Part shown: positions 1 through 64,000 of the stretch, in pieces
Numbering within the stretch: position 1 is the first letter of the stretch
Layout: each line of letters begins with the position of its first letter
Assembly: GCA_949752735.1 (NCBI GenBank)
Contig: OX457051.1
Span: 647,501 to 711,500, forward strand
DNA: 64,000 bases
From: Lumbricus terrestris
Lineage: Eukaryota; Annelida; Clitellata; Crassiclitellata; Lumbricidae
Reading direction: 5' to 3'
The notes under the pieces: model-generated
What the model was told of the DNA's origin: nothing
What the model saw: only the letters and a program-made list of their open reading frames with translations
Databases searched by the model: none
Program-made: the position numbers and the translations under genes

Positions 1-266
1 TGGCGGGTGGGGGATGGGTGGAATGGGGCTGGATGATGGTGGGGAGGGTTGGAGTGGGTGTGGGGGAGTGTGGGTTGGGATGGGATGGGGTGGGGGTTGG
101 GGTTGCAGTCGGGGGGTAATTTTTCCGAAAACCAAAATTTCACGGGTGGCGTACCGGTGGCGGTCGGAGTGTGGTGTTGTGGGGTGGAGTGGGATGTGGT
201 GGGGAGGTTGTGGCCGGGAGCGGGTCGTATCCTAAATTTTCCGGGCAACGCCGGGTACCACGGCTA

Positions 267-267
<1 letters not shown>
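1..267 (+). mobile_element. Helitron-like non-autonomous element, 3' part
   Basis: GT-rich minisatellite units (a core reading TTTCACGGGTGGCGTACCGG) lead into a terminal segment with a CCGG...CCGG hairpin around GCAACG at about 241-254, then the terminal tetranucleotide CTAG at 264-267 followed by T. A hairpin about 10 nt before CTRR, followed by host T, is the hallmark of Helitron 3' ends. The 5' part lies outside the window. No protein is encoded; the open frames across it come only from G+T-rich composition. Confidence 0.6.

Positions 268-300
<33 letters not shown>
268..300. repeat. (TA)n microsatellite
   Basis: An uninterrupted TA dinucleotide run lies directly at the Helitron-like 3' end. 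Confidence 0.95.
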
Positions 301-302
<2 letters not shown>

Positions 303-1090
303 TACAATAATAATTTCTCTCAAGTGCTGTAATAAATAATTATGTCAAACAAATTTCTGTCGAGGTAAACAACCTCTGTTGTCATAGGCCCTCGTCAAAT
401 TTGGACCCGTCCATCCAATACTTTCTTTCAGAGACTCAGTTCTGCTGTTGCTGGATTACTATAATGAATGACTACAGGCCTGAGTATAATAATATTAGAC
501 TATTTAAGCTAACTTTTCAACACTGGCTTAGCTCATCCCTGTTTCCCAAGATGATCCTGAATTGCTGACCAGGATACAATGCGGAATTCATAACAAATGA
601 CTCACAAACCAACAAATTGAGAACTAATAAACTACAGATACCAAAATTTGGAAGCCTTGCAGTAATGATGTTGTTTTACTATGTGTTCAAAGGCCAAAAC
701 ATTTGAAATTTGGCAGTTTGAAATTTGAAAACAAGTAGAGAAGCAATTTAGTTGTTCAAAAATAGCATTTGTACAAATATTTTCAGTTAGTTATGCTCAT
801 TGTAACAAGAATGTAAGATTTGTATCGTATATTGTAATAGTAAATAATCACATTATGATCACATAAATAGTATATAATATCGCAGTATATTATAACAGTT
901 CATGTAATACAAATTAAAAATTATCATGATTATGCCAAATGTTTCTGGAGGCGATGTCATCTATGCTCTAAGCTGGGCAAAAATTGTATTTGTACAAAAA
1001 TATACAGTAATTTACATGTATACTCATTGTAATATGATAGCATCATAATTATACTATATTAATAAATAAATATTAAGAAATAATAATAAT
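301..1090. other. AT-rich DNA, nothing recognised
   Basis: No coding, splice or repeat structure was recognised in this stretch. Confidence 0.5.
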
Positions 1091-1680
1091 CATACCAGCT
1101 GGGATACCCGGGAAATTTTGGATACGACCTGCTCCTGGCCACAACCTCAAAACACCCCACCCCATCCCACCCCACCCCACAACACCCCACCACACACCGA
1201 CCTCCGCCGGTAAGCCACCAGCAAAATTTGGATTTTCGGAAAAAATCTCCCCCAATCCCCCCACCCCCAATCCCCCATGCCCCACACCCTTCTCCACCTC
1301 TCTTCCCTGCCACAACCCCACCCTCTACCCTACCCCCACACCACACCCCTCCCCACACACTCCCCCACACCCTACCCCTCCCCACCCACCCGACCCCACC
1401 CCTCCCCACCCACCCGACCTCACCTCACACCACCGCCACACAACTCCTTCCAAACCCCACCCCACCTCCCCTTCCCCCACACCCCCACCCACCCCACTCC
1501 CACCCCTCTGTTCCACTCACCCTCTCCCCACATCCCCACCCGCCACCCCGCCACACCACACCACACTCCGACCTCGACCGGTACGCCACCCGTGAAATTT
1601 CGGTTTTAGAAAAAATATCCCCCCCGCTTCACGCCCACCCCGCCCACCTCCACCCCACCCATGCGGGTCTCGGCTTGAGA
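1091..1680 (-). mobile_element. Helitron-like element, minus orientation
   Basis: This is the complement of the GT-rich minisatellite, CA-rich on the + strand. It starts at 1096 with a degenerate copy of the 3' end (CAGCTGGGATACCC), and the hairpin has partly collapsed. Internal units contain the complement of the CGGGTGGCGTACCGG core. The Pro/His/Thr-rich open frames in it are composition artefacts. Confidence 0.5.
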
Positions 1681-1800
1681 CACCCCAACGAGATGTTGGC
1701 GATTCTCTACCACCATGGGGGCAGGGTGGGTGCGAAACCTCCCAAAATTTCACTTTTTTCGGCAATTTCTATAAAACTTTGTACCTAGACAGAGGGCCAT
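1681..1800 (+). mobile_element. Fragment of Helitron-like 5' domain
   Basis: The segment GGCGATTCTCTACCACCATG recurs at about 1828 and, in diverged form, at 40620 and (minus) 29590, each time at the 5' side of the minisatellite. Here it stands next to the minus-oriented copy, so two elements are nested or rearranged. Confidence 0.4.
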
Positions 1801-1804
1801 CAGA

Positions 1805-2642
1805 GTCACCTGGTGTAGTGGTTGGCGAAACTCTACCACCATGGGAGCCACGGTGGGGGTTGCGAAAACTATAATTTTTGCTATAAATTTCCATTCCCTT
1901 CCCATAGTTTCACATTCACAGTAAGACGGATTTTTACGCGGGACACCTCGCTTCTACTCAGCCCACACCTCGGTCTGCAAGGGCAGGGTGAGGCAGGGGG
2001 GCGTGGGGCCGGTGGGAAAGAATTTTTCCCCGAAATACGAAATTTCACGGGTGGTGTACCGGTCGAGGTCGGAATGTGGTGTGGTGAGTGGGGTGAGGAT
2101 GGGGGTGGGTGGAGGTGAGGGATTTTTCCGAAAACCCAAATTTGACGGCTGGCGTACCGGTGGAGGCCGGAGTGCGGTGGAGTGTTGTGGGGAGGGGTGT
2201 AGAGGTGGGGTGGATTGAAGATGTGGGAAATTTTCACGAAAACCCTAATTTCACGGGTGGCGTACCGGTGGAGTTGGGAGTCAGGTGGGGTGGGATTGGG
2301 TAGGGTGGACTGGGTGAGTGGAGGGGTTAAGGTGGGGTCGAGGGGGCTGAGAAAATGGTCGAGCGGTGGGTGGTGGGTGGAGGGGTGGGGGTGAGTAGTG
2401 AGGTGGGGAAATTTCATGGGTGGCGGTGAAGGTCGGAGTGTGGTGGGGTGTTGAGGGATGGGGGCTTGGGATGGGATGGGGTGAGGTGTGGGGGATTTCA
2501 CGGGTGGCGTACCGGTGGATGTCGGAGTGTGGTGGGGTGTTGTGGGATGGGAGTGGGATGGGGTGGGGCGTGGTGTGGTGTGGCTATGGCCGGGAGGGGT
2601 CGAATCCTAAATATCCCGGGCAACGCCTGGAACCCCAGCTAG
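1805..2642 (+). mobile_element. Helitron-like element with internal minisatellite
   Basis: A 5' domain at about 1805-2010 is followed by five or more units carrying the GGTGGCGTACCGGTGGAGG core, then a 3' end at 2610-2642 with CCCGGGCAACGCCTGG and terminal CTAG before T. Among the window's copies this one and that at 40590-41902 are the most complete. Confidence 0.55.
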
Positions 2643-3809
2643 TTTATAATAAAATAATTATAATAAAGTTTCTTATAAACAGGATAAATATGCCGTGGTG
2701 CGTAGCATTAAAGGAAGTCATAAAATTATTTTGATTGCAGCACTGGAATTATGCAAGATAGGATGATGCATCGAATAAGTAACATGGTATTAAAATATAG
2801 GCTTATGGGAACGTCAGTTTGTGTATCCCTGAACTACAAGCATCGGAATTCTACAAAGTGATTAGCCTACGACACTACGACAGCCGCCCTCCTGGGGGAG
2901 CAAATTGCATAGACTACGCTGCCAGTTTCGTGGTGTTAGAGGTGTCTGCCTGAAGTTCTGTGAGGGATCTATCAGCGCCAACCGCCCTTCCACAACAGTG
3001 CTCCTCTCCTCTGTCTTGGCCGGTCGAAAAGTCCAGTGCTGCCAATCAGCTGAGGTCGCCTAAACGCTATTAGCGTCATACTGTGATAATGCGCTGATCC
3101 ACCGTTAGCCAAGATAGAGGAGATCTGTATAATATTATCAGAGTGTCATTATGTCTTGCACTGCCTATTGGTTTGTGGCTTTGTACATCTGAATGTCTTT
3201 CTCCCTGTATCGATGACAGTCTGCTTCTGCGACTGTGCGTAAGTCCTAGCAACAAGTATGTTTGTGCATTTATTCCTGCGTATGTATGTGCGTTTGGCTA
3301 TCTGCTTGTCCGTCCACCCGTCTGTTGTTCTCACCGTCCGTATGCATGTCTATCTGTCCGTCTAAATGTCTTTCCGTTTGCCCGTCATTATGTGTGTCTA
3401 TCTTAGACTATTTAGACGTCTAGGCTATATGTTTATATGTCTGCATGCCCGTATGTTAGGAGGTTGAGGAAGAGGAAGAGGAGGAGGGGGAGAATAAGGT
3501 GGGAGAGAAGTAGGAGGAGGAGGAAGACAAGGAGGAGGAGGAGGAGCATAGACCCAGTTGAAAGCCACAAGGGGCTAACCCAGGAATGAGATGACCAATA
3601 GGCAGAAATGCAGTGCAGAGTTAAACACTTGTGGATGGTTTGGCTGTTTGCACAATCTCACTGGACTCTATTATAACTGATTTTAATTTCGAAGAGTTTT
3701 TGGTAAGTTTTGAAATCATGTGTTCTGATCAACTCCAATGCCTTTGACATGACGAGTTTTCAAACCATGGCACCCTTGCACATAACACTGCTGCTGCTGC
3801 TGCTGCTTA
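2643..3809. other. No gene recognised; purine-rich patch
   Basis: A GAG/GAA-rich patch lies at about 3462-3547 and a short CTG run at 3790-3806. Around 3180-3410 there is an irregular CTGTCYGT-type quasi-repeat that yields a Cys-rich open frame without gene-like features. Confidence 0.5.
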
Positions 3810-4070
3810 TGATTATGATGAAGGTGATGATGATTGATGACGATGATGGTGCTGATGATGATGATTATCGTTCGTGGTGACGAAGATAAAGAATTTCACG
3901 AAGAAGCAGATGACGATGATGATGACGATGACGACGACGATGGCGACGACGATGGCGATGACGATGGCGATGACGATGATGATGATGATGACGATGATGA
4001 CGATGATGATGATGATGATGATGACGATGATGACGATGTTGACGATGATGATGATGATGATGATGATGAC

Positions 4071-4107
<37 letters not shown>

Positions 4108-4270
4108 TAGATGATATTGCTGCTGATGAAAGAGATGTAGATGAAGCTGGTGATGTCGATGATGACAATGATAGGACGATGACGACAATGATAGTGAAGA
4201 TGATGACGAAGATGACGATTACGACAGCGACGACAACGACAAATACGACGAGGACGACGACGACGACGAC

Positions 4271-4305
<35 letters not shown>

Positions 4306-4434
4306 CGACGACGACGGCTACGACGACGACGACGATGGTGGTGGTGGCGGCGGCGGCGGGGCGACGACGACGACGATGGTGGTGACGACGACGACGACGA
4401 CGACGATTGCGATGACGATGATGATGATGACGAA

Positions 4435-4520
<86 letters not shown>
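3810..4520. repeat. Long compound (GAT)n/(GAC)n microsatellite
   Basis: About 700 bases are made almost entirely of GAT and GAC triplets, ending in a pure (GAT)n tract at 4433-4518, with small GGC and ACG islands. All six frames stay open over long parts (poly-Asp, poly-Met/Thr, poly-Ser, poly-Ile), as expected for a triplet array, so I do not call a protein. Confidence 0.95.
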
Positions 4521-4521
<1 letters not shown>

Positions 4522-5162
4522 GGGATATTCACGCCAGCGATAAGCATTGTACCCGGAATTGTCTGCCATTCAATTACCCTATAGACTGCACGAACAGCAT
4601 TATCATGCATGCATCTGTGATGCGACCTAGAGCCCATAGGCCAGTAGGCGTCTCGGCTTGTTAAACTGTAACCTGCGCTGCCGCGCATGCGCATGCTTTG
4701 GACATTGCTTCAGAAGAGACAAATAATAACTTACGCAAAACTAGTTAAAGTTTCCCTCTGTCGTTCCAGCAAGCTGTGAACCAAAACTGATTGATATAGA
4801 TAGGAATTAAATCAATTAATCGCGAGCGATGTGTCCCGCACATATGATAATTCCTAGTTTTCCATATTTTGGTGATTTTATGTGGTGAGGATTTTATGGG
4901 GCAAAAGTAAAAGACACGTAATAACAGGCCTGATTTTCATCATAAAATTCCTAAAGATGGAAAGACCAATTATGAAAATATCATGAAAACAAACTTACAT
5001 TAGTGAACTTAACCAAAATCAAATATTACTTTTTCTTGTATTTGTAGAATTAAAGAGAATTTTGAAGCCTACTCTAAGGAGCTCACGTGAAAGAGCATCT
5101 AAAGTATATGATTAGTTTAGCTGGAGGGTTTGCCAGCAACTGACAACTTTAAAGTAGGATAA

Positions 5163-5164
<2 letters not shown>
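4521..5164. other. No gene recognised
   Basis: Unique-looking AT-rich DNA. This is about where exon 2 of peptide gene A would be expected from the spacing in the paralogues, but no match to the pro-region was found. Confidence 0.5.
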
Positions 5165-5240
<76 letters not shown>

Positions 5241-5265
5241 AATTATTATAATATATTATAATTAT
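5165..5265. repeat. (AAT)n / (ATT)n microsatellite, 5' side of retroelement
   Basis: A pure AAT run switches to ATT at about 5224. It directly abuts the retrotransposon fragment that follows. Confidence 0.95.
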
Positions 5266-6117
5266 TATAGGGACAAACCTCTATTGCAGAAGATGATTGC
5301 CGAGCTGAGCATTGCACTTTCCGACCCATACCATAAAGCGCGTTTTATGGCAGCCGCAGCGCCTCACGCGGGTGACTGGCTTTTCGCCCTCCCTGTGACA
5401 TCATGTGGCTTACGACTAGACGACGAAGCTGTCAGAATTGCGGTAGGACTCCGCCTGGGAACATGCATTTGCGAGCCTCATGCTTGCCCATGCGGAGCTC
5501 GAGTGACAGCAATTGGAGCACATGGTCTTTCCTGTGGCCTTGGACCGGGACGGATCGCAAGACACGCCACATTAAACGATCTATTCAGCCGGAGTCTCAC
5601 ACGAGCGGGATTCCCAAATATCAAGGAACCACCCGGTCTCTCTAGATCTGATGGCAGACGTCCGGATGGTCTTACGCTGATTCCTTGGTATAAAGGTCGA
5701 AACCTCGTATGGGACGCCACGGTGATTGACACTGTAGCTCCATCTTACATCCCTGCGACATCCTTGTCTGCAGGTGCGGCAGCGGAAGTGGCGGCTACGA
5801 GGAAGGTCGACAAGTACAACCATCTTACTGCCACCTATCTCTTTGTTCCGCTGGCCTTCGAGACCATGGGCCCCATCAACATTGAGGGAATGAAGCTACT
5901 TAAGGATTTGGGGCGCCTGCTGACACGAATTACCGGAGACCCGAAAGAGACAACTTACCTATTCCAACGGTTTTCTGTCTGCATCCAGCGTTTCAATGCT
6001 GTTGCCTGCAGGGGCACATTCGAAAAGCAGCCACTGCCATCTTATTAACTGTTCATTCCTGATTCTTTAGGTTTTATTTGCATGCGTTGTCATAATTGCC
6101 TTTGTGACTCGATCTCC
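5266..6117 (+). mobile_element. Non-LTR retrotransposon 3' part: restriction-like endonuclease domain (R2/R4-like)
   Basis: The open frame 5284-6048 (254 codons) is the C-terminal part of a site-specific non-LTR retrotransposon polyprotein. A Cys/His cluster is seen at residues about 60-86 (CEPHACPCG...GAHGLSC), then RH and N (GRIARHATLND), then RRPDG (about residues 124-128) followed 15 residues later by WDATV. This is the PD...D core of the restriction-like endonuclease that nicks the target in R2, R4 and related clades. The reverse transcriptase is absent, so the copy is 5'-truncated. AAT arrays bound it on both sides, as for the three other endonuclease-bearing copies in the window. Of these only this one keeps the Cys/His and PD...D residues in a single frame. 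R4-clade Dong elements are known to insert in TAA repeats; kinship to that clade is inferred. Confidence 0.75.
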
Positions 6118-6146
6118 ATAATAATAATAATAATAATATAATAATA

Positions 6147-6211
<65 letters not shown>
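6118..6211. repeat. (AAT)n microsatellite
   Basis: A near-pure AAT run lies between two retrotransposon fragments. Confidence 0.95.
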
Positions 6212-6621
6212 GGTATACCCGATGATCATGCATTTGTCAAGCGTGACTTCGCTAACACCTTTAACGGTCTGCTGAAGGCCGTGTTTGAAACTATCCCCGA
6301 GATATACCGTTTTGTCAATCAAGTTTATGAGACTTTATGAGACGTTTTCGTCCCTCTTCTTAGGTTTGGCAAATTCTCAAATTCTTCACAAATGGGACCC
6401 CACAAGGTGACCCTCTCGGCCCTGTACTTTTTGCCTGCCTCAGAATGGCGGTCTGTGTGTGAGAAGGGTTGGATCGCTGACTTTTTCTGCCTATAATGGC
6501 ATCAGCTGCGACAACCCTTGCACTCCAGTAAGCCATTCTTGATTTCAGCTCAGCGGCGTCCGATTTTTCGCATTTGGGTGTTATCTTGATAGCCCGCAGG
6601 GTAACACTTCCATCATGTGTC
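6212..6621 (+). mobile_element. Retrotransposon reverse transcriptase fragment, rearranged
   Basis: It starts inside the RT domain with a CATTTGTCAAGCGTGACTTC stretch matching the 5' starts at 17600 and 30170. It includes a damaged copy of the PQQGDPLG motif at about 6395, then jumps to sequence homologous to about 18430-18520, so the middle of the RT including the YLDD box is deleted. The frame is broken. Confidence 0.6.
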
Positions 6622-7036
6622 CGGTTGTCGGCGGCGGGCAGTTTACGGCCCGTGTCAGCCGGTCGGTCGCGCGTTGGAGCCCGACGCCAGCCACGTTACG
6701 GTCGTTGCGCGTCTGCGGCCGTTCGCTTCGCCATCCGAAAAACAGACCTGGCTCACTCGCTCCGTCCTCCTGATCGGGACCCTACCCAGAGCGGGTGTAA
6801 GGCCTCGACTGCGTCTGGCCGGCGAGCCCGGGGAGTCCTCGGAGTCGGGTTGTTTAAGATTGCAGTCCAAAGCGGGTGGTAAACTCCATCTAAGGCTAAA
6901 TACTGGCACGAGTCCGATGACGAACAACTAGCCTACCGTGAGGGAAAGTTGAAAAGAACTTCGAAGAGAGAGTTCAACAGTACGTGAAACCGTCTAGAGG
7001 CAAACGGAGAGGACCGTATGGTCCTCCCGTCGGATT
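6622..7036 (+). pseudogene. 28S rRNA fragment (5' D1-D2 region), pseudogene
   Basis: From about 6840 the sequence follows the conserved core of eukaryotic 28S rRNA: GTCGGGTTGTTT, then GCGGGTGGTAAACTCCATC, then AAATACTGGCACGAGTCCG, GTGAGGGAAAGTTGAAAAG and CAACAGTACGTGAAACC. Upstream, GC-rich sequence at 6625-6840 fits an expansion segment. A small insertion near 6930 and substitutions show it is not a working rDNA unit. It is only about 400 nt and is joined to retrotransposon sequence at about 6621. Confidence 0.8.
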
Positions 7037-7059
7037 AAGTTTTTATTTTAGTAGCCTAA

Positions 7060-7125
7060 TTAGTGTCTAAGTCCCTGACGGATCATGTGTACCTCTGGGC
7101 AAAAAACAATAATAAATGCTGTCAA
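7060..7125 (+). repeat. Retroelement 3'-tail hairpin plus AT-rich tail
   Basis: GTCCCTGACGGATC and ACCTCTGGGC form the two arms of a small hairpin followed by an A-rich AATAAT tail. The same hairpin tail occurs at about 19398-19450, 20241-20290, 32165-32225 and 32332-32372, and in reverse at 26127, 27737 and 28162. Confidence 0.55.
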
Positions 7126-7891
7126 TGCTGTTGCCTTCCACACATGGGCGGAGTTTATCAGGGGCTGGGGCTAAGCCCCCAAGACGGCCCGGATTCAGGC
7201 TTTTACCGTGAAAGTGGTATCTTTTCACGGGTCAAGCCCCCCCAAGAAGGTCCAGACTGCTAAATATTTTCGGGGGAAATGGTTCTTTTGCGAAACTTCG
7301 ATATCGAATGATCAAAAAAAGGTCAGAAAAAATAGTACGTTTTCACCAGATTTGAACCGAATTACTAAAAAAAGAAAGAAAGGTCATCAACTCTTTTCAG
7401 AAAAAAATATTGTCTGCGCCGACTAAGTCACCCTCCCAACAAAGCCCAAGTTTTTTTAACCCCCCCTCATTAAGTTTTTCTTTATCAAACTGAACGGACG
7501 AATTTCATCAATAGTCGTGTTACAGGAGATTCAGTAGAACAAAAAGGGGAACTAAGGGGATCTAAAAGAGGCACAGTTCCCGACGCGACATCTTTATATG
7601 TTTCATTTCTAAGGCGGTTGTGCACAGGTTTGTTGATGAAACGGTGATTCATATTATATATAATTATATATAAGTTATATCTATAATGTTCTCCTGTCTG
7701 ACTGAGATAGCGAGTTAGGCAATTCTTTTGTTTCCATTCGGTTTCAACGCCTTGACTGTGCAGTTATAATATTGTTATTATTATAATAATAACAATGTCG
7801 CAAACTGGCGTGGTGTAAGTTGGAGCGCGGTGTTTCGTAATAACCCTAATGTTAATGTTGATGGAATGTAAGAGGAACAAGTATTACTGTA
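7126..7891. other. Duplicated unit DNA (intron 2 of gene A)
   Basis: 7126-7220 matches 20290-20400, and 7310-7620 matches 32437-32610. These are remnants of the ancestral intron 2 of the peptide-gene unit. No coding sequence was seen. Confidence 0.55.
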
Positions 7892-8819
7892 CAGGGTGCA
7901 ACAACAAAAAACCTAGGTTTTTTGCCAATATTTTGACCAAAAGTATGAATTTCCAAATGAAATTTTACAGGCTTATAGACAATTCATATTTACACATTGT
8001 TGCCAGATTTCATCAAAATATTTCAAACAGGACAAAAGTTACAGCACTTTTAGTGAGGCCACCCACCGTTTTTTGACGATTCAAAAACGACACGCAACAA
8101 AAAGTAACAAAAACACGATGTTATTAAGTCTCATCTCAAATAACTGTTGTGAAATGAACTTGGTAGTGCTTCACAACTTGTGTTCAATGCGCCCACGACC
8201 CATGCCAAAACTTCTTTTGAGTCTCTTTGCAAAGTTCTTGATGGACCTGTTGATTAATCTGATAGATTCCTTATTTACCAATTTGATTGTCATCTTGCTA
8301 AGTGACTTCTCAGTGGCGTGCAGCTACGCTGGTGCCCTGTTTCTTTTTTAAATAGTAAAAATAATGATCATCTGGCAATATCAAGGTTATTTGATAACAA
8401 TTATTTAAGATGAGACTTAATAAAATCGTGCTTTTGCTACTTTTTGCTGCGTTACGTCTTTGAATCGTCAAGAAACGGGGGGGGGTGGCCTCACTAAAAG
8501 TGGTATAACTTATGTTCTGTTTGAACTATTTTGATGGAATCTGACCACCATGTGCAGATATGAATTGTCGTTAAGGGTGTAAAATTTCATTTCGATATTC
8601 TTACTTTTGACCAAGATATTGGACAGAATAATTAGATTGGTTTTTGTGACTTTTTGTCGCGTCGCGTTTTTGAATCGTCAAAAAACGGTTGGTGACCTCA
8701 CTAGAAGTGGTGTAACGTTTGTTGTGTTTGAAATATTTTGTAAAATTTCATTTTGAAATTCTTACTTTTGGTCAAGATATTGGCAAAAACCTAAGGGGGG
8801 TCTTTTTTGGCGCACCCTG
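7892..8819. mobile_element. Tc1/mariner-type element with CAGGGTGC ends (non-autonomous)
   Basis: The left end CAGGGTGCAACA at 7892 and the right end complementary to it (GCGCACCCTG ending 8819) are flanked on both sides by TA. The terminal inverted repeat runs about 90 nt (TTGGCAAAAAACCT...AAATTTCAT arms), and a second inverted block (GTTTTTGAATCGTCAAAA type) recurs inside. No transposase was seen. CAGGGTG ends and TA target duplication are typical of the Tc1/mariner superfamily. Confidence 0.65.
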
Positions 8820-8934
8820 TACACGTACCAAGAGTCCAAGACTGTTCTACATGTATGTCTCTTACAGTTGCGAGGCACTACTTCACCTAAGCTTAATACT
8901 GCCAGCAACCTGGAACGGGTTTCTAGTGAATATA

Positions 8935-9152
8935 CGACACCTCCCAAACTACTCTCAGTTTAATACACTCTTGATGCTTTCCTTTCTCATGGAATTGGCC
9001 GCGAACGGCTCCGAATAGATGGGTTGCTATTATACAACTTCCCATCTATTGTCACAATACTTCATTCGACTATTCATACAGCGCTTTTTGTGAGTGTCAT
9101 AAGGCAAACCTATATCAGTACACTCACTCACGAAGACTTGTTCTGTTTGTAG
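8935..9152 (+). other. Conserved 3' end of intron 2, gene A
   Basis: Closely similar to 20400-20566 and 32600-32806, the DNA just before exon 3 of genes B and C. It ends in a T-rich tract and TAG acceptor (GTTCTGTTTGTAG). Confidence 0.7.
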
Positions 9153-9235
9153 GCGATGGTGATGCCATTCAGAAGCGAGCATGTCATTGGGGATGTTGGG
9201 GCTTCCTTGGGTGCGCAATCCGATGCGGCGTGTAG
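9153..9235 (+). CDS. Cysteine-rich peptide gene A, exon 3 (Lys-Arg site and mature peptide)
   Basis: Entered in phase 1 after a TAG acceptor, the exon reads GDGDAIQKR and then an 18-residue mature peptide to the TAG stop at 9233-9235. The peptide has four cysteines at its positions 2, 6, 12 and 16, a CX3C-X5-CX3C frame starting with CHWGC. It is mostly small and hydrophobic, with one arginine. Homology to exons at 20567 and 32807 is clear in the acceptor, the IQKR cleavage site, the CxWxC start and the 3' UTR. No exon 1 or 2 of gene A was found upstream. Either they lie outside the window or they were displaced by the retroelement pile-up at 5-7 kb. The exon may therefore be orphaned. Function is unknown; secretion is inferred from genes C and D. 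Confidence 0.72.
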
Positions 9236-9450
9236 CCTAACGTCATCTGCTCGTCCACAGTGAGCCGCCGCCAGTACGACGCATTGCAGAGTTCTGGCTT
9301 TACTTGAGCGAACATAAATAATTAATTAATTTTGCATTGCGTTGAATACCATGCTCAAAAGAAGCACGGCGATTGATTTAGTTGGAGCTATTTTCGTACA
9401 TTTTTCTAATTAAGGCTTAAATATAGTTATTTTCAGTAACATATTTCTTT
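9236..9450 (+). promoter_or_regulatory. Conserved 3' UTR of gene A with stem-loop
   Basis: GTCATCTGCTCGTCCACAG and the following ~80 nt are nearly the same in genes A, B and C. A stem-loop lies at 9349-9369 (CCATGCTC, 5-nt loop, AAGCACGG; two imperfect pairs). The UTR is better conserved than the mature peptide coding sequence. Confidence 0.55.
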
Positions 9451-9530
9451 CCGTTTATTTTACCCTGATTGCTATCTAATATTATGTTAAATCATATTTT
9501 TGGTATTCATATTGCGAGATTTTCAATGTT

Positions 9531-9757
9531 TGCTTGTATTTGTTTGTATATGCACTTGCTATAGCGCCCCTTAAAGCTCTCTTTACTCAGAGGCGCTCCC
9601 GACTGCAGAGCGATCACTGCATCGGAGTTTCACGCCGAAGCGCCGAGAAATTGCGAGTGAAAGACTTGCCCAAGGTCCTTACGCGGCGACTTGAGGTGGA
9701 TTCGAACCTGCAACCCACCGGCTGCAAGGCAACAAACATACCCGCTACACTAGAGCG
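9531..9757 (-). mobile_element. tRNA-derived SINE (family 1)
   Basis: On the minus strand the element reads from a tRNA-like head with a B-box (GGTTCGAATCC, diverged) through a body with GCGTGAAACTCCGATGCAG to GGGCGCTATAGCAAGTGCA and an AAACA-type tail. Copies lie at 20965-21190 and 30537-30772 (minus) and at 42303-42530 (plus). Confidence 0.7.
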
Positions 9758-10319
9758 CTCCATAATTGTTATAACAATTGAATATTTCCAAAAAACGGAA
9801 ACTTTAAGATGACTAGGCCTACGCCACAACGCAAGAGTTTGGGAGACTAACCCTAAACCCCACGGCGCTTCGGACACAAACAAATCTGTCTATTCCATAA
9901 AGGAGTCTCTAGGATTTTAAAAGGTCGATAACTGACTTTCAAACGACAGAGCATTCAAAGCCATAGCAATGGACAACGTTTTTAGCATAATTATTTTCAT
10001 GTTGTATTCCTAACGGTTGAAAATTTCGTGATATTTTCTATTGATAGCTGGGCTTCGACAGAATGATAATTAACATGGTGGCATAAACGGATGTTCTGAT
10101 TATATTATGTGTCAAAACGTTTTTATCGTCTGATTATTAAACTGAATGACTCGTAATCAGACAACCACACAAGTTATAATGAGCGTTGTTTGTTGTTAAG
10201 CGGTTGATCCACTGTTTAGCTAGGAAGGTTATAGCTGAGGGGTTTGTGGCTTTGTACAAAAGGTTGTAGGCCTATATTGGCTGCTATCAGATGACAATCT
10301 ACTGTCAATGTGAATACAA

Positions 10320-12470
10320 GATTCTAAAAAGAGATAGTTTTGATGGGTGTTTTAAACATCGATTTGTTGAAACACAGTGATCACGCGCTGACAAACAATT
10401 TACTAGACTGCATCTCATCCCATCATTTTCTACCTGACATACTACAACCTACACGTATAACAGTTACTGATACTACCTCTACACTAATCGATAAAATATT
10501 TACTAATACATGGCCTAGACATGTGAACTCTTCGATGATTGTCACTGATCACTTACCCATAATGGGGTGGTATCTTTTGCAACACACAAAGCAAGACAAA
10601 CCAACATCATAATAATACTACGTAACTATGAGAATCATAAATGATCAGGCGGTAGACCAATTTATACTGCTCCCATCGCAATCTGATTTCAATCCCGTCT
10701 CAGACCTGTGTACAGAAAACGATCCCCAAAAAGCATATGGAACTTTTCTTGATGTGTTTGCGAATGCATATAACACGGTTCCCACTGATAACAGTGAATA
10801 AGCGTAATCGTCAAACTTTCAGCCACCCTTGGATGACTAAGGGACTTCTAGCATCTTGTAGAAAGAAAACAAACTTGTATTTAAAATACATAAAAGAATC
10901 CAAACCCGACGAGTAAAAAACCGTTTATTACATATAGGAACAAATTCAAAATGGTCAAGATTAATGCAGAACGCTATAACTATGCTGCTGAATTTGTAAA
11001 ATATAATAAAGGTAATAAAAAACATGGAATGTCATAAAAAAAACTATAGTTAATTCGAAGACTGATGATACTATAATTGAATCACTGACAATTAATGGCG
11101 GGAAAAATCAATAATTACTTCACTGGAATTGCTCAGAATCTATCGAAAAACAATCCCGTTTCAACTAGTTCGTTTACGAATTACCTGAAACCCTCACCCT
11201 TTCATTCATTTGCTGTGATCCCAACATCGCCTGAAGAATTACTAGAGTTAAACCAAGCTCTGAAACTCACTCATAGTCCTGGACCGGATCGGCTTGATCC
11301 GAGAATAGTTGGTCCAAACCTGGATCGTATAGCAATCCCACTAGTCAATATAAGCAATTGTTCCTTAATAACAGGAATAGTACTCGATGAATCTACAGTT
11401 AGGCTACTCCAGTATTCAAAACAAAATAATAAAGACGACTTAACAAACTATAGACAGATATCGATATTGCCTTATATACTTCTCTAAATTACTAGAAAAA
11501 GTAATGCATCACAGTCTGCATATTATATAACTACATATCCAAATTCATTATTCTACACCCCTTTCAGAACGGCTTTAGATCAGGTCATTCGACTGCAATG
11601 TCACTGATAAATATCGAAGATCAGATTTCCGAAGCCATTGATAATAATGAATTTCCATAGGAATATTTTTAGATCAAGCCAAAGCATATCACACTGTTGA
11701 TCATGAGATACTAATTAAAAAATCAGAAAACTACGGTGTAAGGTGTATCCCTCTTTCCTGATTCAAAGATTATCTTAGTCATAGACAACAACGAGTCAAA
11801 TACAATGGCGCAACTTCACGCTGGAAATTAATTTAATTTGGAGTACCACAAGGATCAATATTAGGTCCTCTGCTATTCTTCTTATACATCAACGACCTTC
11901 CCAATATATCATCTATCCTGCATTTTCCGATGAGGAATTATTCCGAACCCTTAATGAAGAACTTGTACTAGTGTCTGATTGGATCAAGGCGAACAAACTA
12001 TCTCTTAACTTGACAAACCCCAACTACATTCTCTTCTACTCTCATAGGAAATCAACTCCACAACTGAGGGGAAAAGTCTATAATAATTATTATGGAGAAT
12101 ATCGATATTCCACAAGTTGAATATGTAAAATTTCTTGGAGTCTATGTGGTCCAACATTTAACCTGGAGTGTACACATAGAACATATTGCACTGAAACTGG
12201 CTAAAAATATAGGAATATGCCTACTAACTCGAATATCTTATTTACTGCTTAGAAACATTCTGCTCACCTTATACTAATCTGTGATATACCCGTACATATC
12301 CTAGTGTAACACGATATGAGCATCCAAGTGCAACTTTCGCCTTCACAGAATTATTGTTTTGCAGAAAAGAATTGTCAGATTAATAGCTGGTTCTCCTTAC
12401 AACTCGCACTCAGAAAAGTTATTCACGCAGCTCGGGATTCTAAAAGTTTTACAAGTTAAACAATTGCATA
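10320..12470 (+). mobile_element. CR1/Jockey-superfamily LINE, decayed copy 1
   Basis: Broken frames give the end of an APE-type endonuclease at 10340-10610 (NIDLL..., STLIDKIFTNTW, DHLPIM), an RT start at 11095-11487 (SPGPDRLDPRIV, then NYRQISILP), a later RT block with GVPQGSILGPLLF at about 11840-11890, and the C-terminal LGVYV...LTW block at 12092-12277. Internal stops and frameshifts make it inactive. It is nearly collinear with the copy at 21740-24165, at the same place in the duplicated unit, so the insertion preceded the duplication. Confidence 0.8.
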
Positions 12471-13795
12471 TGTGTGAATTCATGCATCGATAGTCTTATT
12501 ACACATTGCCTATCTCCCAAGCCAATCTCTTTACCCTAACCTCAGACATACGCTCCTACAACACGAGAAACCTAGCCTCATATAGAACTGAACGTGCCCC
12601 AACAAACTCTAGAAAATTCTCCATTAGGCCTAAGTGTGCAGGTCCCGATGAATGGAACAGAATACCTCAAAAACCTTCGCAGTATCCCAAATCTTAAATT
12701 AATTAAGCCATAGATGTAAAGAAAACGATGGAAATGGAATTTTTAAAAAGGAAAACGTCGTGTTATTCGAAAAAAAACGGGGGAAAACGCCAACAAATGG
12801 AAACGGAAAATAATTTGACTTTGTATAAGATATTCACCTGCATTTTAAACTTAAAACCAAATCTATGCAATTTTCTCCTACTATTATTAGTAAATAACGC
12901 AACTTTATTAGTAGACCAAACTTAATGATAAGTAACTTTAATCTACAACATTTAATTATCTTTCTTATAGATTTGGTTTAAAAAGAAAATGAGAAAAATT
13001 TAAAGGTAATCAAATTCTTTCAAATTTAAATTGTGAACATAGGTACACATAAGAATGATAAAATCATGCTGATCAAGATAGCACAATTAAAATCTAATCA
13101 GAAGTAAAGACTATAAGCTTAGATGTATACTGAATTATATATACAATATAGGCTAGTAGGCTACATAAAATTGTATCCTAAGTAAGCTTAGTCTAGACCT
13201 AAGATGTTTATAGCAAGATAACTCTTATAAATTTCACTTCCTGTAGTGACCTACTACATGTAGGCCTATTTCTAAAATGATGACGTTAAAGCAATTAAAT
13301 AATGACATCAGTTAGACTTGCTGAATTCTTGAGAATACGGTGAAAATGTAAGGAATATCAGAAAAAATAAAATTAACGAAAATAATAAAAAAATTATCTA
13401 CTTAATTACCCTTACTTAGTGTTTCCTATTTTCCTACTTAGTCAAGGTTTGATGTTTTTAGTTAATTTTTCTTACTTTACATAGTTTTGTATTGATTTTT
13501 TAGTTAATAGTTAGTGGGTCTATTTCTAAAATGATGATGTGAACAATTGAACATGAGTTCACATAAGAATGATAAGATGTGATGTGATGCTATATATCTT
13601 GTTTGCTCCTGTGCTCTATTGCTTTAACGGCATCATTTTAGATGCTTAACATCATCATGTTTAAATCTACATTATTATGTAGTATCGTGATGTTAAACAT
13701 TGGGTCGATTAGTTTTCTTAGTTAAGTTTTCATTTATAATGATGGAATATAGAATATAAATTTCTGTAGACGTCACGCTTATAATTGTAGTGAAC
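12471..13795. other. Insertion within LINE copy 1, no gene recognised
   Basis: This stretch interrupts the LINE relative to its paralogue at 23970-24000. It includes a further piece of LINE C-terminal-like sequence at 12506-12697 (RSYNTRN...WNRIP) and AT-rich DNA with GTAGGCCTA motifs. Confidence 0.5.
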
Positions 13796-13985
13796 CTGTT
13801 AACGCTTAGGCCTAATACCAGAAAATGTGCATAGGTGGCCCTAACCAGCGGGACTCTGCAGCTCCTTTTGCATGGGTTCCCGTTTGTTACCAAAAGTTTT
13901 CATGTCTATTTTGATGTGATGCCATATCCTGTTTGCTTCTTGGCTCAATAAAAAATTGATTGATTGATTGATTGATTGATTAATA
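13796..13985 (+). mobile_element. 3' end of LINE copy 1 with (TTGA)n tail
   Basis: Matches 23995-24165. It ends in GGCTCAATAAAAAATTGA followed by tandem TTGA units, a simple-repeat tail typical of this LINE superfamily. Confidence 0.7.
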
Positions 13986-15375
13986 ACTATAAGCGTCTTT
14001 CGCTGTAATTTATCAGCAAGAGATACATGTAGCCTACATGTATTTAGGCAACGGTCGTGCTATCGTGGTCGCACAATGACACAACTTTATAAGTAGGCCA
14101 AAATTAACTATAAGTGACATTGATCTTGAACAGTAATTTTTTTTATAACTTTGGTCTAATAAGAAATTGATAAAAATTCAATGTATTGAAATCATATCAA
14201 ATTGAAATTGTAGGGTATAAAAATAAGTCCGCGTAAGTTTATGCTGATCGACATAACGCAATTAAAATCTAATCAGAAGTGAATAGGCTACTATAGATGT
14301 GTAGGCCTACCGGTACTAAATTATATATTGTACTTAAAATTGTTACTTATAAGCCTGTATGACAAAGACTTTTATTAAAAAAATAACTCTTGTAGGTTAC
14401 ATATCTTGTATGTAACTACCACATGTATTTCTTAAATAACACTACTCGGCTGAATCATTGAGAGTGGCCTACAGTGAAAGCGTATGGAATCAGACAAAAA
14501 TAAAATGAAGGAAAATAATGACAGACAGTAAACAAATAATTAAATAAAGCCATATAAAAATAATAAGACGGAATAAAACGATTCGAAAACCCCGAGTCAA
14601 AAATAATAAAAACGAAAAGAGCATGTTTTACACGACAACGGCTACGATATTCGAGGGTCATTTGGATCGGTGTTAGAGGGAGCCATTGAATGCGGAGAAT
14701 ATACATGTATGAACGAGAGGCACGGATACTAAATGAACTTAGTTTGGCACAACAGAATGGGATCCTGGCAGGAGTTACGAATGAATGTCGCTCTATCATT
14801 TGGAAGCGAAAACAACTTGGGTGTAGGCCATAGTGCTCAGCGATATTTAAATAAATACGTATTACATAATCGTAATCTCTAGACTTCTACAGCGCCCACA
14901 AGAGCCAAGGCGCGGGAACCAGCTTATTCACAGACGCTTAATCAAAACAAAATAAGCTTACATATAATTATTATTGTACACGACTGGCGAATAAAAATTT
15001 AAAAAAATTTCCATATGCTCTCAATAACTCCGTAAAGATCTCGAAGTGTGGAACGTAGGAAACCAAAGTTCTCTCATTTTTCTCATTTGACTATAAACTG
15101 ATTTATAACATTGACCATAATGTCACACGGATTCCTACATCTTCCATGTAACCTTGCCTTTGGGGTCACACTCAGCAACTTCTGCACTGTGCTTTTTATG
15201 GCGCATTGAAGCTCTAAGTACACAGGCCGTGTCTTGACAGTAGACTAACTCAAGAACCCTTTTCCTCTAACACTTAGCATCAACAACCAGACAGACAGGC
15301 GCCTTTTACGGTTGCCGCTACTTTACTTTATGTTTAAAATGTTTTTATTACATTATTATTACTATTATACTTATC
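13986..15375 (+). other. Duplicated 5' flank of peptide gene B
   Basis: Collinear with 24166-25020 upstream of gene C. The stretch at 15120-15330 also resembles 38745-38870 upstream of gene D. Homology to C stops at about 15375, just before the promoter and exon 1 would be expected. No coding sequence was seen. Confidence 0.6.
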
Positions 15376-15439
15376 TAAATTTATTCAATTAAAGTTAAAA
15401 CATCTATTTCAACACTATATTCATTCAAGTTATAATCAG

Positions 15440-15880
15440 CATCATTGATGCGACAAACTGACCTTGACCATAACCTCATGACCTTCAGATGACCTCTTAT
15501 GGCAAAAACAATGTCAGAAATGAATTCTACATAACCTGAATCAGTAACATTAGAGGTATAACACATGTATATGCTGTAATAAATGAAACATATGAAACTC
15601 AGTGACCTTGACCTTGACCTCTACAACCTCAAGATGACCTCTGATGACAAAAGCAATATCATAAATGAATTCTACATACCTGAATTAGTACCATTAGAGG
15701 TATTACACGTGCATAAGCTGAAAGAAATGAAAAAGATGAAAAAATGCCCTTGACCATGACATTATGACCTCAAGACGACCTCTGATGACAAAAACAATAT
15801 CAGAAATGAATTCTACTTACCTGAATCAGTACCATTAGAGGTATCACACGTGCATATACTGCAGGAAATAAGGAAGATGA
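15440..15880. repeat. Tandem repeat of about 150-170 bp, roughly three units
   Basis: Each unit repeats TGACCTTGACC, ATGACCTC, GACCTCTGATGACAAAA, AGAAATGAATTCTAC and ACCATTAGAGGTAT. It stands where gene B lost its promoter and exon 1. Confidence 0.75.
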
Positions 15881-16059
15881 ATTTTACAATATGGCGGGCG
15901 GCGGCCATATTGGATTTGTCAATTACGTCATTCGTGACGTCATGCCAGACAAGCACCTCGGTGATTTTTCATGTCCAGGGACCCACTGACCGATTGGAAG
16001 TGAGAAACTCCCCCAACACCATTTTGCAAACGGGACCTCATGGCACATAAAGGACTACT

Positions 16060-16836
16060 ACTCGAACCGTCCGCTCCTGCGTTATGGATCGAACACCATA
16101 CGATCTGAAGAAGGGACACAGCAAGGCGATCCTTTGGGTCCTCTGGAGTTCTGCCTTGTCTTACAACCACTTTTGGTCAAACTGAGATCAATTCTGCGTG
16201 TTGGTTACCTGGATGACCTGACATTGGGTGGTAGCAGGGAGACAGTGGCCGCTGATGTCCTTCTGATTGCGCAAGAATCGAGGAACCTTGGTTTGACATT
16301 AAACCGCAGCAAATGTGAAATCGCCTGCCACAACTCACATGCACTACTTGATGACCCGGCGTTTGAAGGTTTTACGAACATGACCTTTGAGGAGATGACT
16401 TTGCTGGGTGCACCTCTGATGCCAGGTCCAGCTGTGGAGATGGTCGTCGGATCGAAGGCCAACGATCTTGATAGGGCAATCGCAAGGCTCTCCATGCTGT
16501 ATACACATGATGCTCTGGTTCTGCTCAAAAACAGCTTAAGCGTTCCAAAGCTGCTTTACAGCTTGCGCACAGCTGTATGTACTGACTGTCCGGGCTTGGC
16601 TCGGTTCGACAACTTATTAAGAGTAGGTCTGTCAACCATCTTGAACGTGGACCTTGACGACGACCGCTGGCTCCAGGCTTCTTTGCCTGTCAGAGATGGT
16701 GGCCTTGGAGTTCGTTGTGCATCAACGCTGGCACTTTCTGCCTTTCTGGCTTCCGCCGCTAGCACGAGCGAACTGCAGGCCTGCATCCTACATACAGAGC
16801 CAGCTGATGTTCCATATGTTCTTGCAGACTCCACCG
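16060..16836 (+). mobile_element. Non-LTR retrotransposon RT fragment
   Basis: RT motifs follow one another: QGDPLGPLEF at about 16120, then GYLDDLTLGG at about 16203 (the catalytic box, YLDD instead of the usual Y/FADD), then the thumb and connector to GGLGVRCASTLALSAFLASA. The frame 16134-16830 is open for about 230 codons. It is the same family as 26317-27610 (minus). The endonuclease part is lost where Helitron-like sequence begins. Confidence 0.72.
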
Positions 16837-17100
16837 GCGAAATTTGGTTTCCCGGAAAAATTTCTGTCCAATTGCAACGTTTGAGGTGAATAAGTGTGAA
16901 ACTGTGCATGGCAACTGCTGAAAAAAGTAGAGGGAATTAGGGTTTTTGTCTCCCACCTTGGCGACCCGCCTATGACCTGCCCCGGGTCTACCCCGACCCT
17001 CCCTGAGATGGATAGGAGTCGATTGCTTCAAAACTGTGGCCGTCTTCATCTAACAAACAAACAAACAAGCAAAGCCACAAACACACAGACTTACGAAGAT
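16837..17100 (-). mobile_element. Helitron-like remnant in intron 1 of gene B
   Basis: Matches 29495-29720 in gene C, including GTTTGAGGTGAATAAGTGTG and the 5' end reading (minus) TCTGTGTGTTTGTGGCTTTG. Only a scrap of the minisatellite remains (CTCCACCGGCGAAATTTGG). Confidence 0.5.
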
Positions 17101-17203
17101 ATAATTATATGAGATTAGTGACCAAGAAGTTGATAGAAGTTGAACGTATGTTCGGAGTAAAGATTGCATATTGCGCATAAGTGTCTTGCTATTTTTTAAA
17201 CAG

Positions 17204-17350
17204 GACGTGACAATGGAGAAATACAAAGTCTGTATGAAGAATGGAAGACAATTCAACCGGAGGGAAGTTCTACATCGTTCGAGAGTTATCTCAATTGGCT
17301 GCAAAACCAAAAGACTTCGCGAGAGCTCGACGCTGACGCTGTTGACGCAG
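17204..17350 (+). CDS. Cysteine-rich peptide gene B, exon 2 (acidic pro-region)
   Basis: The exon is 147 nt, phase 1 at both ends, between acceptor TTTTTTAAACAG and donor GTAAAA. It encodes 49 residues of acidic pro-region (about 10 Asp/Glu against 4 Lys/Arg), including SLYEEWKTI and SYLNWLQNQKTSRE. It differs from exon 2 of gene C by two nucleotides, one silent and one Thr to Ala. It joins in phase to exon 3 at 20567. Pro-regions of this kind usually neutralise a basic peptide and are removed at Lys-Arg. No exon 1 was found between 15375 and 17203, so this copy may be silent or may use a different first exon. Confidence 0.75.
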
Positions 17351-17524
17351 GTAAAATATGCATACGCCATAATTCGTCGCCATGAGTAAGCTTAGCTAAT
17401 TCTGACATGCAACGGGATCCATGTTTTCGATTCTATCTCCATGCACAAAACATTCAGCATACGTTTTTTTATTCGTTTTTAAGATTATGTATTTCGTAAA
17501 ATGGATTGCATCCAATTGCATAAT

Positions 17525-17593
<69 letters not shown>
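17525..17593. repeat. (AAT)n microsatellite
   Basis: It directly precedes the retrotransposon fragment in intron 2 of gene B. Confidence 0.95.
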
Positions 17594-17595
<2 letters not shown>

Positions 17596-19475
17596 CCTAA
17601 GAGAATGCTTTGTCAAGCTTGTTTTCGCTAACGCCATAAAAACAGCCTGAGTCGCGATGTCATGCTGAAGGCCGCGCTTGAAGCTATCCCCGAGAATTAA
17701 CCTTTTTTGTCCATCAGGCTTATGGGACCGCCTCTCTTCTTAGGTTTGGCAAATTCTCAATTCCTTCACAAATGGGGCCCCAACAAGGGGACCCTCTCGG
17801 CGCTTTACTCTTTTGCCTGCCTCTGCAGACCATTCTTCGCTCTTTGCAGTCGACATTCCAATTATGGTACTTGGACGACCCCTCCTTGGGAGACCATAGG
17901 GAGACAGCAGCCCGGGATGTCGGACTGATCCGCCATCTCGGTCCTGCAATGGGTCTCCATCTGAACTGCGACAAATGTGATTGTACTCCCGCAGCGGGGG
18001 CTTCGGGGACGATCACCGCTGGTCGGATTTCCAACGCCTGGACAGTCATTCGATCACCCTACTTGGGGCACCCTTCTTCAAGGGACAGGCTTTAGATGGC
18101 TGCCCTGGTGTTCGACAATGTGGACTCTTAGGTGTTACCATCAAAAACCTACATAGTGTGCCATCTCAAAGCGCCATTATACTGTTAAGATCCTCATTTG
18201 TTGTCCCTAGGATTAGTTATCTGCTCCGCTGCTACCCTTGCTCTAACCACTCAACCTTAGAAAGGCTTGACAACATCATGAGAGAAGGCCTTGAATCCAT
18301 CGTCAACATCAAGCTAGACAACACCCAATGGCTGCAGGCCACGCTGTCCATCAGACATGGCGGTCTGGGCGTGAGGAGGGTTGAATCGCTGACTTCTTCT
18401 GCCTATACGCATTTACTGCAACAGCCCTTGCACTCCAGTCAGCCTTTCCTGGTCTCAGCTCGGTGGCATCCCATCCGCATATGGGTGATATCTTGATGGC
18501 TCGTAGGAAAACACTTCTATCTTGTGTCGACCCGTTGCCGGCTAAACAGGCAACTTGGGACAAGCCAGTGATCGAAGCAGATAAATCGCCAATTTGGGAT
18601 AACAACAATAACCAAATTGACCGAGTGCGCTTGCTGGCAGTGAGCCCCATTCACTCAGGCGACTGGTTGACAGTCCTTCCAATCCCATCGTGAGGCCTCT
18701 GTGTCAGCAATGAGGCAGCGAGCGTGGAAGTTGGCCTTCGGTTGGGTCTGAGTCTCTGCAGCCCACATCCATGTGGCTGCGGTGCTCTGGTGGGCCCTGA
18801 TGGCCAACACGGTCTCGCATATAGATTGGCTTTTGGGCGGTCCCTACGTTATCACGCCATCAATGATATAGTCTGGCGGGCGTTGCAGAGAGCTGTTGTC
18901 CCAAGTTCTAAAGAGCCGTCTGGTCTATCTCGAATAGACGGCAAGATACCTGGTGGGGCCACACTGATCCCCTGGGCAGCAGGCAAACATCTGGCCTGTG
19001 ATGCCACGGTGATACACACCTGCGCGGCATCCTACATCACTTACACAGCGAATGTGGCGGGATCCTCTGCGGAACAAGCCGCCGTAGGCCCTACGTAAAA
19101 CCGAGAAGTATGTGGGGGCCGCCATCATCACACCTCTTTGTTCCCATTGCCCTGGAAACACTGGGCCACATCAACTCTGCCGGTCTCAGCTTCATCCGCG
19201 AGGTTGGTCAGCGTCTCTCGGTCGTCTCTGGAGCGCCGCGAGAGGTGACCTTTCTATTCCAGCGCCTTTCTATCTGTATTCAGCGCTATACAGCGCCATA
19301 GCATTTCGTGGCACTTTTACTATACTGTTGCGGAGGACGAGGCCTGATTTTCTAAACATTGAACAACGGCGCCAAGCATAATTTGTTGAAATCCCGAGAG
19401 ACACAAGTTACCTCGGGGAAAAAAATCCCGAGGGATCATTGATACCTCAGGTAAAAAATACAAAAATAATAATAA
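17594..19475 (+). mobile_element. REL-type non-LTR retrotransposon, RT plus endonuclease, decayed
   Basis: It starts in the RT (FVKL..FANA) and passes GPQQGDPLGALLF and WYLDDPSLG at about 17772-17890. The endonuclease part (18724-19100) has CGCGALVGPDGQHG, RYHAIND, then IPGGATLIPW (PD changed to PG) and CDATV. Several frameshifts are present. The 3' end at 19390-19460 has two successive hairpins (CCCGAGAG...CCTCGGGG, then CCCGAGGG...CCTCAGG). Trinucleotide arrays lie at both ends. Collinear with 30161-32170 in gene C. Confidence 0.78.
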
Positions 19476-19480
19476 GAAAA

Positions 19481-19530
<50 letters not shown>

Positions 19531-19531
19531 A

Positions 19532-19623
<92 letters not shown>

Positions 19624-19648
19624 ATAATAATAATAATAATAGTAATAA
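19476..19648. repeat. (TAG)n microsatellite grading into (TAA)n
   Basis: About 150 bases of TAG units with a TAATAATAA end lie at the 3' end of the retrotransposon and at the tail of the minus-strand SINE that follows. Confidence 0.95.
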
Positions 19649-19992
19649 TCTTCATTTAATCACTCAATCTGACACACCGCAGAATGATTACAAGTACATG
19701 TTATACGAAATACGGCCCACTATAGCACGACACGCAGGTCGGCTTTGCAGCAGTAGGTTCGGTAACTTAACACCAATGGCCTAAGTACTGGATCACTCCT
19801 GGTCGGCCAAGCCAGAAGTGGGAGGGGCTATCTTTATTTTTAGCAGAACCCGAGTCAAACAGCACAACAGCAATGCGCCAATGGCAGCTAACAGAAATTT
19901 TAATAAATTAATGCCCTGAGCGAGGCTTGAACCGGGTCGCGCGGATGACAGTTTAACGACCAGCGCTCTCTCCACTGAGCTACTGGACCCCC
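19649..19992 (-). mobile_element. tRNA-derived SINE (family 2)
   Basis: On the minus strand the head at 19992-19910 is tRNA-like: A-box TAGCTCAGTGG and B-box GGTTCAAGCC, with correct spacing for a pol III promoter. A body of about 250 nt without coding follows, ending in an ATT-rich tail. The head is not an intact tRNA gene because the 3' acceptor half is replaced by the SINE body. Confidence 0.65.
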
Positions 19993-19994
19993 CC

Positions 19995-20026
19995 CCAATA
20001 ATAATAATATTAATAATAGTAATAAC

Positions 20027-20108
<82 letters not shown>

Positions 20109-20135
20109 GTTATAATAATAATAATAATAATCCAG
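19995..20135. repeat. (AAT)n microsatellite
   Basis: AAT run with a few TAGT interruptions. Confidence 0.95.
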
Positions 20136-20566
20136 CGATTTAATGCGGTGGCGTTCCGCGGCTCTTTTCCTGCACTGGATTTCAACGACGGATAGGTGTC
20201 GTTCCAGACGTTTTAAACTTTGCAACCTAATTAGTGCGTAAGTCCCTGAGGGATCATAATTATATACCTCTGGGCAAAAAATAATAATAAATGCTTTCAA
20301 TGCTGTTGCCTTCCACACATGGGCGGAGTTTATCAGGGCTGGGACTAGGTCCCCAAGACGGCCCAGATTCAGCTTTTTACCGTGAAAACTATATTTTTCA
20401 CGGGCTATTCCTTTCTCATGGAATTGGCCGGAAACGACTCCGAGTAGGGTGCTATACAACTATTGTCACAATACTTCATTCAACTTTTCATATAGCGCTT
20501 TTTGTGAGTGTCATAAAGCAAACCTGTATCAGTACACTCACTCACGAAGACTTGTTCTGTTTGTAG
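20136..20566 (+). other. Intron 2 of gene B, conserved unit DNA
   Basis: A retroelement hairpin tail lies at 20241-20290. 20290-20400 matches 7126-7220, and 20410-20566 matches the 3' intron ends of genes A and C. Confidence 0.6.
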
Positions 20567-20655
20567 GCGATGGTGCTGTCATTCAGAAGCGAGAATGTCA
20601 TTGGAAATGTACGAGCGGCTCTAAGACAAAATGCAAAGTTAAATGCCACGATTAG
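20567..20655 (+). CDS. Cysteine-rich peptide gene B, exon 3 (Lys-Arg site and mature peptide)
   Basis: After a TTTGTAG acceptor the exon reads GDGAVIQKR and then a 20-residue mature peptide to TAG at 20653-20655. Cysteines sit at mature positions 2, 6, 14 and 18 (CX3C-X7-CX3C), starting with CHWKC and ending KCKVKC plus two residues. It carries five lysines and two acidic residues, so it is basic. CX3C...CX3C is the disulfide frame of helical-hairpin peptides (alpha-hairpinins, kappa-hefutoxin type); only the spacing is shared, and homology is not claimed. The propeptide would come from exon 2 at 17204. Confidence 0.8.
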
Positions 20656-20880
20656 CCCTGCGTCATCTGCTCGTCCACAGTGAGCCGCCGCCAGAACGAC
20701 GCATTGCAGAGTTCCTGCTTTACTTGAACTCTCACGAAACGGTCATAAATTAATTAATTTTGCATTGCGTTGAATACCATGCTCAAAAGGAGCACGGCGA
20801 TTAATTTAGTTGGAACTATTTTCGTGCATTTCTCTAATTAAGGCTTAAATATAGTTATTTTCATTAATGAATTTCTTTCC
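20656..20880 (+). promoter_or_regulatory. Conserved 3' UTR of gene B with stem-loop
   Basis: Nearly identical to the UTRs of A and C. The stem-loop at 20777-20797 has arms CCATGCTC and GAGCACGG around AAAAG, with one mismatched pair. Confidence 0.55.
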
Positions 20881-20964
20881 GTTTATTTTACCCTGATTGC
20901 TATCTAATAAATTATGTTAAATCATATTTTTGCTATTCATATTGCGAGATTTTCAATGTTTGCT

Positions 20965-21190
20965 TGTATTTGTTTGTATGTGCACTTGTTATAGCGCCCT
21001 TCAAGCTCGCTACTCAGAGGCGCTCCCAACTGCAGCGCGATCACTGCATCGGAGTTTCACGCCGAAGCACCGAGCAATTGCGAGTGAAAGACCTGCCCAA
21101 GGTCCTTACGCGGCGAATTGAGGTGGATTGGAACCTGCAACTCACCGGCTGCAAGGCAACAAACATACCCGCTACACTTCAGCGCTCCAT
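20965..21190 (-). mobile_element. tRNA-derived SINE (family 1)
   Basis: Same position in the unit and same sequence as 9531-9757, so it was present before the unit duplicated. Confidence 0.7.
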
Positions 21191-21739
21191 AATTGTTATA
21201 ACAATTGAATATTTCCAAAAAACGGAAATTGTAAGATGACTGCGCCACTGCGCAAGAGTTTGGGAGACTAACCCTAAACCCCAGGGCGCTTTGGACACAA
21301 ACAAATCTGTCCATCCTATAAAGGTGTCTCTAGGATTTTAAAAGGTCGATAACTGCCCTTCAAACGACAAAGCATTCAAAACCATAGCAATGGACAACGA
21401 AAGTTTTTAGCATATTTTCATGTTGTATTCCTAACGGTTGAAAATTTCGTGATATAGTCTATAATTGACAGCAGATGATTAACATGGTGGCATAAACGAC
21501 TGTTCTGATTATATTTTGTGTCAAAACGTTTTTATCGTCTGATTATTGAACTGAATGACTCGTGATCAGACAACCACACAAGTTATAATGAACGTTGTTT
21601 GCTGCTAAGCGGTTGACCCACTGATCTTAGCACTGTTTAGCTGAGGGGTTTGTGGCTTTGTACAAAAGGTTGTAGGCCTACAAAGGTTGTTATCAGAAGA
21701 CAATCTGCTGTCAATATGAACACAAGATTTTAAAAAAGA

Positions 21740-24165
21740 GATAGTTTTGATTGGCGATTTCAACATTGATTTGTTGAAAGACAGTGATCACCCGCTGACA
21801 AACAATTTACTAGACTGCATCTCATCCCATCATTTTCTACCTGACATACTACAACCTACACGTATAACTGATACTACCTCTACACTAGCGCTACTGAATC
21901 TGTGAGCGGCGCTATACAAGTGTTCAATTACAATTACAATTACAATTACTAATCGATAAAATATTTACTAATACATGGCCTAGACATGACTGTGAACTCT
22001 TCGATGATTGTCACTGATCACTTACCCATAATGGGGTGGTATCTTATGCAACACACAAAGCAAGACAAACCAGCATCATAATTTTTTATAGCCTACTACA
22101 AGAATCATAAATGATCAGGCGGTAGACCAATAATATTTATACTGCTCCTAACGCAATCTGATTTCACTCTCGTCTCAGACCTGTGTACAGAAAACGATCC
22201 CCAAAAAGCATATGGAACTTTTCTTGATGTGTTTGCGAATGCATATAACACGGCCTTCCCACTGATAACACTGAATAAGCGTAATCGTCAAACTTTCAGC
22301 AACCCGTGGATGACTAAGGGACTTCTAAAATCTTGTAGAAAGAAAACAAACTTGTATTTAAAATACATAAAAAATTCAAACCCGACGATTAAAAAAAACG
22401 TTTATTACATATAAGAGCAAATTGAAAACGGTCAAAATTAATGCAGAACACTATTACAATGCTGCTGAATTTTTAAAATATAATAAAGATAATAGGCCCT
22501 AAAAAACCTGGAATGTCATAAAAACTATAGTTAATTCGAAGACTGATGATACTATAATTGAATCACTGACAATTAATGGCGGAAAAAATCAATAATTACT
22601 TCACTGGAATTGCTCAGAATCTATCGAAAAACAATCCCGTTTCAACTAGTTCGTTTACGAATTACCTGAAACCCTCACCTTTTCATTCATCTGCTGTGAA
22701 CCCAACATCGCCTGAAGAATTACTAGAGTTAAACCAAGCTCTGAAACTCACTCATAGTCCTGGACCGGATCGGCTTGATCCGAGAATAGTTGGTCTAAAC
22801 CTGGATCTTATAGCAATCCCACTAGTCAATATAAGCAATTGTTCCTTAATAACAGGAATAGTACTCGATGAATCTACAGTTAGGCTACTCCAATAGGCTA
22901 TTCAAACAAAATAATAAAGACGACTTAACAAACTATAGACCGATATCGATATTGTCCTTATACACTTCTCTAAATTAGCCTACTAGAAAAAGTAATGCAT
23001 CACAGACTGCATATTGTATAACTACATATCCAAATGCATTATTCTACACCCCTTTCAGCACCGCTTTAGATCAGGTCATTCGACTGCAATGTCACTGATA
23101 AATATCGAAGATCAGATTTCCGAAGCCATTGATAACAATGAATTTCCATAGGAATATTTTAGATCTAACCAAAATTTTTACACTGTATATCATGAGATAC
23201 TAATTAAAAAATCACAAACTACGGTGTAAGGGTATCACTCTTTCCTGATTCAAGGATTATCTTAGTCACAGACAACAGCAAGTCAAATGCAATGGCGCAA
23301 CTTCACGCTGGAAATTAATTAAATTTGGAGTACCACAAGGATCAATATTAGGTCCTCTGTTATTCTTGATATACATCAACAACCTTCCCAATATAACCTC
23401 TATTCTGCACTTTATACTATATGCTGGCGACTCCAAAATCTTCGTCTCACACATATCCTATGAGGAATTATTCCGAACCCTTAATGAAGAACGTGTGCTA
23501 GTGTCTGATTGGTTCAAGGCAAGCAAACTATCTCTTAACTTGACAAAAACCAACTACATTTTCTTCTACTCTCATAGGAAATCAACTCCACAACTGAGGG
23601 GAAAAGTCCATAATATTATAGAGAATATCGATATTCCACAAGTCGAATATGTAAAATTTCTTGGAGTCTATGTGGACCAACATTTAACCTGACTAGGGTA
23701 CTGAAACTGGCTAAAACATAGGAATACTAACTCGAATATCTTATTTACTGCTTAGAAACATTCTGCTCACCTTTTACTAATCTGTGATAAACCCGTACAT
23801 ATCCTTGTGTAACATGATATGGGCATCTAAGTACAACTTTCGACTTCACAGAATTATTGTTTTGCAGAAAAGAATTGTCAGATTAATAGCTGGTTCTCCT
23901 TACAACTCGCACTCAGAAAAGTTATTCACGCAGCTCGGGATTCTAAAAGTTTTACAAGTTAAACAATATTATTGCAGACGTGTGAAACGCTTATGCCTAA
24001 TACCAGAAAACGTGCATAGGTGACCCTAACCAGCGGGACTCTGCAGTCCCTTCTGGATTCCCGTTTTGTTACTAAGAGTTTTCATGTCTATTTTGATGTG
24101 ATGCCATATCCTGTTTGCTTCATGGCTCAGTAAAAAATTGATTGATTGATTGATTGATTGATTGA
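21740..24165 (+). mobile_element. CR1/Jockey-superfamily LINE, decayed copy 2
   Basis: Collinear with copy 1. Visible pieces are the endonuclease end (about 21740-22080), RT start 22576-22896 (SPGPDRLDPRIV), the GVPQGSILGPLLF region near 23330, YAGDSKIFVS (catalytic FADD degenerated to YAGD) at about 23420, and LGVYVDQHLT at about 23660. It ends with a (TTGA)n tail at 24140-24165. Stops and frameshifts throughout. Confidence 0.82.
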
Positions 24166-25299
24166 GAACTATAAGCGTCTTTCTCTGCAAAGTTATCAGC
24201 AAGAGATAGGCTACATGTATATAGGCCTAGGCAACGGTCGTGCCATCGGGGTCACGCAATCACACAACTTTATAAGTAGACCAAAATTCATTATAAGTGA
24301 CATTAATTAATATAGAACAGCATTTTTTAATAACTTTGATCTAATAAGAAATTGATGAAAATTCAATGTATTGAAATCTTTTCAAATTGAAATTGTAGGG
24401 TATAAAAATAAGTCAGCGTAAGTTTATGCCGATCGACCTAAAGCAATTAAAATCTAATCAGAAGTGAATATTATAGATGTGTACCGGTACTAAATTATAT
24501 ATTGTAAGCTTACTTAAAATTGTTACTTATAAGCCTGTATGACAAAGACGTTTATTACAAAAAAACTCCTGTAGGTTGCATTTCTTGTATGTAACTACCA
24601 CAATCATGTAGCCTATTTCTTAAATAACATTACTCGGCTGAATCATTGAGAGTACAGTGAAAACGTATGGAATAGCCGATCAGACAAAAATAAAATCAAG
24701 AAAAATAATGACAGACAGTAAATAAATAATTAAATAAAGCTAAACTCATTTATAACATTAACGATAATGTCACACGGATTCCTACATCTTCCATGTAACC
24801 TTGCCTTGGGGTAACACTCAGCAACTTCTACATTGTGCTTTCTATGGTGCGTTGAAGCTCTTATAAGTATACAGGCCGTGTCTTGACAGTAACTCAAGAA
24901 CCATTTTCCTCTAACCTTTAGCATCAACAACCCGACAGATAGGCGCCTTTTACGGCTGCCGCTACTTTACATTATTTTTTTTAATGTTTTTGTTACATTA
25001 TTATTACTATACTTATCTAAATTATTATTTCTGTGTCTTATTTTACATTTTTGACATGTAGGCTAACCGAGTGCGACTTGTCTGATTTTCAATTAAACGA
25101 ATATACAAAGTAACTGGTCTGTTAGTCTCCGCATCAACAATAAATCCATTCAGCCTGTCAAGTGACTTACATTCGTTGCAAATCCATAAATGACTTAGGC
25201 CTATATACAGTCGTTGCAAACCCATGATTTGCAGCACCTCATTGTAAATACGTTTAAATTTGACCAATATATATTTTTAGTGGTTTTTCTGTAGCAATT
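24166..25299 (+). other. Duplicated 5' flank of peptide gene C
   Basis: Matches 13986-15375 (gene B flank) over most of its length and, in 24770-24940 and 25250 onward, the flank of gene D. No coding sequence was seen. Confidence 0.6.
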
Positions 25300-25773
25300 C
25301 AAGCGATTGATAGTCATTAGTAAACTGATCGACGCCATTTTAAATGATTTGTACTCCAATAGAACGTTATTAAAGTCCCTTCTCTGTCAAGCGTTTATGC
25401 TTTATTGGCAGTAGCCTATTATAGCCTATAAATTACCAATTTATAGTCACGTGGTTGTAATTTATTTCTGCAATAAACTATCTGATGATATCATGATTGC
25501 TGAACGGTAATGGATCACCGCGGTTTAGTTGAATTCAAAAGGTAAAAAAATAGCGAGTAATTTATCACAAAGCAAAGAATCATCGACAATGTTGGGTCCA
25601 CAACATACTTCAAACTAGGTAGAGAACAGTAAATCAAAAGCAGCCGAAATCAGAAGCTCGGTCAACGTTCTTGCCTTTCTATAAATGACAGAGCGTAGTC
25701 GTAGGATAACGTGGAGGCCCAACTACTCTGAACCCGACGCATTTCTCGATACTTTCCTAGAAGACAGCAGAAG
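25300..25773 (+). promoter_or_regulatory. Promoter and 5' UTR of gene C
   Basis: A TATAAAT box lies at 25680-25686, 94 nt before the ATG at 25774. The same box lies 94 nt before the ATG of gene D, and the surrounding sequence (CTTTCTATAAATGA, then AGAGCG.AGTCGTA, CGTGGAGGCC, CAACTACTCTGAAC) is shared. Start of transcription about 30 nt after the box, giving a ~60-nt leader, is inferred. Upstream similarity to D extends to about 25260. Confidence 0.68.
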
Positions 25774-25870
25774 ATGATTCGTCTGCCGTTCCTTGTGCTT
25801 CTTGTTCTGGTGGTGGTAGGGTGTTCCATCGCCGCTCCAGTTGAAAATGGCGCAGAATTTGTCGAGCTTG
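25774..25870 (+). CDS. Cysteine-rich peptide gene C, exon 1 (signal peptide)
   Basis: The ATG follows the shared leader AGCAGAAG. The exon encodes 32 residues plus one base: a hydrophobic core LPFLVLLVLVVVG, a likely signal-peptidase site after CSIA, then APVENGAEFVEL, the start of the acidic pro-region. The donor is G|GTAAGG. Length and phase equal exon 1 of gene D exactly. It continues in phase with 29821-29967 and 32807-32895, giving a precursor of about 110 residues directed to the secretory pathway. The first intron (3.9 kb) is swollen by retrotransposon, ATT arrays and a Helitron-like element. Confidence 0.82.
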
Positions 25871-26215
25871 GTAAGGTGTCCGTTATGTGTCAATTATATT
25901 TTTCCAAGTATGTCTCCCTCAGTTTACAATAATTATATACCATTCAGAATTAGAATATAAATAATCGCTAAATAGATATGCACTTCCGTCATAACGGTGC
26001 TGCTTCGGTTGATATAGCGCATTATATCAAAAAGACTATGATGGCACAGCGCATAATAATAATTATAATAATAATTATTATTATTATTATTTTTATTATT
26101 ATTTTCTTTCTTTCTTTCTCTTTTGCGCCCGAGGTAAGTATGTATGATCCCTCAGGCTTTAAAAACAATAAATAGATTATTATTAAATAATAATAATATT
26201 ATTATTATTATTATG

Positions 26216-26254
<39 letters not shown>

Positions 26255-26265
26255 GTTTTTTTTAA

Positions 26266-26296
<31 letters not shown>

Positions 26297-26316
26297 ACTG
26301 TCGGATTATATCATTG
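25871..26316. repeat. (ATT)n arrays and reversed hairpin tail in intron 1 of gene C
   Basis: AATAATTATTATT at 26044-26105, a reverse-oriented hairpin tail at about 26127-26162 (CCCGAGG...CCTCAGG arms), and (ATT)n at 26195-26296 abutting the 3' end of the minus-strand retrotransposon. Confidence 0.8.
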
Positions 26317-27610
26317 TTACAAAGGCAATGTGGACGAGAAACAGATGGCGTTCCCCCGCTGGACTGCCACCGAGATTCTTTGAAGAAGGTAACTCGTCTC
26401 GAGTCTGTCCTGAGTCGCCTCGGTCAACCTTCGTCCCAGGTCTAAAACAAAGTCCAGTCCCTCCGAGCTCCAAGAACCACCGGACTCCAATGCCACCGCC
26501 ACGAAGGCATGTGTCCGAGTGACTGCGGCGTACTTTGTTCTTTTGGCGACGGCTGCCTGGTTTGCGGCCTCGCCCGCTCCTGCTGATGTTGCTGCCAGAT
26601 GCGATGCCGCAAAGGTGTCTGACACTGTCACATCCCAAGTGAGACATCTCCCACATGACCAGGGAATAAGCGTCACACTGTCCGGCCGCTTTCATCCTCC
26701 CTGCTGAGCCCTAACGGCTCCTTCTGCGATGGAATATTCGCTCTTCTTAAGGCGCGCCATATGATGTCATTCAGCATATTATGGCGTTGTTGTCTGCCCG
26801 AGTTCTTTCTGCAAGCCAGACCGTGGAGTCCTCTGGCGTCGACTCTTTCGCCACAGTGACACAGGTGTGGTTGGCAGAGAGTTGCCCCGAGTCGCATTCC
26901 AACTGAAATCCTTATTACTTCATCGGACAGGCGCAGACCCAGAGCTGTTACCGGAGGTGCTAACAGCCAATCTCCTGCGTGTGGTGCCTGAGAGGCTAAG
27001 AGTCGAGCCCGGTCAAGTGCTGTACTCGCTGAATCGTTCAGGGATGCCCATGCCTTTTTGATCCAGAGGCTATCCCATTCTCTTTGACGGTGTGCTGCTG
27101 ATCCGGATGGTGGCTCGGATCCCGTGAATGTTGACCATGCGTTTAGCGCTGTGTCCACTACGTCGTCCGAGGTGTCAGCTGTTTCTGGTGGCAGTATGTT
27201 TGCTTGAAGTTCGCTAGTGCTCGCAGCAGATGCCAAGAAGGCAGAAAGTGCCAGCGTTGCAGCACAGCGTATTCCAAGCCCACCATCCTTCACCGGTAGG
27301 GATGCCTGAAGCCACTTCTCGTCCGATAGCTCCACGTTCAGTATGCTTGATAAGCCTTTTCTCAACAAAGAATTAAATCTAGTGAGACTAGGACAGTCGA
27401 CGCATAAGGCAGTGCGCATTGTGTAGAGGAGCTTTGGTACACTCAATCCATTACGCAATAGGATTAAAGCATCATGCGACTGAAGCATGGACAACCTCCC
27501 TATAGCTCGTTCCAGGTCTTCTGCCTTCTTGCTCACTACCTTATCAATGGCCGGCCCAGGCATCAGAGGTGAGCCTAGCAGCGTCGCTTCTTCCAATGGC
27601 GTGTTCTTGT
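26317..27610 (-). mobile_element. REL-type non-LTR retrotransposon, RT C-terminal part plus endonuclease
   Basis: Minus-strand frame 27596-26673 carries the RT thumb/connector (EDLERAIGRLSML...GGLGIRCAATLALSAF) and the Cys/His cluster CHCGERVDARGLHGLAC with QRHNMLND. A frameshift at about 26675, just at the PD motif, moves to frame 26676-26317 with TLIPW...LTWDVTVSDT. One frameshift is the main visible damage, so this is a relatively young copy. ATT arrays bound both ends. Confidence 0.78.
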
Positions 27611-27863
27611 GTTTATTATTATTATTATTATTATTATGTTTATTATTATTATGTTTATTATTATTATTATTATTATTATGTTTATTATTATTATTATTAT
27701 TATTATTTTATATTATTTTTTTATTTATTTTTTTGCCCTGAGGTACTTCATTCTCCCAGGGACTTATGGACTATTATTGATTTTGACTATTATTATTATA
27801 ATTATTATTATTATTATTATTGTTATTATTATTATTATTATTATTATTGTTATTATTATAATT

Positions 27864-27894
<31 letters not shown>

Positions 27895-28010
27895 TTATGG
27901 TTATTTTTATTATTATTATTATTATTATTATTGTTATTATTATTATTATAATTGTTATTATTATTATTAATATTATTGTTATTATTATTATTATTATTGT
28001 TATTATTATA

Positions 28011-28041
<31 letters not shown>

Positions 28042-28344
28042 TTATGGTTATGGTTATTATTATTATTATTATTGTTATTATTATTATTATAATTATTATT
28101 ATTATTATTTTTAATTTTTTTATTTATTTTTTTTAAAATTTATTTTTATTTTATTTTTTTTGCCCCGAGGTATTTAGGATCCCTCAGGGACTTAAATATT
28201 AATTAAGAACAGAATAAAAACATCTGGAACGGCACCTAATCGTCGTAAAGATCCTGCGCTGGGAAGGCGCCGCGGAATGCAACCACATTGAATCGCTGGA
28301 TCATAATGCTGAGGGGCTCCTGTAGGTAGGAGGTCTCGCGTGCA

Positions 28345-28400
<56 letters not shown>
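27611..28400. repeat. Long (ATT)n arrays with two reversed hairpin tails
   Basis: ATT runs with TATT, GTT and TTT variants fill 27615-28110 and 28345-28405. Reversed hairpin tails lie at about 27737-27764 and 28162-28190, each with a GCCC(T/C)GAGGTA arm and a CAGGGACTTA arm. This looks like several head-to-tail retroelement 3' ends in one array. Confidence 0.85.
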
Positions 28401-28406
<6 letters not shown>

Positions 28407-29207
28407 CCAGAGGAAATCATAATTCTCTTACACTTTGAACCAAGCTGCACCATTGAATGGCTGTGTGCAATACGAAAGTAATGTAAAGTGGGTGTGCGAT
28501 CAGTCAATACGGGTATTTTAATCTAAACAGTTTAACCCTCGGGCTACCAAGGGGGGGTGGTATCCACCCCCTAGGTATTAGATGGTCCCCAGCCTGATAA
28601 GCATCGCCACACCAAAGATGCAATCCTAAATGAGACTCGCTGCGGGAAAGGACCTCGCGCATGTATTGGGATACACTGTCGGACTTGGTAAACACCCTCC
28701 CCCAATAAGTCGCGCGCAGCCTAGTGAGCCCTCTACAACCTCTCAATCCGAACCCGCGAGAGAACAGCAAAGATGGAGGCGAAATAGTCGAGCGGCTCAG
28801 CACAAATGCATGGACAAGAGAAGCTGCAGCTTTAGAAGTCAGATAGCGAACATGACCCTGGCTACCGCAGTTGGTAGTAGCAGCACTGGATCTATATGAG
28901 ATGCGAGGGTGAGTTCAGAGTCCAGGAGCACTCTAAGGTCACACACCACCGAAGAAAAAGCCACAGATGGGAATTGAGAAGAGAGAACGCTCAGGTCAAC
29001 AGCTGTTGCCTAGTGCCCAACCAAATGAATTGGGTTTTTGGGCGGTTTGAGGACATCCAATCTAAGAGTGCTATATAATCAATGTGATAAATTACTGTCA
29101 TTGTGGTCTTCCAAAGAAGCGTGTCTTCAAAGAGACGGTCGAGTATAAATTTTTAATTTAGGTTCACTTAGATCTTTCTTGATCAGCTGCCTAGAAAATA
29201 ATACTAC
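28401..29207. other. Intron 1 DNA of gene C, unassigned repeat-like
   Basis: At 28545-28580 a small palindrome (GGGGGTGGTATCCACCCC) sits in what looks like the edge of a dispersed element running to about 28900. No coding capacity was recognised. Confidence 0.4.
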
Positions 29208-29720
29208 CACCTACCTCCCTCCCCACACCACCACGCTCCGACCTCCATCGGTAGGCCACCCGTAAAATTTTGTTTTCCCGAAAAAATTTTTATTCACCAC
29301 CACCACCACCCCACCCTCACCTCCACCACACTCCACCACATCCCACCCAGACCTCCACCGGTACGCCACCCGTAAAATTAGGATTTTCGGGAAAAAATTC
29401 TTCCCCAATAATACACTGACCCACCCGTCCCTGCGAGCCGAGGTGTGTGTTGGGTGGAGGCGAGGTGGCCCGTGTAAAAATCTGTCTAGTTGTTATGTTT
29501 GAGGTGAATAAGTGTATGAAACTTTGCATGGCAGCGGCTGAAAAAAATAGTGAAATGAGGGTTTTACCCCTCTAGCCCCATGGTGGCAGAGATTCGCCGA
29601 CCCGCCTATAACCTGCCCCTGGTCGACCCCGATCCTCTGTGAAGGATTGTGGTCGATTGCTTTACCCTTCAAACTGTGGCCGTGTTCATCTAACAAAAAA
29701 AGCCACAAACACACAGACTT
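29208..29720 (-). mobile_element. Helitron-like element in intron 1 of gene C
   Basis: In minus orientation the 5' domain starts at about 29720 (CTGTGTGTTTGTGGC), passes GGCGAATCTCTGCCACCATG and AGTTTCATACACTTATTCAC, and enters two GT-rich minisatellite units. The 3' hairpin and CTAG end are missing, so the copy is truncated. Confidence 0.55.
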
Positions 29721-29820
29721 ACGAAAAATATATATATAAGAATAGTGACCAAGAAGTTTATAGAAGTTGAACGTATGTTCAGAGTAAAGACTGCATAAGT
29801 GTCTTACTATCTTTTAACAG

Positions 29821-29967
29821 GACGCGACAATGGAGAAATACAAAGTCTGTATGAAGAATGGAAGACAATTCAACCGGAGGGAAGTTCTACATCGTTCGAG
29901 AGTTATCTCAATTGGCTGCAAAACCAAAAGACTTCGCGAGAGCTCGACGCTGACGCTGTTGACACAG
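29821..29967 (+). CDS. Cysteine-rich peptide gene C, exon 2 (acidic pro-region)
   Basis: 147 nt, phase 1 at both ends, acceptor CTTTTAACAG and donor G|GTAAAT. It encodes 49 pro-region residues with net charge about -6. A Tyr-x-Glu-x-Lys-x-Ile pattern, a Ser-Ser/Ser/Glu run, YLxWLxxQ and TxRE are shared with gene D exon 2 (39950), which points to a structured, not merely acidic, pro-segment. Two nucleotides differ from gene B. Confidence 0.85.
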
Positions 29968-30139
29968 GTAAATGTATACGCCATAATTCGTCGCCATGAG
30001 TAAGCTTAGCTAATTCTGACATGCAACGGGATCCATGTTTTCGATTCTATTTCCATCTACAAAACAATCAGGATACGTTCTTTTGTATTCATTTTTAAGA
30101 TTATGTATTTCGTAAAATGGATTGCATCCAATTGCATAA

Positions 30140-30160
30140 TATTAATAATAATAATAATAA
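30140..30160. repeat. Short (AAT)n tract at retrotransposon 5' junction
   Basis: AATAATAATAATAATA precedes the RT start, as at 17593. Confidence 0.85.
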
Positions 30161-32240
30161 TACCCCCAGAGAATGCTTTGTCAAGCTTGACTTCGCTAAC
30201 GCCTTAAAAACAGCCTGAGTCGCGATGTCATGCTGAAGCCCGCGCTTGAAGCTATCCCGGAGATTTACCTTTTTGTCCATCAGGCCTCTCTTCTTAGGTT
30301 TGGCAAATTCTCAATTCCTTTGCAAATGGGGCCCCAACAAGGGGACCCTCTCGGCGCTTTACTCTTTTGCCTGCCTTTGCAGCCCATTCTTCGTTCTTTG
30401 CAGTCGACATTCCGATTATGGTACTTGGGCGACCTCTCCTTGGGAGACCATAGGGAGACAGTAGCCCGGGATGTCGGACTGATCCGCCATCTCGGTCCTG
30501 CAATGGGTCTCCATCTGAACTGCGGCAAATGTTTGCTTTGTTTGTTTGTTTGCATGTGCACTTGTTATAGCGCCCCTTCAAGCTCTCTCTACTCAGAGGC
30601 GCTCCCGACTGCAGAGCGGACACTGCATCGGAGTTTCACGCCGAAGCGCTGAGCAATTGCGAGTGAAGGACTTGCCCAAGGTCCCTACGCGGCGACGTGA
30701 GGTGGGTTCGAACCTCGGACCTTCCGGCTTCAAGGCAACGACGCCACCACTACACCACCGCGCCCCACAAGATGTGATTGGTACTCCCGCAGCGGGGGCT
30801 TCGGAGACGATCACCGCTGGTCGGATTTCCAACGCCTGGACAGTCATTCGATCACCCTACTTGGGGCACCCTTCTTCAAGGGACAGGCTTTAGATGGCTG
30901 CCCTCGTGTTCAACAATGTGGACTCTTAAGTGTTACCATCAAAAACCTACACAGTGTGCCATCTCAAAGCGCCATTATACTGTTAAGATCCTCATTTTGT
31001 TGTCCCTAGGATTAGTTATCTGCTCCGCTGCTACCCTTTGTCTAATCACTCAACCTTAGAAAGGCTTGACAACATCACGAGAGAAGGCCTTGAATCCATC
31101 GTCAACATCAAGCTAGACAACACCCAATGGCTGCAGGCCACGCTGTCCATCAGAATGGCAGTCTGGGCGTGAGGAGGGTTGAATCGCTGGCTTCTTCTGC
31201 CTATACGCATTTACTGCGACCGCCCTTGCACTCCAGTCAGCCTTTCTTGGCCTCAGCTCGGCGGCATCCGATCCGCATACTAGGGGTGATATCTTGATGG
31301 CTCGTAGGGAAACACTTCCATCTTGTGTCGACCCGTTGCCGACTAAGCACTAGTAAGCAGACAACGTGGGACAAGCCAGTGATCGAAGCAGATAAATCGC
31401 CAGTTTGGGATAACAACAATAACCAAATTGACCGAGTGTGCTTGCTGGCAGTGAGCCCCACTCACTCAGGCGACTGGTTGACAGTCCTGCCAATCCCATC
31501 GTGAGGCCTCTGTGTCAGCAATGAGGCAGCGAGCGTGGAAGTTGGCTTTCGGTTGGGTCTGAGTCTCTGCAGCCCACATCAGTGTGGCTGCGGTGCTCTG
31601 GTGGGCCCTGATGGCCAACACGGTCTCGCATATAGATTGACTTTTGGGAGGTCCCTACGTCATCACGCCATCAATGATATAGTCTGGCGGGCGTTGCAGA
31701 GAGCTGTTGTCCCAAGTTCTAAAGAGCCGTCCGGTCTATCTCGAATAGACGGCAAGAGACCTGATGGAGCCACACTGATCCCCAGGGCAGCAGGCAAACA
31801 TCTGGCCTGGGAGACCACGGTGGTACACATCTGCGCGGCATCCTACATCACTTACACAGCGAATGTGGCGGGATCCCCTGCGGAACAAGCCGCCGTACGT
31901 AAAATCGAGAAGTACGTGGGGCTGCCATCATCACACCTCTTTATTCCCATTGCCCTGGAAACACTGGGTCCCATCAACTCTGCCGGTCTCAGCTTCATCC
32001 GCGAGGTTGGTCAGTCGTCTCTGGAGAGCCGCGAGAGGTGACCTTTCTATCTGTATTCACCGCTACAACGCCATTGCATTTCGTAGCACTTTTACTACTG
32101 TTGCGGAGGACGAGGCCTGATTTTCTAAACATTGAACAACGGCTCCAAGCATAATTTTTTGAAATCCCGAGAGATCCAAGTTACCTCGGGTAAAAAAATC
32201 CTGAAGGATCATTGATACCTCGGGTAAAAAATACAAAAAT
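30161..32240 (+). mobile_element. REL-type non-LTR retrotransposon, decayed, split by a SINE
   Basis: Collinear with 17594-19475. RT motifs GPQQGDPLGALLF and LWYLGDLSLG (YLDD changed to YLGD) lie at about 30330-30440. A SINE splits it at 30537-30772. The endonuclease part at 31535-32041 keeps CGCGALVGPDGQHG and KRPDGATLIP, but WDATV is changed to WETTV. Two hairpins close the 3' end (about 32160-32225). Catalytic losses in RT and endonuclease make it dead. Confidence 0.78.
30537..30772 (-). mobile_element. tRNA-derived SINE (family 1) inside the retrotransposon
   Basis: It interrupts a segment that is continuous in the paralogue at 17970-17985, with a short ATG-containing target duplication. 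It is absent from unit B, so it inserted after the B/C duplication. Confidence 0.75.
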
Positions 32241-32252
32241 AATAAGAAGAAA

Positions 32253-32290
<38 letters not shown>

Positions 32291-32376
32291 CGTAGTAATC
32301 GTTCCAGATGCATTGCTTTTATAAACTCGTAAGTCCCTGGGGGAACAAAGTACCTCAGGGCAATAAAAAATAAATA

Positions 32377-32411
<35 letters not shown>

Positions 32412-32440
32412 TAATAATAATAATAATCCAGCGATTAAAA
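32241..32440. repeat. (AAT)n arrays and hairpin tail in intron 2 of gene C
   Basis: AAT runs at 32255-32292 and 32377-32428 with a hairpin tail between them (GTCCCTGGGGGAAC...GTACCTCAGGGC). Confidence 0.85.
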
Positions 32441-32806
32441 AAAGGTCAGCAACTTTTTTGCCGGTAAAAATAGTACGTTTTCACGAATTTCTTCAATGGT
32501 CGTGTTAGAGTCGATTCAGTAGAACAAAAGGGAGAACAAAGGGGAACCAAAAGAGGCACAGTTCCCGACACGACATCTTTAAATGTTTCCTTTCTAAGGC
32601 GGTGGTGCTCTCAGTTTAATACACTCTTAACTGCTCTCCTTTCTCATGGAATTGGCCGGGAACGGCTCCGAATAGATGGGTCGCTATACAACTTCCCATC
32701 TATTGTCACAATACTTCATTCGACTGTTCATATTGCGCTTTTTGTGAGTGTCATAAAGCAACTCTGTATCAGTACACTCACTCACGAAGACTTGTTCTGT
32801 TTTTAG
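32441..32806 (+). other. Intron 2 of gene C, conserved part
   Basis: 32437-32610 matches 7310-7620. 32620-32806 matches the pre-exon-3 DNA of A and B. It ends CTGTTTTTAG. Confidence 0.6.
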
Positions 32807-32895
32807 GCGATGGTGCTGCCATTCAGAAGCGAGGATGTCGTTGGAAATGTAAGAGCCGCAAGAAGACAAAATGCGTAGTCAAATGCAGCGATTAG
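32807..32895 (+). CDS. Cysteine-rich peptide gene C, exon 3 (Lys-Arg site and mature peptide)
   Basis: Phase 1 entry; GDGAAIQKR and then a 20-residue mature peptide to TAG at 32893-32895. Cysteines at mature positions 2, 6, 14 and 18 (CX3C-X7-CX3C), starting GCRWKC. Eight Lys/Arg against one Asp make it strongly cationic, against a pro-region of about -6; this charge balance is common in antimicrobial precursors. Compared with gene B the mature part differs at 7 of 20 residues but keeps every Cys, the Trp and the cleavage site. Role (antimicrobial, venom-like or signalling) is open. Confidence 0.86.
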
Positions 32896-33130
32896 CCTTG
32901 CGTCATCTGCTCGTCCACAGTGAGCCGCCACCAGTACGACGCATTGTAGAGTTCCTGCTTAACTTGAACTCTAACTAAGCGAACATAAATTAATTAATTA
33001 ATTAATCAAGCATTGCATTGAATGCCGTGCTCAAGAGGAGCACGGCGATTGATTTAGTTCGAACTATTTTCTGGCATTTTTCTTATTAAGACTCAGATAA
33101 CAATTTCATTTACGAATTTCTTTCCGTTTC
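32896..33130 (+). promoter_or_regulatory. Conserved 3' UTR of gene C with perfect stem-loop
   Basis: The stem-loop at 33025-33045 has perfectly paired arms CCGTGCTC and GAGCACGG around AAGAG. The upstream UTR matches genes A and B. Confidence 0.6.
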
Positions 33131-35060
33131 TTTTACCTTGATTGCTACCTAATAATTGTGTTGAATATTTTAGACCTATTTATTTTGCCAGATTTTTTAA
33201 TGGTGTTACAACAATTAAATATTTGTAAAAGATTTAGACTGGAAAATAATTGCGCCGCTGATGAGTTTGGAAGAGTAACCCTAAATCCCAGGCCGCTTCG
33301 GACTCAAATAAATCCGTCCGTCCCATAAAGATGTCTCTGATGTTCTAAACCAATGGTTCCCAACCTATGACTGGCTATTCAGAGGCGCTCTCAGCGTCAC
33401 AGCCCCGAGGAAATAAAAAAGACTTCAAGTAACGAAGGGCTGACCATGAGCACCAAATACATTCTTAGCATAAATTCCACATTTGGAAATGAACTTTCAA
33501 CACCTTTGTCAAGTATTATAGGGCTTAATTGGTTCATGGACGGCACCAGACTTATAGGCCTACCGGGGTTTGTTCTTCCTGTCTCGTCTTGAAACATTTT
33601 GACAAAATAATGAAACATCAATAACTCTTTGCCAAGGCTTTCATCGAGTCATCACCATAATTGGGCCATAGTCTGCCATACTGCTACATGACTTTTCGCA
33701 GAACTTGAGGATTTCTTCATCACTATTTGGGGCCTACATGATTCAAGCTTAGAAAGAAAACAAACCTTGAGCAAAGAAGTTCTTTGATTTTAGTCTTTTT
33801 GTCATCCACGGTGACAGCAGGTGTACTTAGAGCTGCTGCCTGAAGTAATACGAGTTGTCTTTGCTGTAGCCTACTTTCTCATTTTGAGATGCTTTTTCTT
33901 TACTTAACTAGCGGCTTCGGAGAGCCGTTCTATGCCTATTATATTATTGCCCCTTATACTGATCTTCAATTTGGTTCATGTCTATCGGTTGCAATTACTG
34001 AGAATCTTCAAATAATATTATATTAAGTAGGCTAATGCCTATTCAAAACTTACACTGTGCTGTATGTCCCTATAAACCGTGCATATTATAGGCCTAAGCC
34101 TAAACGTAGAGTCTTATAGGACTGTATAGTCTCAACGATTCTGACAGCACAGAAATGACAGCAAACAGCAGCTGTGCGCTACCACAGATGTGAACATTGG
34201 GTCACTTAAGGTCAAAGCGCCAGCCGAACGCTGGAGTAAAGACAGAATACCCACTGTCTGCAGCAAGACTCCGTAACATGATACTCGTGGTGAGGGCACT
34301 GAGGGCCATGGAGCACAGGACGCTGACCACCGCACGATCTGTTCGTTGTCTGCTGCATGCGGACCGAGTCTAGGGCAACACCTCTGACACTGTATCTGCC
34401 TATAGGCCCTATACATCAGCATAGGCTAACTCAGTTTGAGCTAAAAGAAAGATAACCTGTCAACAGCGGCTGCTGCTGGATATGTCAGGCTCAAAGCGCT
34501 ACGGTGAACAATAATTAGCGAGTATAGTGGTCAAATCAGAAGCTTACACTACCCATTGCTTAAGATCCTGTTGCAAGACTCTTAAAATCCAATCCTTAAT
34601 CAAAACTATTGGGCACGTACTGAAGGAAAAAATAAAACTGCAAATGGTGGGGGCCCCTGAGTGGTGGGGGCCCCTGGGCTGGAGCCCGTGTAGCCCTTGC
34701 TTAAATCCGGCCCTGGGCTGAAGATGACACCCCCAATAAGATCTTAGATCTTGCTACGGATAGTTGGAGGGAGGTCATTCCACATAGAACGGCCTTCATT
34801 GGCAAAGGCACGGTGTTGGGCCATGGCAGTCCTAGCTAGCCCTTGGAACCAAGAGATAACGTCGATCCGCAGACCAGAGAGGGCGGGAAGAGACTCTACA
34901 GTTTATGCATCAAGTCACAAAGGTACTTACGAGCTCGTCTAGTTTGGGTTTTTTAAATTATAAGAGTAGTACCCTGAATTAGATACGAGATGCAACAGGA
35001 AGCCAGTGAAGAACTTCAACAGCATTCAAAGCCATAGCATTGGACAACGTTTATAGCATA
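33131..35060. other. No gene; scattered LINE 3' fragments
   Basis: 33373-33430 and about 34700-34900 carry minus-strand pieces of the same LINE 3' end that is better preserved at 37005-37440 (CAGAGGCGCTCTCAGCGT; GGATAGTTGGAGGGAGGTCA; GCAAAGGCACGGTGTTGGGC). 34650-34720 has a short GGGGGCCCCTG repeat. The rest is unassigned. Confidence 0.5.
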
Positions 35061-35560
35061 CTAGCTGGGGTACCCGGCGTTGCCCGGGATAAATATTATT
35101 CTATATACTCCTTGGCCGCTACTGAGAAACAATTAAAATACGACGTCAATATAGCGCACACATTAACACAGCGAAATTTAAAGTGCAGAATGGGGTACTC
35201 GGCGTTCCACGGGAAATTTAGATTTTTCGTCCCCAAACCCAGGTCCACACGTCCATACGGGGCGGCTTCGCCACCCATTTGGGGTTTATAAATGGTGATT
35301 TTATGCCCCTAGCTCCACCGTCCCCTGTAGGGCGGCTTCGCCGCCCATTTGGAGTTTATAAATGGTTATTTATGCCCCTCTGCTTGGAAGGTCTTCCCAA
35401 TTCTGCTGGTTAAACTCATGTTGCATGGGGCTCTTCTTAGTGTATATACTCCTTGGCCTAAGGCATTTATCTTTCCCAGGGAGGTTACGCTGCGTAGCGA
35501 GCGCTCGAGTTTCAAGCTAAAGCATCTAAGCCTTGGCAAAAAATGACGTCATTTGTTATT
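35061..35560 (-). mobile_element. Helitron-like element, second subfamily, 3' end at left
   Basis: On the minus strand it ends CCCCAGCTAG followed by T, preceded by the CCCGGGCAACGCCGGG hairpin at 35071-35090. The interior differs from the GT-rich type: two units of GGGCGGCTTCGCC(A/G)CCCATTTGG plus TTTATAAATGG. The 5' boundary was not resolved. Confidence 0.5.
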
Positions 35561-36420
35561 GCACATTCAAATAATGGCGTCGCATTTGCAGCGATCGCGT
35601 AATTAACACGGCGAAAATTAAAATGTCTAATATCTCGAGTTCTACATTGAATAAGAAGGTGAAAATAGCGCGCCTGAGTAAGTTGAGTGAAAGTCTATTT
35701 ATGTACAATGTTTAAGGTCAGTAGCTGCAAAACTGTGAGCGTGCATAACTGACAAATAATCGTACATCCTTTCTTATAGATATAGATTATTTTTCACGCT
35801 GCATTTCAAACGGTTGAAAATTTCAGTCGATTGCGCGCAGCCTCATCTCAGAATCTACATTTCACACAATCCCATTGCGCGTAATTATTCTGATTTATCA
35901 TCACACAGACGAATCGGATCTAGATCGATAGAGCCGCCGCCGCCGGAGTTGGTATCGCCGCCGCCTGCGCCGCGCGTGCCACACTGTCGCCCATTACCGT
36001 ATTCCTAATCATGTCCGCGCTTTTACGTGGTAAAAATTTGATGGATTTTGTGATTTTATCTGTATCACACAAGAATTTCTGCTAAAGTGTCTGTGATCTT
36101 CCACAATCACCCACGATTTTCCAGTCTCTTCTTTAGTTCTGCAGCGCAGCCTAGGCCTAACCTATTCACTGTACTGCGGTAGCTATAGCTAGGTTATAAG
36201 TGTCTAAAGTTCTTAAACTTGTTCACTTATAACAAGGATCAGTTTCTTGTATTTTCTTCTTCGATTTCCAACATTCGCAAACAACACAACAATGCATCAA
36301 CTACGACAAACAATTCAATTGCACGACAGAAACGCCATCTTATTATATTACTACTCTAACGTCTTTTACACACGACTAGCACTCCTTCTACAACTTATCT
36401 CACTCTCAGCGTACACTCTC
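35561..36420. other. No gene recognised
   Basis: Contains a GCCGCCGCC-rich patch at about 35930-35975. An open frame at 35814-36008 has no supporting features. Confidence 0.4.
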
Positions 36421-36443
36421 TCTTCGGTCGCACTGTCCTTCTC

Positions 36444-36489
<46 letters not shown>

Positions 36490-36492
36490 CGG
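36421..36492. repeat. (CTGT)n(CT)n microsatellite
   Basis: CTGT units followed by CT units on the + strand. Confidence 0.9.
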
Positions 36493-37004
36493 CGACGACG
36501 CGCCGCGGCACTTTCCCGCCACTCAGTCAGCTGGCCTGTCTGTCTGTACACTCAACAATTAGCTGACCTTGAGCTGGCCTATCCGTACGCTCAACAATTA
36601 GCTGATCACTATACGTTATACAAAATTAGCTCACAGTGTCAATGCATGCAATCGCATTGTGAAGTACTTAGCTTAAATTGCATTATAATACTTCACCACG
36701 CTGAACCTTCCGTGTGTGTTTTTTCTCCCAAACACGTAGGCCTACGTTTTGCATAAATTGATGATTCAGCTAAAATTGTGCACGTCTTACCAAGCGAAAA
36801 TACATTATTACGATTACTGCTTTCTATGTGTAAGAAACTTGCACATCCTCATTTCAAGCAATCACACTGCCCTCCACTTTGTGAATACTCTCCCACTCCT
36901 CCCCTCCCCTCCTACCGCACTTCACTATAGCAAACTAACATTCTTGCACAAAGTGATGATTCAGCTAAACTTACACACATGTTGGCGGACTAAAAGAGTT
37001 AAGA
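36493..37004. other. No gene recognised
   Basis: Only a short near-duplication was seen (CAACAATTAGCTGA at about 36555 and 36590; TGATGATTCAGCTAAA at about 36758 and 36955). Confidence 0.4.
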
Positions 37005-37440
37005 GTATTGTATTGTATTGTATTGTATATAAGCATTTATAAAGCGCCTCTTACAGACTAGCTATTCAGAGGCGCTCTCAGCGTTACAGCCCCGAGAAAA
37101 TAAAAAAGGCTTCAAGTAGCGAAGGGCTGAAGATGACACCCTAATAAGATCTTGGATCTTACTACGGATAGTTGGAGGGAAGTCATTCCACATAAAACGG
37201 CCTACAATGGCAAAGGCACGGTGTTGGGCCATGGCAGTCCTAGCTAGCCCTTGGAACCAAGAGATCATGTCGATCCGCAGACCGGAGAGGGCGGGAAGAG
37301 ACTGCAGGTTATGTGAACCGTGAGTAAAAAGGTTATGTGGAGCTTGGTTACGGTATTCCGTATCCATAGAAGCCTTCATGTTGATGGGTGTTGGAGCGAG
37401 CGATAAGTTCTATGTATGCGGAGAATATCTAAGAGAGAAG
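37005..37440 (-). mobile_element. LINE 3' end with RT C-terminus and (ATACA)n tail
   Basis: The minus frame 37379-37062 reads QHRAFAIVGRFMWNDFPPTIR and then RYLKPFLF, the AF..GP.LWN.LP...LK..LF signature found at the C-terminus of CR1/L2-type LINE proteins. The 3' end at about 37005-37030 carries an ATACA tandem tail. Confidence 0.65.
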
Positions 37441-37999
37441 CGAGGACTAAATAAAGATAGTGATGCACACGATAGTGGCATGCTGGCAAGATTCACGAAT
37501 AAGTCTATTTTGTCGGTGTGTTGGCGGTGAAAATAGTCTAACTTGGGTTACCGTGTAGGCCTATGCTACAATGTTCTGTGATATTTAAAAGAAGAAATAT
37601 CATATATTGAATTTGACTGAAGCATAACTATGAAACAATATTCGCATAGGCTCTCAATTACTTATCTGCATAGATCCCAGATAGCAGAACCTACGAAGAC
37701 CAATAACAATAATGTCATACATTATTCCTATTGCAAAATATCGAATGAGACTTTTCATGTACATGTATATGTAGGCCTACAGCTATCACTATGAACTGCA
37801 TTGCCGTTTAACAAATCTTTTCTTAATGATGGAGTCAGGTCAGGATGGCCTACTAGAACATCATGCGAACATCGAACCCCAGGCGAACAAGATTGCTTTC
37901 AATTAAGTGCTAAGGTCCATCACTTTGAAACTATCTTCCTTCTGATTTTTAAAATATTATGCACATGGCTCAGTCTAATGCTAAGTTGAAGAATTATCT
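37441..37999. other. No gene recognised
   Basis: AT-rich with several TAGGCCTA motifs. Confidence 0.4.
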
Positions 38000-38220
38000 G
38001 TTGTTTGTTGAACATCATCATCATCATCATCGTCGTCGTCATCATCATCATCATTATCATGTCTATCCTCATTGCTGCGAATCAGAGACCGGAGTCAACG
38101 ACGTCAGTTTCCTCCATCTCTCTCCTGTCCCTTGCACTCCATACACAATCCACATTGTCCATCCAGCGTCTCCTTGGTCTACCTCGAGCCATTATGTAAG
38201 TCCATCCACATATCCCTGAC
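38000..38220 (-). mobile_element. LINE ORF2 C-terminal scrap next to (ATC)n
   Basis: An ATC/GTC triplet run at 38013-38060 is followed, on the minus strand, by a short segment reading DAGWTMW and QGTGERWRK, reminiscent of the GRP..RW.D.V C-terminal block of RTE/L1-like LINEs. Confidence 0.35.
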
Positions 38221-38639
38221 ATATGAAGGCCGGTAGGCTAGTGTTTGTTGAACACAAAACAATAAAAGCTTAATTGATTGCTGTTCGTTTAGGATTATTG
38301 ATGTTTTAGTTGTAAATGTCATAATTATTTTGTTTGCAAATTGAATTTTTTCTACTGCATGGTTGAGCAGTTGCTTCAGTTGTTTGACCATTATAATGGT
38401 TTGCCAAAACAATGTTTCTTAGGTTTATCTAGGCTTCGTTTATAACCTGGTTTGCGTCTACAATCGAGTTGATCATAGCAAACTGTTTTAGTTATCTACA
38501 GTAAATACATGAATGAAAAAGGGACAGCTCTGCATTAACAGATTTTCTTGTCGTCAAGGATTGTCCTGTTGACGACATCTACAGATTATCTCGAACTTGT
38601 TCTGTTTGCGTTTCATTTATAAGTTTACCTGCGGTCACT

Positions 38640-38735
38640 GTTAATTCGTCAGTTAACGTCTGGTTGATTGATCGGTTGATTGATTGATTGGTTGATTGAT
38701 TGGTTGATTGATTGATTGATTGATTGGTTGATATT
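38640..38735. repeat. (TTGA/TTGG)n microsatellite, probable LINE tail
   Basis: Units of GATT and GGTT, like the (TTGA)n ends of the two large LINE copies, and at the same place in the gene unit (immediately 5' of the gene flank). Confidence 0.7.
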
Positions 38736-39425
38736 ATCTACCATGTAACTTTGGTTGGAGTCCCACCCAGCTACTTCTGCCTAGTGTCCGTTCATGTCGT
38801 ATTGAAGCAGTTCAAACCCTGTCTTGACAGAAACTGTTCTGTCCATTAACAATAAATCTATTAAGCCTTTCGAGTGATTTACATTGGCATGCAGTCGTTT
38901 CAAACCCATCATTTGCAATATGTCATTGTAAAAACGTTTTCATTTGTCCAATATGTATTTAGTGGTTTTTCTCTGCCAATTGAAGCAATTGATAGTGATT
39001 TGCAAACTAATCGCCGTCATTTAAAGTAATTTGTGCCTCAATTGTATGCTATTAAAGTCACTTCTCTGCAATCTGTTATGCTTATTGCTAATTATAAATC
39101 AATTTATAATCAAATGGAACTAGGCCTGGTTTATATTTAGGCTATATAGGTCTATGCAATAAATTATCTAATAAATGGGGCATACTGACCTTTAAAAGGG
39201 CCAATGTGGTTTATTGACAAAATCATTATATTTACCACACAGCGAAGAACAAACGATAAAGTCGGACTCACAACATACTTCAAACCAGATAGAGCGGTAA
39301 ATAAGAAGCTGGATGACCGATCATGTCTTTCTATAAATGAAGGAGCGAAGTCGTATGCAAACGTGGAGGCCAACTACTCTGAACGCGACTCATTGCTCGA
39401 TATCTTGGTCAATAACAGCAGAAAG
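38736..39425 (+). promoter_or_regulatory. 5' flank, promoter and leader of gene D
   Basis: Homologous to the gene C flank (24780-24940 and 25260-25773). TATAAAT box at 39332-39338, 94 nt before the ATG. AGAAAG precedes the ATG. Confidence 0.68.
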
Positions 39426-39522
39426 ATGAACAGCCTTTCGGTCGTTTTGCTGTCGTTTCTGGCGGTGATGAGTTGTTCCATCGCGAGTCCAGTCGATTCT
39501 GGCGCAGATCTGGTCGAGCTTG
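39426..39522 (+). CDS. Cysteine-rich peptide gene D, exon 1 (signal peptide)
   Basis: Encodes 32 residues plus one base: hydrophobic core LSVVLLSFLAVMS, likely cleavage after CSIA, then SPVDSGADLVEL. It is aligned without gaps to exon 1 of gene C, with the acid residues and VEL kept and the core freely substituted. Donor G|GTAAGA. It joins to 39950-40096 and 42914-43038 for a precursor of about 120 residues. Introns are 0.4 and 2.8 kb. Confidence 0.83.
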
Positions 39523-39949
39523 GTAAGAGTAGACAATCACTTCATTGGTTTCTTCATTGGTCTTCATTTTCTGTATCCATGTGCAAACGAAATATTTTCA
39601 GTGCAGAACAGTAATGTTTTTTAAAAGGCGAAAAATGTTATCAAGGACAGCTCTTTAAAAGCGGGTCCAACAATGAGCTTGACAATAACTGGATCACAAG
39701 GAACCACTCTGTGACTCCAGATATTAGCCGATGCAGTGTAGCCTACATTGAGGAGTCGTGAACCACATTTAAACCTCCATAAGTCTTATTGTGAAACTCC
39801 TTGCACCGACAGATATATCTCTCGGTTTGCATGATTGAGGCTTAGGGAAGATTACAAAGGAATGGTTACTTGGATTTTTAAAGTGACTTTCATTATATTT
39901 ATTTAAGAAAATCCATATAATAGAGAAAGTTTTTTCTATTGTTTAAAAG
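39523..39949 (+). other. Intron 1 of gene D
   Basis: Unlike in gene C, this intron is short (427 nt) and free of recognisable transposons, so it may be closest to the ancestral form. It ends in a polypyrimidine tract and TTTAAAAG. Confidence 0.65.
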
Positions 39950-40096
39950 GACACGACTATGAAGAACTACAAAATCCGTATCGAGAGTTGAAGGACATTG
40001 AATCAGAAGACAGTTCTAGATCATTAGAAAACTATCTCGGATGGTTGAGGGAACAAAGGACTTTGCGAGAGTCTGAAGCTGACGATAGTGACACAG
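39950..40096 (+). CDS. Cysteine-rich peptide gene D, exon 2 (acidic pro-region)
   Basis: 147 nt, phase 1 at both ends, same length as in B and C. It encodes 49 residues, about 15 acidic and 6 basic, with YRELKDIESEDSSRSLENY and LGWLREQRTLRE aligned to the B/C pattern. Roughly half of the residues differ from B/C, so D split off earlier than the B/C duplication. Confidence 0.85.
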
Positions 40097-40589
40097 GTAA
40101 ATATTTGATTATAAAAATCCCTTTCTATTTAAATATCCGTTTCTCATGTTCATAAATGTTCGTTATTAATGCTACAATAACTAAGAAATTCAACTGGTGA
40201 TTCAATTCAATGTTGCAAAAGAGCAAACGGGTTAATTGTAGGTTTATCCTAAAGTGTAGCGAGGGCCTGCACATTATGGTGGAGTGAAAAATGAACCTGA
40301 TACTTCAGAATCACAGAGTGCGAAAACGTTATCTTCTGTGCACATTATGCCATGGGCTTAAAATAATATTTTATCCAATAATATTATAATATTGTATTAT
40401 TTATTCATTCATTCAAGAATTTACATGCCACTTCTCTCAGGGGACTACTCAGAAGCGCTCCCGACTTTAGCACGACAAAAAAGACAGTTTTGAGTTTATC
40501 TATATAAATAAAGAGAAGATTCTGTGTGTTTAACCGGAATGCATTTCCACAGTTTTTGAGCTTTTCACTCCAAACCTTCACTGCTGTGT
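40097..40589 (+). other. Intron 2 of gene D, first part
   Basis: Contains a probable LINE or SINE 3' fragment at about 40400-40600 (minus; ATTCATTCATTCA tail, CAGAAGCGCTCCCGACT). No coding sequence. Confidence 0.4.
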
Positions 40590-41902
40590 CCGTCTTGGCA
40601 TCGGACGCGTAACAGAGGGGTTCGCGAATCTCTGCCACCATTGGGGCCAGAGTGGGGGCCAAAAATCCCTCATTTTCCCTGTTGGACTCTGCCCTTTCAA
40701 GCTTATAACAGCACTTTTCTTTCGGGTCTCATACGTAATACGTATAAAGCAGCCGTTCGACAGAGTTTAGAGAACAGCGCTTTTGCCAGTTTCACGGGTC
40801 GGGTACCGGAGGAGGTCGGTGGTGGGGTGGTGGTGGAATTGGAGGGTGGAGTTGGGTGGATGGGTGGGTGGGGGGCGAAGGGGATGGAGTGGGGTGGTGG
40901 GTAGAGGGCCAGGGTGGAGGTCGGGTTTTTTGGGGAATTGTTTTTCCCAAAAACCAAAATTTCACGGGTGGCGTACCAGTGGAAATCGGAGTTAGTGGTC
41001 GCGTGTTGCGGGGAGGGGGTGAAAGAGGGGTGAAGGGGAAATATTTGGGGGAAAAATGTTTTCCCCAAACATTTCCCGAAACCGAATTTCACGGGTGGCG
41101 TACCGGTGGAAATCGGAGTTAGTGTTCGCGTGTTGTGGGAGGGGTGAAAAAGAGGTGGGTGGAAAATTTGGGGGGTAAAATTCCCCCCCAAATTTTTTTC
41201 CCGAAAACCAAAAATTTCACGGGTGGTGTACCGGTCAAGATCGGAGTTAGTGGTGGCGTGTTTTGGGGGGAGGAAGCGGGGTGGGGGAAGAAATTGGGGG
41301 GGGGAAATTCCCCCCTTCAAATTTTTCGAAAACCAAAATTTCACCTGGGGCGTACCGGTCGAGATCGGAGTTAGTGGTGGCGTGTTGTGGAGAGGAGGGG
41401 TAGAGGGGTGGGTGAAATTTTGGGGGATTAAATTCAACCCCAAATTTTTCAGAAACCGAATTTCACGGGTGGCGTACCGGTGGAAATGTGTTTTTGGGGG
41501 GTGAAAAGGGGGGAATTTTGGGGGTAAAATGTTTCCCCCAACAAATTTTCCGAAAACCAAAATTTCACGGGTGGCGTGGAAATCGGAGTTAGTGGTCGCG
41601 TGTTGTGGGGTGGGGTCAAAGATGTGGGGGGAATTTTGGGGGAGAAAATTTTCCCCTCCAGAATTTCCCGAAAACCAACATTTCACGTGTGGCGTACTGG
41701 TGGAGGTCGGAGTTAGTGGTGGCGTGTTGTGGGGCGGGGATGGGGAGAGGGAAATTTGGGGGGTTCCTCCGAAAAACAAAATTTCTTAGGTGGTGTACCG
41801 GTGGAGGTCGTACTGTGGTGGGGTGTGGTGTGGTGTGGTGGAGTTGTGGTCGGAACGGGTCGAATCCTAAATTTCCCGGGCAACGCCGGGTACCCCAGCT
41901 AG
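40590..41902 (+). mobile_element. Helitron-like element with long internal minisatellite (intron 2 of gene D)
   Basis: A 5' domain at about 40610-40770 (GCGAATCTCTGCCACCATTG) is followed by about nine units of roughly 115-130 bp, each with AACCAAAATTTCACGGGTGG, CGTACCGGTGGAAATCGGAG and GTGGTCGCGTGTTGTGGGG. The 3' end has CCCGGGCAACGCCGGG at about 41876-41890 and terminal CTAG at 41899-41902 before T. No protein. Confidence 0.6.
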
Positions 41903-42302
41903 TAATTATTATAATTGGATTTAGTTAACTTCTCGAGGTAGCTCAATGACCCCCAAAATACAAAAAACATACACTCAACAGCTGTTTCTCTATTACAGAG
42001 GTATGTTAACTTTGCCTACAAAAACAATAGAACTGCTTATGTTGAGCGATGTTTTCGACGTTTGAGCCTGTGATGCCAAAGCTGATGCAAATAGTAGACC
42101 TAGACCTCGATTTCTTGCCGTTCTATGAAGAAACTGACCTACTCCTAAATTATAGTGATTCCAATTTCAATCAAGCGAGTTCGTGTAATAATGCGTAAAG
42201 GTCGGTCGTTTTTACCTGGAGATGGGGGAGGGGGAATTTGCTACAAACTTTTCCTTAGGGGAAGTTCACCCAAAGACGTCTAGATTAAACACTGTCGTTT
42301 GT

Positions 42303-42530
42303 TTGAGGCGCGGTGGTGTAGTACGTATGTTTCTTTGCCTTGCAGCCGAAGGGTTGCAGGTTCGAAGCCACCTCAAGCCGCCGCGTATGGACCTTGGGCA
42401 AGTCCATTACTCGCAAGTGCACAGCGCTACGGCGTGAAACTCCGATTCAGTGTCCGCACTGTTATGGGGAGCGATCCTGAGTAGAACCTTGAAGGGGCGC
42501 TATTACAAGTGCACATGCGAACAAGCATAA
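42303..42530 (+). mobile_element. tRNA-derived SINE (family 1), plus orientation
   Basis: Head with GGCGCGGTGGTGTAGTACG and B-box GGTTCGAAGCC, body with GGCGTGAAACTCCGATTCAG, end GGGGCGCTATTACAAGTGCA. The most complete of the four copies. Confidence 0.7.
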
Positions 42531-42569
42531 AACTAGCTTAATGCCCCCACTCGATTCCAGTCACAGCGG

Positions 42570-42770
42570 GACACGGTGATGGAGCGATAATGTTCTGCCC
42601 CTTGTGACCGAATGGTCGCAGGTTCGAATCTACCTCACGCCGATGCGTATGGCCACCCTGGACAAGGTGCTCAGCCACAATTAATTATCTGTGAGGACGG
42701 CAAGGAGAAACCACCTCAATCACCCATCTCATTCCCTGAGGCATAAAAGCCAATGAACCTGTTTTCGGGC
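42570..42770 (+). mobile_element. tRNA-derived SINE (family 3)
   Basis: A tRNA-like head with GTCGCAGGTTCGAATCTACC (B-box) is followed by an unrelated body ending near CTGAGGCATAAAAGCC. It differs from family 1. Confidence 0.5.
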
Positions 42771-42913
42771 AGAGAAAACGTAATCGTCAGCGTCCTTTCA
42801 GTGGTTACGTTCGAACTTAGCTTCAAAATTTTCGTGTAGCCTACCTGTAGCATAATCTGTAAGCTTATCATTTACCACATTCATTAATTATTGTCATTTG
42901 ATCTATTTTTCAG

Positions 42914-43038
42914 CCGTCGTTGCAGCTCCCGTTTCGAAGCGAGGATGCTTGTGGTCGTGGACATGTTGGTGTTGTCCATTTCGATGCGGATTTCGCTGTA
43001 ACTGGGAGCTCGTCATCAGAATTGGTCGTGCGACATGA
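42914..43038 (+). CDS. Cysteine-rich peptide gene D, exon 3 (Lys-Arg site and six-cysteine peptide)
   Basis: After a TTTTTCAG acceptor the exon, in phase 1, reads AVVAAPVSKR and then a 31-residue mature peptide to TGA at 43036-43038. Six cysteines lie at mature positions 2, 8, 10, 11, 15 and 19 (CX5CXCCX3CX3C), in a Trp- and Arg-rich context (CLWSWTCWCC, then CGFRC), followed by a cysteine-free tail ending IRIGRAT. The tail holds a Gly-Arg that could be an amidation/cleavage signal. The CX3CX3C end recalls A-C, but the frame is different. Signal, acidic pro-part and Cys-rich Trp-containing peptide are the layout known from sea-urchin strongylocin-type antimicrobial peptides; homology is unproven. 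Confidence 0.78.
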
Positions 43039-43190
43039 TGCAGAGTTTTCTTTTGTAGCAGTTCTCATAAGACGACTAACCTTAAATTATAAATGCCCTG
43101 ATTTTGAATAGTGTTGAATTAATGCTCAATAAGAGCAAATCACTTGATTCAGTTAAAATTTCAAAGAAAAAATGCATTTGCTTTCACGCC
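43039..43190 (+). promoter_or_regulatory. 3' UTR of gene D with stem-loop
   Basis: A perfect 5-bp stem-loop TGCTC-AATAA-GAGCA lies at 43123-43137, matching the centre of the stem-loops of A-C, preceded by TGTTGAATTAA as in the paralogues (GTTGAATACC). The rest of the UTR has diverged. Confidence 0.5.
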
Positions 43191-44529
43191 ATCGTTGTTA
43201 ATGTCTTAGATATGACATTGTGATCCTTGAGGGGTCACCTCAAATACTCTACTTGCTTACCTCAGCCTAGGGAACAATGATGACTAACGAACAAGGCTAA
43301 GAGAATACATTTTCCGTACTTTAATGATGCTACAGAAAGATAACTCACGTGAATGAATAACGATAGTAGTAAAAGTCTTCTACACCAGAAACTCACGTTC
43401 AATTCTACTTTCTAATTATGCAAGTCTTTCTCCTTCAGATATTACTGTTCAATCTCCTTCTCTGTCTCTCCGCACATCGAAACACTCTAAGACTTCTCTT
43501 TTATATGAGAACTTACTAAGGCACTAACATGATGCTCCGCCTACGACGAATCGGAGTGTCCGAAGATAAGAGTCAACCAATTGAAAGTACATTGCCTAAA
43601 CTGACATTATACAAGTCATGTAGTTAAAGAGTTCATGATATATGCATATGATATTATATATAATATTATATTTATATTAATGTCAACAGTTATGTCGCAT
43701 AATCTAACACTACCATAGATATACATTTTATTTATGCTAAAAATTCGATTTTAAGTTTCAAATAATAATATTATTCTTCAACAGTTTCTTCCTGTTTCTT
43801 CTGACCGATATTGCTGCTTTAAGTTATGTTTTCAGAGTCTAGCATAGCCCTACCTATGGAAGATGGAAGAAAATTTGAAAATCGAAAAATTGTAACGTTG
43901 AAAATGTCGCAATGTCTTCTATTGACAGCTGAACTCTAATAATTACTGACTTTGCTGAATAAAATGATTGTCTTGATCATGCTTTGAAATGTTTTAACTT
44001 TCTTAATATTGCTGAACTGACTAAACGGTGATTAGATCAAATCAAGTTAGGCTTATATAACAAGGGCCGCAGCTGCCTGATGAGTTTTTTTAAAGCCGAT
44101 CTTTAACACTATTGAGTATGCAGTGAATCGCTTGAATGTGGCTACAGTAACTGAAGTAATTACATTGTAATGCAAAAGTAATTTCTATAGCGACTCTTTT
44201 AATTTCTATAGCGCCTCCTATAAGCGTTGGAATGTAACTATGGTGACTGATTTTCTGGCCCATTAGTCACTTTCACGGCTCTAGGAAAATTGATCATTGG
44301 CTCAATGGTCATATGGCTTATTGGTCGTAGGGTGTATTGGTCAAAGGCCCACCGGTCGTATGCGGAAAATAAACGAACTTAGGCCCATGTTTAAAACAAA
44401 TATACCGTTGGCGATATGGGTGACCTTCTTGACGCCTTAGCATGTGTGTATCAATTAGTGACAACTAGCGTTGGTATACTAATACAATAACGAGCTATGA
44501 AGAAACTTTCTAACATAATTACTTGAAGG
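43191..44529. other. No gene recognised
   Basis: AT-rich DNA. A short run of near-repeats around TTGGTC (44290-44360) gives no coding signal. Confidence 0.45.
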
Positions 44530-44766
44530 CGTGAAATTATGAAGTCAAACAATAGAAGGTGCGAACTAATAACTGTGCGACCCCAATATACTATAGGCTG
44601 CTCGCGTAGCACATACAACCGTATTCTTGCTGAAGTAAAACGTCTCATTCCATCAGCGAATCCAACCAACATTTTGGTAGACTTCGAAGCTGCCACAATA
44701 GGAACCTTCCGTACCTACTTTCTCGCACAGAGTATACTGAGGAAAGCGAATCAGATCGAACTGTAA
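44530..44766 (+). pseudogene. MULE-type transposase fragment
   Basis: The frame 44539-44766 reads NRILAEVKRLIPSANPTNILVDFE (shortened here to its hallmark IL.DFE) and AATIGTFRTYF. The DFE-AA....F block is the second catalytic acid region of the MULE transposase domain (MuDR superfamily), also common in host-domesticated relatives. Only this piece remains. Confidence 0.6.
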
Positions 44767-44999
44767 AATGCGGACATTTTTACTGGTGATTTTACGTCAC
44801 AGAAGCGTGATTGTTTAAAGGAGTCTTTGAAATTAATGCAATGCCATTTAGCAAGGGTTACCATGGAAACGAACGCGTTTCTAACGTACTCAGCAACTCA
44901 TTAGTCTCGCGAGTAAAACAGTTTTCTTATCAGTGAGATAATTGCATGAGATTAATTTTTGAGACTGCCCAAACCGATTACGTGCGATTGGTTGCACGG

Positions 45000-45560
45000 T
45001 ATCAGAAATTAACCTGTTGTCTAATAGAGATGGACGCATTAAGCTATAGCAGTTTGCTATCCAATGACGATGCATCCAGTGGTCTGAATCAATGTTAAAT
45101 AGAATCGTTGAATGCCTTGTCACTTGTTTGTATGCCATCTAAACAGCGCACAAGTCCAACAATAACTTAATCCAGCTTCGACACGCTACGATGGACGGGG
45201 ATAGGTACAGAAGAACCTGCGGTGTTATTACACTGTATGCAGTAGCGCATGTTGCGTCAAATCTCGTATGTGGTGTGGTAGATGTCTATCGTGTCATCTA
45301 TAATCAAAATAAAGACACTCAAAGAAGACCAAGTTTTACATGAATGCAGAAGTCGAGCGGGTATAATCTATCTATAGAGACGGGTGCAAAATCCACGGAC
45401 GGTTAGAGTCTTTTCTTTCCTGGGTCTCTCCATCAAGTGTTTATTTTTCGCTGGAGCATCGTCTATTCGTAAGGACATAGGAAAATCTGTCAGTATTACG
45501 CGGAACCTCCCGGGACTCACTTGTGACCACCTTAAGCTGAGGGTTAGCGGATGTCATTTC
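45000..45560 (+). repeat. Direct repeat copy 1 (non-coding, promoter-like)
   Basis: Matches 46075-46610 over about 500 nt at high identity (CCAGCTTCGACACGCT; GATGGACGGGGATAGGTA; TGTTGCGTCAAATCTCGTAT; TTTCGTGTCATCTATAATCA). A TATAGAGAC element at 45373 could be a core promoter, but no coding exon was resolved downstream. Confidence 0.7.
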
Positions 45561-45754
45561 ATCTCTTTCTCACTTATTGCGCTGCACACACTTCATTATC
45601 TTAACAGTATCTGTCACGCGATATCCTCATAACAGGACTATTACTTATATAGAGCATTTTGTAGAACCTACGCGCACCCTCGTACACAGTCGTGAGTTCG
45701 TAGCATAGGCCATAGGCCTACTGCGGACTTGCTATAGCATGCTGCTGCTGGGCA

Positions 45755-45799
45755 CTATTATTATTCTTCTTCTTATTCTTCTTCTTCTTCTTCTTCTTC

Positions 45800-45878
<79 letters not shown>

Positions 45879-45880
45879 GT
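45755..45880. repeat. (TTC)n(TTA)n microsatellite
   Basis: TTC units followed by a long pure TTA run, lying between the two direct repeats. Confidence 0.95.
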
Positions 45881-46074
45881 GTAGGCTAGGCTAATTGACG
45901 CATGCATGCATTGACTAGCCTCTCCAGAGGGTTGCTATTATTACAAGTATTAGTATTGCTATCATCATTATCAGTTATTTGACTGATTACCAGGGTGACT
46001 GACTGATTGGGTGAGTGACTGCATGATTGGCTCACAGAGATCGCTTAATTAAGGTTACCATAGTAACGAAAGCG

Positions 46075-46610
46075 TTCCCAAAATGCTCGGCGTGCATGAG
46101 TCTAAATGTTTGGCAGCCAATGATAATGCATCTTTTAGTTAATCAATATTAAATAGAAGCAACAATGCTTTGCTTCAGCTCGTGCGTCGGCTAATCGGCG
46201 CACAAGTCCAACAATAACTGAATCCAGCTTCGACACGCTGCGATGGACGGGGATAGGTAGAGAAGAACCTGCGGTGTTATTACACTGCATGCAGAGGGCA
46301 TGTTGCGTCAAATCTCGTATGTTGTGTAGTAGATGTCTTTCGTGTCATCTATAATCAAATAAAGACACGCAAACAAGAGGTCCAAGTTTTACACGAATGC
46401 AGGAGTCGAGTGGGTATACCATCTATTTATAGAGACATATAAGATCCAAAGACGTTTAGAGTCTGCCATTTCCTGGGTTATCCGAAAAGTACTTTTTTCT
46501 GTGCTGGAGTGTGTCGACCGACAATGACATAGGAACTTACTGTCGGTACTATGCGGACCTTCCCGAACTCACCTGTGACCACCTTTTTAAGCGGGGTTAA
46601 CGGATGTAAC
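46075..46610 (+). repeat. Direct repeat copy 2 (non-coding, promoter-like)
   Basis: See copy 1. TTTATAGAGACATATAAG lies at about 46426-46444. The two copies are about 1.06 kb apart. Confidence 0.7.
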
Positions 46611-46829
46611 ATAATATCTTTCCGACTGGACTCAATGATCACTTCCAGCTTCCTGCTTTTCATATATCTCTGCAAAGTCTGTCACAAAAATATTGAATTC
46701 TTGTATAGCATACGAAGCCCTCAAAGTCAGACTCACACCTCAACTTGGTTAGCGGTGAACAATCAAGTAGGAGATTGCCTTCTGAGGCTATACCAACAGT
46801 GGTGAGGCCTTGACTGAAATATACCACCT

Positions 46830-47154
46830 AGGGCGCAACGCGTGTTGGACAGGCTCAGCAGGAACTCCGAAGAGACTGACCAACGTGAGCGTCAGGTCTC
46901 GGGCAGCAGCGAGACTTCAGTGGACCTGACGGAGGATCCAGTTGAAGGACAACGACAGATCTACAGCGAAGGGAAGGCACACATGGTACACCCCTCCCCT
47001 TCCGCCTACCCCTCTCCTTCCCCCTCCTTTCTGGTGCAATAGGCTACTCAACATGACTACGTGTCTTCTGAAGTTCTCATCTGCTGATCGATTTTCCATT
47101 TTTAAAGCTGCTTATTATTATTATTTGACGCTTTGTGTTTCTGGTATCAATAAA
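46830..47154 (+). CDS. Possible terminal exon of an unidentified gene
   Basis: After a candidate acceptor (ATACCACCTAG at about 46819-46829) the frame runs to a stop at 47040-47042 with polar, low-hydrophobicity content (RLSRNSEETDQRERQVSGSS, then DLTEDPVEGQ) and a Pro/Ser tail. An AATAAA lies at 47149-47154, about 107 nt after the stop, in the right place for a polyadenylation signal. No homology recognised and no upstream exon assigned; the two 45-46 kb repeats could be its 5' region. It could also be chance. Confidence 0.35.
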
Positions 47155-47739
47155 TTGAAACTATTTGATTCGATTTAAGTTATTGTAGATCTACTTGATA
47201 TGCGATGAAAGAACAGAGCTGAGTTCGGCTGCTAAGAATGGATCAAACAAACGACCACAAGATCTTTTACTTCACTACTATGGGTTTTAATATCAGTCAT
47301 GTTGCTAGTTATGCGCGAATCATTTGACGATTCTTTATAATAACTCATTCTATGCTTAGGCCTATTCTATCCTAACAACAACACGGATAATTTTTATCAT
47401 AACTTCACACCGCAGTTACTTGTTACATGTTTAACGAAACTGCCATATCAAAGATGATGTGTGTCGCCCTCCTCCTTTATCCAGGTTTGGGACTGGCACT
47501 GGCAGAGAACAACCATGCAGTATCGGAGTTTTAGACCGCAGTAAAGCTTCATACTATATATATTAGCCAATGATAATATTGACTTGTATGCTACATGAGT
47601 CAATTGCTCCGACTGCTTGTCATCCTACACGACTCACATCTCCACTGCCTCTCGTTTGTGAATAAATAAACACATTATCAACTTCTCCTCGTCTGGTGGG
47701 ATATAATTATTAGGAGGGATGCTCTATTTCGTGACACCG
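47155..47739. other. No gene recognised
   Basis: Nothing identified. Confidence 0.4.
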
Positions 47740-48010
47740 GCTTTCTAGGAAGAACATTGAAAGCAATATTTTTCGGCCCACTTCGGATGCCCTGTGGCGA
47801 TCTGCTCTCCAATCGGTCTGTCACACTGAACTCTTAGTCCCTCACTCGCGGACTACTATGGTGAAACGGAGCTCTTTCTTGGTGGCTGGCTCTAGAACCT
47901 GGAATGGACTTCCTGTTGCACTCCATCTGGTTTCTTTCGAACTTATAAATTGTCCAATATAGCCGAGGGTGGACTGGGAGCGCTTCAGAGTAGTTTACAA
48001 TGAGGGGCGT
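47740..48010 (+). mobile_element. LINE RT C-terminal fragment
   Basis: A plus-strand frame reads SRTTMVKRSSFLVAGSRTWN then GLPVAL, the ...S F..AGP..WN.LP signature of the CR1/L2-type C-terminus, followed by GGGAGCGCTTCAGAGTAG and a short AT-rich 3' end. Confidence 0.6.
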
Positions 48011-48067
48011 TGTATAAAACTCAATAGTATTATAGTAATACCAATAATAATTTCAATAATGATAATA

Positions 48068-49270
48068 CACCGTGGTTCAAAAAAAGTAAGCCAAATTGTT
48101 TTGCCTATATCTCTAATACCTGATGACATATCACACTGAAATTTTCCAAATATTTAGAGAATTGGACCAAGAATATGATTCCAAAATTTCAAGAGATAAA
48201 GTTGAACGGATAAAAAGATATGTATCTTTCAACTTCATATGCGGAAATATCAGTTTACAAGCAATTTTCTGTTAGATTCAATGAAATGTAAGTCAATTTT
48301 TTTTATATCTCTAATGCCTGATGATTAATCAGTCTAAGATTTTCCAGATATGTAGAGAATTGAACCACCAATATTATTCCAACAGTATGGTTTGATTATT
48401 GAATTAAATAAGGTGCTCAAAATGTCCTCCTCCTGCTGCTTGCACACAAGCCTGGAGGCGCTGGCGCCACTGTGCATTGTGTGCAACAGCATCGTCGATT
48501 ATCCTCTAGTCCAGTCGATCCCACACTTCAAACAAGCATTGCTTCAGATCGTTTATATCATGGATTGTTGTCTGGTAGACTCGGTCTTGCATCACGCTCC
48601 GCAGCTTATAGTCGACAGGATTCAAATTTGGGCTGTTCGAAGGCCATAATGTGGGAGAAATGAAGTCTGCATGGCGTCTCTCTTGTCAGAATTTCGATGG
48701 CTTCCTTGGCTCTGTGGGCTGGGGCAGTCTGGGGCTAGATTACAGGTAGAAGATGTTGCGACAGCAGAACGTCGCGATAAAAGGTTCCATTAATTTTTAC
48801 TCCGGGATCAATGAAGACTAAAATTAATGGGAACGACCAAGCGCCGAAACCGCAACGAATACCATAACAGACTTGCTGAAAACTGATATTTCGGGAGATG
48901 AAGCTGAAATATCCATATCTATCTATCCGTTCAAATTTATGACATGATATTTTGGAATCCTATTATTGGTTCAATTCTCTAAATATTGGGAAAATTTTAG
49001 TATGATTAATCATCAAACATTAGAGATGTAAGACAAACAGTTTGGCTTACACTTCATTGAATCTAACCGAAAATTGCTTGTAAACTGGAATTTCGGCATA
49101 TGAAGTTGAAAGATACATATCTTTTTATCCGTTCAACTTTATATCATGAAATTTTGGAATCATATTCTTGGTCCAATTCTCTAAATATTTGAAAAATTTT
49201 AGCATGATATGTCATCAGGTATTAGAGATATATGCAAAACAATTTGGCTTACTTTTTTTGAACCACGGTG
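48068..49270 (-). mobile_element. Tc1/mariner element with long terminal inverted repeats, decayed transposase
   Basis: Ends CACCGTGGTTCAAAAAAAGT (48068) and its complement ending at 49270, flanked by TA. Inverted repeats extend about 230 nt each (48068-48300 and 49030-49270), with partial internal repeats. On the minus strand, 48660-48395 reads WPSNSPNLNPVDYKL, then SVMQDRVYQT, WDRLD, one stop, and CVQAAGGG..FEHLI, the C-terminal third of a mariner-type transposase with the third catalytic Asp in the VDY position. The N-terminal part is largely lost. Confidence 0.78.
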
Positions 49271-52200
49271 TATATAGCAGCAACAATAACATAAAAAATG
49301 AGCTCTATCTTCTGAGACACCAGTAAAATTGATAACCATAATTATTCGAAGGAGGCTGGAGGGTTGGGATATTTGCCAACCCCTAAATTGGACGTTCGTG
49401 TTTTTCAGGTTGATAAGGTTTCACTTTTCATAAAGGTTGGCTACTTGTTAGGCTAATCAGCTGCCGCCAACGCACGGTATAATAATTATTTATAGGTCGC
49501 ATGGGTTTTACCATTTACATATACAATTATACGTGACCTACTTAAGTCACACATGTTTCACATGCAGGACGCCAACTATATTGAATTGATTTTGACTTCG
49601 AGCCGAAGTGAAAGCTTAAGCCTCCATAGCTGCACCGCTGAAACTTCCCCCACGTCTATGGTAGTGACGAAGACATTGCTTCGATAATTATTTTGATCTT
49701 ACTTCGTGATCGAGACTTTGCAACAGGTACGTCCATGTAGCTGGCTCTAAAAGGAGACGAAAACGAAAACTGGGAAGAGTCAATAATTTTACGAGTCTGG
49801 TCCTATTTTAAGCCGAGGTAACGGATGACAGGAGGACGACAATAGAATGTTGTCGAGTGATTCTGAGAATACAAGGTAAGCTGCTCAAATATTATTCACT
49901 TGTGACAGAGGGCAAAACGCACACAGTTATTTCAGTCAGTTAAAAATGGTGCACGATAGGCTACCATTACAACTGAAACTTGCCAGTGCCCTCCCCCCCT
50001 TACAAAACTCGGAAGTGCACATCGAGGTCGGACAACCATTAATAAACAATTATTGTAGGTAGATTGGAATAGTTAAGTCTTTGGTTTATAGCGAGAGAAA
50101 GGTTCGCTAAGAAAGTTTCGAACTTGAGGACGGAGAAAGTTCCAGATGGATGACACACAGTAATTGTGAAAGAACTACCAAAGACTACACGTGCACCAGG
50201 AAGAACATGCACTCCATACATTGCAATGTACGTAGCCTATAATTGCTAGTTTAGAATGCAGTAAAGTTTCGTCCAGGTTGCTCTGAGCATGCAAGATCTT
50301 AAAAGCTTCATAAAACACGAAGCTGAATAAAGCAATAACGTGGTGTAACATTTCTGCATAGATGAACAAATATAATTACAGGCTTATATAATATTATATT
50401 CAAGACACGTTACACTTAAGGTTTAATTGAATGGGAAGAGAAAGGAGTTGATGAACTTATTCTGTTTTTTTGAGACGTGAGACGTGATCGACCCTCGCAG
50501 CGGTGAATAAATTATTGGTGGAAGACTGTAGACTATGCTAGAACCACTGATTAGATTATGAATTAGCAACACATGATAACAATCAATAATATTATAATTA
50601 TTCTTTACCATTTTATTGGTTTCAAAGCGAGGTGTTCTGACGTTTTTAGACTTGGACATCTTGTATGTTTTTTTTGTGGGTGCCATGCTTATTGTTTAGA
50701 GCGGAGGTTATGCCTATGCATATGAAATTATGTTGTGGAAAATATACTGTGCGAGTCCTGAGGGGAATGGTTCGTTAAACGTGTAGTCAATGGTGTTAAA
50801 ATTTGGGAGTGATGCACCATGCATTAGGAGATAGCTCTGCAATGATTATTTATTTAGGCTACGCAAAAATATCTGTAACCTTACTAGAGGCTTCTATAAT
50901 AGGCCTAGACTTTTTTTTATCACATTGTATTCTATGGTTGTTACCGGGTCGGTAGGTCAACTTTGCCATCATATTAAACACTACCGTAACGATATAGGCC
51001 TACACAGAAGAAGCCGAGCTTGCTAGAGTCTACTTGCATTTTTCTCTAGGACCATTATAGGCCTAATTGCCTTTAATTCACGACAAACCTATCCGTGAAC
51101 TCTCTCATCTGCACCTGACCTAATTCAGCTAGTTCCTGGATATTACGCAATTACTTTAAATCGTTCGTAACTTGTATAATTGCTTTGCTAAAGCACCCTT
51201 GTCGGTGAGAACTTAACGCTCTACTTTTCAAGGAATATGGGCGAACATTTGTGATTAGATATTTTTCAGTCACCGTCATTTATGAAAATCCGGCACTAAT
51301 GTGTTCTAACAGACAGATTCTAAATGGCGTAAAAAAACTATGATTCGCAATTTCAAGCAAAACGTTTCCTGAAGAGAAACCAATGCAAAGAAGTAAGCAA
51401 GGAGATTATAATTATTGATCTGACAGGTCTTATTATGCCATGCCAGAATTCAACCAAAGCTGTGGTTTGCGCTCTACTATTCTCTAAGTAGACCTACTAT
51501 AAACAATATCCTGTAAAGGAATTCACTAGGAGTAGCCTAGCTTCCAACAGTAAATCCAATGAATTAACTGTTTTCACAATAAAAATATAGTGAATGAAAA
51601 GTAGGATATCTTTTTTAATAATTAAACTTTGTGCCATGGCCCACATTTAATGATTAAGTTGTGTGACGATATAAATGGAAATGATATATTGAGCAAATGA
51701 CGATTATGATTATGAAACTAATGATGAGTAACAAACGTGAGTAACAGAATAAGACGATTGCGAGTCACAATGAGTTACTATAATGTAATAGTCTCGCATA
51801 TGCTTTAGAGGCAAGGTGGTGGAAACGATGAAAGAAATTCGTTCTGTGGCTTTTTCGGGGATTGGCATTATGAACAATTTACATTGTGTAGGCCTAAAGT
51901 TAGTAGCCTATAATTGCATGAGCCTAGGTCAACTAAGAACTTCGCTCGTGCTTATGGCTCACAAGTGTGGATACTCTTAAATCTAAAATGCGGTCTTCCT
52001 AAAGTTGATTTTAGGCATAATATTGAATTTAGGCTATTTTGTCCTTTTAATATTGATCTGCAGTTATTACTAAGGACTACTTTTTGTAGTAGTTTGTAGA
52101 TCCTATAGTTGGACTGACGTAACATTGTTTGTTTAGTGTTTACATTATGTGGACCGTGTGAATTGGTAATGGCGTAGACCTAAACCTATCGAATGGCTGC

Positions 52201-52739
52201 CGCAGCAGGAGTCCCGGAATGGCATAATCAAAGCTGGCAGCCCTTAATGCTTGTAGGCTAAGCAGGAAAATGATCATTGTAGGCAAAGTGGTGATCAGTC
52301 ATTATAATAATTATCATGCAAGTGCGCTCTGTAGTTGAGTCATCGAAAAGCTGATGTGTTGACCTGTGGGTCGCAAATATACACAAACATGCATATAGAT
52401 AAAAAAAATACTTATCATCGTATAAGGCCGACTATACATGTAATAAGACTAGACTATTTTCGGATTTGTAATGCGACAATATTTTCCATTGATAATTATT
52501 AATGCTCAATAGTCATAGACATCACATGTTGCATGCGTCAGTTTCATGAAACATCTGCAATGACTTCCGTGTTGTCGGACTAAAACATATGAGTGCAATA
52601 ATATTATTACTCATAGGGATTGACCTGCAGCTGTAAGTCTGTAGCGGTGGGTTAATTGGTAGATGCAGGCGCTGAGTGACTTGCAGTGTCATGTGCAGGT
52701 AGGCCTATATTTTGTGCGATGGTGTTCGATAGGACTCTG
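49271..52739. other. 3.5 kb without recognisable gene
   Basis: AT-rich, with scattered GTAGGCCTA motifs. No ORF over 90 codons, no clear exon or repeat family was recognised. Conserved non-coding function cannot be judged from sequence alone. Confidence 0.5.
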
Positions 52740-53010
52740 TGATTGGTAGGGATCTGCTGAAGACGGTAAAAGAAAGAAAACTTATTTATTTTGGACACAT
52801 CATGAAAAGAGAGGGAACAAGTAGACATATAGAGAAAGAGATCGTACAGGGCACAATGCCAGGAGAGGAAGACCGAGAACGAACTGGCTAGGTAACATAA
52901 AGGAATGGGCTGGATTGACTTTGGGTGAAATGATAAGACTGACGGAGGACAGGAAGGGTTGAAGGAACATCGTGCATGATGCGACCGAACCTCGGATCCA
53001 GGATGGATAG
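52740..53010 (+). mobile_element. LINE ORF2 C-terminal fragment (RTE/L1-like)
   Basis: Broken plus-strand frames read LLKTVKERKLIYFGHI, then a GRPRTNWLGNIKEW-type block and RKG.RNIVHDA. The same element is preserved in one frame at 62669-62959 (minus). Confidence 0.65.
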
Positions 53011-53282
53011 GAACAGGAATGTCTTAAGTGAATTTTACATTTGCAATTGCTTTGTCACAGTCTGTTGGTTATAATAATAATATTATTATTAATGTTACCG
53101 CATATCCTGCACTGCACTGCAACTTGTATATTTTGCATTAAAGTATAACTGATTTCTTGTATTCAGGATATGAAAACGCTTCACCGGATCTAAATATCAG
53201 ACTTTCAATGACATTGGAAGAACCGTGATTTAGTATAATATCATGGAGCCTAAAGAATCCATGGAAGGTAATAAATAAAATG
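53011..53282. other. No gene recognised
   Basis: Short AT-rich spacer between two LINE fragments. Confidence 0.4.
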
Positions 53283-53602
53283 TTGATTGGTTTCATTGAA
53301 TCTTAATAAAACTAATTATATCTTATTTTGCTCTCATTCAAAATCAATTCCTGACATAAAAGTAATAATTTCTATGGACAACTTCAATATGTCCCAAGTA
53401 ACATCAACTAAATTCCTGGGTGTTCATGTGGACCAATTTCTAACTTGGAAAGTTCATATTGAAAGCATCTCTAAAAAGATAGCTAAAAGTGTTGGTATGT
53501 TAACTCGTAATGCTTATCTGCTTCCACCTCGAATTAGACTTAGGTTATTAGAAATTCTATCTGTTTCACCTTGTTTAAACGTAAACTTAAAAAGTGTTCA
53601 CT
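53283..53602 (+). mobile_element. CR1/Jockey-type LINE RT fragment
   Basis: The frame gives SLNLNKTNYILFCSH, then STKFLGVHVDQFLTWKVHIE and SISKKIAKSVGML. This is homologous to the LGVYVDQHLTW region of the LINEs at 12 and 23 kb, but from a different subfamily. Confidence 0.75.
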
Positions 53603-54424
53603 AGACTCTGTCTCCTTTTAAACTACCGAACACCATCTATGAATCTACCTATATTCTTTTATTTTTAACGGCTTTTCTAAATTGGCAAATTCAACATCAC
53701 CTTTAGACGTTTCCCAGGATGGTGTTAACTAGTTAAGATTTACAAAATTATCCTCAATACTCTACTATTTTGCATGACCTGTTGCTGCTTATTTGCATTT
53801 GCATTTAGGAAACCCTGACAGTGGTTCTCTCCTTTAGTTTTGTTTTTGTTAGTTTCTATATTCATTATGTGTAAAAGATGTTTTGTCAACTATTACTTTG
53901 AGCAATAAAACTGTAGTTAGGGTTATTGATTGTCAGACCCATCATAATGACCTGCAAATAAAATAATTCATACAAAATATTTAAACCAATTTCAGGTTCC
54001 AGTTGCTAGGAATAGTAAAATACTTTCGTAGTTCTTTTAGTTGAGGATGCATTGATCTGCAATTAGCTGAACGATGACTTTTAGTGTGACAATGGGTGCA
54101 GGTGAAAGTTCCTAGGTAAAATACTTATGCAAGAATCTATCAGCGACATTATTAGGCTTATAATTATAATTGTGTCAAAGTTGTCTTCGTCGTTCAGCTT
54201 GCACGATCTTTATTGGAGTTGATGCACTTGGAGGTGGAAGCACCACTGAGTCGGTTCCTTGAAGAAGCGCTATATTAAGTTCTTGAAATAAACGTTTGGT
54301 TGCTAGAGATATTCTTTCATGGCCTACGTGAAATTTACCAGGAATAGACTATCTATAATATATTTCTCAAAGTTTGTCCTTCCGTTTGAATGTATGGATG
54401 TCCGGATGTATTTTGACACTTCGT
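53603..54424. other. No gene recognised
   Basis: Possible LINE 3' UTR in the first part (AATAAA at about 53904); otherwise unassigned. Confidence 0.35.
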
Positions 54425-54923
54425 CCCAGAAAACCAAAATTTCACGGGTGGCGTACCGGTGGAGGTCAGAGTTAGTGGTGGCGTGTTGTGGGGAGGGGTG
54501 GTGGGTGGAGGTGGGGCGGGGCGTAGGGGTGGGGTGGTGGATGGTGGAGGGAGAAATTTGGGTGGAAAATTTTTCCCCCGAAAATAAAAATTTCACGGGA
54601 GGTGCACCGGTGGAGGTCAGAGTTAGTGGTGGCGTGTTGTGGAGGGGTGGGGAGAAATTTTGGGGAAATTTTTTTCCCCCGAAAACCAAAATTTCACGTG
54701 TGGCGTACCGGTGAAGGTCGGAGTTAGTGGTGGTGTGTTGTGGAGGGAGGTGTGGGGGGTGGCGGGGGAAATTTGGGGGAATTTGTTTTCCCCGAAAACA
54801 AAAATTTCACGGGTGGAGCACCGGTGGAAGTCGGAGTTAGTGGTGGCGTGTTGTGGAAGGGGTGGGGGAAATTTGGCGGGAAAAAATTGACGGAACCTGG
54901 GCGAAGCCGGGTATAAAAGCTAG
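54425..54923 (+). mobile_element. Helitron-like element, third 3'-end variant
   Basis: Four minisatellite units (AAAACCAAAATTTCACG..GG core, GGTCAGAGTTAGTGGTGGCG) lead to a 3' end with CCTGGGCGAAGCCGGG hairpin at about 54896-54911 and terminal CTAG at 54920-54923 before T. The 5' domain is missing. Confidence 0.55.
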
Positions 54924-54933
54924 TTATGTATAT

Positions 54934-55423
54934 TGTTGTGAGTAGTGTTCCCTAAGTTAAAGGTCCCTACTTGGTTCAACTCACATAAAATAACTCGTGT
55001 CTAGTTTAAAGGTATAATTTAACATAAAGAACGAAAATGATACAATTACCACACTGTAGCCCCAGTGGGAAGTCGTCGACGGCGCGGCATTCAGCGGCGA
55101 ACGGACGAACAACATCTTGTCACAGCACCAGGCTGGCGAAGAACGAACTTAACTAACGACACCAAGGCGAGGTGTATGAACGAAAGCTTAACTAACGAAC
55201 TCTGACAAGAAGGCTGCCATGCAGGCACCCCGCAGCCGAGAACATCAGAGCCCAACCATAGCTTAACTAACATCGTCAGAGAGACAAGAGAGAGAGACCC
55301 CTGAAGTCAGACCTTATATAGAACCAGTCTGTCACCAGGTGTCGCCCCAAAGTCAAGTGACCGTGACTATAGCCTATCCCCTGACAAGAACCAGTCGTAG
55401 AGAGAGAGTCGTGGGACCTAACA
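54934..55423 (-). mobile_element. LTR (3' LTR of minus-strand element)
   Basis: 490 bp from TGTTGTGAG to CCTAACA (TG...CA ends). By eye it differs from the LTR at 58595-59084 at one position (C at 55148, T at 58809). On the minus strand CTATATAAGG (about 55313-55322) is a good TATA box about 30 nt before a CT-rich start region. Confidence 0.92.
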
Positions 55424-55736
55424 TACCCCCGAACGACCACGAAAGGCAGAAACCAGAAGGGTTTCTGACTTAACTAGCATGCACACGAAAGAAGGTTACA
55501 CGACTCAAAGAAAAGAATCGCACAACTAATCAGAAATCATGACAAGTACAAATACATGACAAGAACACAATCAGTTAAACTATACAAGCGAAACGTTCAA
55601 GTACATGTACGTTCCCCCTAAACATTCTACTCAAGAATTCGACAAAAAAAAACATTTCGAAACAAAATCAAAAATGAAGTTTCCATAAATATTTCACATG
55701 GTTTAGGAAACTCGAAACGTCATATCATTTTACACA

Positions 55737-57959
55737 TCAATCGCCAAAAGAAAATCTGCACACAAGATCAACAAACGAAAACGATCGAAGCGCTTGAAGC
55801 CGCATGTTCCAAGAACACATTCTCGCAACAATCGAAGACGAAAGTTCCAACAACTCTTTCGCAAACTTTCCTTTCAGTGACTGACAGAAACTGAAGAACC
55901 GAAGCATACAGCCAAACCACAGTGTGAGCCGACACACCATAGCGAACATCGAAGACGCCGACTCGCAAAGAGCCAAGAGCGAAGACACTGTCTCGCTCGA
56001 CAGCATGGACGCAAGCGACAAGCCATCGTACTTGTCACTCGCGAAGGAAACGCGCGAAGTCGTCCCAGAAACCGTCAAAGCCAGGATGGTGGTCACCATC
56101 CATTGACCCACGAAGGCGCTCACGTTCCTGCTCCGAAGCCTCGCCCAGTCGTAGCGCAGACTCCCGCCATTGAAGACCACCGATTCCACCCCGTCAATCT
56201 GCAAGGAACCGCTCTCACAAGACAAAACAAAAGAATTAGCGTCATGGCCATTCAAATCAACTACTGGCAACGAAATACCAGCAAACAAACCATCGCTCTC
56301 ACGCACAACAGACCAGAACACATCTGCAAAATCTTCATGCACAGAAGATACACTCACACTCACTGAAGAGTCCATCACACCAACCGGCTGAAACATAACT
56401 CTCGAAGCAGTCGAGTAAACGCAACACAACTGACATGCAGATAACTCTGACGAAACATCATGCTCATTCAGATAATCATCGAAAGAATTAGTCACAGTAT
56501 TTCTCACTGCACTAACCAGAAACATGTGAAAACGGACAATGCCATCCAACAATAATTGCCCCGTTCCTGCAGAATTCACATCCTTATCAACATGAACAAT
56601 CACATCAGTCAACATAAGTTCATTCGACCCATGTTCACAAACGAAACAATGCGTAGCCAAGACACCCTTGTTCACCTTAGTCATGCGTCCACACAACTCA
56701 ACATTCATTGACAACAGTGCAACCGTAGACACCGTACAACACCAACCCATCATCCATCTTTTCTCGTATACAACAGTCGTTATCATAGACTGCACAACCA
56801 TATTCTCACTTGCACACTCATGCAACGAGACAACAGACAACAATGACGTGTCACACCCAACAGTTGTCACACTCAATTGCAACACCAAAGAATCATGCAC
56901 GCTACCATGCGACGAATCAACAACAGAAACCGGCGAACGCACAACACAATCCATTCCTGATTCACACTCAACAGTCTCATCAAAATCACCAAGTGAATCC
57001 GAATTCTCTTTCGCTTGAGAAAAATTCATCCAATCAAATTTACTACGCACAAACAATTTCGCACCATCTTCATCATCCAAGTCACTATGCCAACATGCAA
57101 TCACGTTACTAACAAAGTCATTCATCCTCAAAAGGCCTATTTCCGCCAACAATCGGTCAGACACATGACGTGTAAGCCAACTTCGATTATCTTCACGCTC
57201 ATGCAAAACATTCAGACAAGTCTGATGCAAGCTTTGAACAGTCAATGTCCTACACCACATGAACTTTAAACCGTGTGACACAAAGTCAAAGACAGAATAA
57301 CTTCCATCTTCATCAGCCTCAAACGTATGCACAAAATCCAGCACATCATCAAACATTATGTTCACCTCCTGCGTACACTCATCACATACATTCAAAAACA
57401 CGTTAGCCTCTGACTGGCAGCCAACTTCAACAAAAGAATCATGCAAAGCACTTAAACTACCATGCTCATCCAACCGTGTACTCGTACACCAGTCCAGTAC
57501 AGACACACCTTCCAACGAAACGCCTAAGTCAACAGACTCATCCGACATATCAGAATCCCAAACGGAATCATGCATACAATGAACAGCATTCACCGTGTCA
57601 TACAACGAACCCAATACAGAATCATTCTGCACGTCGTCGTCTTCAAATAAATTACACTCGGACAAATCATCACAAGCATCGTCGTACACGTGCATCTGTC
57701 CCTTTGCCTGCGTATCGCCACTGACATGATGTAGGTCAGCTCGAAACACACCTTCGGACTGAATAGGCCTACCTAAATTCTTATCTACCATGCAAGCAGA
57801 ATTACTCCGATAAACTGACACGCCTTCCTCAACATTTTCCGACGAACTGAACCCAAAAGAAACCTGCTTATTCTCAGAGGCCAATTTCTCCTTTAAAGTC
57901 TTCCACGGAGACATTCTCAATTTCACAAAGAAAGAGAAACACAAAAATTTGGTTGCCAC
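55737..57959 (-). CDS. 740-codon ORF of unknown function inside the LTR element
   Basis: A single uninterrupted frame fills most of the internal region. It starts with ATG at 57959, 0.64 kb after the 5' LTR. Composition is Ser, Asp, Val and Cys rich and acidic over the first two thirds (e.g. DDACDDLSECNLFEDDDVQ); hydrophobic stretches occur near the end (MVTTILALTVSG; MVCRLTLWFGCMLRFFSF). I see no gag zinc knuckle, protease DSG/DTG in context, YXDD or integrase HHCC. It may be a captured host sequence, an accessory protein, or a highly diverged gag/env. Intact length in an element with near-identical LTRs is expected even without selection, so openness alone does not prove function. Open frames on the opposite strand are shadows. 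Confidence 0.55.
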   Translation of the reverse strand: MATKFLCFSFFVKLRMSPWKTLKEKLASENKQVSFGFSSSENVEEGVSVYRSNSACMVDKNLGRPIQSEGVFRADLHHVSGDTQAKGQMHVYDDACDDLSECNLFEDDDVQNDSVLGSLYDTVNAVHCMHDSVWDSDMSDESVDLGVSLEGVSVLDWCTSTRLDEHGSLSALHDSFVEVGCQSEANVFLNVCDECTQEVNIMFDDVLDFVHTFEADEDGSYSVFDFVSHGLKFMWCRTLTVQSLHQTCLNVLHEREDNRSWLTRHVSDRLLAEIGLLRMNDFVSNVIACWHSDLDDEDGAKLFVRSKFDWMNFSQAKENSDSLGDFDETVECESGMDCVVRSPVSVVDSSHGSVHDSLVLQLSVTTVGCDTSLLSVVSLHECASENMVVQSMITTVVYEKRWMMGWCCTVSTVALLSMNVELCGRMTKVNKGVLATHCFVCEHGSNELMLTDVIVHVDKDVNSAGTGQLLLDGIVRFHMFLVSAVRNTVTNSFDDYLNEHDVSSELSACQLCCVYSTASRVMFQPVGVMDSSVSVSVSSVHEDFADVFWSVVRESDGLFAGISLPVVDLNGHDANSFVLSCESGSLQIDGVESVVFNGGSLRYDWARLRSRNVSAFVGQWMVTTILALTVSGTTSRVSFASDKYDGLSLASMLSSETVSSLLALCESASSMFAMVCRLTLWFGCMLRFFSFCQSLKGKFAKELLELSSSIVARMCSWNMRLQALRSFSFVDLVCRFSFGD

Positions 57960-58129
57960 GCCCCCAAAATTCTAAACTTTCAAAATTCTCTCAACTTTCA
58001 AGAAAAACTTCCCGAAAAAACTCTCGAAAAACTCACAACTCACAACATTCCAGAAAAAACTTCCGAAAAACTCCCGAAAAACTCCTCGGAGTGCTACGTC
58101 AAAACTTCCACCGCAAAAAATGTCAACCG

Positions 58130-58480
58130 AATACCGTATAAATGAGCACACACGCCCCTCAAAACTCGAAATTCAAAAATGCAAAACGGAATAAATACCG
58201 CATACGAGAGGAAACACATCTCTCAAAATTCTCAAAATTCAAAAGCGCAAAACGGAATGAATACCGCATACGAGAGGAAACACATCTCTCAAAATTCAAA
58301 ATTCAAAAATGCAAAACGGAATGAATACCGCCTACGAGAGCAACCACGCCCCTCAAAATTCTCAAAACTCTCAAAAACTCCTCCAAAATGACGAGCCATT
58401 GACCTATCTTCACGGCCAACGAACAATTAAACACTGTCAAACGGAATATCTACCGTATAAGAGAGCTGACACGCCCCTCA
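58130..58480 (-). repeat. Leader tandem repeat between primer-binding site and ORF
   Basis: About four to five units of 60-75 bp, each containing (+ strand) AAAACGGAATGAATACCGC, TACGAGAG and a CTCAAAATTC stretch. In the element's sense direction this is the untranslated leader, where retroelements keep packaging and dimerisation signals; that role is inferred. Confidence 0.7.
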
Positions 58481-58594
58481 AAAATTCACAAAATTTCACG
58501 AAAAACGCCTACAGACGCAAAATTTCCAACTAACGTGAAAAAAATTTCCGCAAGCCCCCATACTTAACGAAAAAAATCCCGGCGAGCTCCCATA

Positions 58595-59084
58595 TGTTGT
58601 GAGTAGTGTTCCCTAAGTTAAAGGTCCCTACTTGGTTCAACTCACATAAAATAACTCGTGTCTAGTTTAAAGGTATAATTTAACATAAAGAACGAAAATG
58701 ATACAATTACCACACTGTAGCCCCAGTGGGAAGTCGTCGACGGCGCGGCATTCAGCGGCGAACGGACGAACAACATCTTGTCACAGCACCAGGCTGGCGA
58801 AGAACGAATTTAACTAACGACACCAAGGCGAGGTGTATGAACGAAAGCTTAACTAACGAACTCTGACAAGAAGGCTGCCATGCAGGCACCCCGCAGCCGA
58901 GAACATCAGAGCCCAACCATAGCTTAACTAACATCGTCAGAGAGACAAGAGAGAGAGACCCCTGAAGTCAGACCTTATATAGAACCAGTCTGTCACCAGG
59001 TGTCGCCCCAAAGTCAAGTGACCGTGACTATAGCCTATCCCCTGACAAGAACCAGTCGTAGAGAGAGAGTCGTGGGACCTAACA
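58595..59084 (-). mobile_element. LTR (5' LTR of minus-strand element)
   Basis: See 54934-55423. The TATA box copy lies at about 58974-58983 on the minus strand. Confidence 0.92.
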
Positions 59085-59146
59085 ATATAAATAATGAATA
59101 TTATTATTGTTCATTTGTTGATTCATATTTTTATTGTTGCTTGAAG

Positions 59147-59808
59147 ACGTAATGACGCTGCGCGCAGTTCGTGATTTCTGTCCCAAAGAGATGAATCAAA
59201 GAGAGACAGCAGAACTAAGAACTCTGATAAAAAGAGACAGTCGAGTGAGGCTAATGACAGACATGCAACCGATAGGCGGCGAAGAACGCAATAAGCTGCT
59301 TCAAATTGAAAGGTATCGACGTGGATTTAAAAGGTATGCGAGAAGAACACACGGTGATAAAGAATATGACAAAGAAGGGCGTGATGGTAAAAATAACGAA
59401 AATCTGAATGACTCAGGCTTATATTCATCAGCATATAGCAAAGAAATTGATCTAGAAAGTGACGACTCGACGACATTCGCTAACGAAGACGACATCTTAA
59501 GAGAAGAAACATCTGATAATCAAAACCAAGCAGATAATATTGTCAAAGTGGAAGAGCAGAAAACGTTATTTCGGATGGAAGAAATGATCACGTTTCAAGA
59601 CGAATCCATGAAACCGAGTTGGTCTGTCGAACGTTCTGACTCTGAAAACTTTCTGAATCCGTCTCAACTTGATTGGGGTTATCGGTCGATCAGTGGCTCG
59701 GATCATAGTTGCCTCGACTCGGAAGATGAAGCGGAACCCTGTGCTGTGGCTCTCGAAATCAAAACGGGAGACAAATTGGAGGCAATTCCACCTGCGAACA
59801 TCTGGTGA
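59147..59808 (+). CDS. Candidate exon of an unknown acidic protein
   Basis: The frame is open from a stop at 59119 to TGA at 59806-59808. A plausible acceptor (TTGTTGCTTGAAG, exon from 59147) matters because no ATG precedes codon 'VMTLRAVRDF' except that internal Met. About 220 residues: a basic start (LRTLIKRDSRVRLM; IERYRRGFKRYARR), then a long acidic, Ser/Asp/Glu/Asn-rich part (EIDLESDDSTTFANEDDIL; GSDHSCLDSEDEAEPC). Codon usage looks coding and the complement is not. I do not recognise the family. It is likely the last exon of a gene whose upstream intron received the LTR element, or a single-exon gene using the Met at 59153. Confidence 0.55.
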
Positions 59809-60361
59809 TTTCATGCTATATATGTAGGCCTATACAGTAGATAATGAAATGGATATCTTAGAATTTTAGAAATTAATATCCTCATATAGTTCTTCTCTAA
59901 AAAGGTGACTAAGGCATAAACTTTTATTTCTCCAGGGATTCCTGGAATTGTAATTGTAATTCAGACAATTTAATATAGCATCGTCAGTAGCAAGCCACTT
60001 CTAGGATGCTTTAAACGCATAATGTTAACTGTCAGAGTAAATGTCAAGAATAGCACGAGGAGCGCCTGTGATTGGATTGTGCAGTGACTCAGTGAGTCTG
60101 TGAGGGAAAGACAAAAATTGCAGTCTGTTGTTAATCTGTAAATAGAATAGAATAGAATAATCGTTTCACTTCTGTACCGCGGTTACGAGATCAATAATTA
60201 GTTTGTGGCGTTTTGTGCCATTGAGAATAATAATTATTTCATTTGCAAAATTCCGACAGCATAGGATAGACTGCGCAAGTGCTGCATTGCTGATTGGTAT
60301 CCTTTGGCATCTCGGCGCTTTCCCTTGGATGTTTCCGTTCTGCAAAATTGTACACTGTAAC
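59809..60361. other. No gene recognised
   Basis: Contains a short (AATAG)n run at about 60138-60160. Confidence 0.4.
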
Positions 60362-60676
60362 CCAGCGGTTCCAAACCCGTGCCCCGCGGGTCAAAATTGG
60401 CCCGCCTGGCCTACACAAATGGCCCGCAGTATCTCAATGAATCAATAAAGATATATGTAAAAATTGACAATTTGGACATGATGGAATATTATAATTCTTT
60501 TCTACTACAAATTATTATTTATTGGACGTTAATAAATTGCATCAAACATTCTATTTTGATTAAATTATAACAATTTTATACCCCGTTAGTTGAGTAAATT
60601 TGAGCCTTGTGGCCCCTAATGTCCTACAACTAAGAAATGTGGTCCTACAATCAAAAAAGGTTGGGAACCACGGTGA
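60362..60676. mobile_element. hAT-like MITE
   Basis: The left end CAGCGGTTCCAAACCCGTG and right end AGGTTGGGAACCACGG are imperfect inverted repeats of the CAGNGGTTCCCAACC type typical of hAT elements, about 315 bp apart, with GGCCCGC-rich interior arms (TGGCCCGC.., TGTGGCCCC). No transposase. An exact 8-bp target duplication was not found. Confidence 0.5.
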
Positions 60677-61223
60677 CTGATGTAACCGGTTGCGTTCTGT
60701 CAACCGGATTGTTGAATAAACGAGAATATATTATTACTATGTTTTTTGTAGCGACAAAGTTGAATGGTGGAAGGTGAGACATTTGAACAGCGGGCAGATC
60801 GGATTCATACAAAGAAATAGCGTCGTCGTAGGTAGGTGATCAAAGAAGCCATTCTCTAAACACAAACAGTTGTCAGTCCTCTGGCAGTGGCAGCTGGGTG
60901 CTTGCTGGATTTCACAGACTGCATTGAGTCGCTGACTGTGAAACTGGATTTGGACAAGAGTCAAACGCTGCGAAAGCAGAAGATCAGTTGCTTTACTTGT
61001 CGCCTGAACAATTTTCAGATCGATGTTAGCAAAATTAACTTTCATGTGTCTGTTAGGATTACTTGTAATTCAGTCTATCTTGCAGAGTCAAAAATCTAAA
61101 ATGATCGGCTGGTCTTGGATCCCATAGGAATCTGTAGTTTACACTTCACGTTAATATAATGTTGCTCTTTATAAAGCCACATTCCGGATATTTATCTTCC
61201 ACGTATTTTTTTATTTCAAACAG
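60677..61223. other. No certain gene; weak open frame
   Basis: A 70-codon plus-strand frame at about 60887-61099 (CIESLTVKLDLDKSQTLRK, CFTCRL) is not clearly bounded by splice sites. Left unassigned. Confidence 0.3.
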
Positions 61224-61252
61224 AACGACACGATCAGTCGTCGAAGACAACG
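61224..61252 (+). CDS. Candidate 29-nt micro-exon
   Basis: Bounded by TTTTTTTATTTCAAACAG and G|GTAAGT, both strong. If it enters in phase 1 it encodes RHDQSSKTT and leaves in phase 0, which fits the exon at 62045. It does not join in frame to the exon ending near 59805. Tentative. Confidence 0.35.
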
Positions 61253-62044
61253 GTAAGTTTGTAATAAATTTTACATGATATGTGGACTCAATGCGTTTAT
61301 CATATAATTGGCCTTGTAATTACGGACGAAAGTGATAACATTGCATTCTTCAAGTTATTGACGAAAATGGAAGGCTACTCAATACTCATATTCCTTATCA
61401 TTGTGAACCATATAATATGGTCAATATATAATACTAATATTAGTAATTAATATGTGACACCTGATTTCATCTTGCCTACTTTGTGACCATACAACAGTCC
61501 TGGCTTAGGCTAAATTCAGGAGATATAAGATGCAGAGTGTCAAGAAAGAAAAGATCTGCAGATTTCGAATAGGCCCGTGTGATGTCAACGAGTTGCATCG
61601 TCGAAAATGTGGAGGCATTGTACGAAATGGATCATCGCATCATTAATGAATCAGTCAAGCAGAGGCGAACATGAACTTTAGCTTTTCAGTGTTCAAAAAT
61701 AACTCTTCCATCTTCACTTAAACTATCCTTGATATTAACTAATACTTGATAGAGTTACAGTAAAATATGAAGGGTAACTTTTTTATGAATCACCATGTAT
61801 AAATATTGCACTCTCACATTTCCTCCTCATAAGTGCAAGAACGAATTTGCTTTTAATGTCGTTTGATTTACGACTCAGTTATTCAATATTATCATTTAAC
61901 TTTCAGCTTTAACAATTTTGCAAGTCATTTTCGACTCTCAATTCCATTAGTCCATTATGTGAAACAACAATAATTACTATTGTTAATAGGCCTATTATAA
62001 ATTAATCTGGTAGTTGAAACGGTGTGACTTTTATTCACTTCCAG
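61253..62044. other. Probable intron
   Basis: Lies between the two candidate exons; AT-rich, no other feature. Confidence 0.3.
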
Positions 62045-62242
62045 TTGAATGAACTTCCCCTGGAGTTGATGGACGTCATACTGCAACACGCTTTCCTGCT
62101 TTCAATGCTTAAAGTCAGAGCAGACGACAGAGACGATGACGTCATCAGATCGTTGGCATCAGTCGACTTCTGCTGGTTTCATCGAACAACGATTCGAAGA
62201 TTTAAGAAAAGAATTTGGCAACGACTAACACGTATACGCTAA
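62045..62242 (+). CDS. Candidate terminal exon, F-box-like
   Basis: Acceptor ATTCACTTCCAG, then 65 codons to TAA at 62240-62242. It starts LNELPLELMDVILQ, which fits the LPxExxxxIL core that opens F-box domains, and continues through an Asp/Arg linker to LASVDFCWFHRTT, which fits the L..VC..W second half, ending in a basic tail (RRFKKRIWQRL). A short C-terminal F-box-like or SOCS-like box on a larger protein is a reasonable reading, but the similarity is only motif-level. Confidence 0.45.
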   Translation: MNELPLELMDVILQHAFLLSMLKVRADDRDDDVIRSLASVDFCWFHRTTIRRFKKRIWQRLTRIR

Positions 62243-62439
62243 ATTATTATTGCTTCCAACTTGTATTGTCTTACACTGATAGTTCTTTACGTTCATTCAG
62301 AAATTCGGTTGACACACCAGAACGACAACAGTGTAGGCCTGCTGCAGTTCTGCATTTAGCCTAATTAACATTAATCCTAACTAGGCCTACTAACAGAACA
62401 GACAGCCTGCAATACAACGGCGCTAACAGGGTATCATAC

Positions 62440-62515
62440 GGGATCTTCGCGAATCGAACTCAGCTCCGCTGATCTTCATGCTAGTGTGTTATCCAATGCG
62501 CCAAAGCCCCCACCC
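62440..62515 (-). pseudogene. tRNA pseudogene or tRNA-derived SINE head
   Basis: The minus strand has A-box TGGCGCATTGG with following ATAAC and B-box GAGTTCGATTC at tRNA spacing, resembling tRNA-Arg-type heads. The anticodon stem does not pair and the acceptor stem is not closed. Confidence 0.55.
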
Positions 62516-62668
62516 ATGCTGCAGTTACTAATGTTACAACTATCAGAAACGATAGCGTTAACTTCTAAAACCGATGCATTTGTTAAAGCCATGAATTCTT
62601 TACCAATGCGTCATATTTGAAGCTGAATTGCTCGCATAGGTTCATTATAAAACTGTTCTGTTCTGTTC
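62516..62668. other. Spacer
   Basis: Nothing recognised; ends in a GTTCTGTTCTGTTCT run that is probably the 3' tail of the minus-strand LINE that follows. Confidence 0.4.
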
Positions 62669-62998
62669 TCAGCCATCCTCGATCCGAGGGTCGGCCGCAT
62701 CATGTACAATGTTCCTCCAACGTTTCCTGTCCTCCGTCAGTCTTATCATTTCTCCCAATGTCAATCCAGTCCATTCCTTTATGTTGCCCAGCCAGTTTGT
62801 TCTTGGTCTTCCTCTTTTCCGGTCTCCTGGCATTGTGCCCTGCATGATGTCTTTCTCAATGCATGTTCCCTCTCTTCTCATAATGTGCCCAAAATAAATC
62901 ATTTTTCTTTCTTTGACTGTCTTCAGCAGATTTCTCTCCACTCCTGCCGCCTCCAGCACCCATTCATTTGTCCGTTTTTCCGTCCAAATCCATTATAA
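62669..62998 (-). mobile_element. LINE ORF2 C-terminal fragment (RTE/L1-like)
   Basis: The minus frame 62959-62669 (96 codons, open) reads NLLKTVKERKMIYFGHIMRR, then GRPRTNWLGNIKEWTGLTL and EDRKRWRNIVHDAADPR, the classic C-terminus of LINE ORF2 proteins often mis-annotated as host genes. The AGAAC tandem tail at about 62655 marks its 3' end. Confidence 0.8.
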
Positions 62999-63620
62999 AA
63001 CAACGTGTTATTATATAGACAGTTTCATTTTGCGTCAAAAGTAAAACAGAACTGTTAAAACACAATAAGAATTATTCGACCATTTGTGCAGTCTGCATAC
63101 ACCTCAATACCCTCGCAAGCTTATACATTATACATTTTACATTATACAATGGCTAATTGCTTCGTCTTCCCATAAACAGCAATTTACGATCATCATCTTT
63201 ATTTTTCGCAATAATTATCAACTCAATTATTCGACAGGATGAGATTCTAAGTAAATGTCGGAGAAAACATCACCTTCCCCCAGTTTCTCTTATTCGATGA
63301 TCGCACTTTCGGATTTCAAATAGATTGATCTAGACAAATTATATATTCAGAGCTCGCGATCAAGCTGGTGCCCTGCGCCTGGCTTTCGAGTGGCGCTCTA
63401 GCAATTTGGAGATCACGATCAGGATATATTATTCTCTCGCTTTAGACATCATTTCCATCGATCAATAATTGAAGTCATGATTATGTCTTACATTAGTAAC
63501 ACCATGCATTTCCGCTATTCTCAACTCATTTTTATTCAGGAATGGTTGAGTAACCATGAAAGAAATAAAAAAAAAGATCCATGGACAGGATTCCAAATTC
63601 ACATATTATTCACGCATTAT
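62999..63620. other. No gene recognised
   Basis: AT-rich; nothing identified. Confidence 0.4.
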
Positions 63621-63624
63621 TATT

Positions 63625-63850
63625 TTAGTACAAGTTTAAAGCAAGATAATTTGATTGCAATATTATTTCAATGCAATATTATTTTAATAGGCCCTCCAAT
63701 ATTAGTTTAAAGCAAGATAATTTTATTGCAATATTATTTCAATGCAATATTATTTTAATAGGCCCTACAATATTAGTTTAAAGCAAGATAATTTTATTGC
63801 AATATTTATATATTGCAATGTTAGTTTAATGCGATATTATTTTAATGCAA
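63625..63850. repeat. Tandem repeat, about 70-bp unit, nearly three copies
   Basis: Each unit contains GTTTAAAGCAAGATAATTT, ATTGCAATATTATTTCAATG and TTTTAATAGGCCCTACAATA. The third unit is shortened and diverged. Confidence 0.9.
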
Positions 63851-64000
63851 TAATATTATTTCAGAGCGTAGGCTATGGCTGAATTGGTTGCTCAATCAGA
63901 TCGCGCAAAAACCGCTAGATCACCGCTGAACGCACATAATTATTGTAGGTCTAATGTAGCAGAGATAAATGGCTGATAAGTAGTGATGGTTTTTTGTGGC
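63851..64000. other. Window end, nothing recognised
   Basis: No feature seen. Confidence 0.4.

Follow-up and report, generated by a model that had tools for sequence, protein, structure and literature searches.

In cathelicidins, a constant pro domain is combined with a variable C-terminal antimicrobial peptide, which is encoded in the last exon. Tachyplesin, polyphemusin and gomesin are of a length similar to that of the peptides described here and also carry two CX3C pairs, a likeness that comes without shown homology; the order of tachyplesin-type precursors differs from the order found here, where the pro part is N-terminal and the mature peptide is C-terminal. Capitellacin, with a CX3C-X4-CX3C pattern, forms a beta-hairpin, and the X4 between the pairs of the tachyplesin/capitellacin type compares with 5-7 residues in the peptides described here.

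The BRICHOS antimicrobial peptides (arenicin, alvinellacin, capitellacin and nicomicin) have been described, in the available part of the source, as a group in which one pro domain serves both beta-hairpin and helical peptides (PMC6265681). In the available parts of annelid and earthworm reviews, these peptides are known from polychaetes only, and the earthworm antimicrobial peptides named are lumbricins, which are described as proline-rich, and a few short peptides of older date. Unlike the lumbricins as characterized there, the mature peptides described here contain 0-1 Pro. Macins (theromacin, neuromacin) are Cys-rich antimicrobial peptides of annelids, including leeches; in the source text available they are quite long helix/sheet proteins, and they are set apart from the present peptides by this description and by the absence of a Pfam match above the cut-off.

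The precursors analyzed here resemble the BRICHOS peptides, as far as the available text covers these, in their annelid origin, in having a signal peptide and an acidic pro region, and in dibasic cleavage ahead of a short disulfide peptide at the C-terminus. They differ in having a small repeatable pro exon instead of the BRICHOS domain, which was absent from the Pfam matches at E<=1 in all eight precursors. A cathelin-like domain also had no Pfam match at E<=1 in 8/8 precursors, and the likeness to the cathelicidin design is one of analogy only. A search of the genome with PF04089 gave no match, and the control for this search was likewise without a match anywhere.

We consider it likely that the window, i.e., the whole 64-kb stretch of Lumbricus terrestris DNA analyzed here, represents the middle of an earthworm host-defence peptide gene cluster that follows a cathelicidin-like logic with an unrelated pro domain. 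The best reading of the family is an undescribed antimicrobial-peptide-like superfamily, for which we infer antimicrobial function and fold. An earlier note on the window had drawn a comparison with echinoderm antimicrobial precursors. An echinoderm setting is not supported, as the mitochondrial gene order is that of an annelid, and the comparison with echinoderm antimicrobial peptides yielded analogies only. Strongylocins and centrocins of sea urchins, compared here by description, are alike in having a signal peptide, a pro part and a Cys- and Trp-containing cationic peptide; they differ in phylum and in pro part length (16 and 30 aa, versus 70-71 aa in genes C and D).

Gene cluster and exon structure

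The cluster spans ~152 kb on C17, with the window as its middle part, and contains seven intact gene models plus the orphan gene B. The nine exons previously assigned to genes A to D were all confirmed on the plus strand, with GT/AG borders present. Gene A is represented in the window by exon 3 (9153..9235), in which a sequence ending in IQKR is followed by the mature peptide ACHWGCWGFLGCAIRCGV. Gene B contributes exon 2 (17204..17350; 147 nt, acidic pro domain) and exon 3 (20567..20655; mature peptide ECHWKCTSGSKTKCKVKCHD), and no exon 1 of its own was found for this gene in the window. Gene C consists of exon 1 (25774..25870; 97 nt, signal peptide), exon 2 (29821..29967; 147 nt, acidic pro domain) and exon 3 (32807..32895; mature peptide GCRWKCKSRKKTKCVVKCSD), and gene D consists of exon 1 (39426..39522; 97 nt, signal peptide), exon 2 (39950..40096; 147 nt, acidic pro domain) and exon 3 (42914..43038; six-Cys mature peptide GCLWSWTCWCCPFRCGFRCNWELVIRIGRAT).

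Within the window, the regularities listed in the earlier note hold, as exon 2 measures 147 nt (3/3), exon 3 carries Lys-Arg followed by a Cys-rich peptide (4/4), phases are 1-1 and the signal peptide ends in CSIA (2/2). Two of its generalizations did not extend across the cluster. Exon 1, said to be always 97 nt, has this length in both window genes that carry it but not in two or three further cluster genes; it measures 109 and 121 nt in two genes outside the window, and in gene E it measures 100 nt from the first ATG and 97 nt from the second. Similarly, the three-exon plan applies to genes C and D, but in four of the seven models an additional exon, 1b (171-174 nt), lies between exons 1 and 2 and brings the exon number to four. 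Gene A, which had been called partial, has only exon 3 in the window; its exons 1, 1b and 2 are probably those at C17:610893-615101, 41.6 kb upstream of exon 3, in a model that requires an intron of this length. All 19 introns were GT-AG and phase 1 (18/18 in the seven models, with one added by gene B).

A TATA box was found by pattern in six of the seven genes, while the seventh shows TATAAAC. In genes C and D, TATAAAT (plus strand, 25680..25686 and 39332..39338, respectively) is located 94 nt before the ATG. Since TATAWAW also occurs elsewhere in the 400 nt upstream in 5/7 genes, the pattern alone proves little, and the similarity of the surrounding stretch among the genes is a better sign. 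Patterns for kappa-B, AP-1 and C/EBP-like sites were absent in the 400 nt upstream of the seven genes, where the lack of a kappa-B-like site counts against the host-defence reading, and AATAAA was found within 600 nt of the stop codon in one of the seven.

The region is crowded with retroelement pieces, which is in line with the exons being transposon-derived or decayed sequences without function. This explanation is extremely improbable, as frames and splice borders are intact and the genome searches showed the pro exon to be of low copy number; exon 2 has at least eight strong copies (E 5e-26 to 3e-6; sequence search), a lower bound because the genome searches scored best candidates only. 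The JGI protein P0001 also argues against it, as this protein reads through the three predicted joins in a single open frame, though it may be a retrocopy. P0001 shares 75.6% identity with gene g1 over 168 aa and was the only relative in a 5.8-billion-protein database (1/328 and 1/4327 candidates in two queries). The strong genomic copies of exon 2, together with a protein that reads across the joins, indicate that the exons are not due to chance. The initial proposal of a family of tandemly arranged genes, which encode secreted Cys-rich precursors in intact frames and do not represent a high-copy transposon ORF, is supported.

Mature peptides and their probable fold

Six of the nine sequences (A, B, C, g1, g3 and P0001) have four Cys in a CX3C-Xn-CX3C arrangement, with X5 in A and g3, X6 in g1 and P0001, and X7 in B and C; these six mature peptides are 18-20 residues long. 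The other three sequences, D, g2 and E, belong to a six-Cys type with the order C-C-CC-C-C. The earlier assignment of A, B and C to the CX3C-X5-or-7-CX3C type with CxWxC, and of D to a six-Cys type, was thus correct. The pro part is acidic (pI 4.2-4.4 in B, C and D). Mature peptide charge is +6.7 in C, +3.0 in B, +2.7 in D and only +0.8 in A; the gene A peptide is barely cationic, which counts against an antimicrobial reading. For the reduced peptides, the computed average masses are 1939.3 Da (A), 2308.7 Da (B), 2343.9 Da (C) and 3724.4 Da (D), from which two disulfides would take about 4 Da and three about 6 Da.

By analogy with capitellacin, the four-Cys peptides are probably beta-hairpins. 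It is unlikely that the CX3C pairs instead form an alpha-helical hairpin, a fold with which a defence role would still be possible. Alpha-hairpinins, which the available part of the source describes as having two helices and 28-51 residues (PMC7191063), share the formula XnCX3CXnCX3CXn with 6/9 sequences here, and the AlphaFold model of D exon 3 (eight sequences; pLDDT 50) contained two short low-confidence helices, one of them at the first Cys pair. However, the four-Cys peptides are shorter, with 18-20 aa compared to the 28-51 aa given there, and the CX3C-X4-CX3C pattern of capitellacin makes a beta-hairpin; the alpha-hairpinin likeness drawn in the earlier note is therefore weak, and beta-hairpin antimicrobial peptides provide a closer fit. 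Neither the D model nor that of P0001 (nine sequences; pLDDT 45) showed a confident fold or a strand, and at these confidence values the models do not discriminate between the two folds.

No Pfam family scored above the cut-off in 8/8 precursors, no PDB match was convincing and the sole protein relative is unnamed, consistent with the initial view that the family matches no named one. In the PDB, Peptide YY, a designed protein, LRP1 and ferritins gave matches with a best E of 0.024 over only 18-20 residues; these were rejected as chance, and six sub-threshold Pfam matches were also taken as chance.

Divergence of the mature part

Between the A and the B/C types, the mature part has diverged 3-4x more than the flanking intron and 3' sequence. 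For the A-B pair, nonsynonymous change in the mature part was 22/44, compared to 37/320 in the flanks (P 1.5e-8), and the g3-B, A-C and g3-C pairs showed a similar excess over the flanks (P 2e-6 to 4e-5). No excess mature change was found in the close pairs B-C and A-g3 (P 0.22 and 0.65). In the divergent pairs, mature dS was also high (0.35-1.05, on 9-11 sites), and the contrast may therefore reflect segment replacement or converted flanks and not selection on residues. Given this high mature dS and the close pairs without excess, positive selection proper is not claimed.

The variability of the mature part bears on two further explanations. One of these, that the genes encode neuropeptide, hormone or pheromone precursors, fits the KR processing and short Cys peptides that are typical of hormone precursors, and one of the eight precursors, that of gene C, had a weak Pfam calcitonin/CGRP match (E 0.0023; 18.8 bits, below the cut-off of 22.3). 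We regard it as quite unlikely, as variability within the precursors of the A and B/C types is highest in the mature part, neighbouring genes differ in Cys number, charge and length, unlike a receptor ligand, and the relatives on C6 encode strongly cationic peptides. The other explanation, that the peptides are released in mucus or coelomic fluid and act on predators or parasites as deterrents or in a venom-like manner, could account for a conserved signal and pro part with a variable mature part, which is the conotoxin pattern, and for the Cys order C-C-CC-C-C of the six-Cys subtype. This appears very unlikely, as no venom apparatus is known in L. terrestris, the six-Cys type has a single residue separating C2 from C3, which seems to leave too little room for a cystine knot, and the C6 relatives, judged by charge and helicity, look antimicrobial.

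Relatives of the pro exon on C6, C9 and C7

Sequence comparison showed that the 147-nt phase 1-1 pro exon of C17 has homologous exons on three other chromosomes (C6, C9 and C7). The C17 pro exons matched the C6/C9/C7 set with an hhalign value of 9.8e-10 and exon 1b matched it with 1.6e-7, values that are optimistic since the set was chosen by exon 2 similarity. A donor yielding the same 147 nt and phase was present at 7/16 loci checked, and a reverse search from C6 recovered C17 weakly (E 0.1-2). The pro exon occurs in phase with differing last exons, in line with the earlier idea that these exons could shuffle. In 5/13 C6 units, it is followed by a cationic, predicted amphipathic-helical peptide; with peptide ends set by the analyst, these five have a computed charge of +7.5 to +8.8 and a raw helical moment of 0.46-0.80. 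The remaining 8/13 units had no GT[RQH]-type cationic exon in the ~1.5 kb downstream of each; a different cationic candidate, with an unclear acceptor, is present in one of them (L028). For the helical precursors of C6 (exons 2 and 3, no signal), there were 0/310 matches at E<=1 in the same protein database.

No signal exons were found on C6, except for one weak candidate at C6:13309018. In a 10 kb C6 piece with three consecutive pro exons, a scan that recovered the four C17 signal exons of its control loci yielded one weak 97-nt signal-exon candidate, located upstream of all three. On C7, a signal exon candidate was seen besides the pro exon, while on C9 the pro exon was the only part recognized. 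The lack of an exon 1 for gene B in the window, along with the weak candidate that precedes three C6 pro exons, would fit a rather doubtful arrangement in which several pro and warhead cassettes share one upstream signal exon and splicing selects among them. It is conceivable, though doubtful, that such cassettes form part of a broader system, in which the 147-nt phase 1-1 exon is a general earthworm, perhaps clitellate, defence pro domain that has spread across chromosomes and become fused to unrelated warheads.

Proposed precursor design and significance

In the gene models, the exon 1 signal peptide is followed by one or two copies of the acidic pro domain (exons 1b and 2; 147-174 nt, phase 1-1), after which a last exon supplies a Lys-Arg (or Arg-Arg) processing site and a short disulfide-rich peptide. 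Under the host-defence reading, the pro domain may neutralize and chaperone the warhead in the secretory pathway until a furin-like protease frees it. The four-Cys peptides would then fold as beta-hairpins with C1-C4 and C2-C3 pairing and, like their helical relatives, would attack microbial membranes.

For the common earthworm, a family of Cys-rich peptides that is both clustered and divergent is apparently new. Soil worms are surrounded by dense microbial communities and, if the host-defence reading is true, the family would represent a terrestrial counterpart of the polychaete BRICHOS peptides on an unrelated pro domain, and the cathelicidin design would have been repeated by convergence. 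The same pro domain appears to bear another type of cationic peptide elsewhere in the genome, and the pro exon may thus provide a sequence handle to mine worm genomes for warheads that are unfindable by their own sequence.

Organization of the precursor gene cluster

All nine exons described in the earlier note were found in the window (C17:647501-711500) with correct splice borders, and the gene family is larger than reported there. A tblastn survey of C17:560001-751000 with the exons, followed by manual modelling, identified seven intact genes, namely g1 (C17:572769-569398, minus strand), g2 (C17:576427-579711), g3 (C17:590575-598975), g4A (C17:610893-656735), E (C17:719608-721871) and, as complete precursors inside the window, C (110 aa) and D (122 aa). 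The last exon of g4A is probably exon 3 of the window's gene A, to which exon 2 would be joined across 41.6 kb. Each of the 18 introns modelled in these seven genes has GT-AG borders and phase 1, gene B supplies one more such intron, and exon 2 is 147 nt long in all eight copies. Exon 1, encoding the signal peptide, measures 97 nt in g1, g2, C and D, 109 nt in g3, 121 nt in g4A and 100 nt in E, or 97 nt when counted from a second ATG. A further exon, 1b (171-174 nt), is present in g1, g3, g4A and E, and its alignment with exon 2 (hhalign, P 1.5e-4, probability 52%) marks it as a second pro-domain copy. The pro regions of B, C and D are acidic (pI 4.2-4.4); only the last stub of A lies within the window. 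A TATA box starts 83-94 nt upstream of the ATG in six of the seven genes according to a pattern scan, and TATAAAC is visible upstream of E.

Gene B consists of exons 2 and 3, and the interval separating its exon 2 from exon 3 of A (window 9236-17203) yielded no exon 1; B might draw on a signal exon upstream, or it might be an incomplete duplicate. Gene anatomy and gene duplication are both seen directly in the cluster. Parts of B and C, together with the surrounding retroelements, are mutual duplicates whose pieces are 85-92% alike.

A relative also reads through the exon joins. P0001, a JGI protein of 183 aa from a 1175-base contig, was the sole match (E 4e-41) among 328 candidates in the first protein search and again among 4327 candidates with a wider profile. 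Its single open frame follows the g1 model, running from the signal through exons 1b and 2 to exon 3, and shows 75.6% identity to g1 over 168 aa. The simplest reading is that P0001 is a related worm's transcript picked up in an environmental sample, although it may instead be a retrocopy.

Mature peptides and their divergence

The nine mature peptides fall into two subtypes, with four invariant Cys columns across all nine. Six are of the four-Cys subtype, CX3C-Xn-CX3C, where n is 5 in A and g3, 6 in g1 and P0001, and 7 in B and C. Among the three six-Cys peptides, E reads CX3C-X-CC-X3-CX3C and D and g2 read CX5C-X-CC-X3-CX3C; CCPF[KR]CG is common to all three. Charge at pH 7 is +0.8 in A, +3.0 in B, +6.7 in C and +2.7 in D. 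A Trp occurs two residues past the first Cys in seven of the nine peptides. One may speculate that this Trp is brominated, like that of sea-urchin antimicrobial peptides (PMC4805251) and of hedistin (mentioned in PMC7761999).

Divergence between the A type and the B/C type is concentrated in the mature parts. In four pairs of A or g3 with B or C, nonsynonymous change affects 39-50% of mature sites, whereas the flanks (intron and 3' sequence) differ at 12-14% (Fisher P 1.5e-8 to 4e-5); for exon 2, dN was computed in three of these pairs and is 0.03-0.04. A simple selection story is weakened because the mature part has also changed strongly at synonymous sites (dS 0.35-1.05, on 9-11 sites) and because B-C and A-g3, the close pairs, lack excess mature change (P 0.22 and 0.65). 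Replacement of the mature segment, or conversion of the flanks, would account for the pattern equally well.

The pro domain on other chromosomes

A search of the whole genome (1,056,305,194 bases; all match counts are lower bounds) with exon 2 gave at least 19 matches at E<=10. Eight were strong (E<=3.1e-6), all inside the C17 cluster; nine were weaker (E 6e-4 to 0.4), six on C6, two on C9 and one on C7; two further matches were exon 1b copies. On these counts the pro exon is not a high-copy transposon.

Searching back with a C6 exon as query found at least 21 matches, 13 on C6 (13.22-13.31 Mb), three on C9 and five on C17, the last weak (E 0.1-2). The C17 set aligned with the C6/C9/C7 set over 36 columns (hhalign, 9.8e-10), and exon 1b aligned with the latter set at 1.6e-7, both values being optimistic because the sets were chosen by similarity. 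The shared core is Y..W....P.G...SF..F..W. Independent support for the relationship comes from 7 of 16 loci examined, in which a good acceptor is followed by a donor that yields an exon of exactly 147 nt, phase 1-1; the remainder fit 123-153 nt or are ambiguous.

At least 13 pro exons lie at C6:13221477-13307446 on the minus strand (loci L042-L050, L052, L053, L055 and L056), three more at C9:16888107-16910156 (loci L027, L051, L054 and L060) and a single, distant one at C7:16933334-16933459 (L033), with a candidate signal-peptide exon of 106 nt, phase 1, upstream. One C9 pro exon continues into long charged repeats of EDKEKPEDKGKP type.

The pro exon is common to the C17 genes and to cationic peptides of another type. 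Five of 13 C6 units (L029-L032, L049) have a following exon of one type, in which GT[RQH] leads into a cationic peptide that ends in an acidic tail. The four of these peptides that were computed have charges of +7.6 to +8.8 and helical moments of 0.51-0.80, and L028, with an ambiguous acceptor, has +7.5 and 0.46, all with ends set by hand and no shuffle control; the L032 peptide is nearly identical to that of L031. No convincing signal exon was found in 10 kb around three consecutive C6 pro exons, one weak 97-nt candidate lying upstream of all three; the same scan recovered the four C17 signal exons in its control loci.

Mitochondrial gene order and other sequence features

The earlier note's reading holds in kind but not for an echinoderm setting, as the mitochondrial gene order is that of an annelid. 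The mitochondrial contig (15,933 bases) reads, on one strand, nad4L-nad4-C-M-rrnS-V-rrnL-L-A-S-L-nad1-I-K-nad3-S-nad2-cox1-N-cox2-D-atp8-Y-G-cox3-Q-nad6-cob-W-atp6-R-(repeat)-H-nad5-F-E-P-T, which is the annelid ground order, unlike that of echinoderms. The tRNAs were identified by ARAGORN and cox1 by Pfam, and the remaining genes were read manually from open frames and gaps; the TTT anticodon, Asn under the code used, was taken as Lys. A second, split COX1 match with an in-frame TGA, outside this contig (C318:35670-38654), is perhaps a nuclear or duplicate mitochondrial copy.

The window also contains a large-subunit ribosomal RNA fragment (6678-6943, plus strand; Rfam RF02543, 83.7 bits) and a retroelement-like open-frame piece (16134-16886, plus strand), with similar pieces near 5284, 17720-19098, 26317-27596 and 30230-32041; one of those scanned matched reverse transcriptase weakly (Pfam, E 1e-4, below cut-off). 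A 740-codon open frame (55737-57959, minus strand) had no Pfam match at E<=0.01. Tandem repeats of a TTCACGGGTGGCGTACCGGTGG-like unit occupy 40936-41763, and translations suggest that the same unit recurs near 1059-2734 and 54319-54714.

Comparison with known annelid peptides and possible function

As a working model, the BRICHOS-AMPs of polychaetes come closest to the earthworm family. BRICHOS has been proposed as a universal, cathelin-like polychaete pro domain (PMC6265681). By comparison, the earthworm pro part is unrelated, and a Pfam scan of eight precursors found neither BRICHOS nor any other family above cut-off. Immunity reviews covering annelids and earthworms name lumbricins and older short peptides in earthworms and macins in leeches (PMC6780910, PMC9756803, PMC13295531). 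The literature search returned no report of the present family, which is weak evidence that none exists, with most subscription journals and bioRxiv preprints outside its scope.

The acidic pro part would neutralise the peptide and aid its folding, cleavage at Lys-Arg would free the mature peptide, and the freed peptide would act on microbes. AlphaFold placed helices at 109-122 and 131-142 in the P0001 pro part (pLDDT 54-59, low), and two short helices and no strand in D (pLDDT 50, low). For the four-Cys peptides, with their 18-20 residues, a ladder beta-hairpin like that of capitellacin (C5-C18 and C9-C14; PMC7761999) probably fits better than an alpha-hairpinin, a class for which passages of PMC7191063 give 28-51 residues. 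Taken together, the cluster and its relatives would represent a superfamily, antimicrobial-peptide-like and so far undescribed, that has a pro domain of its own.
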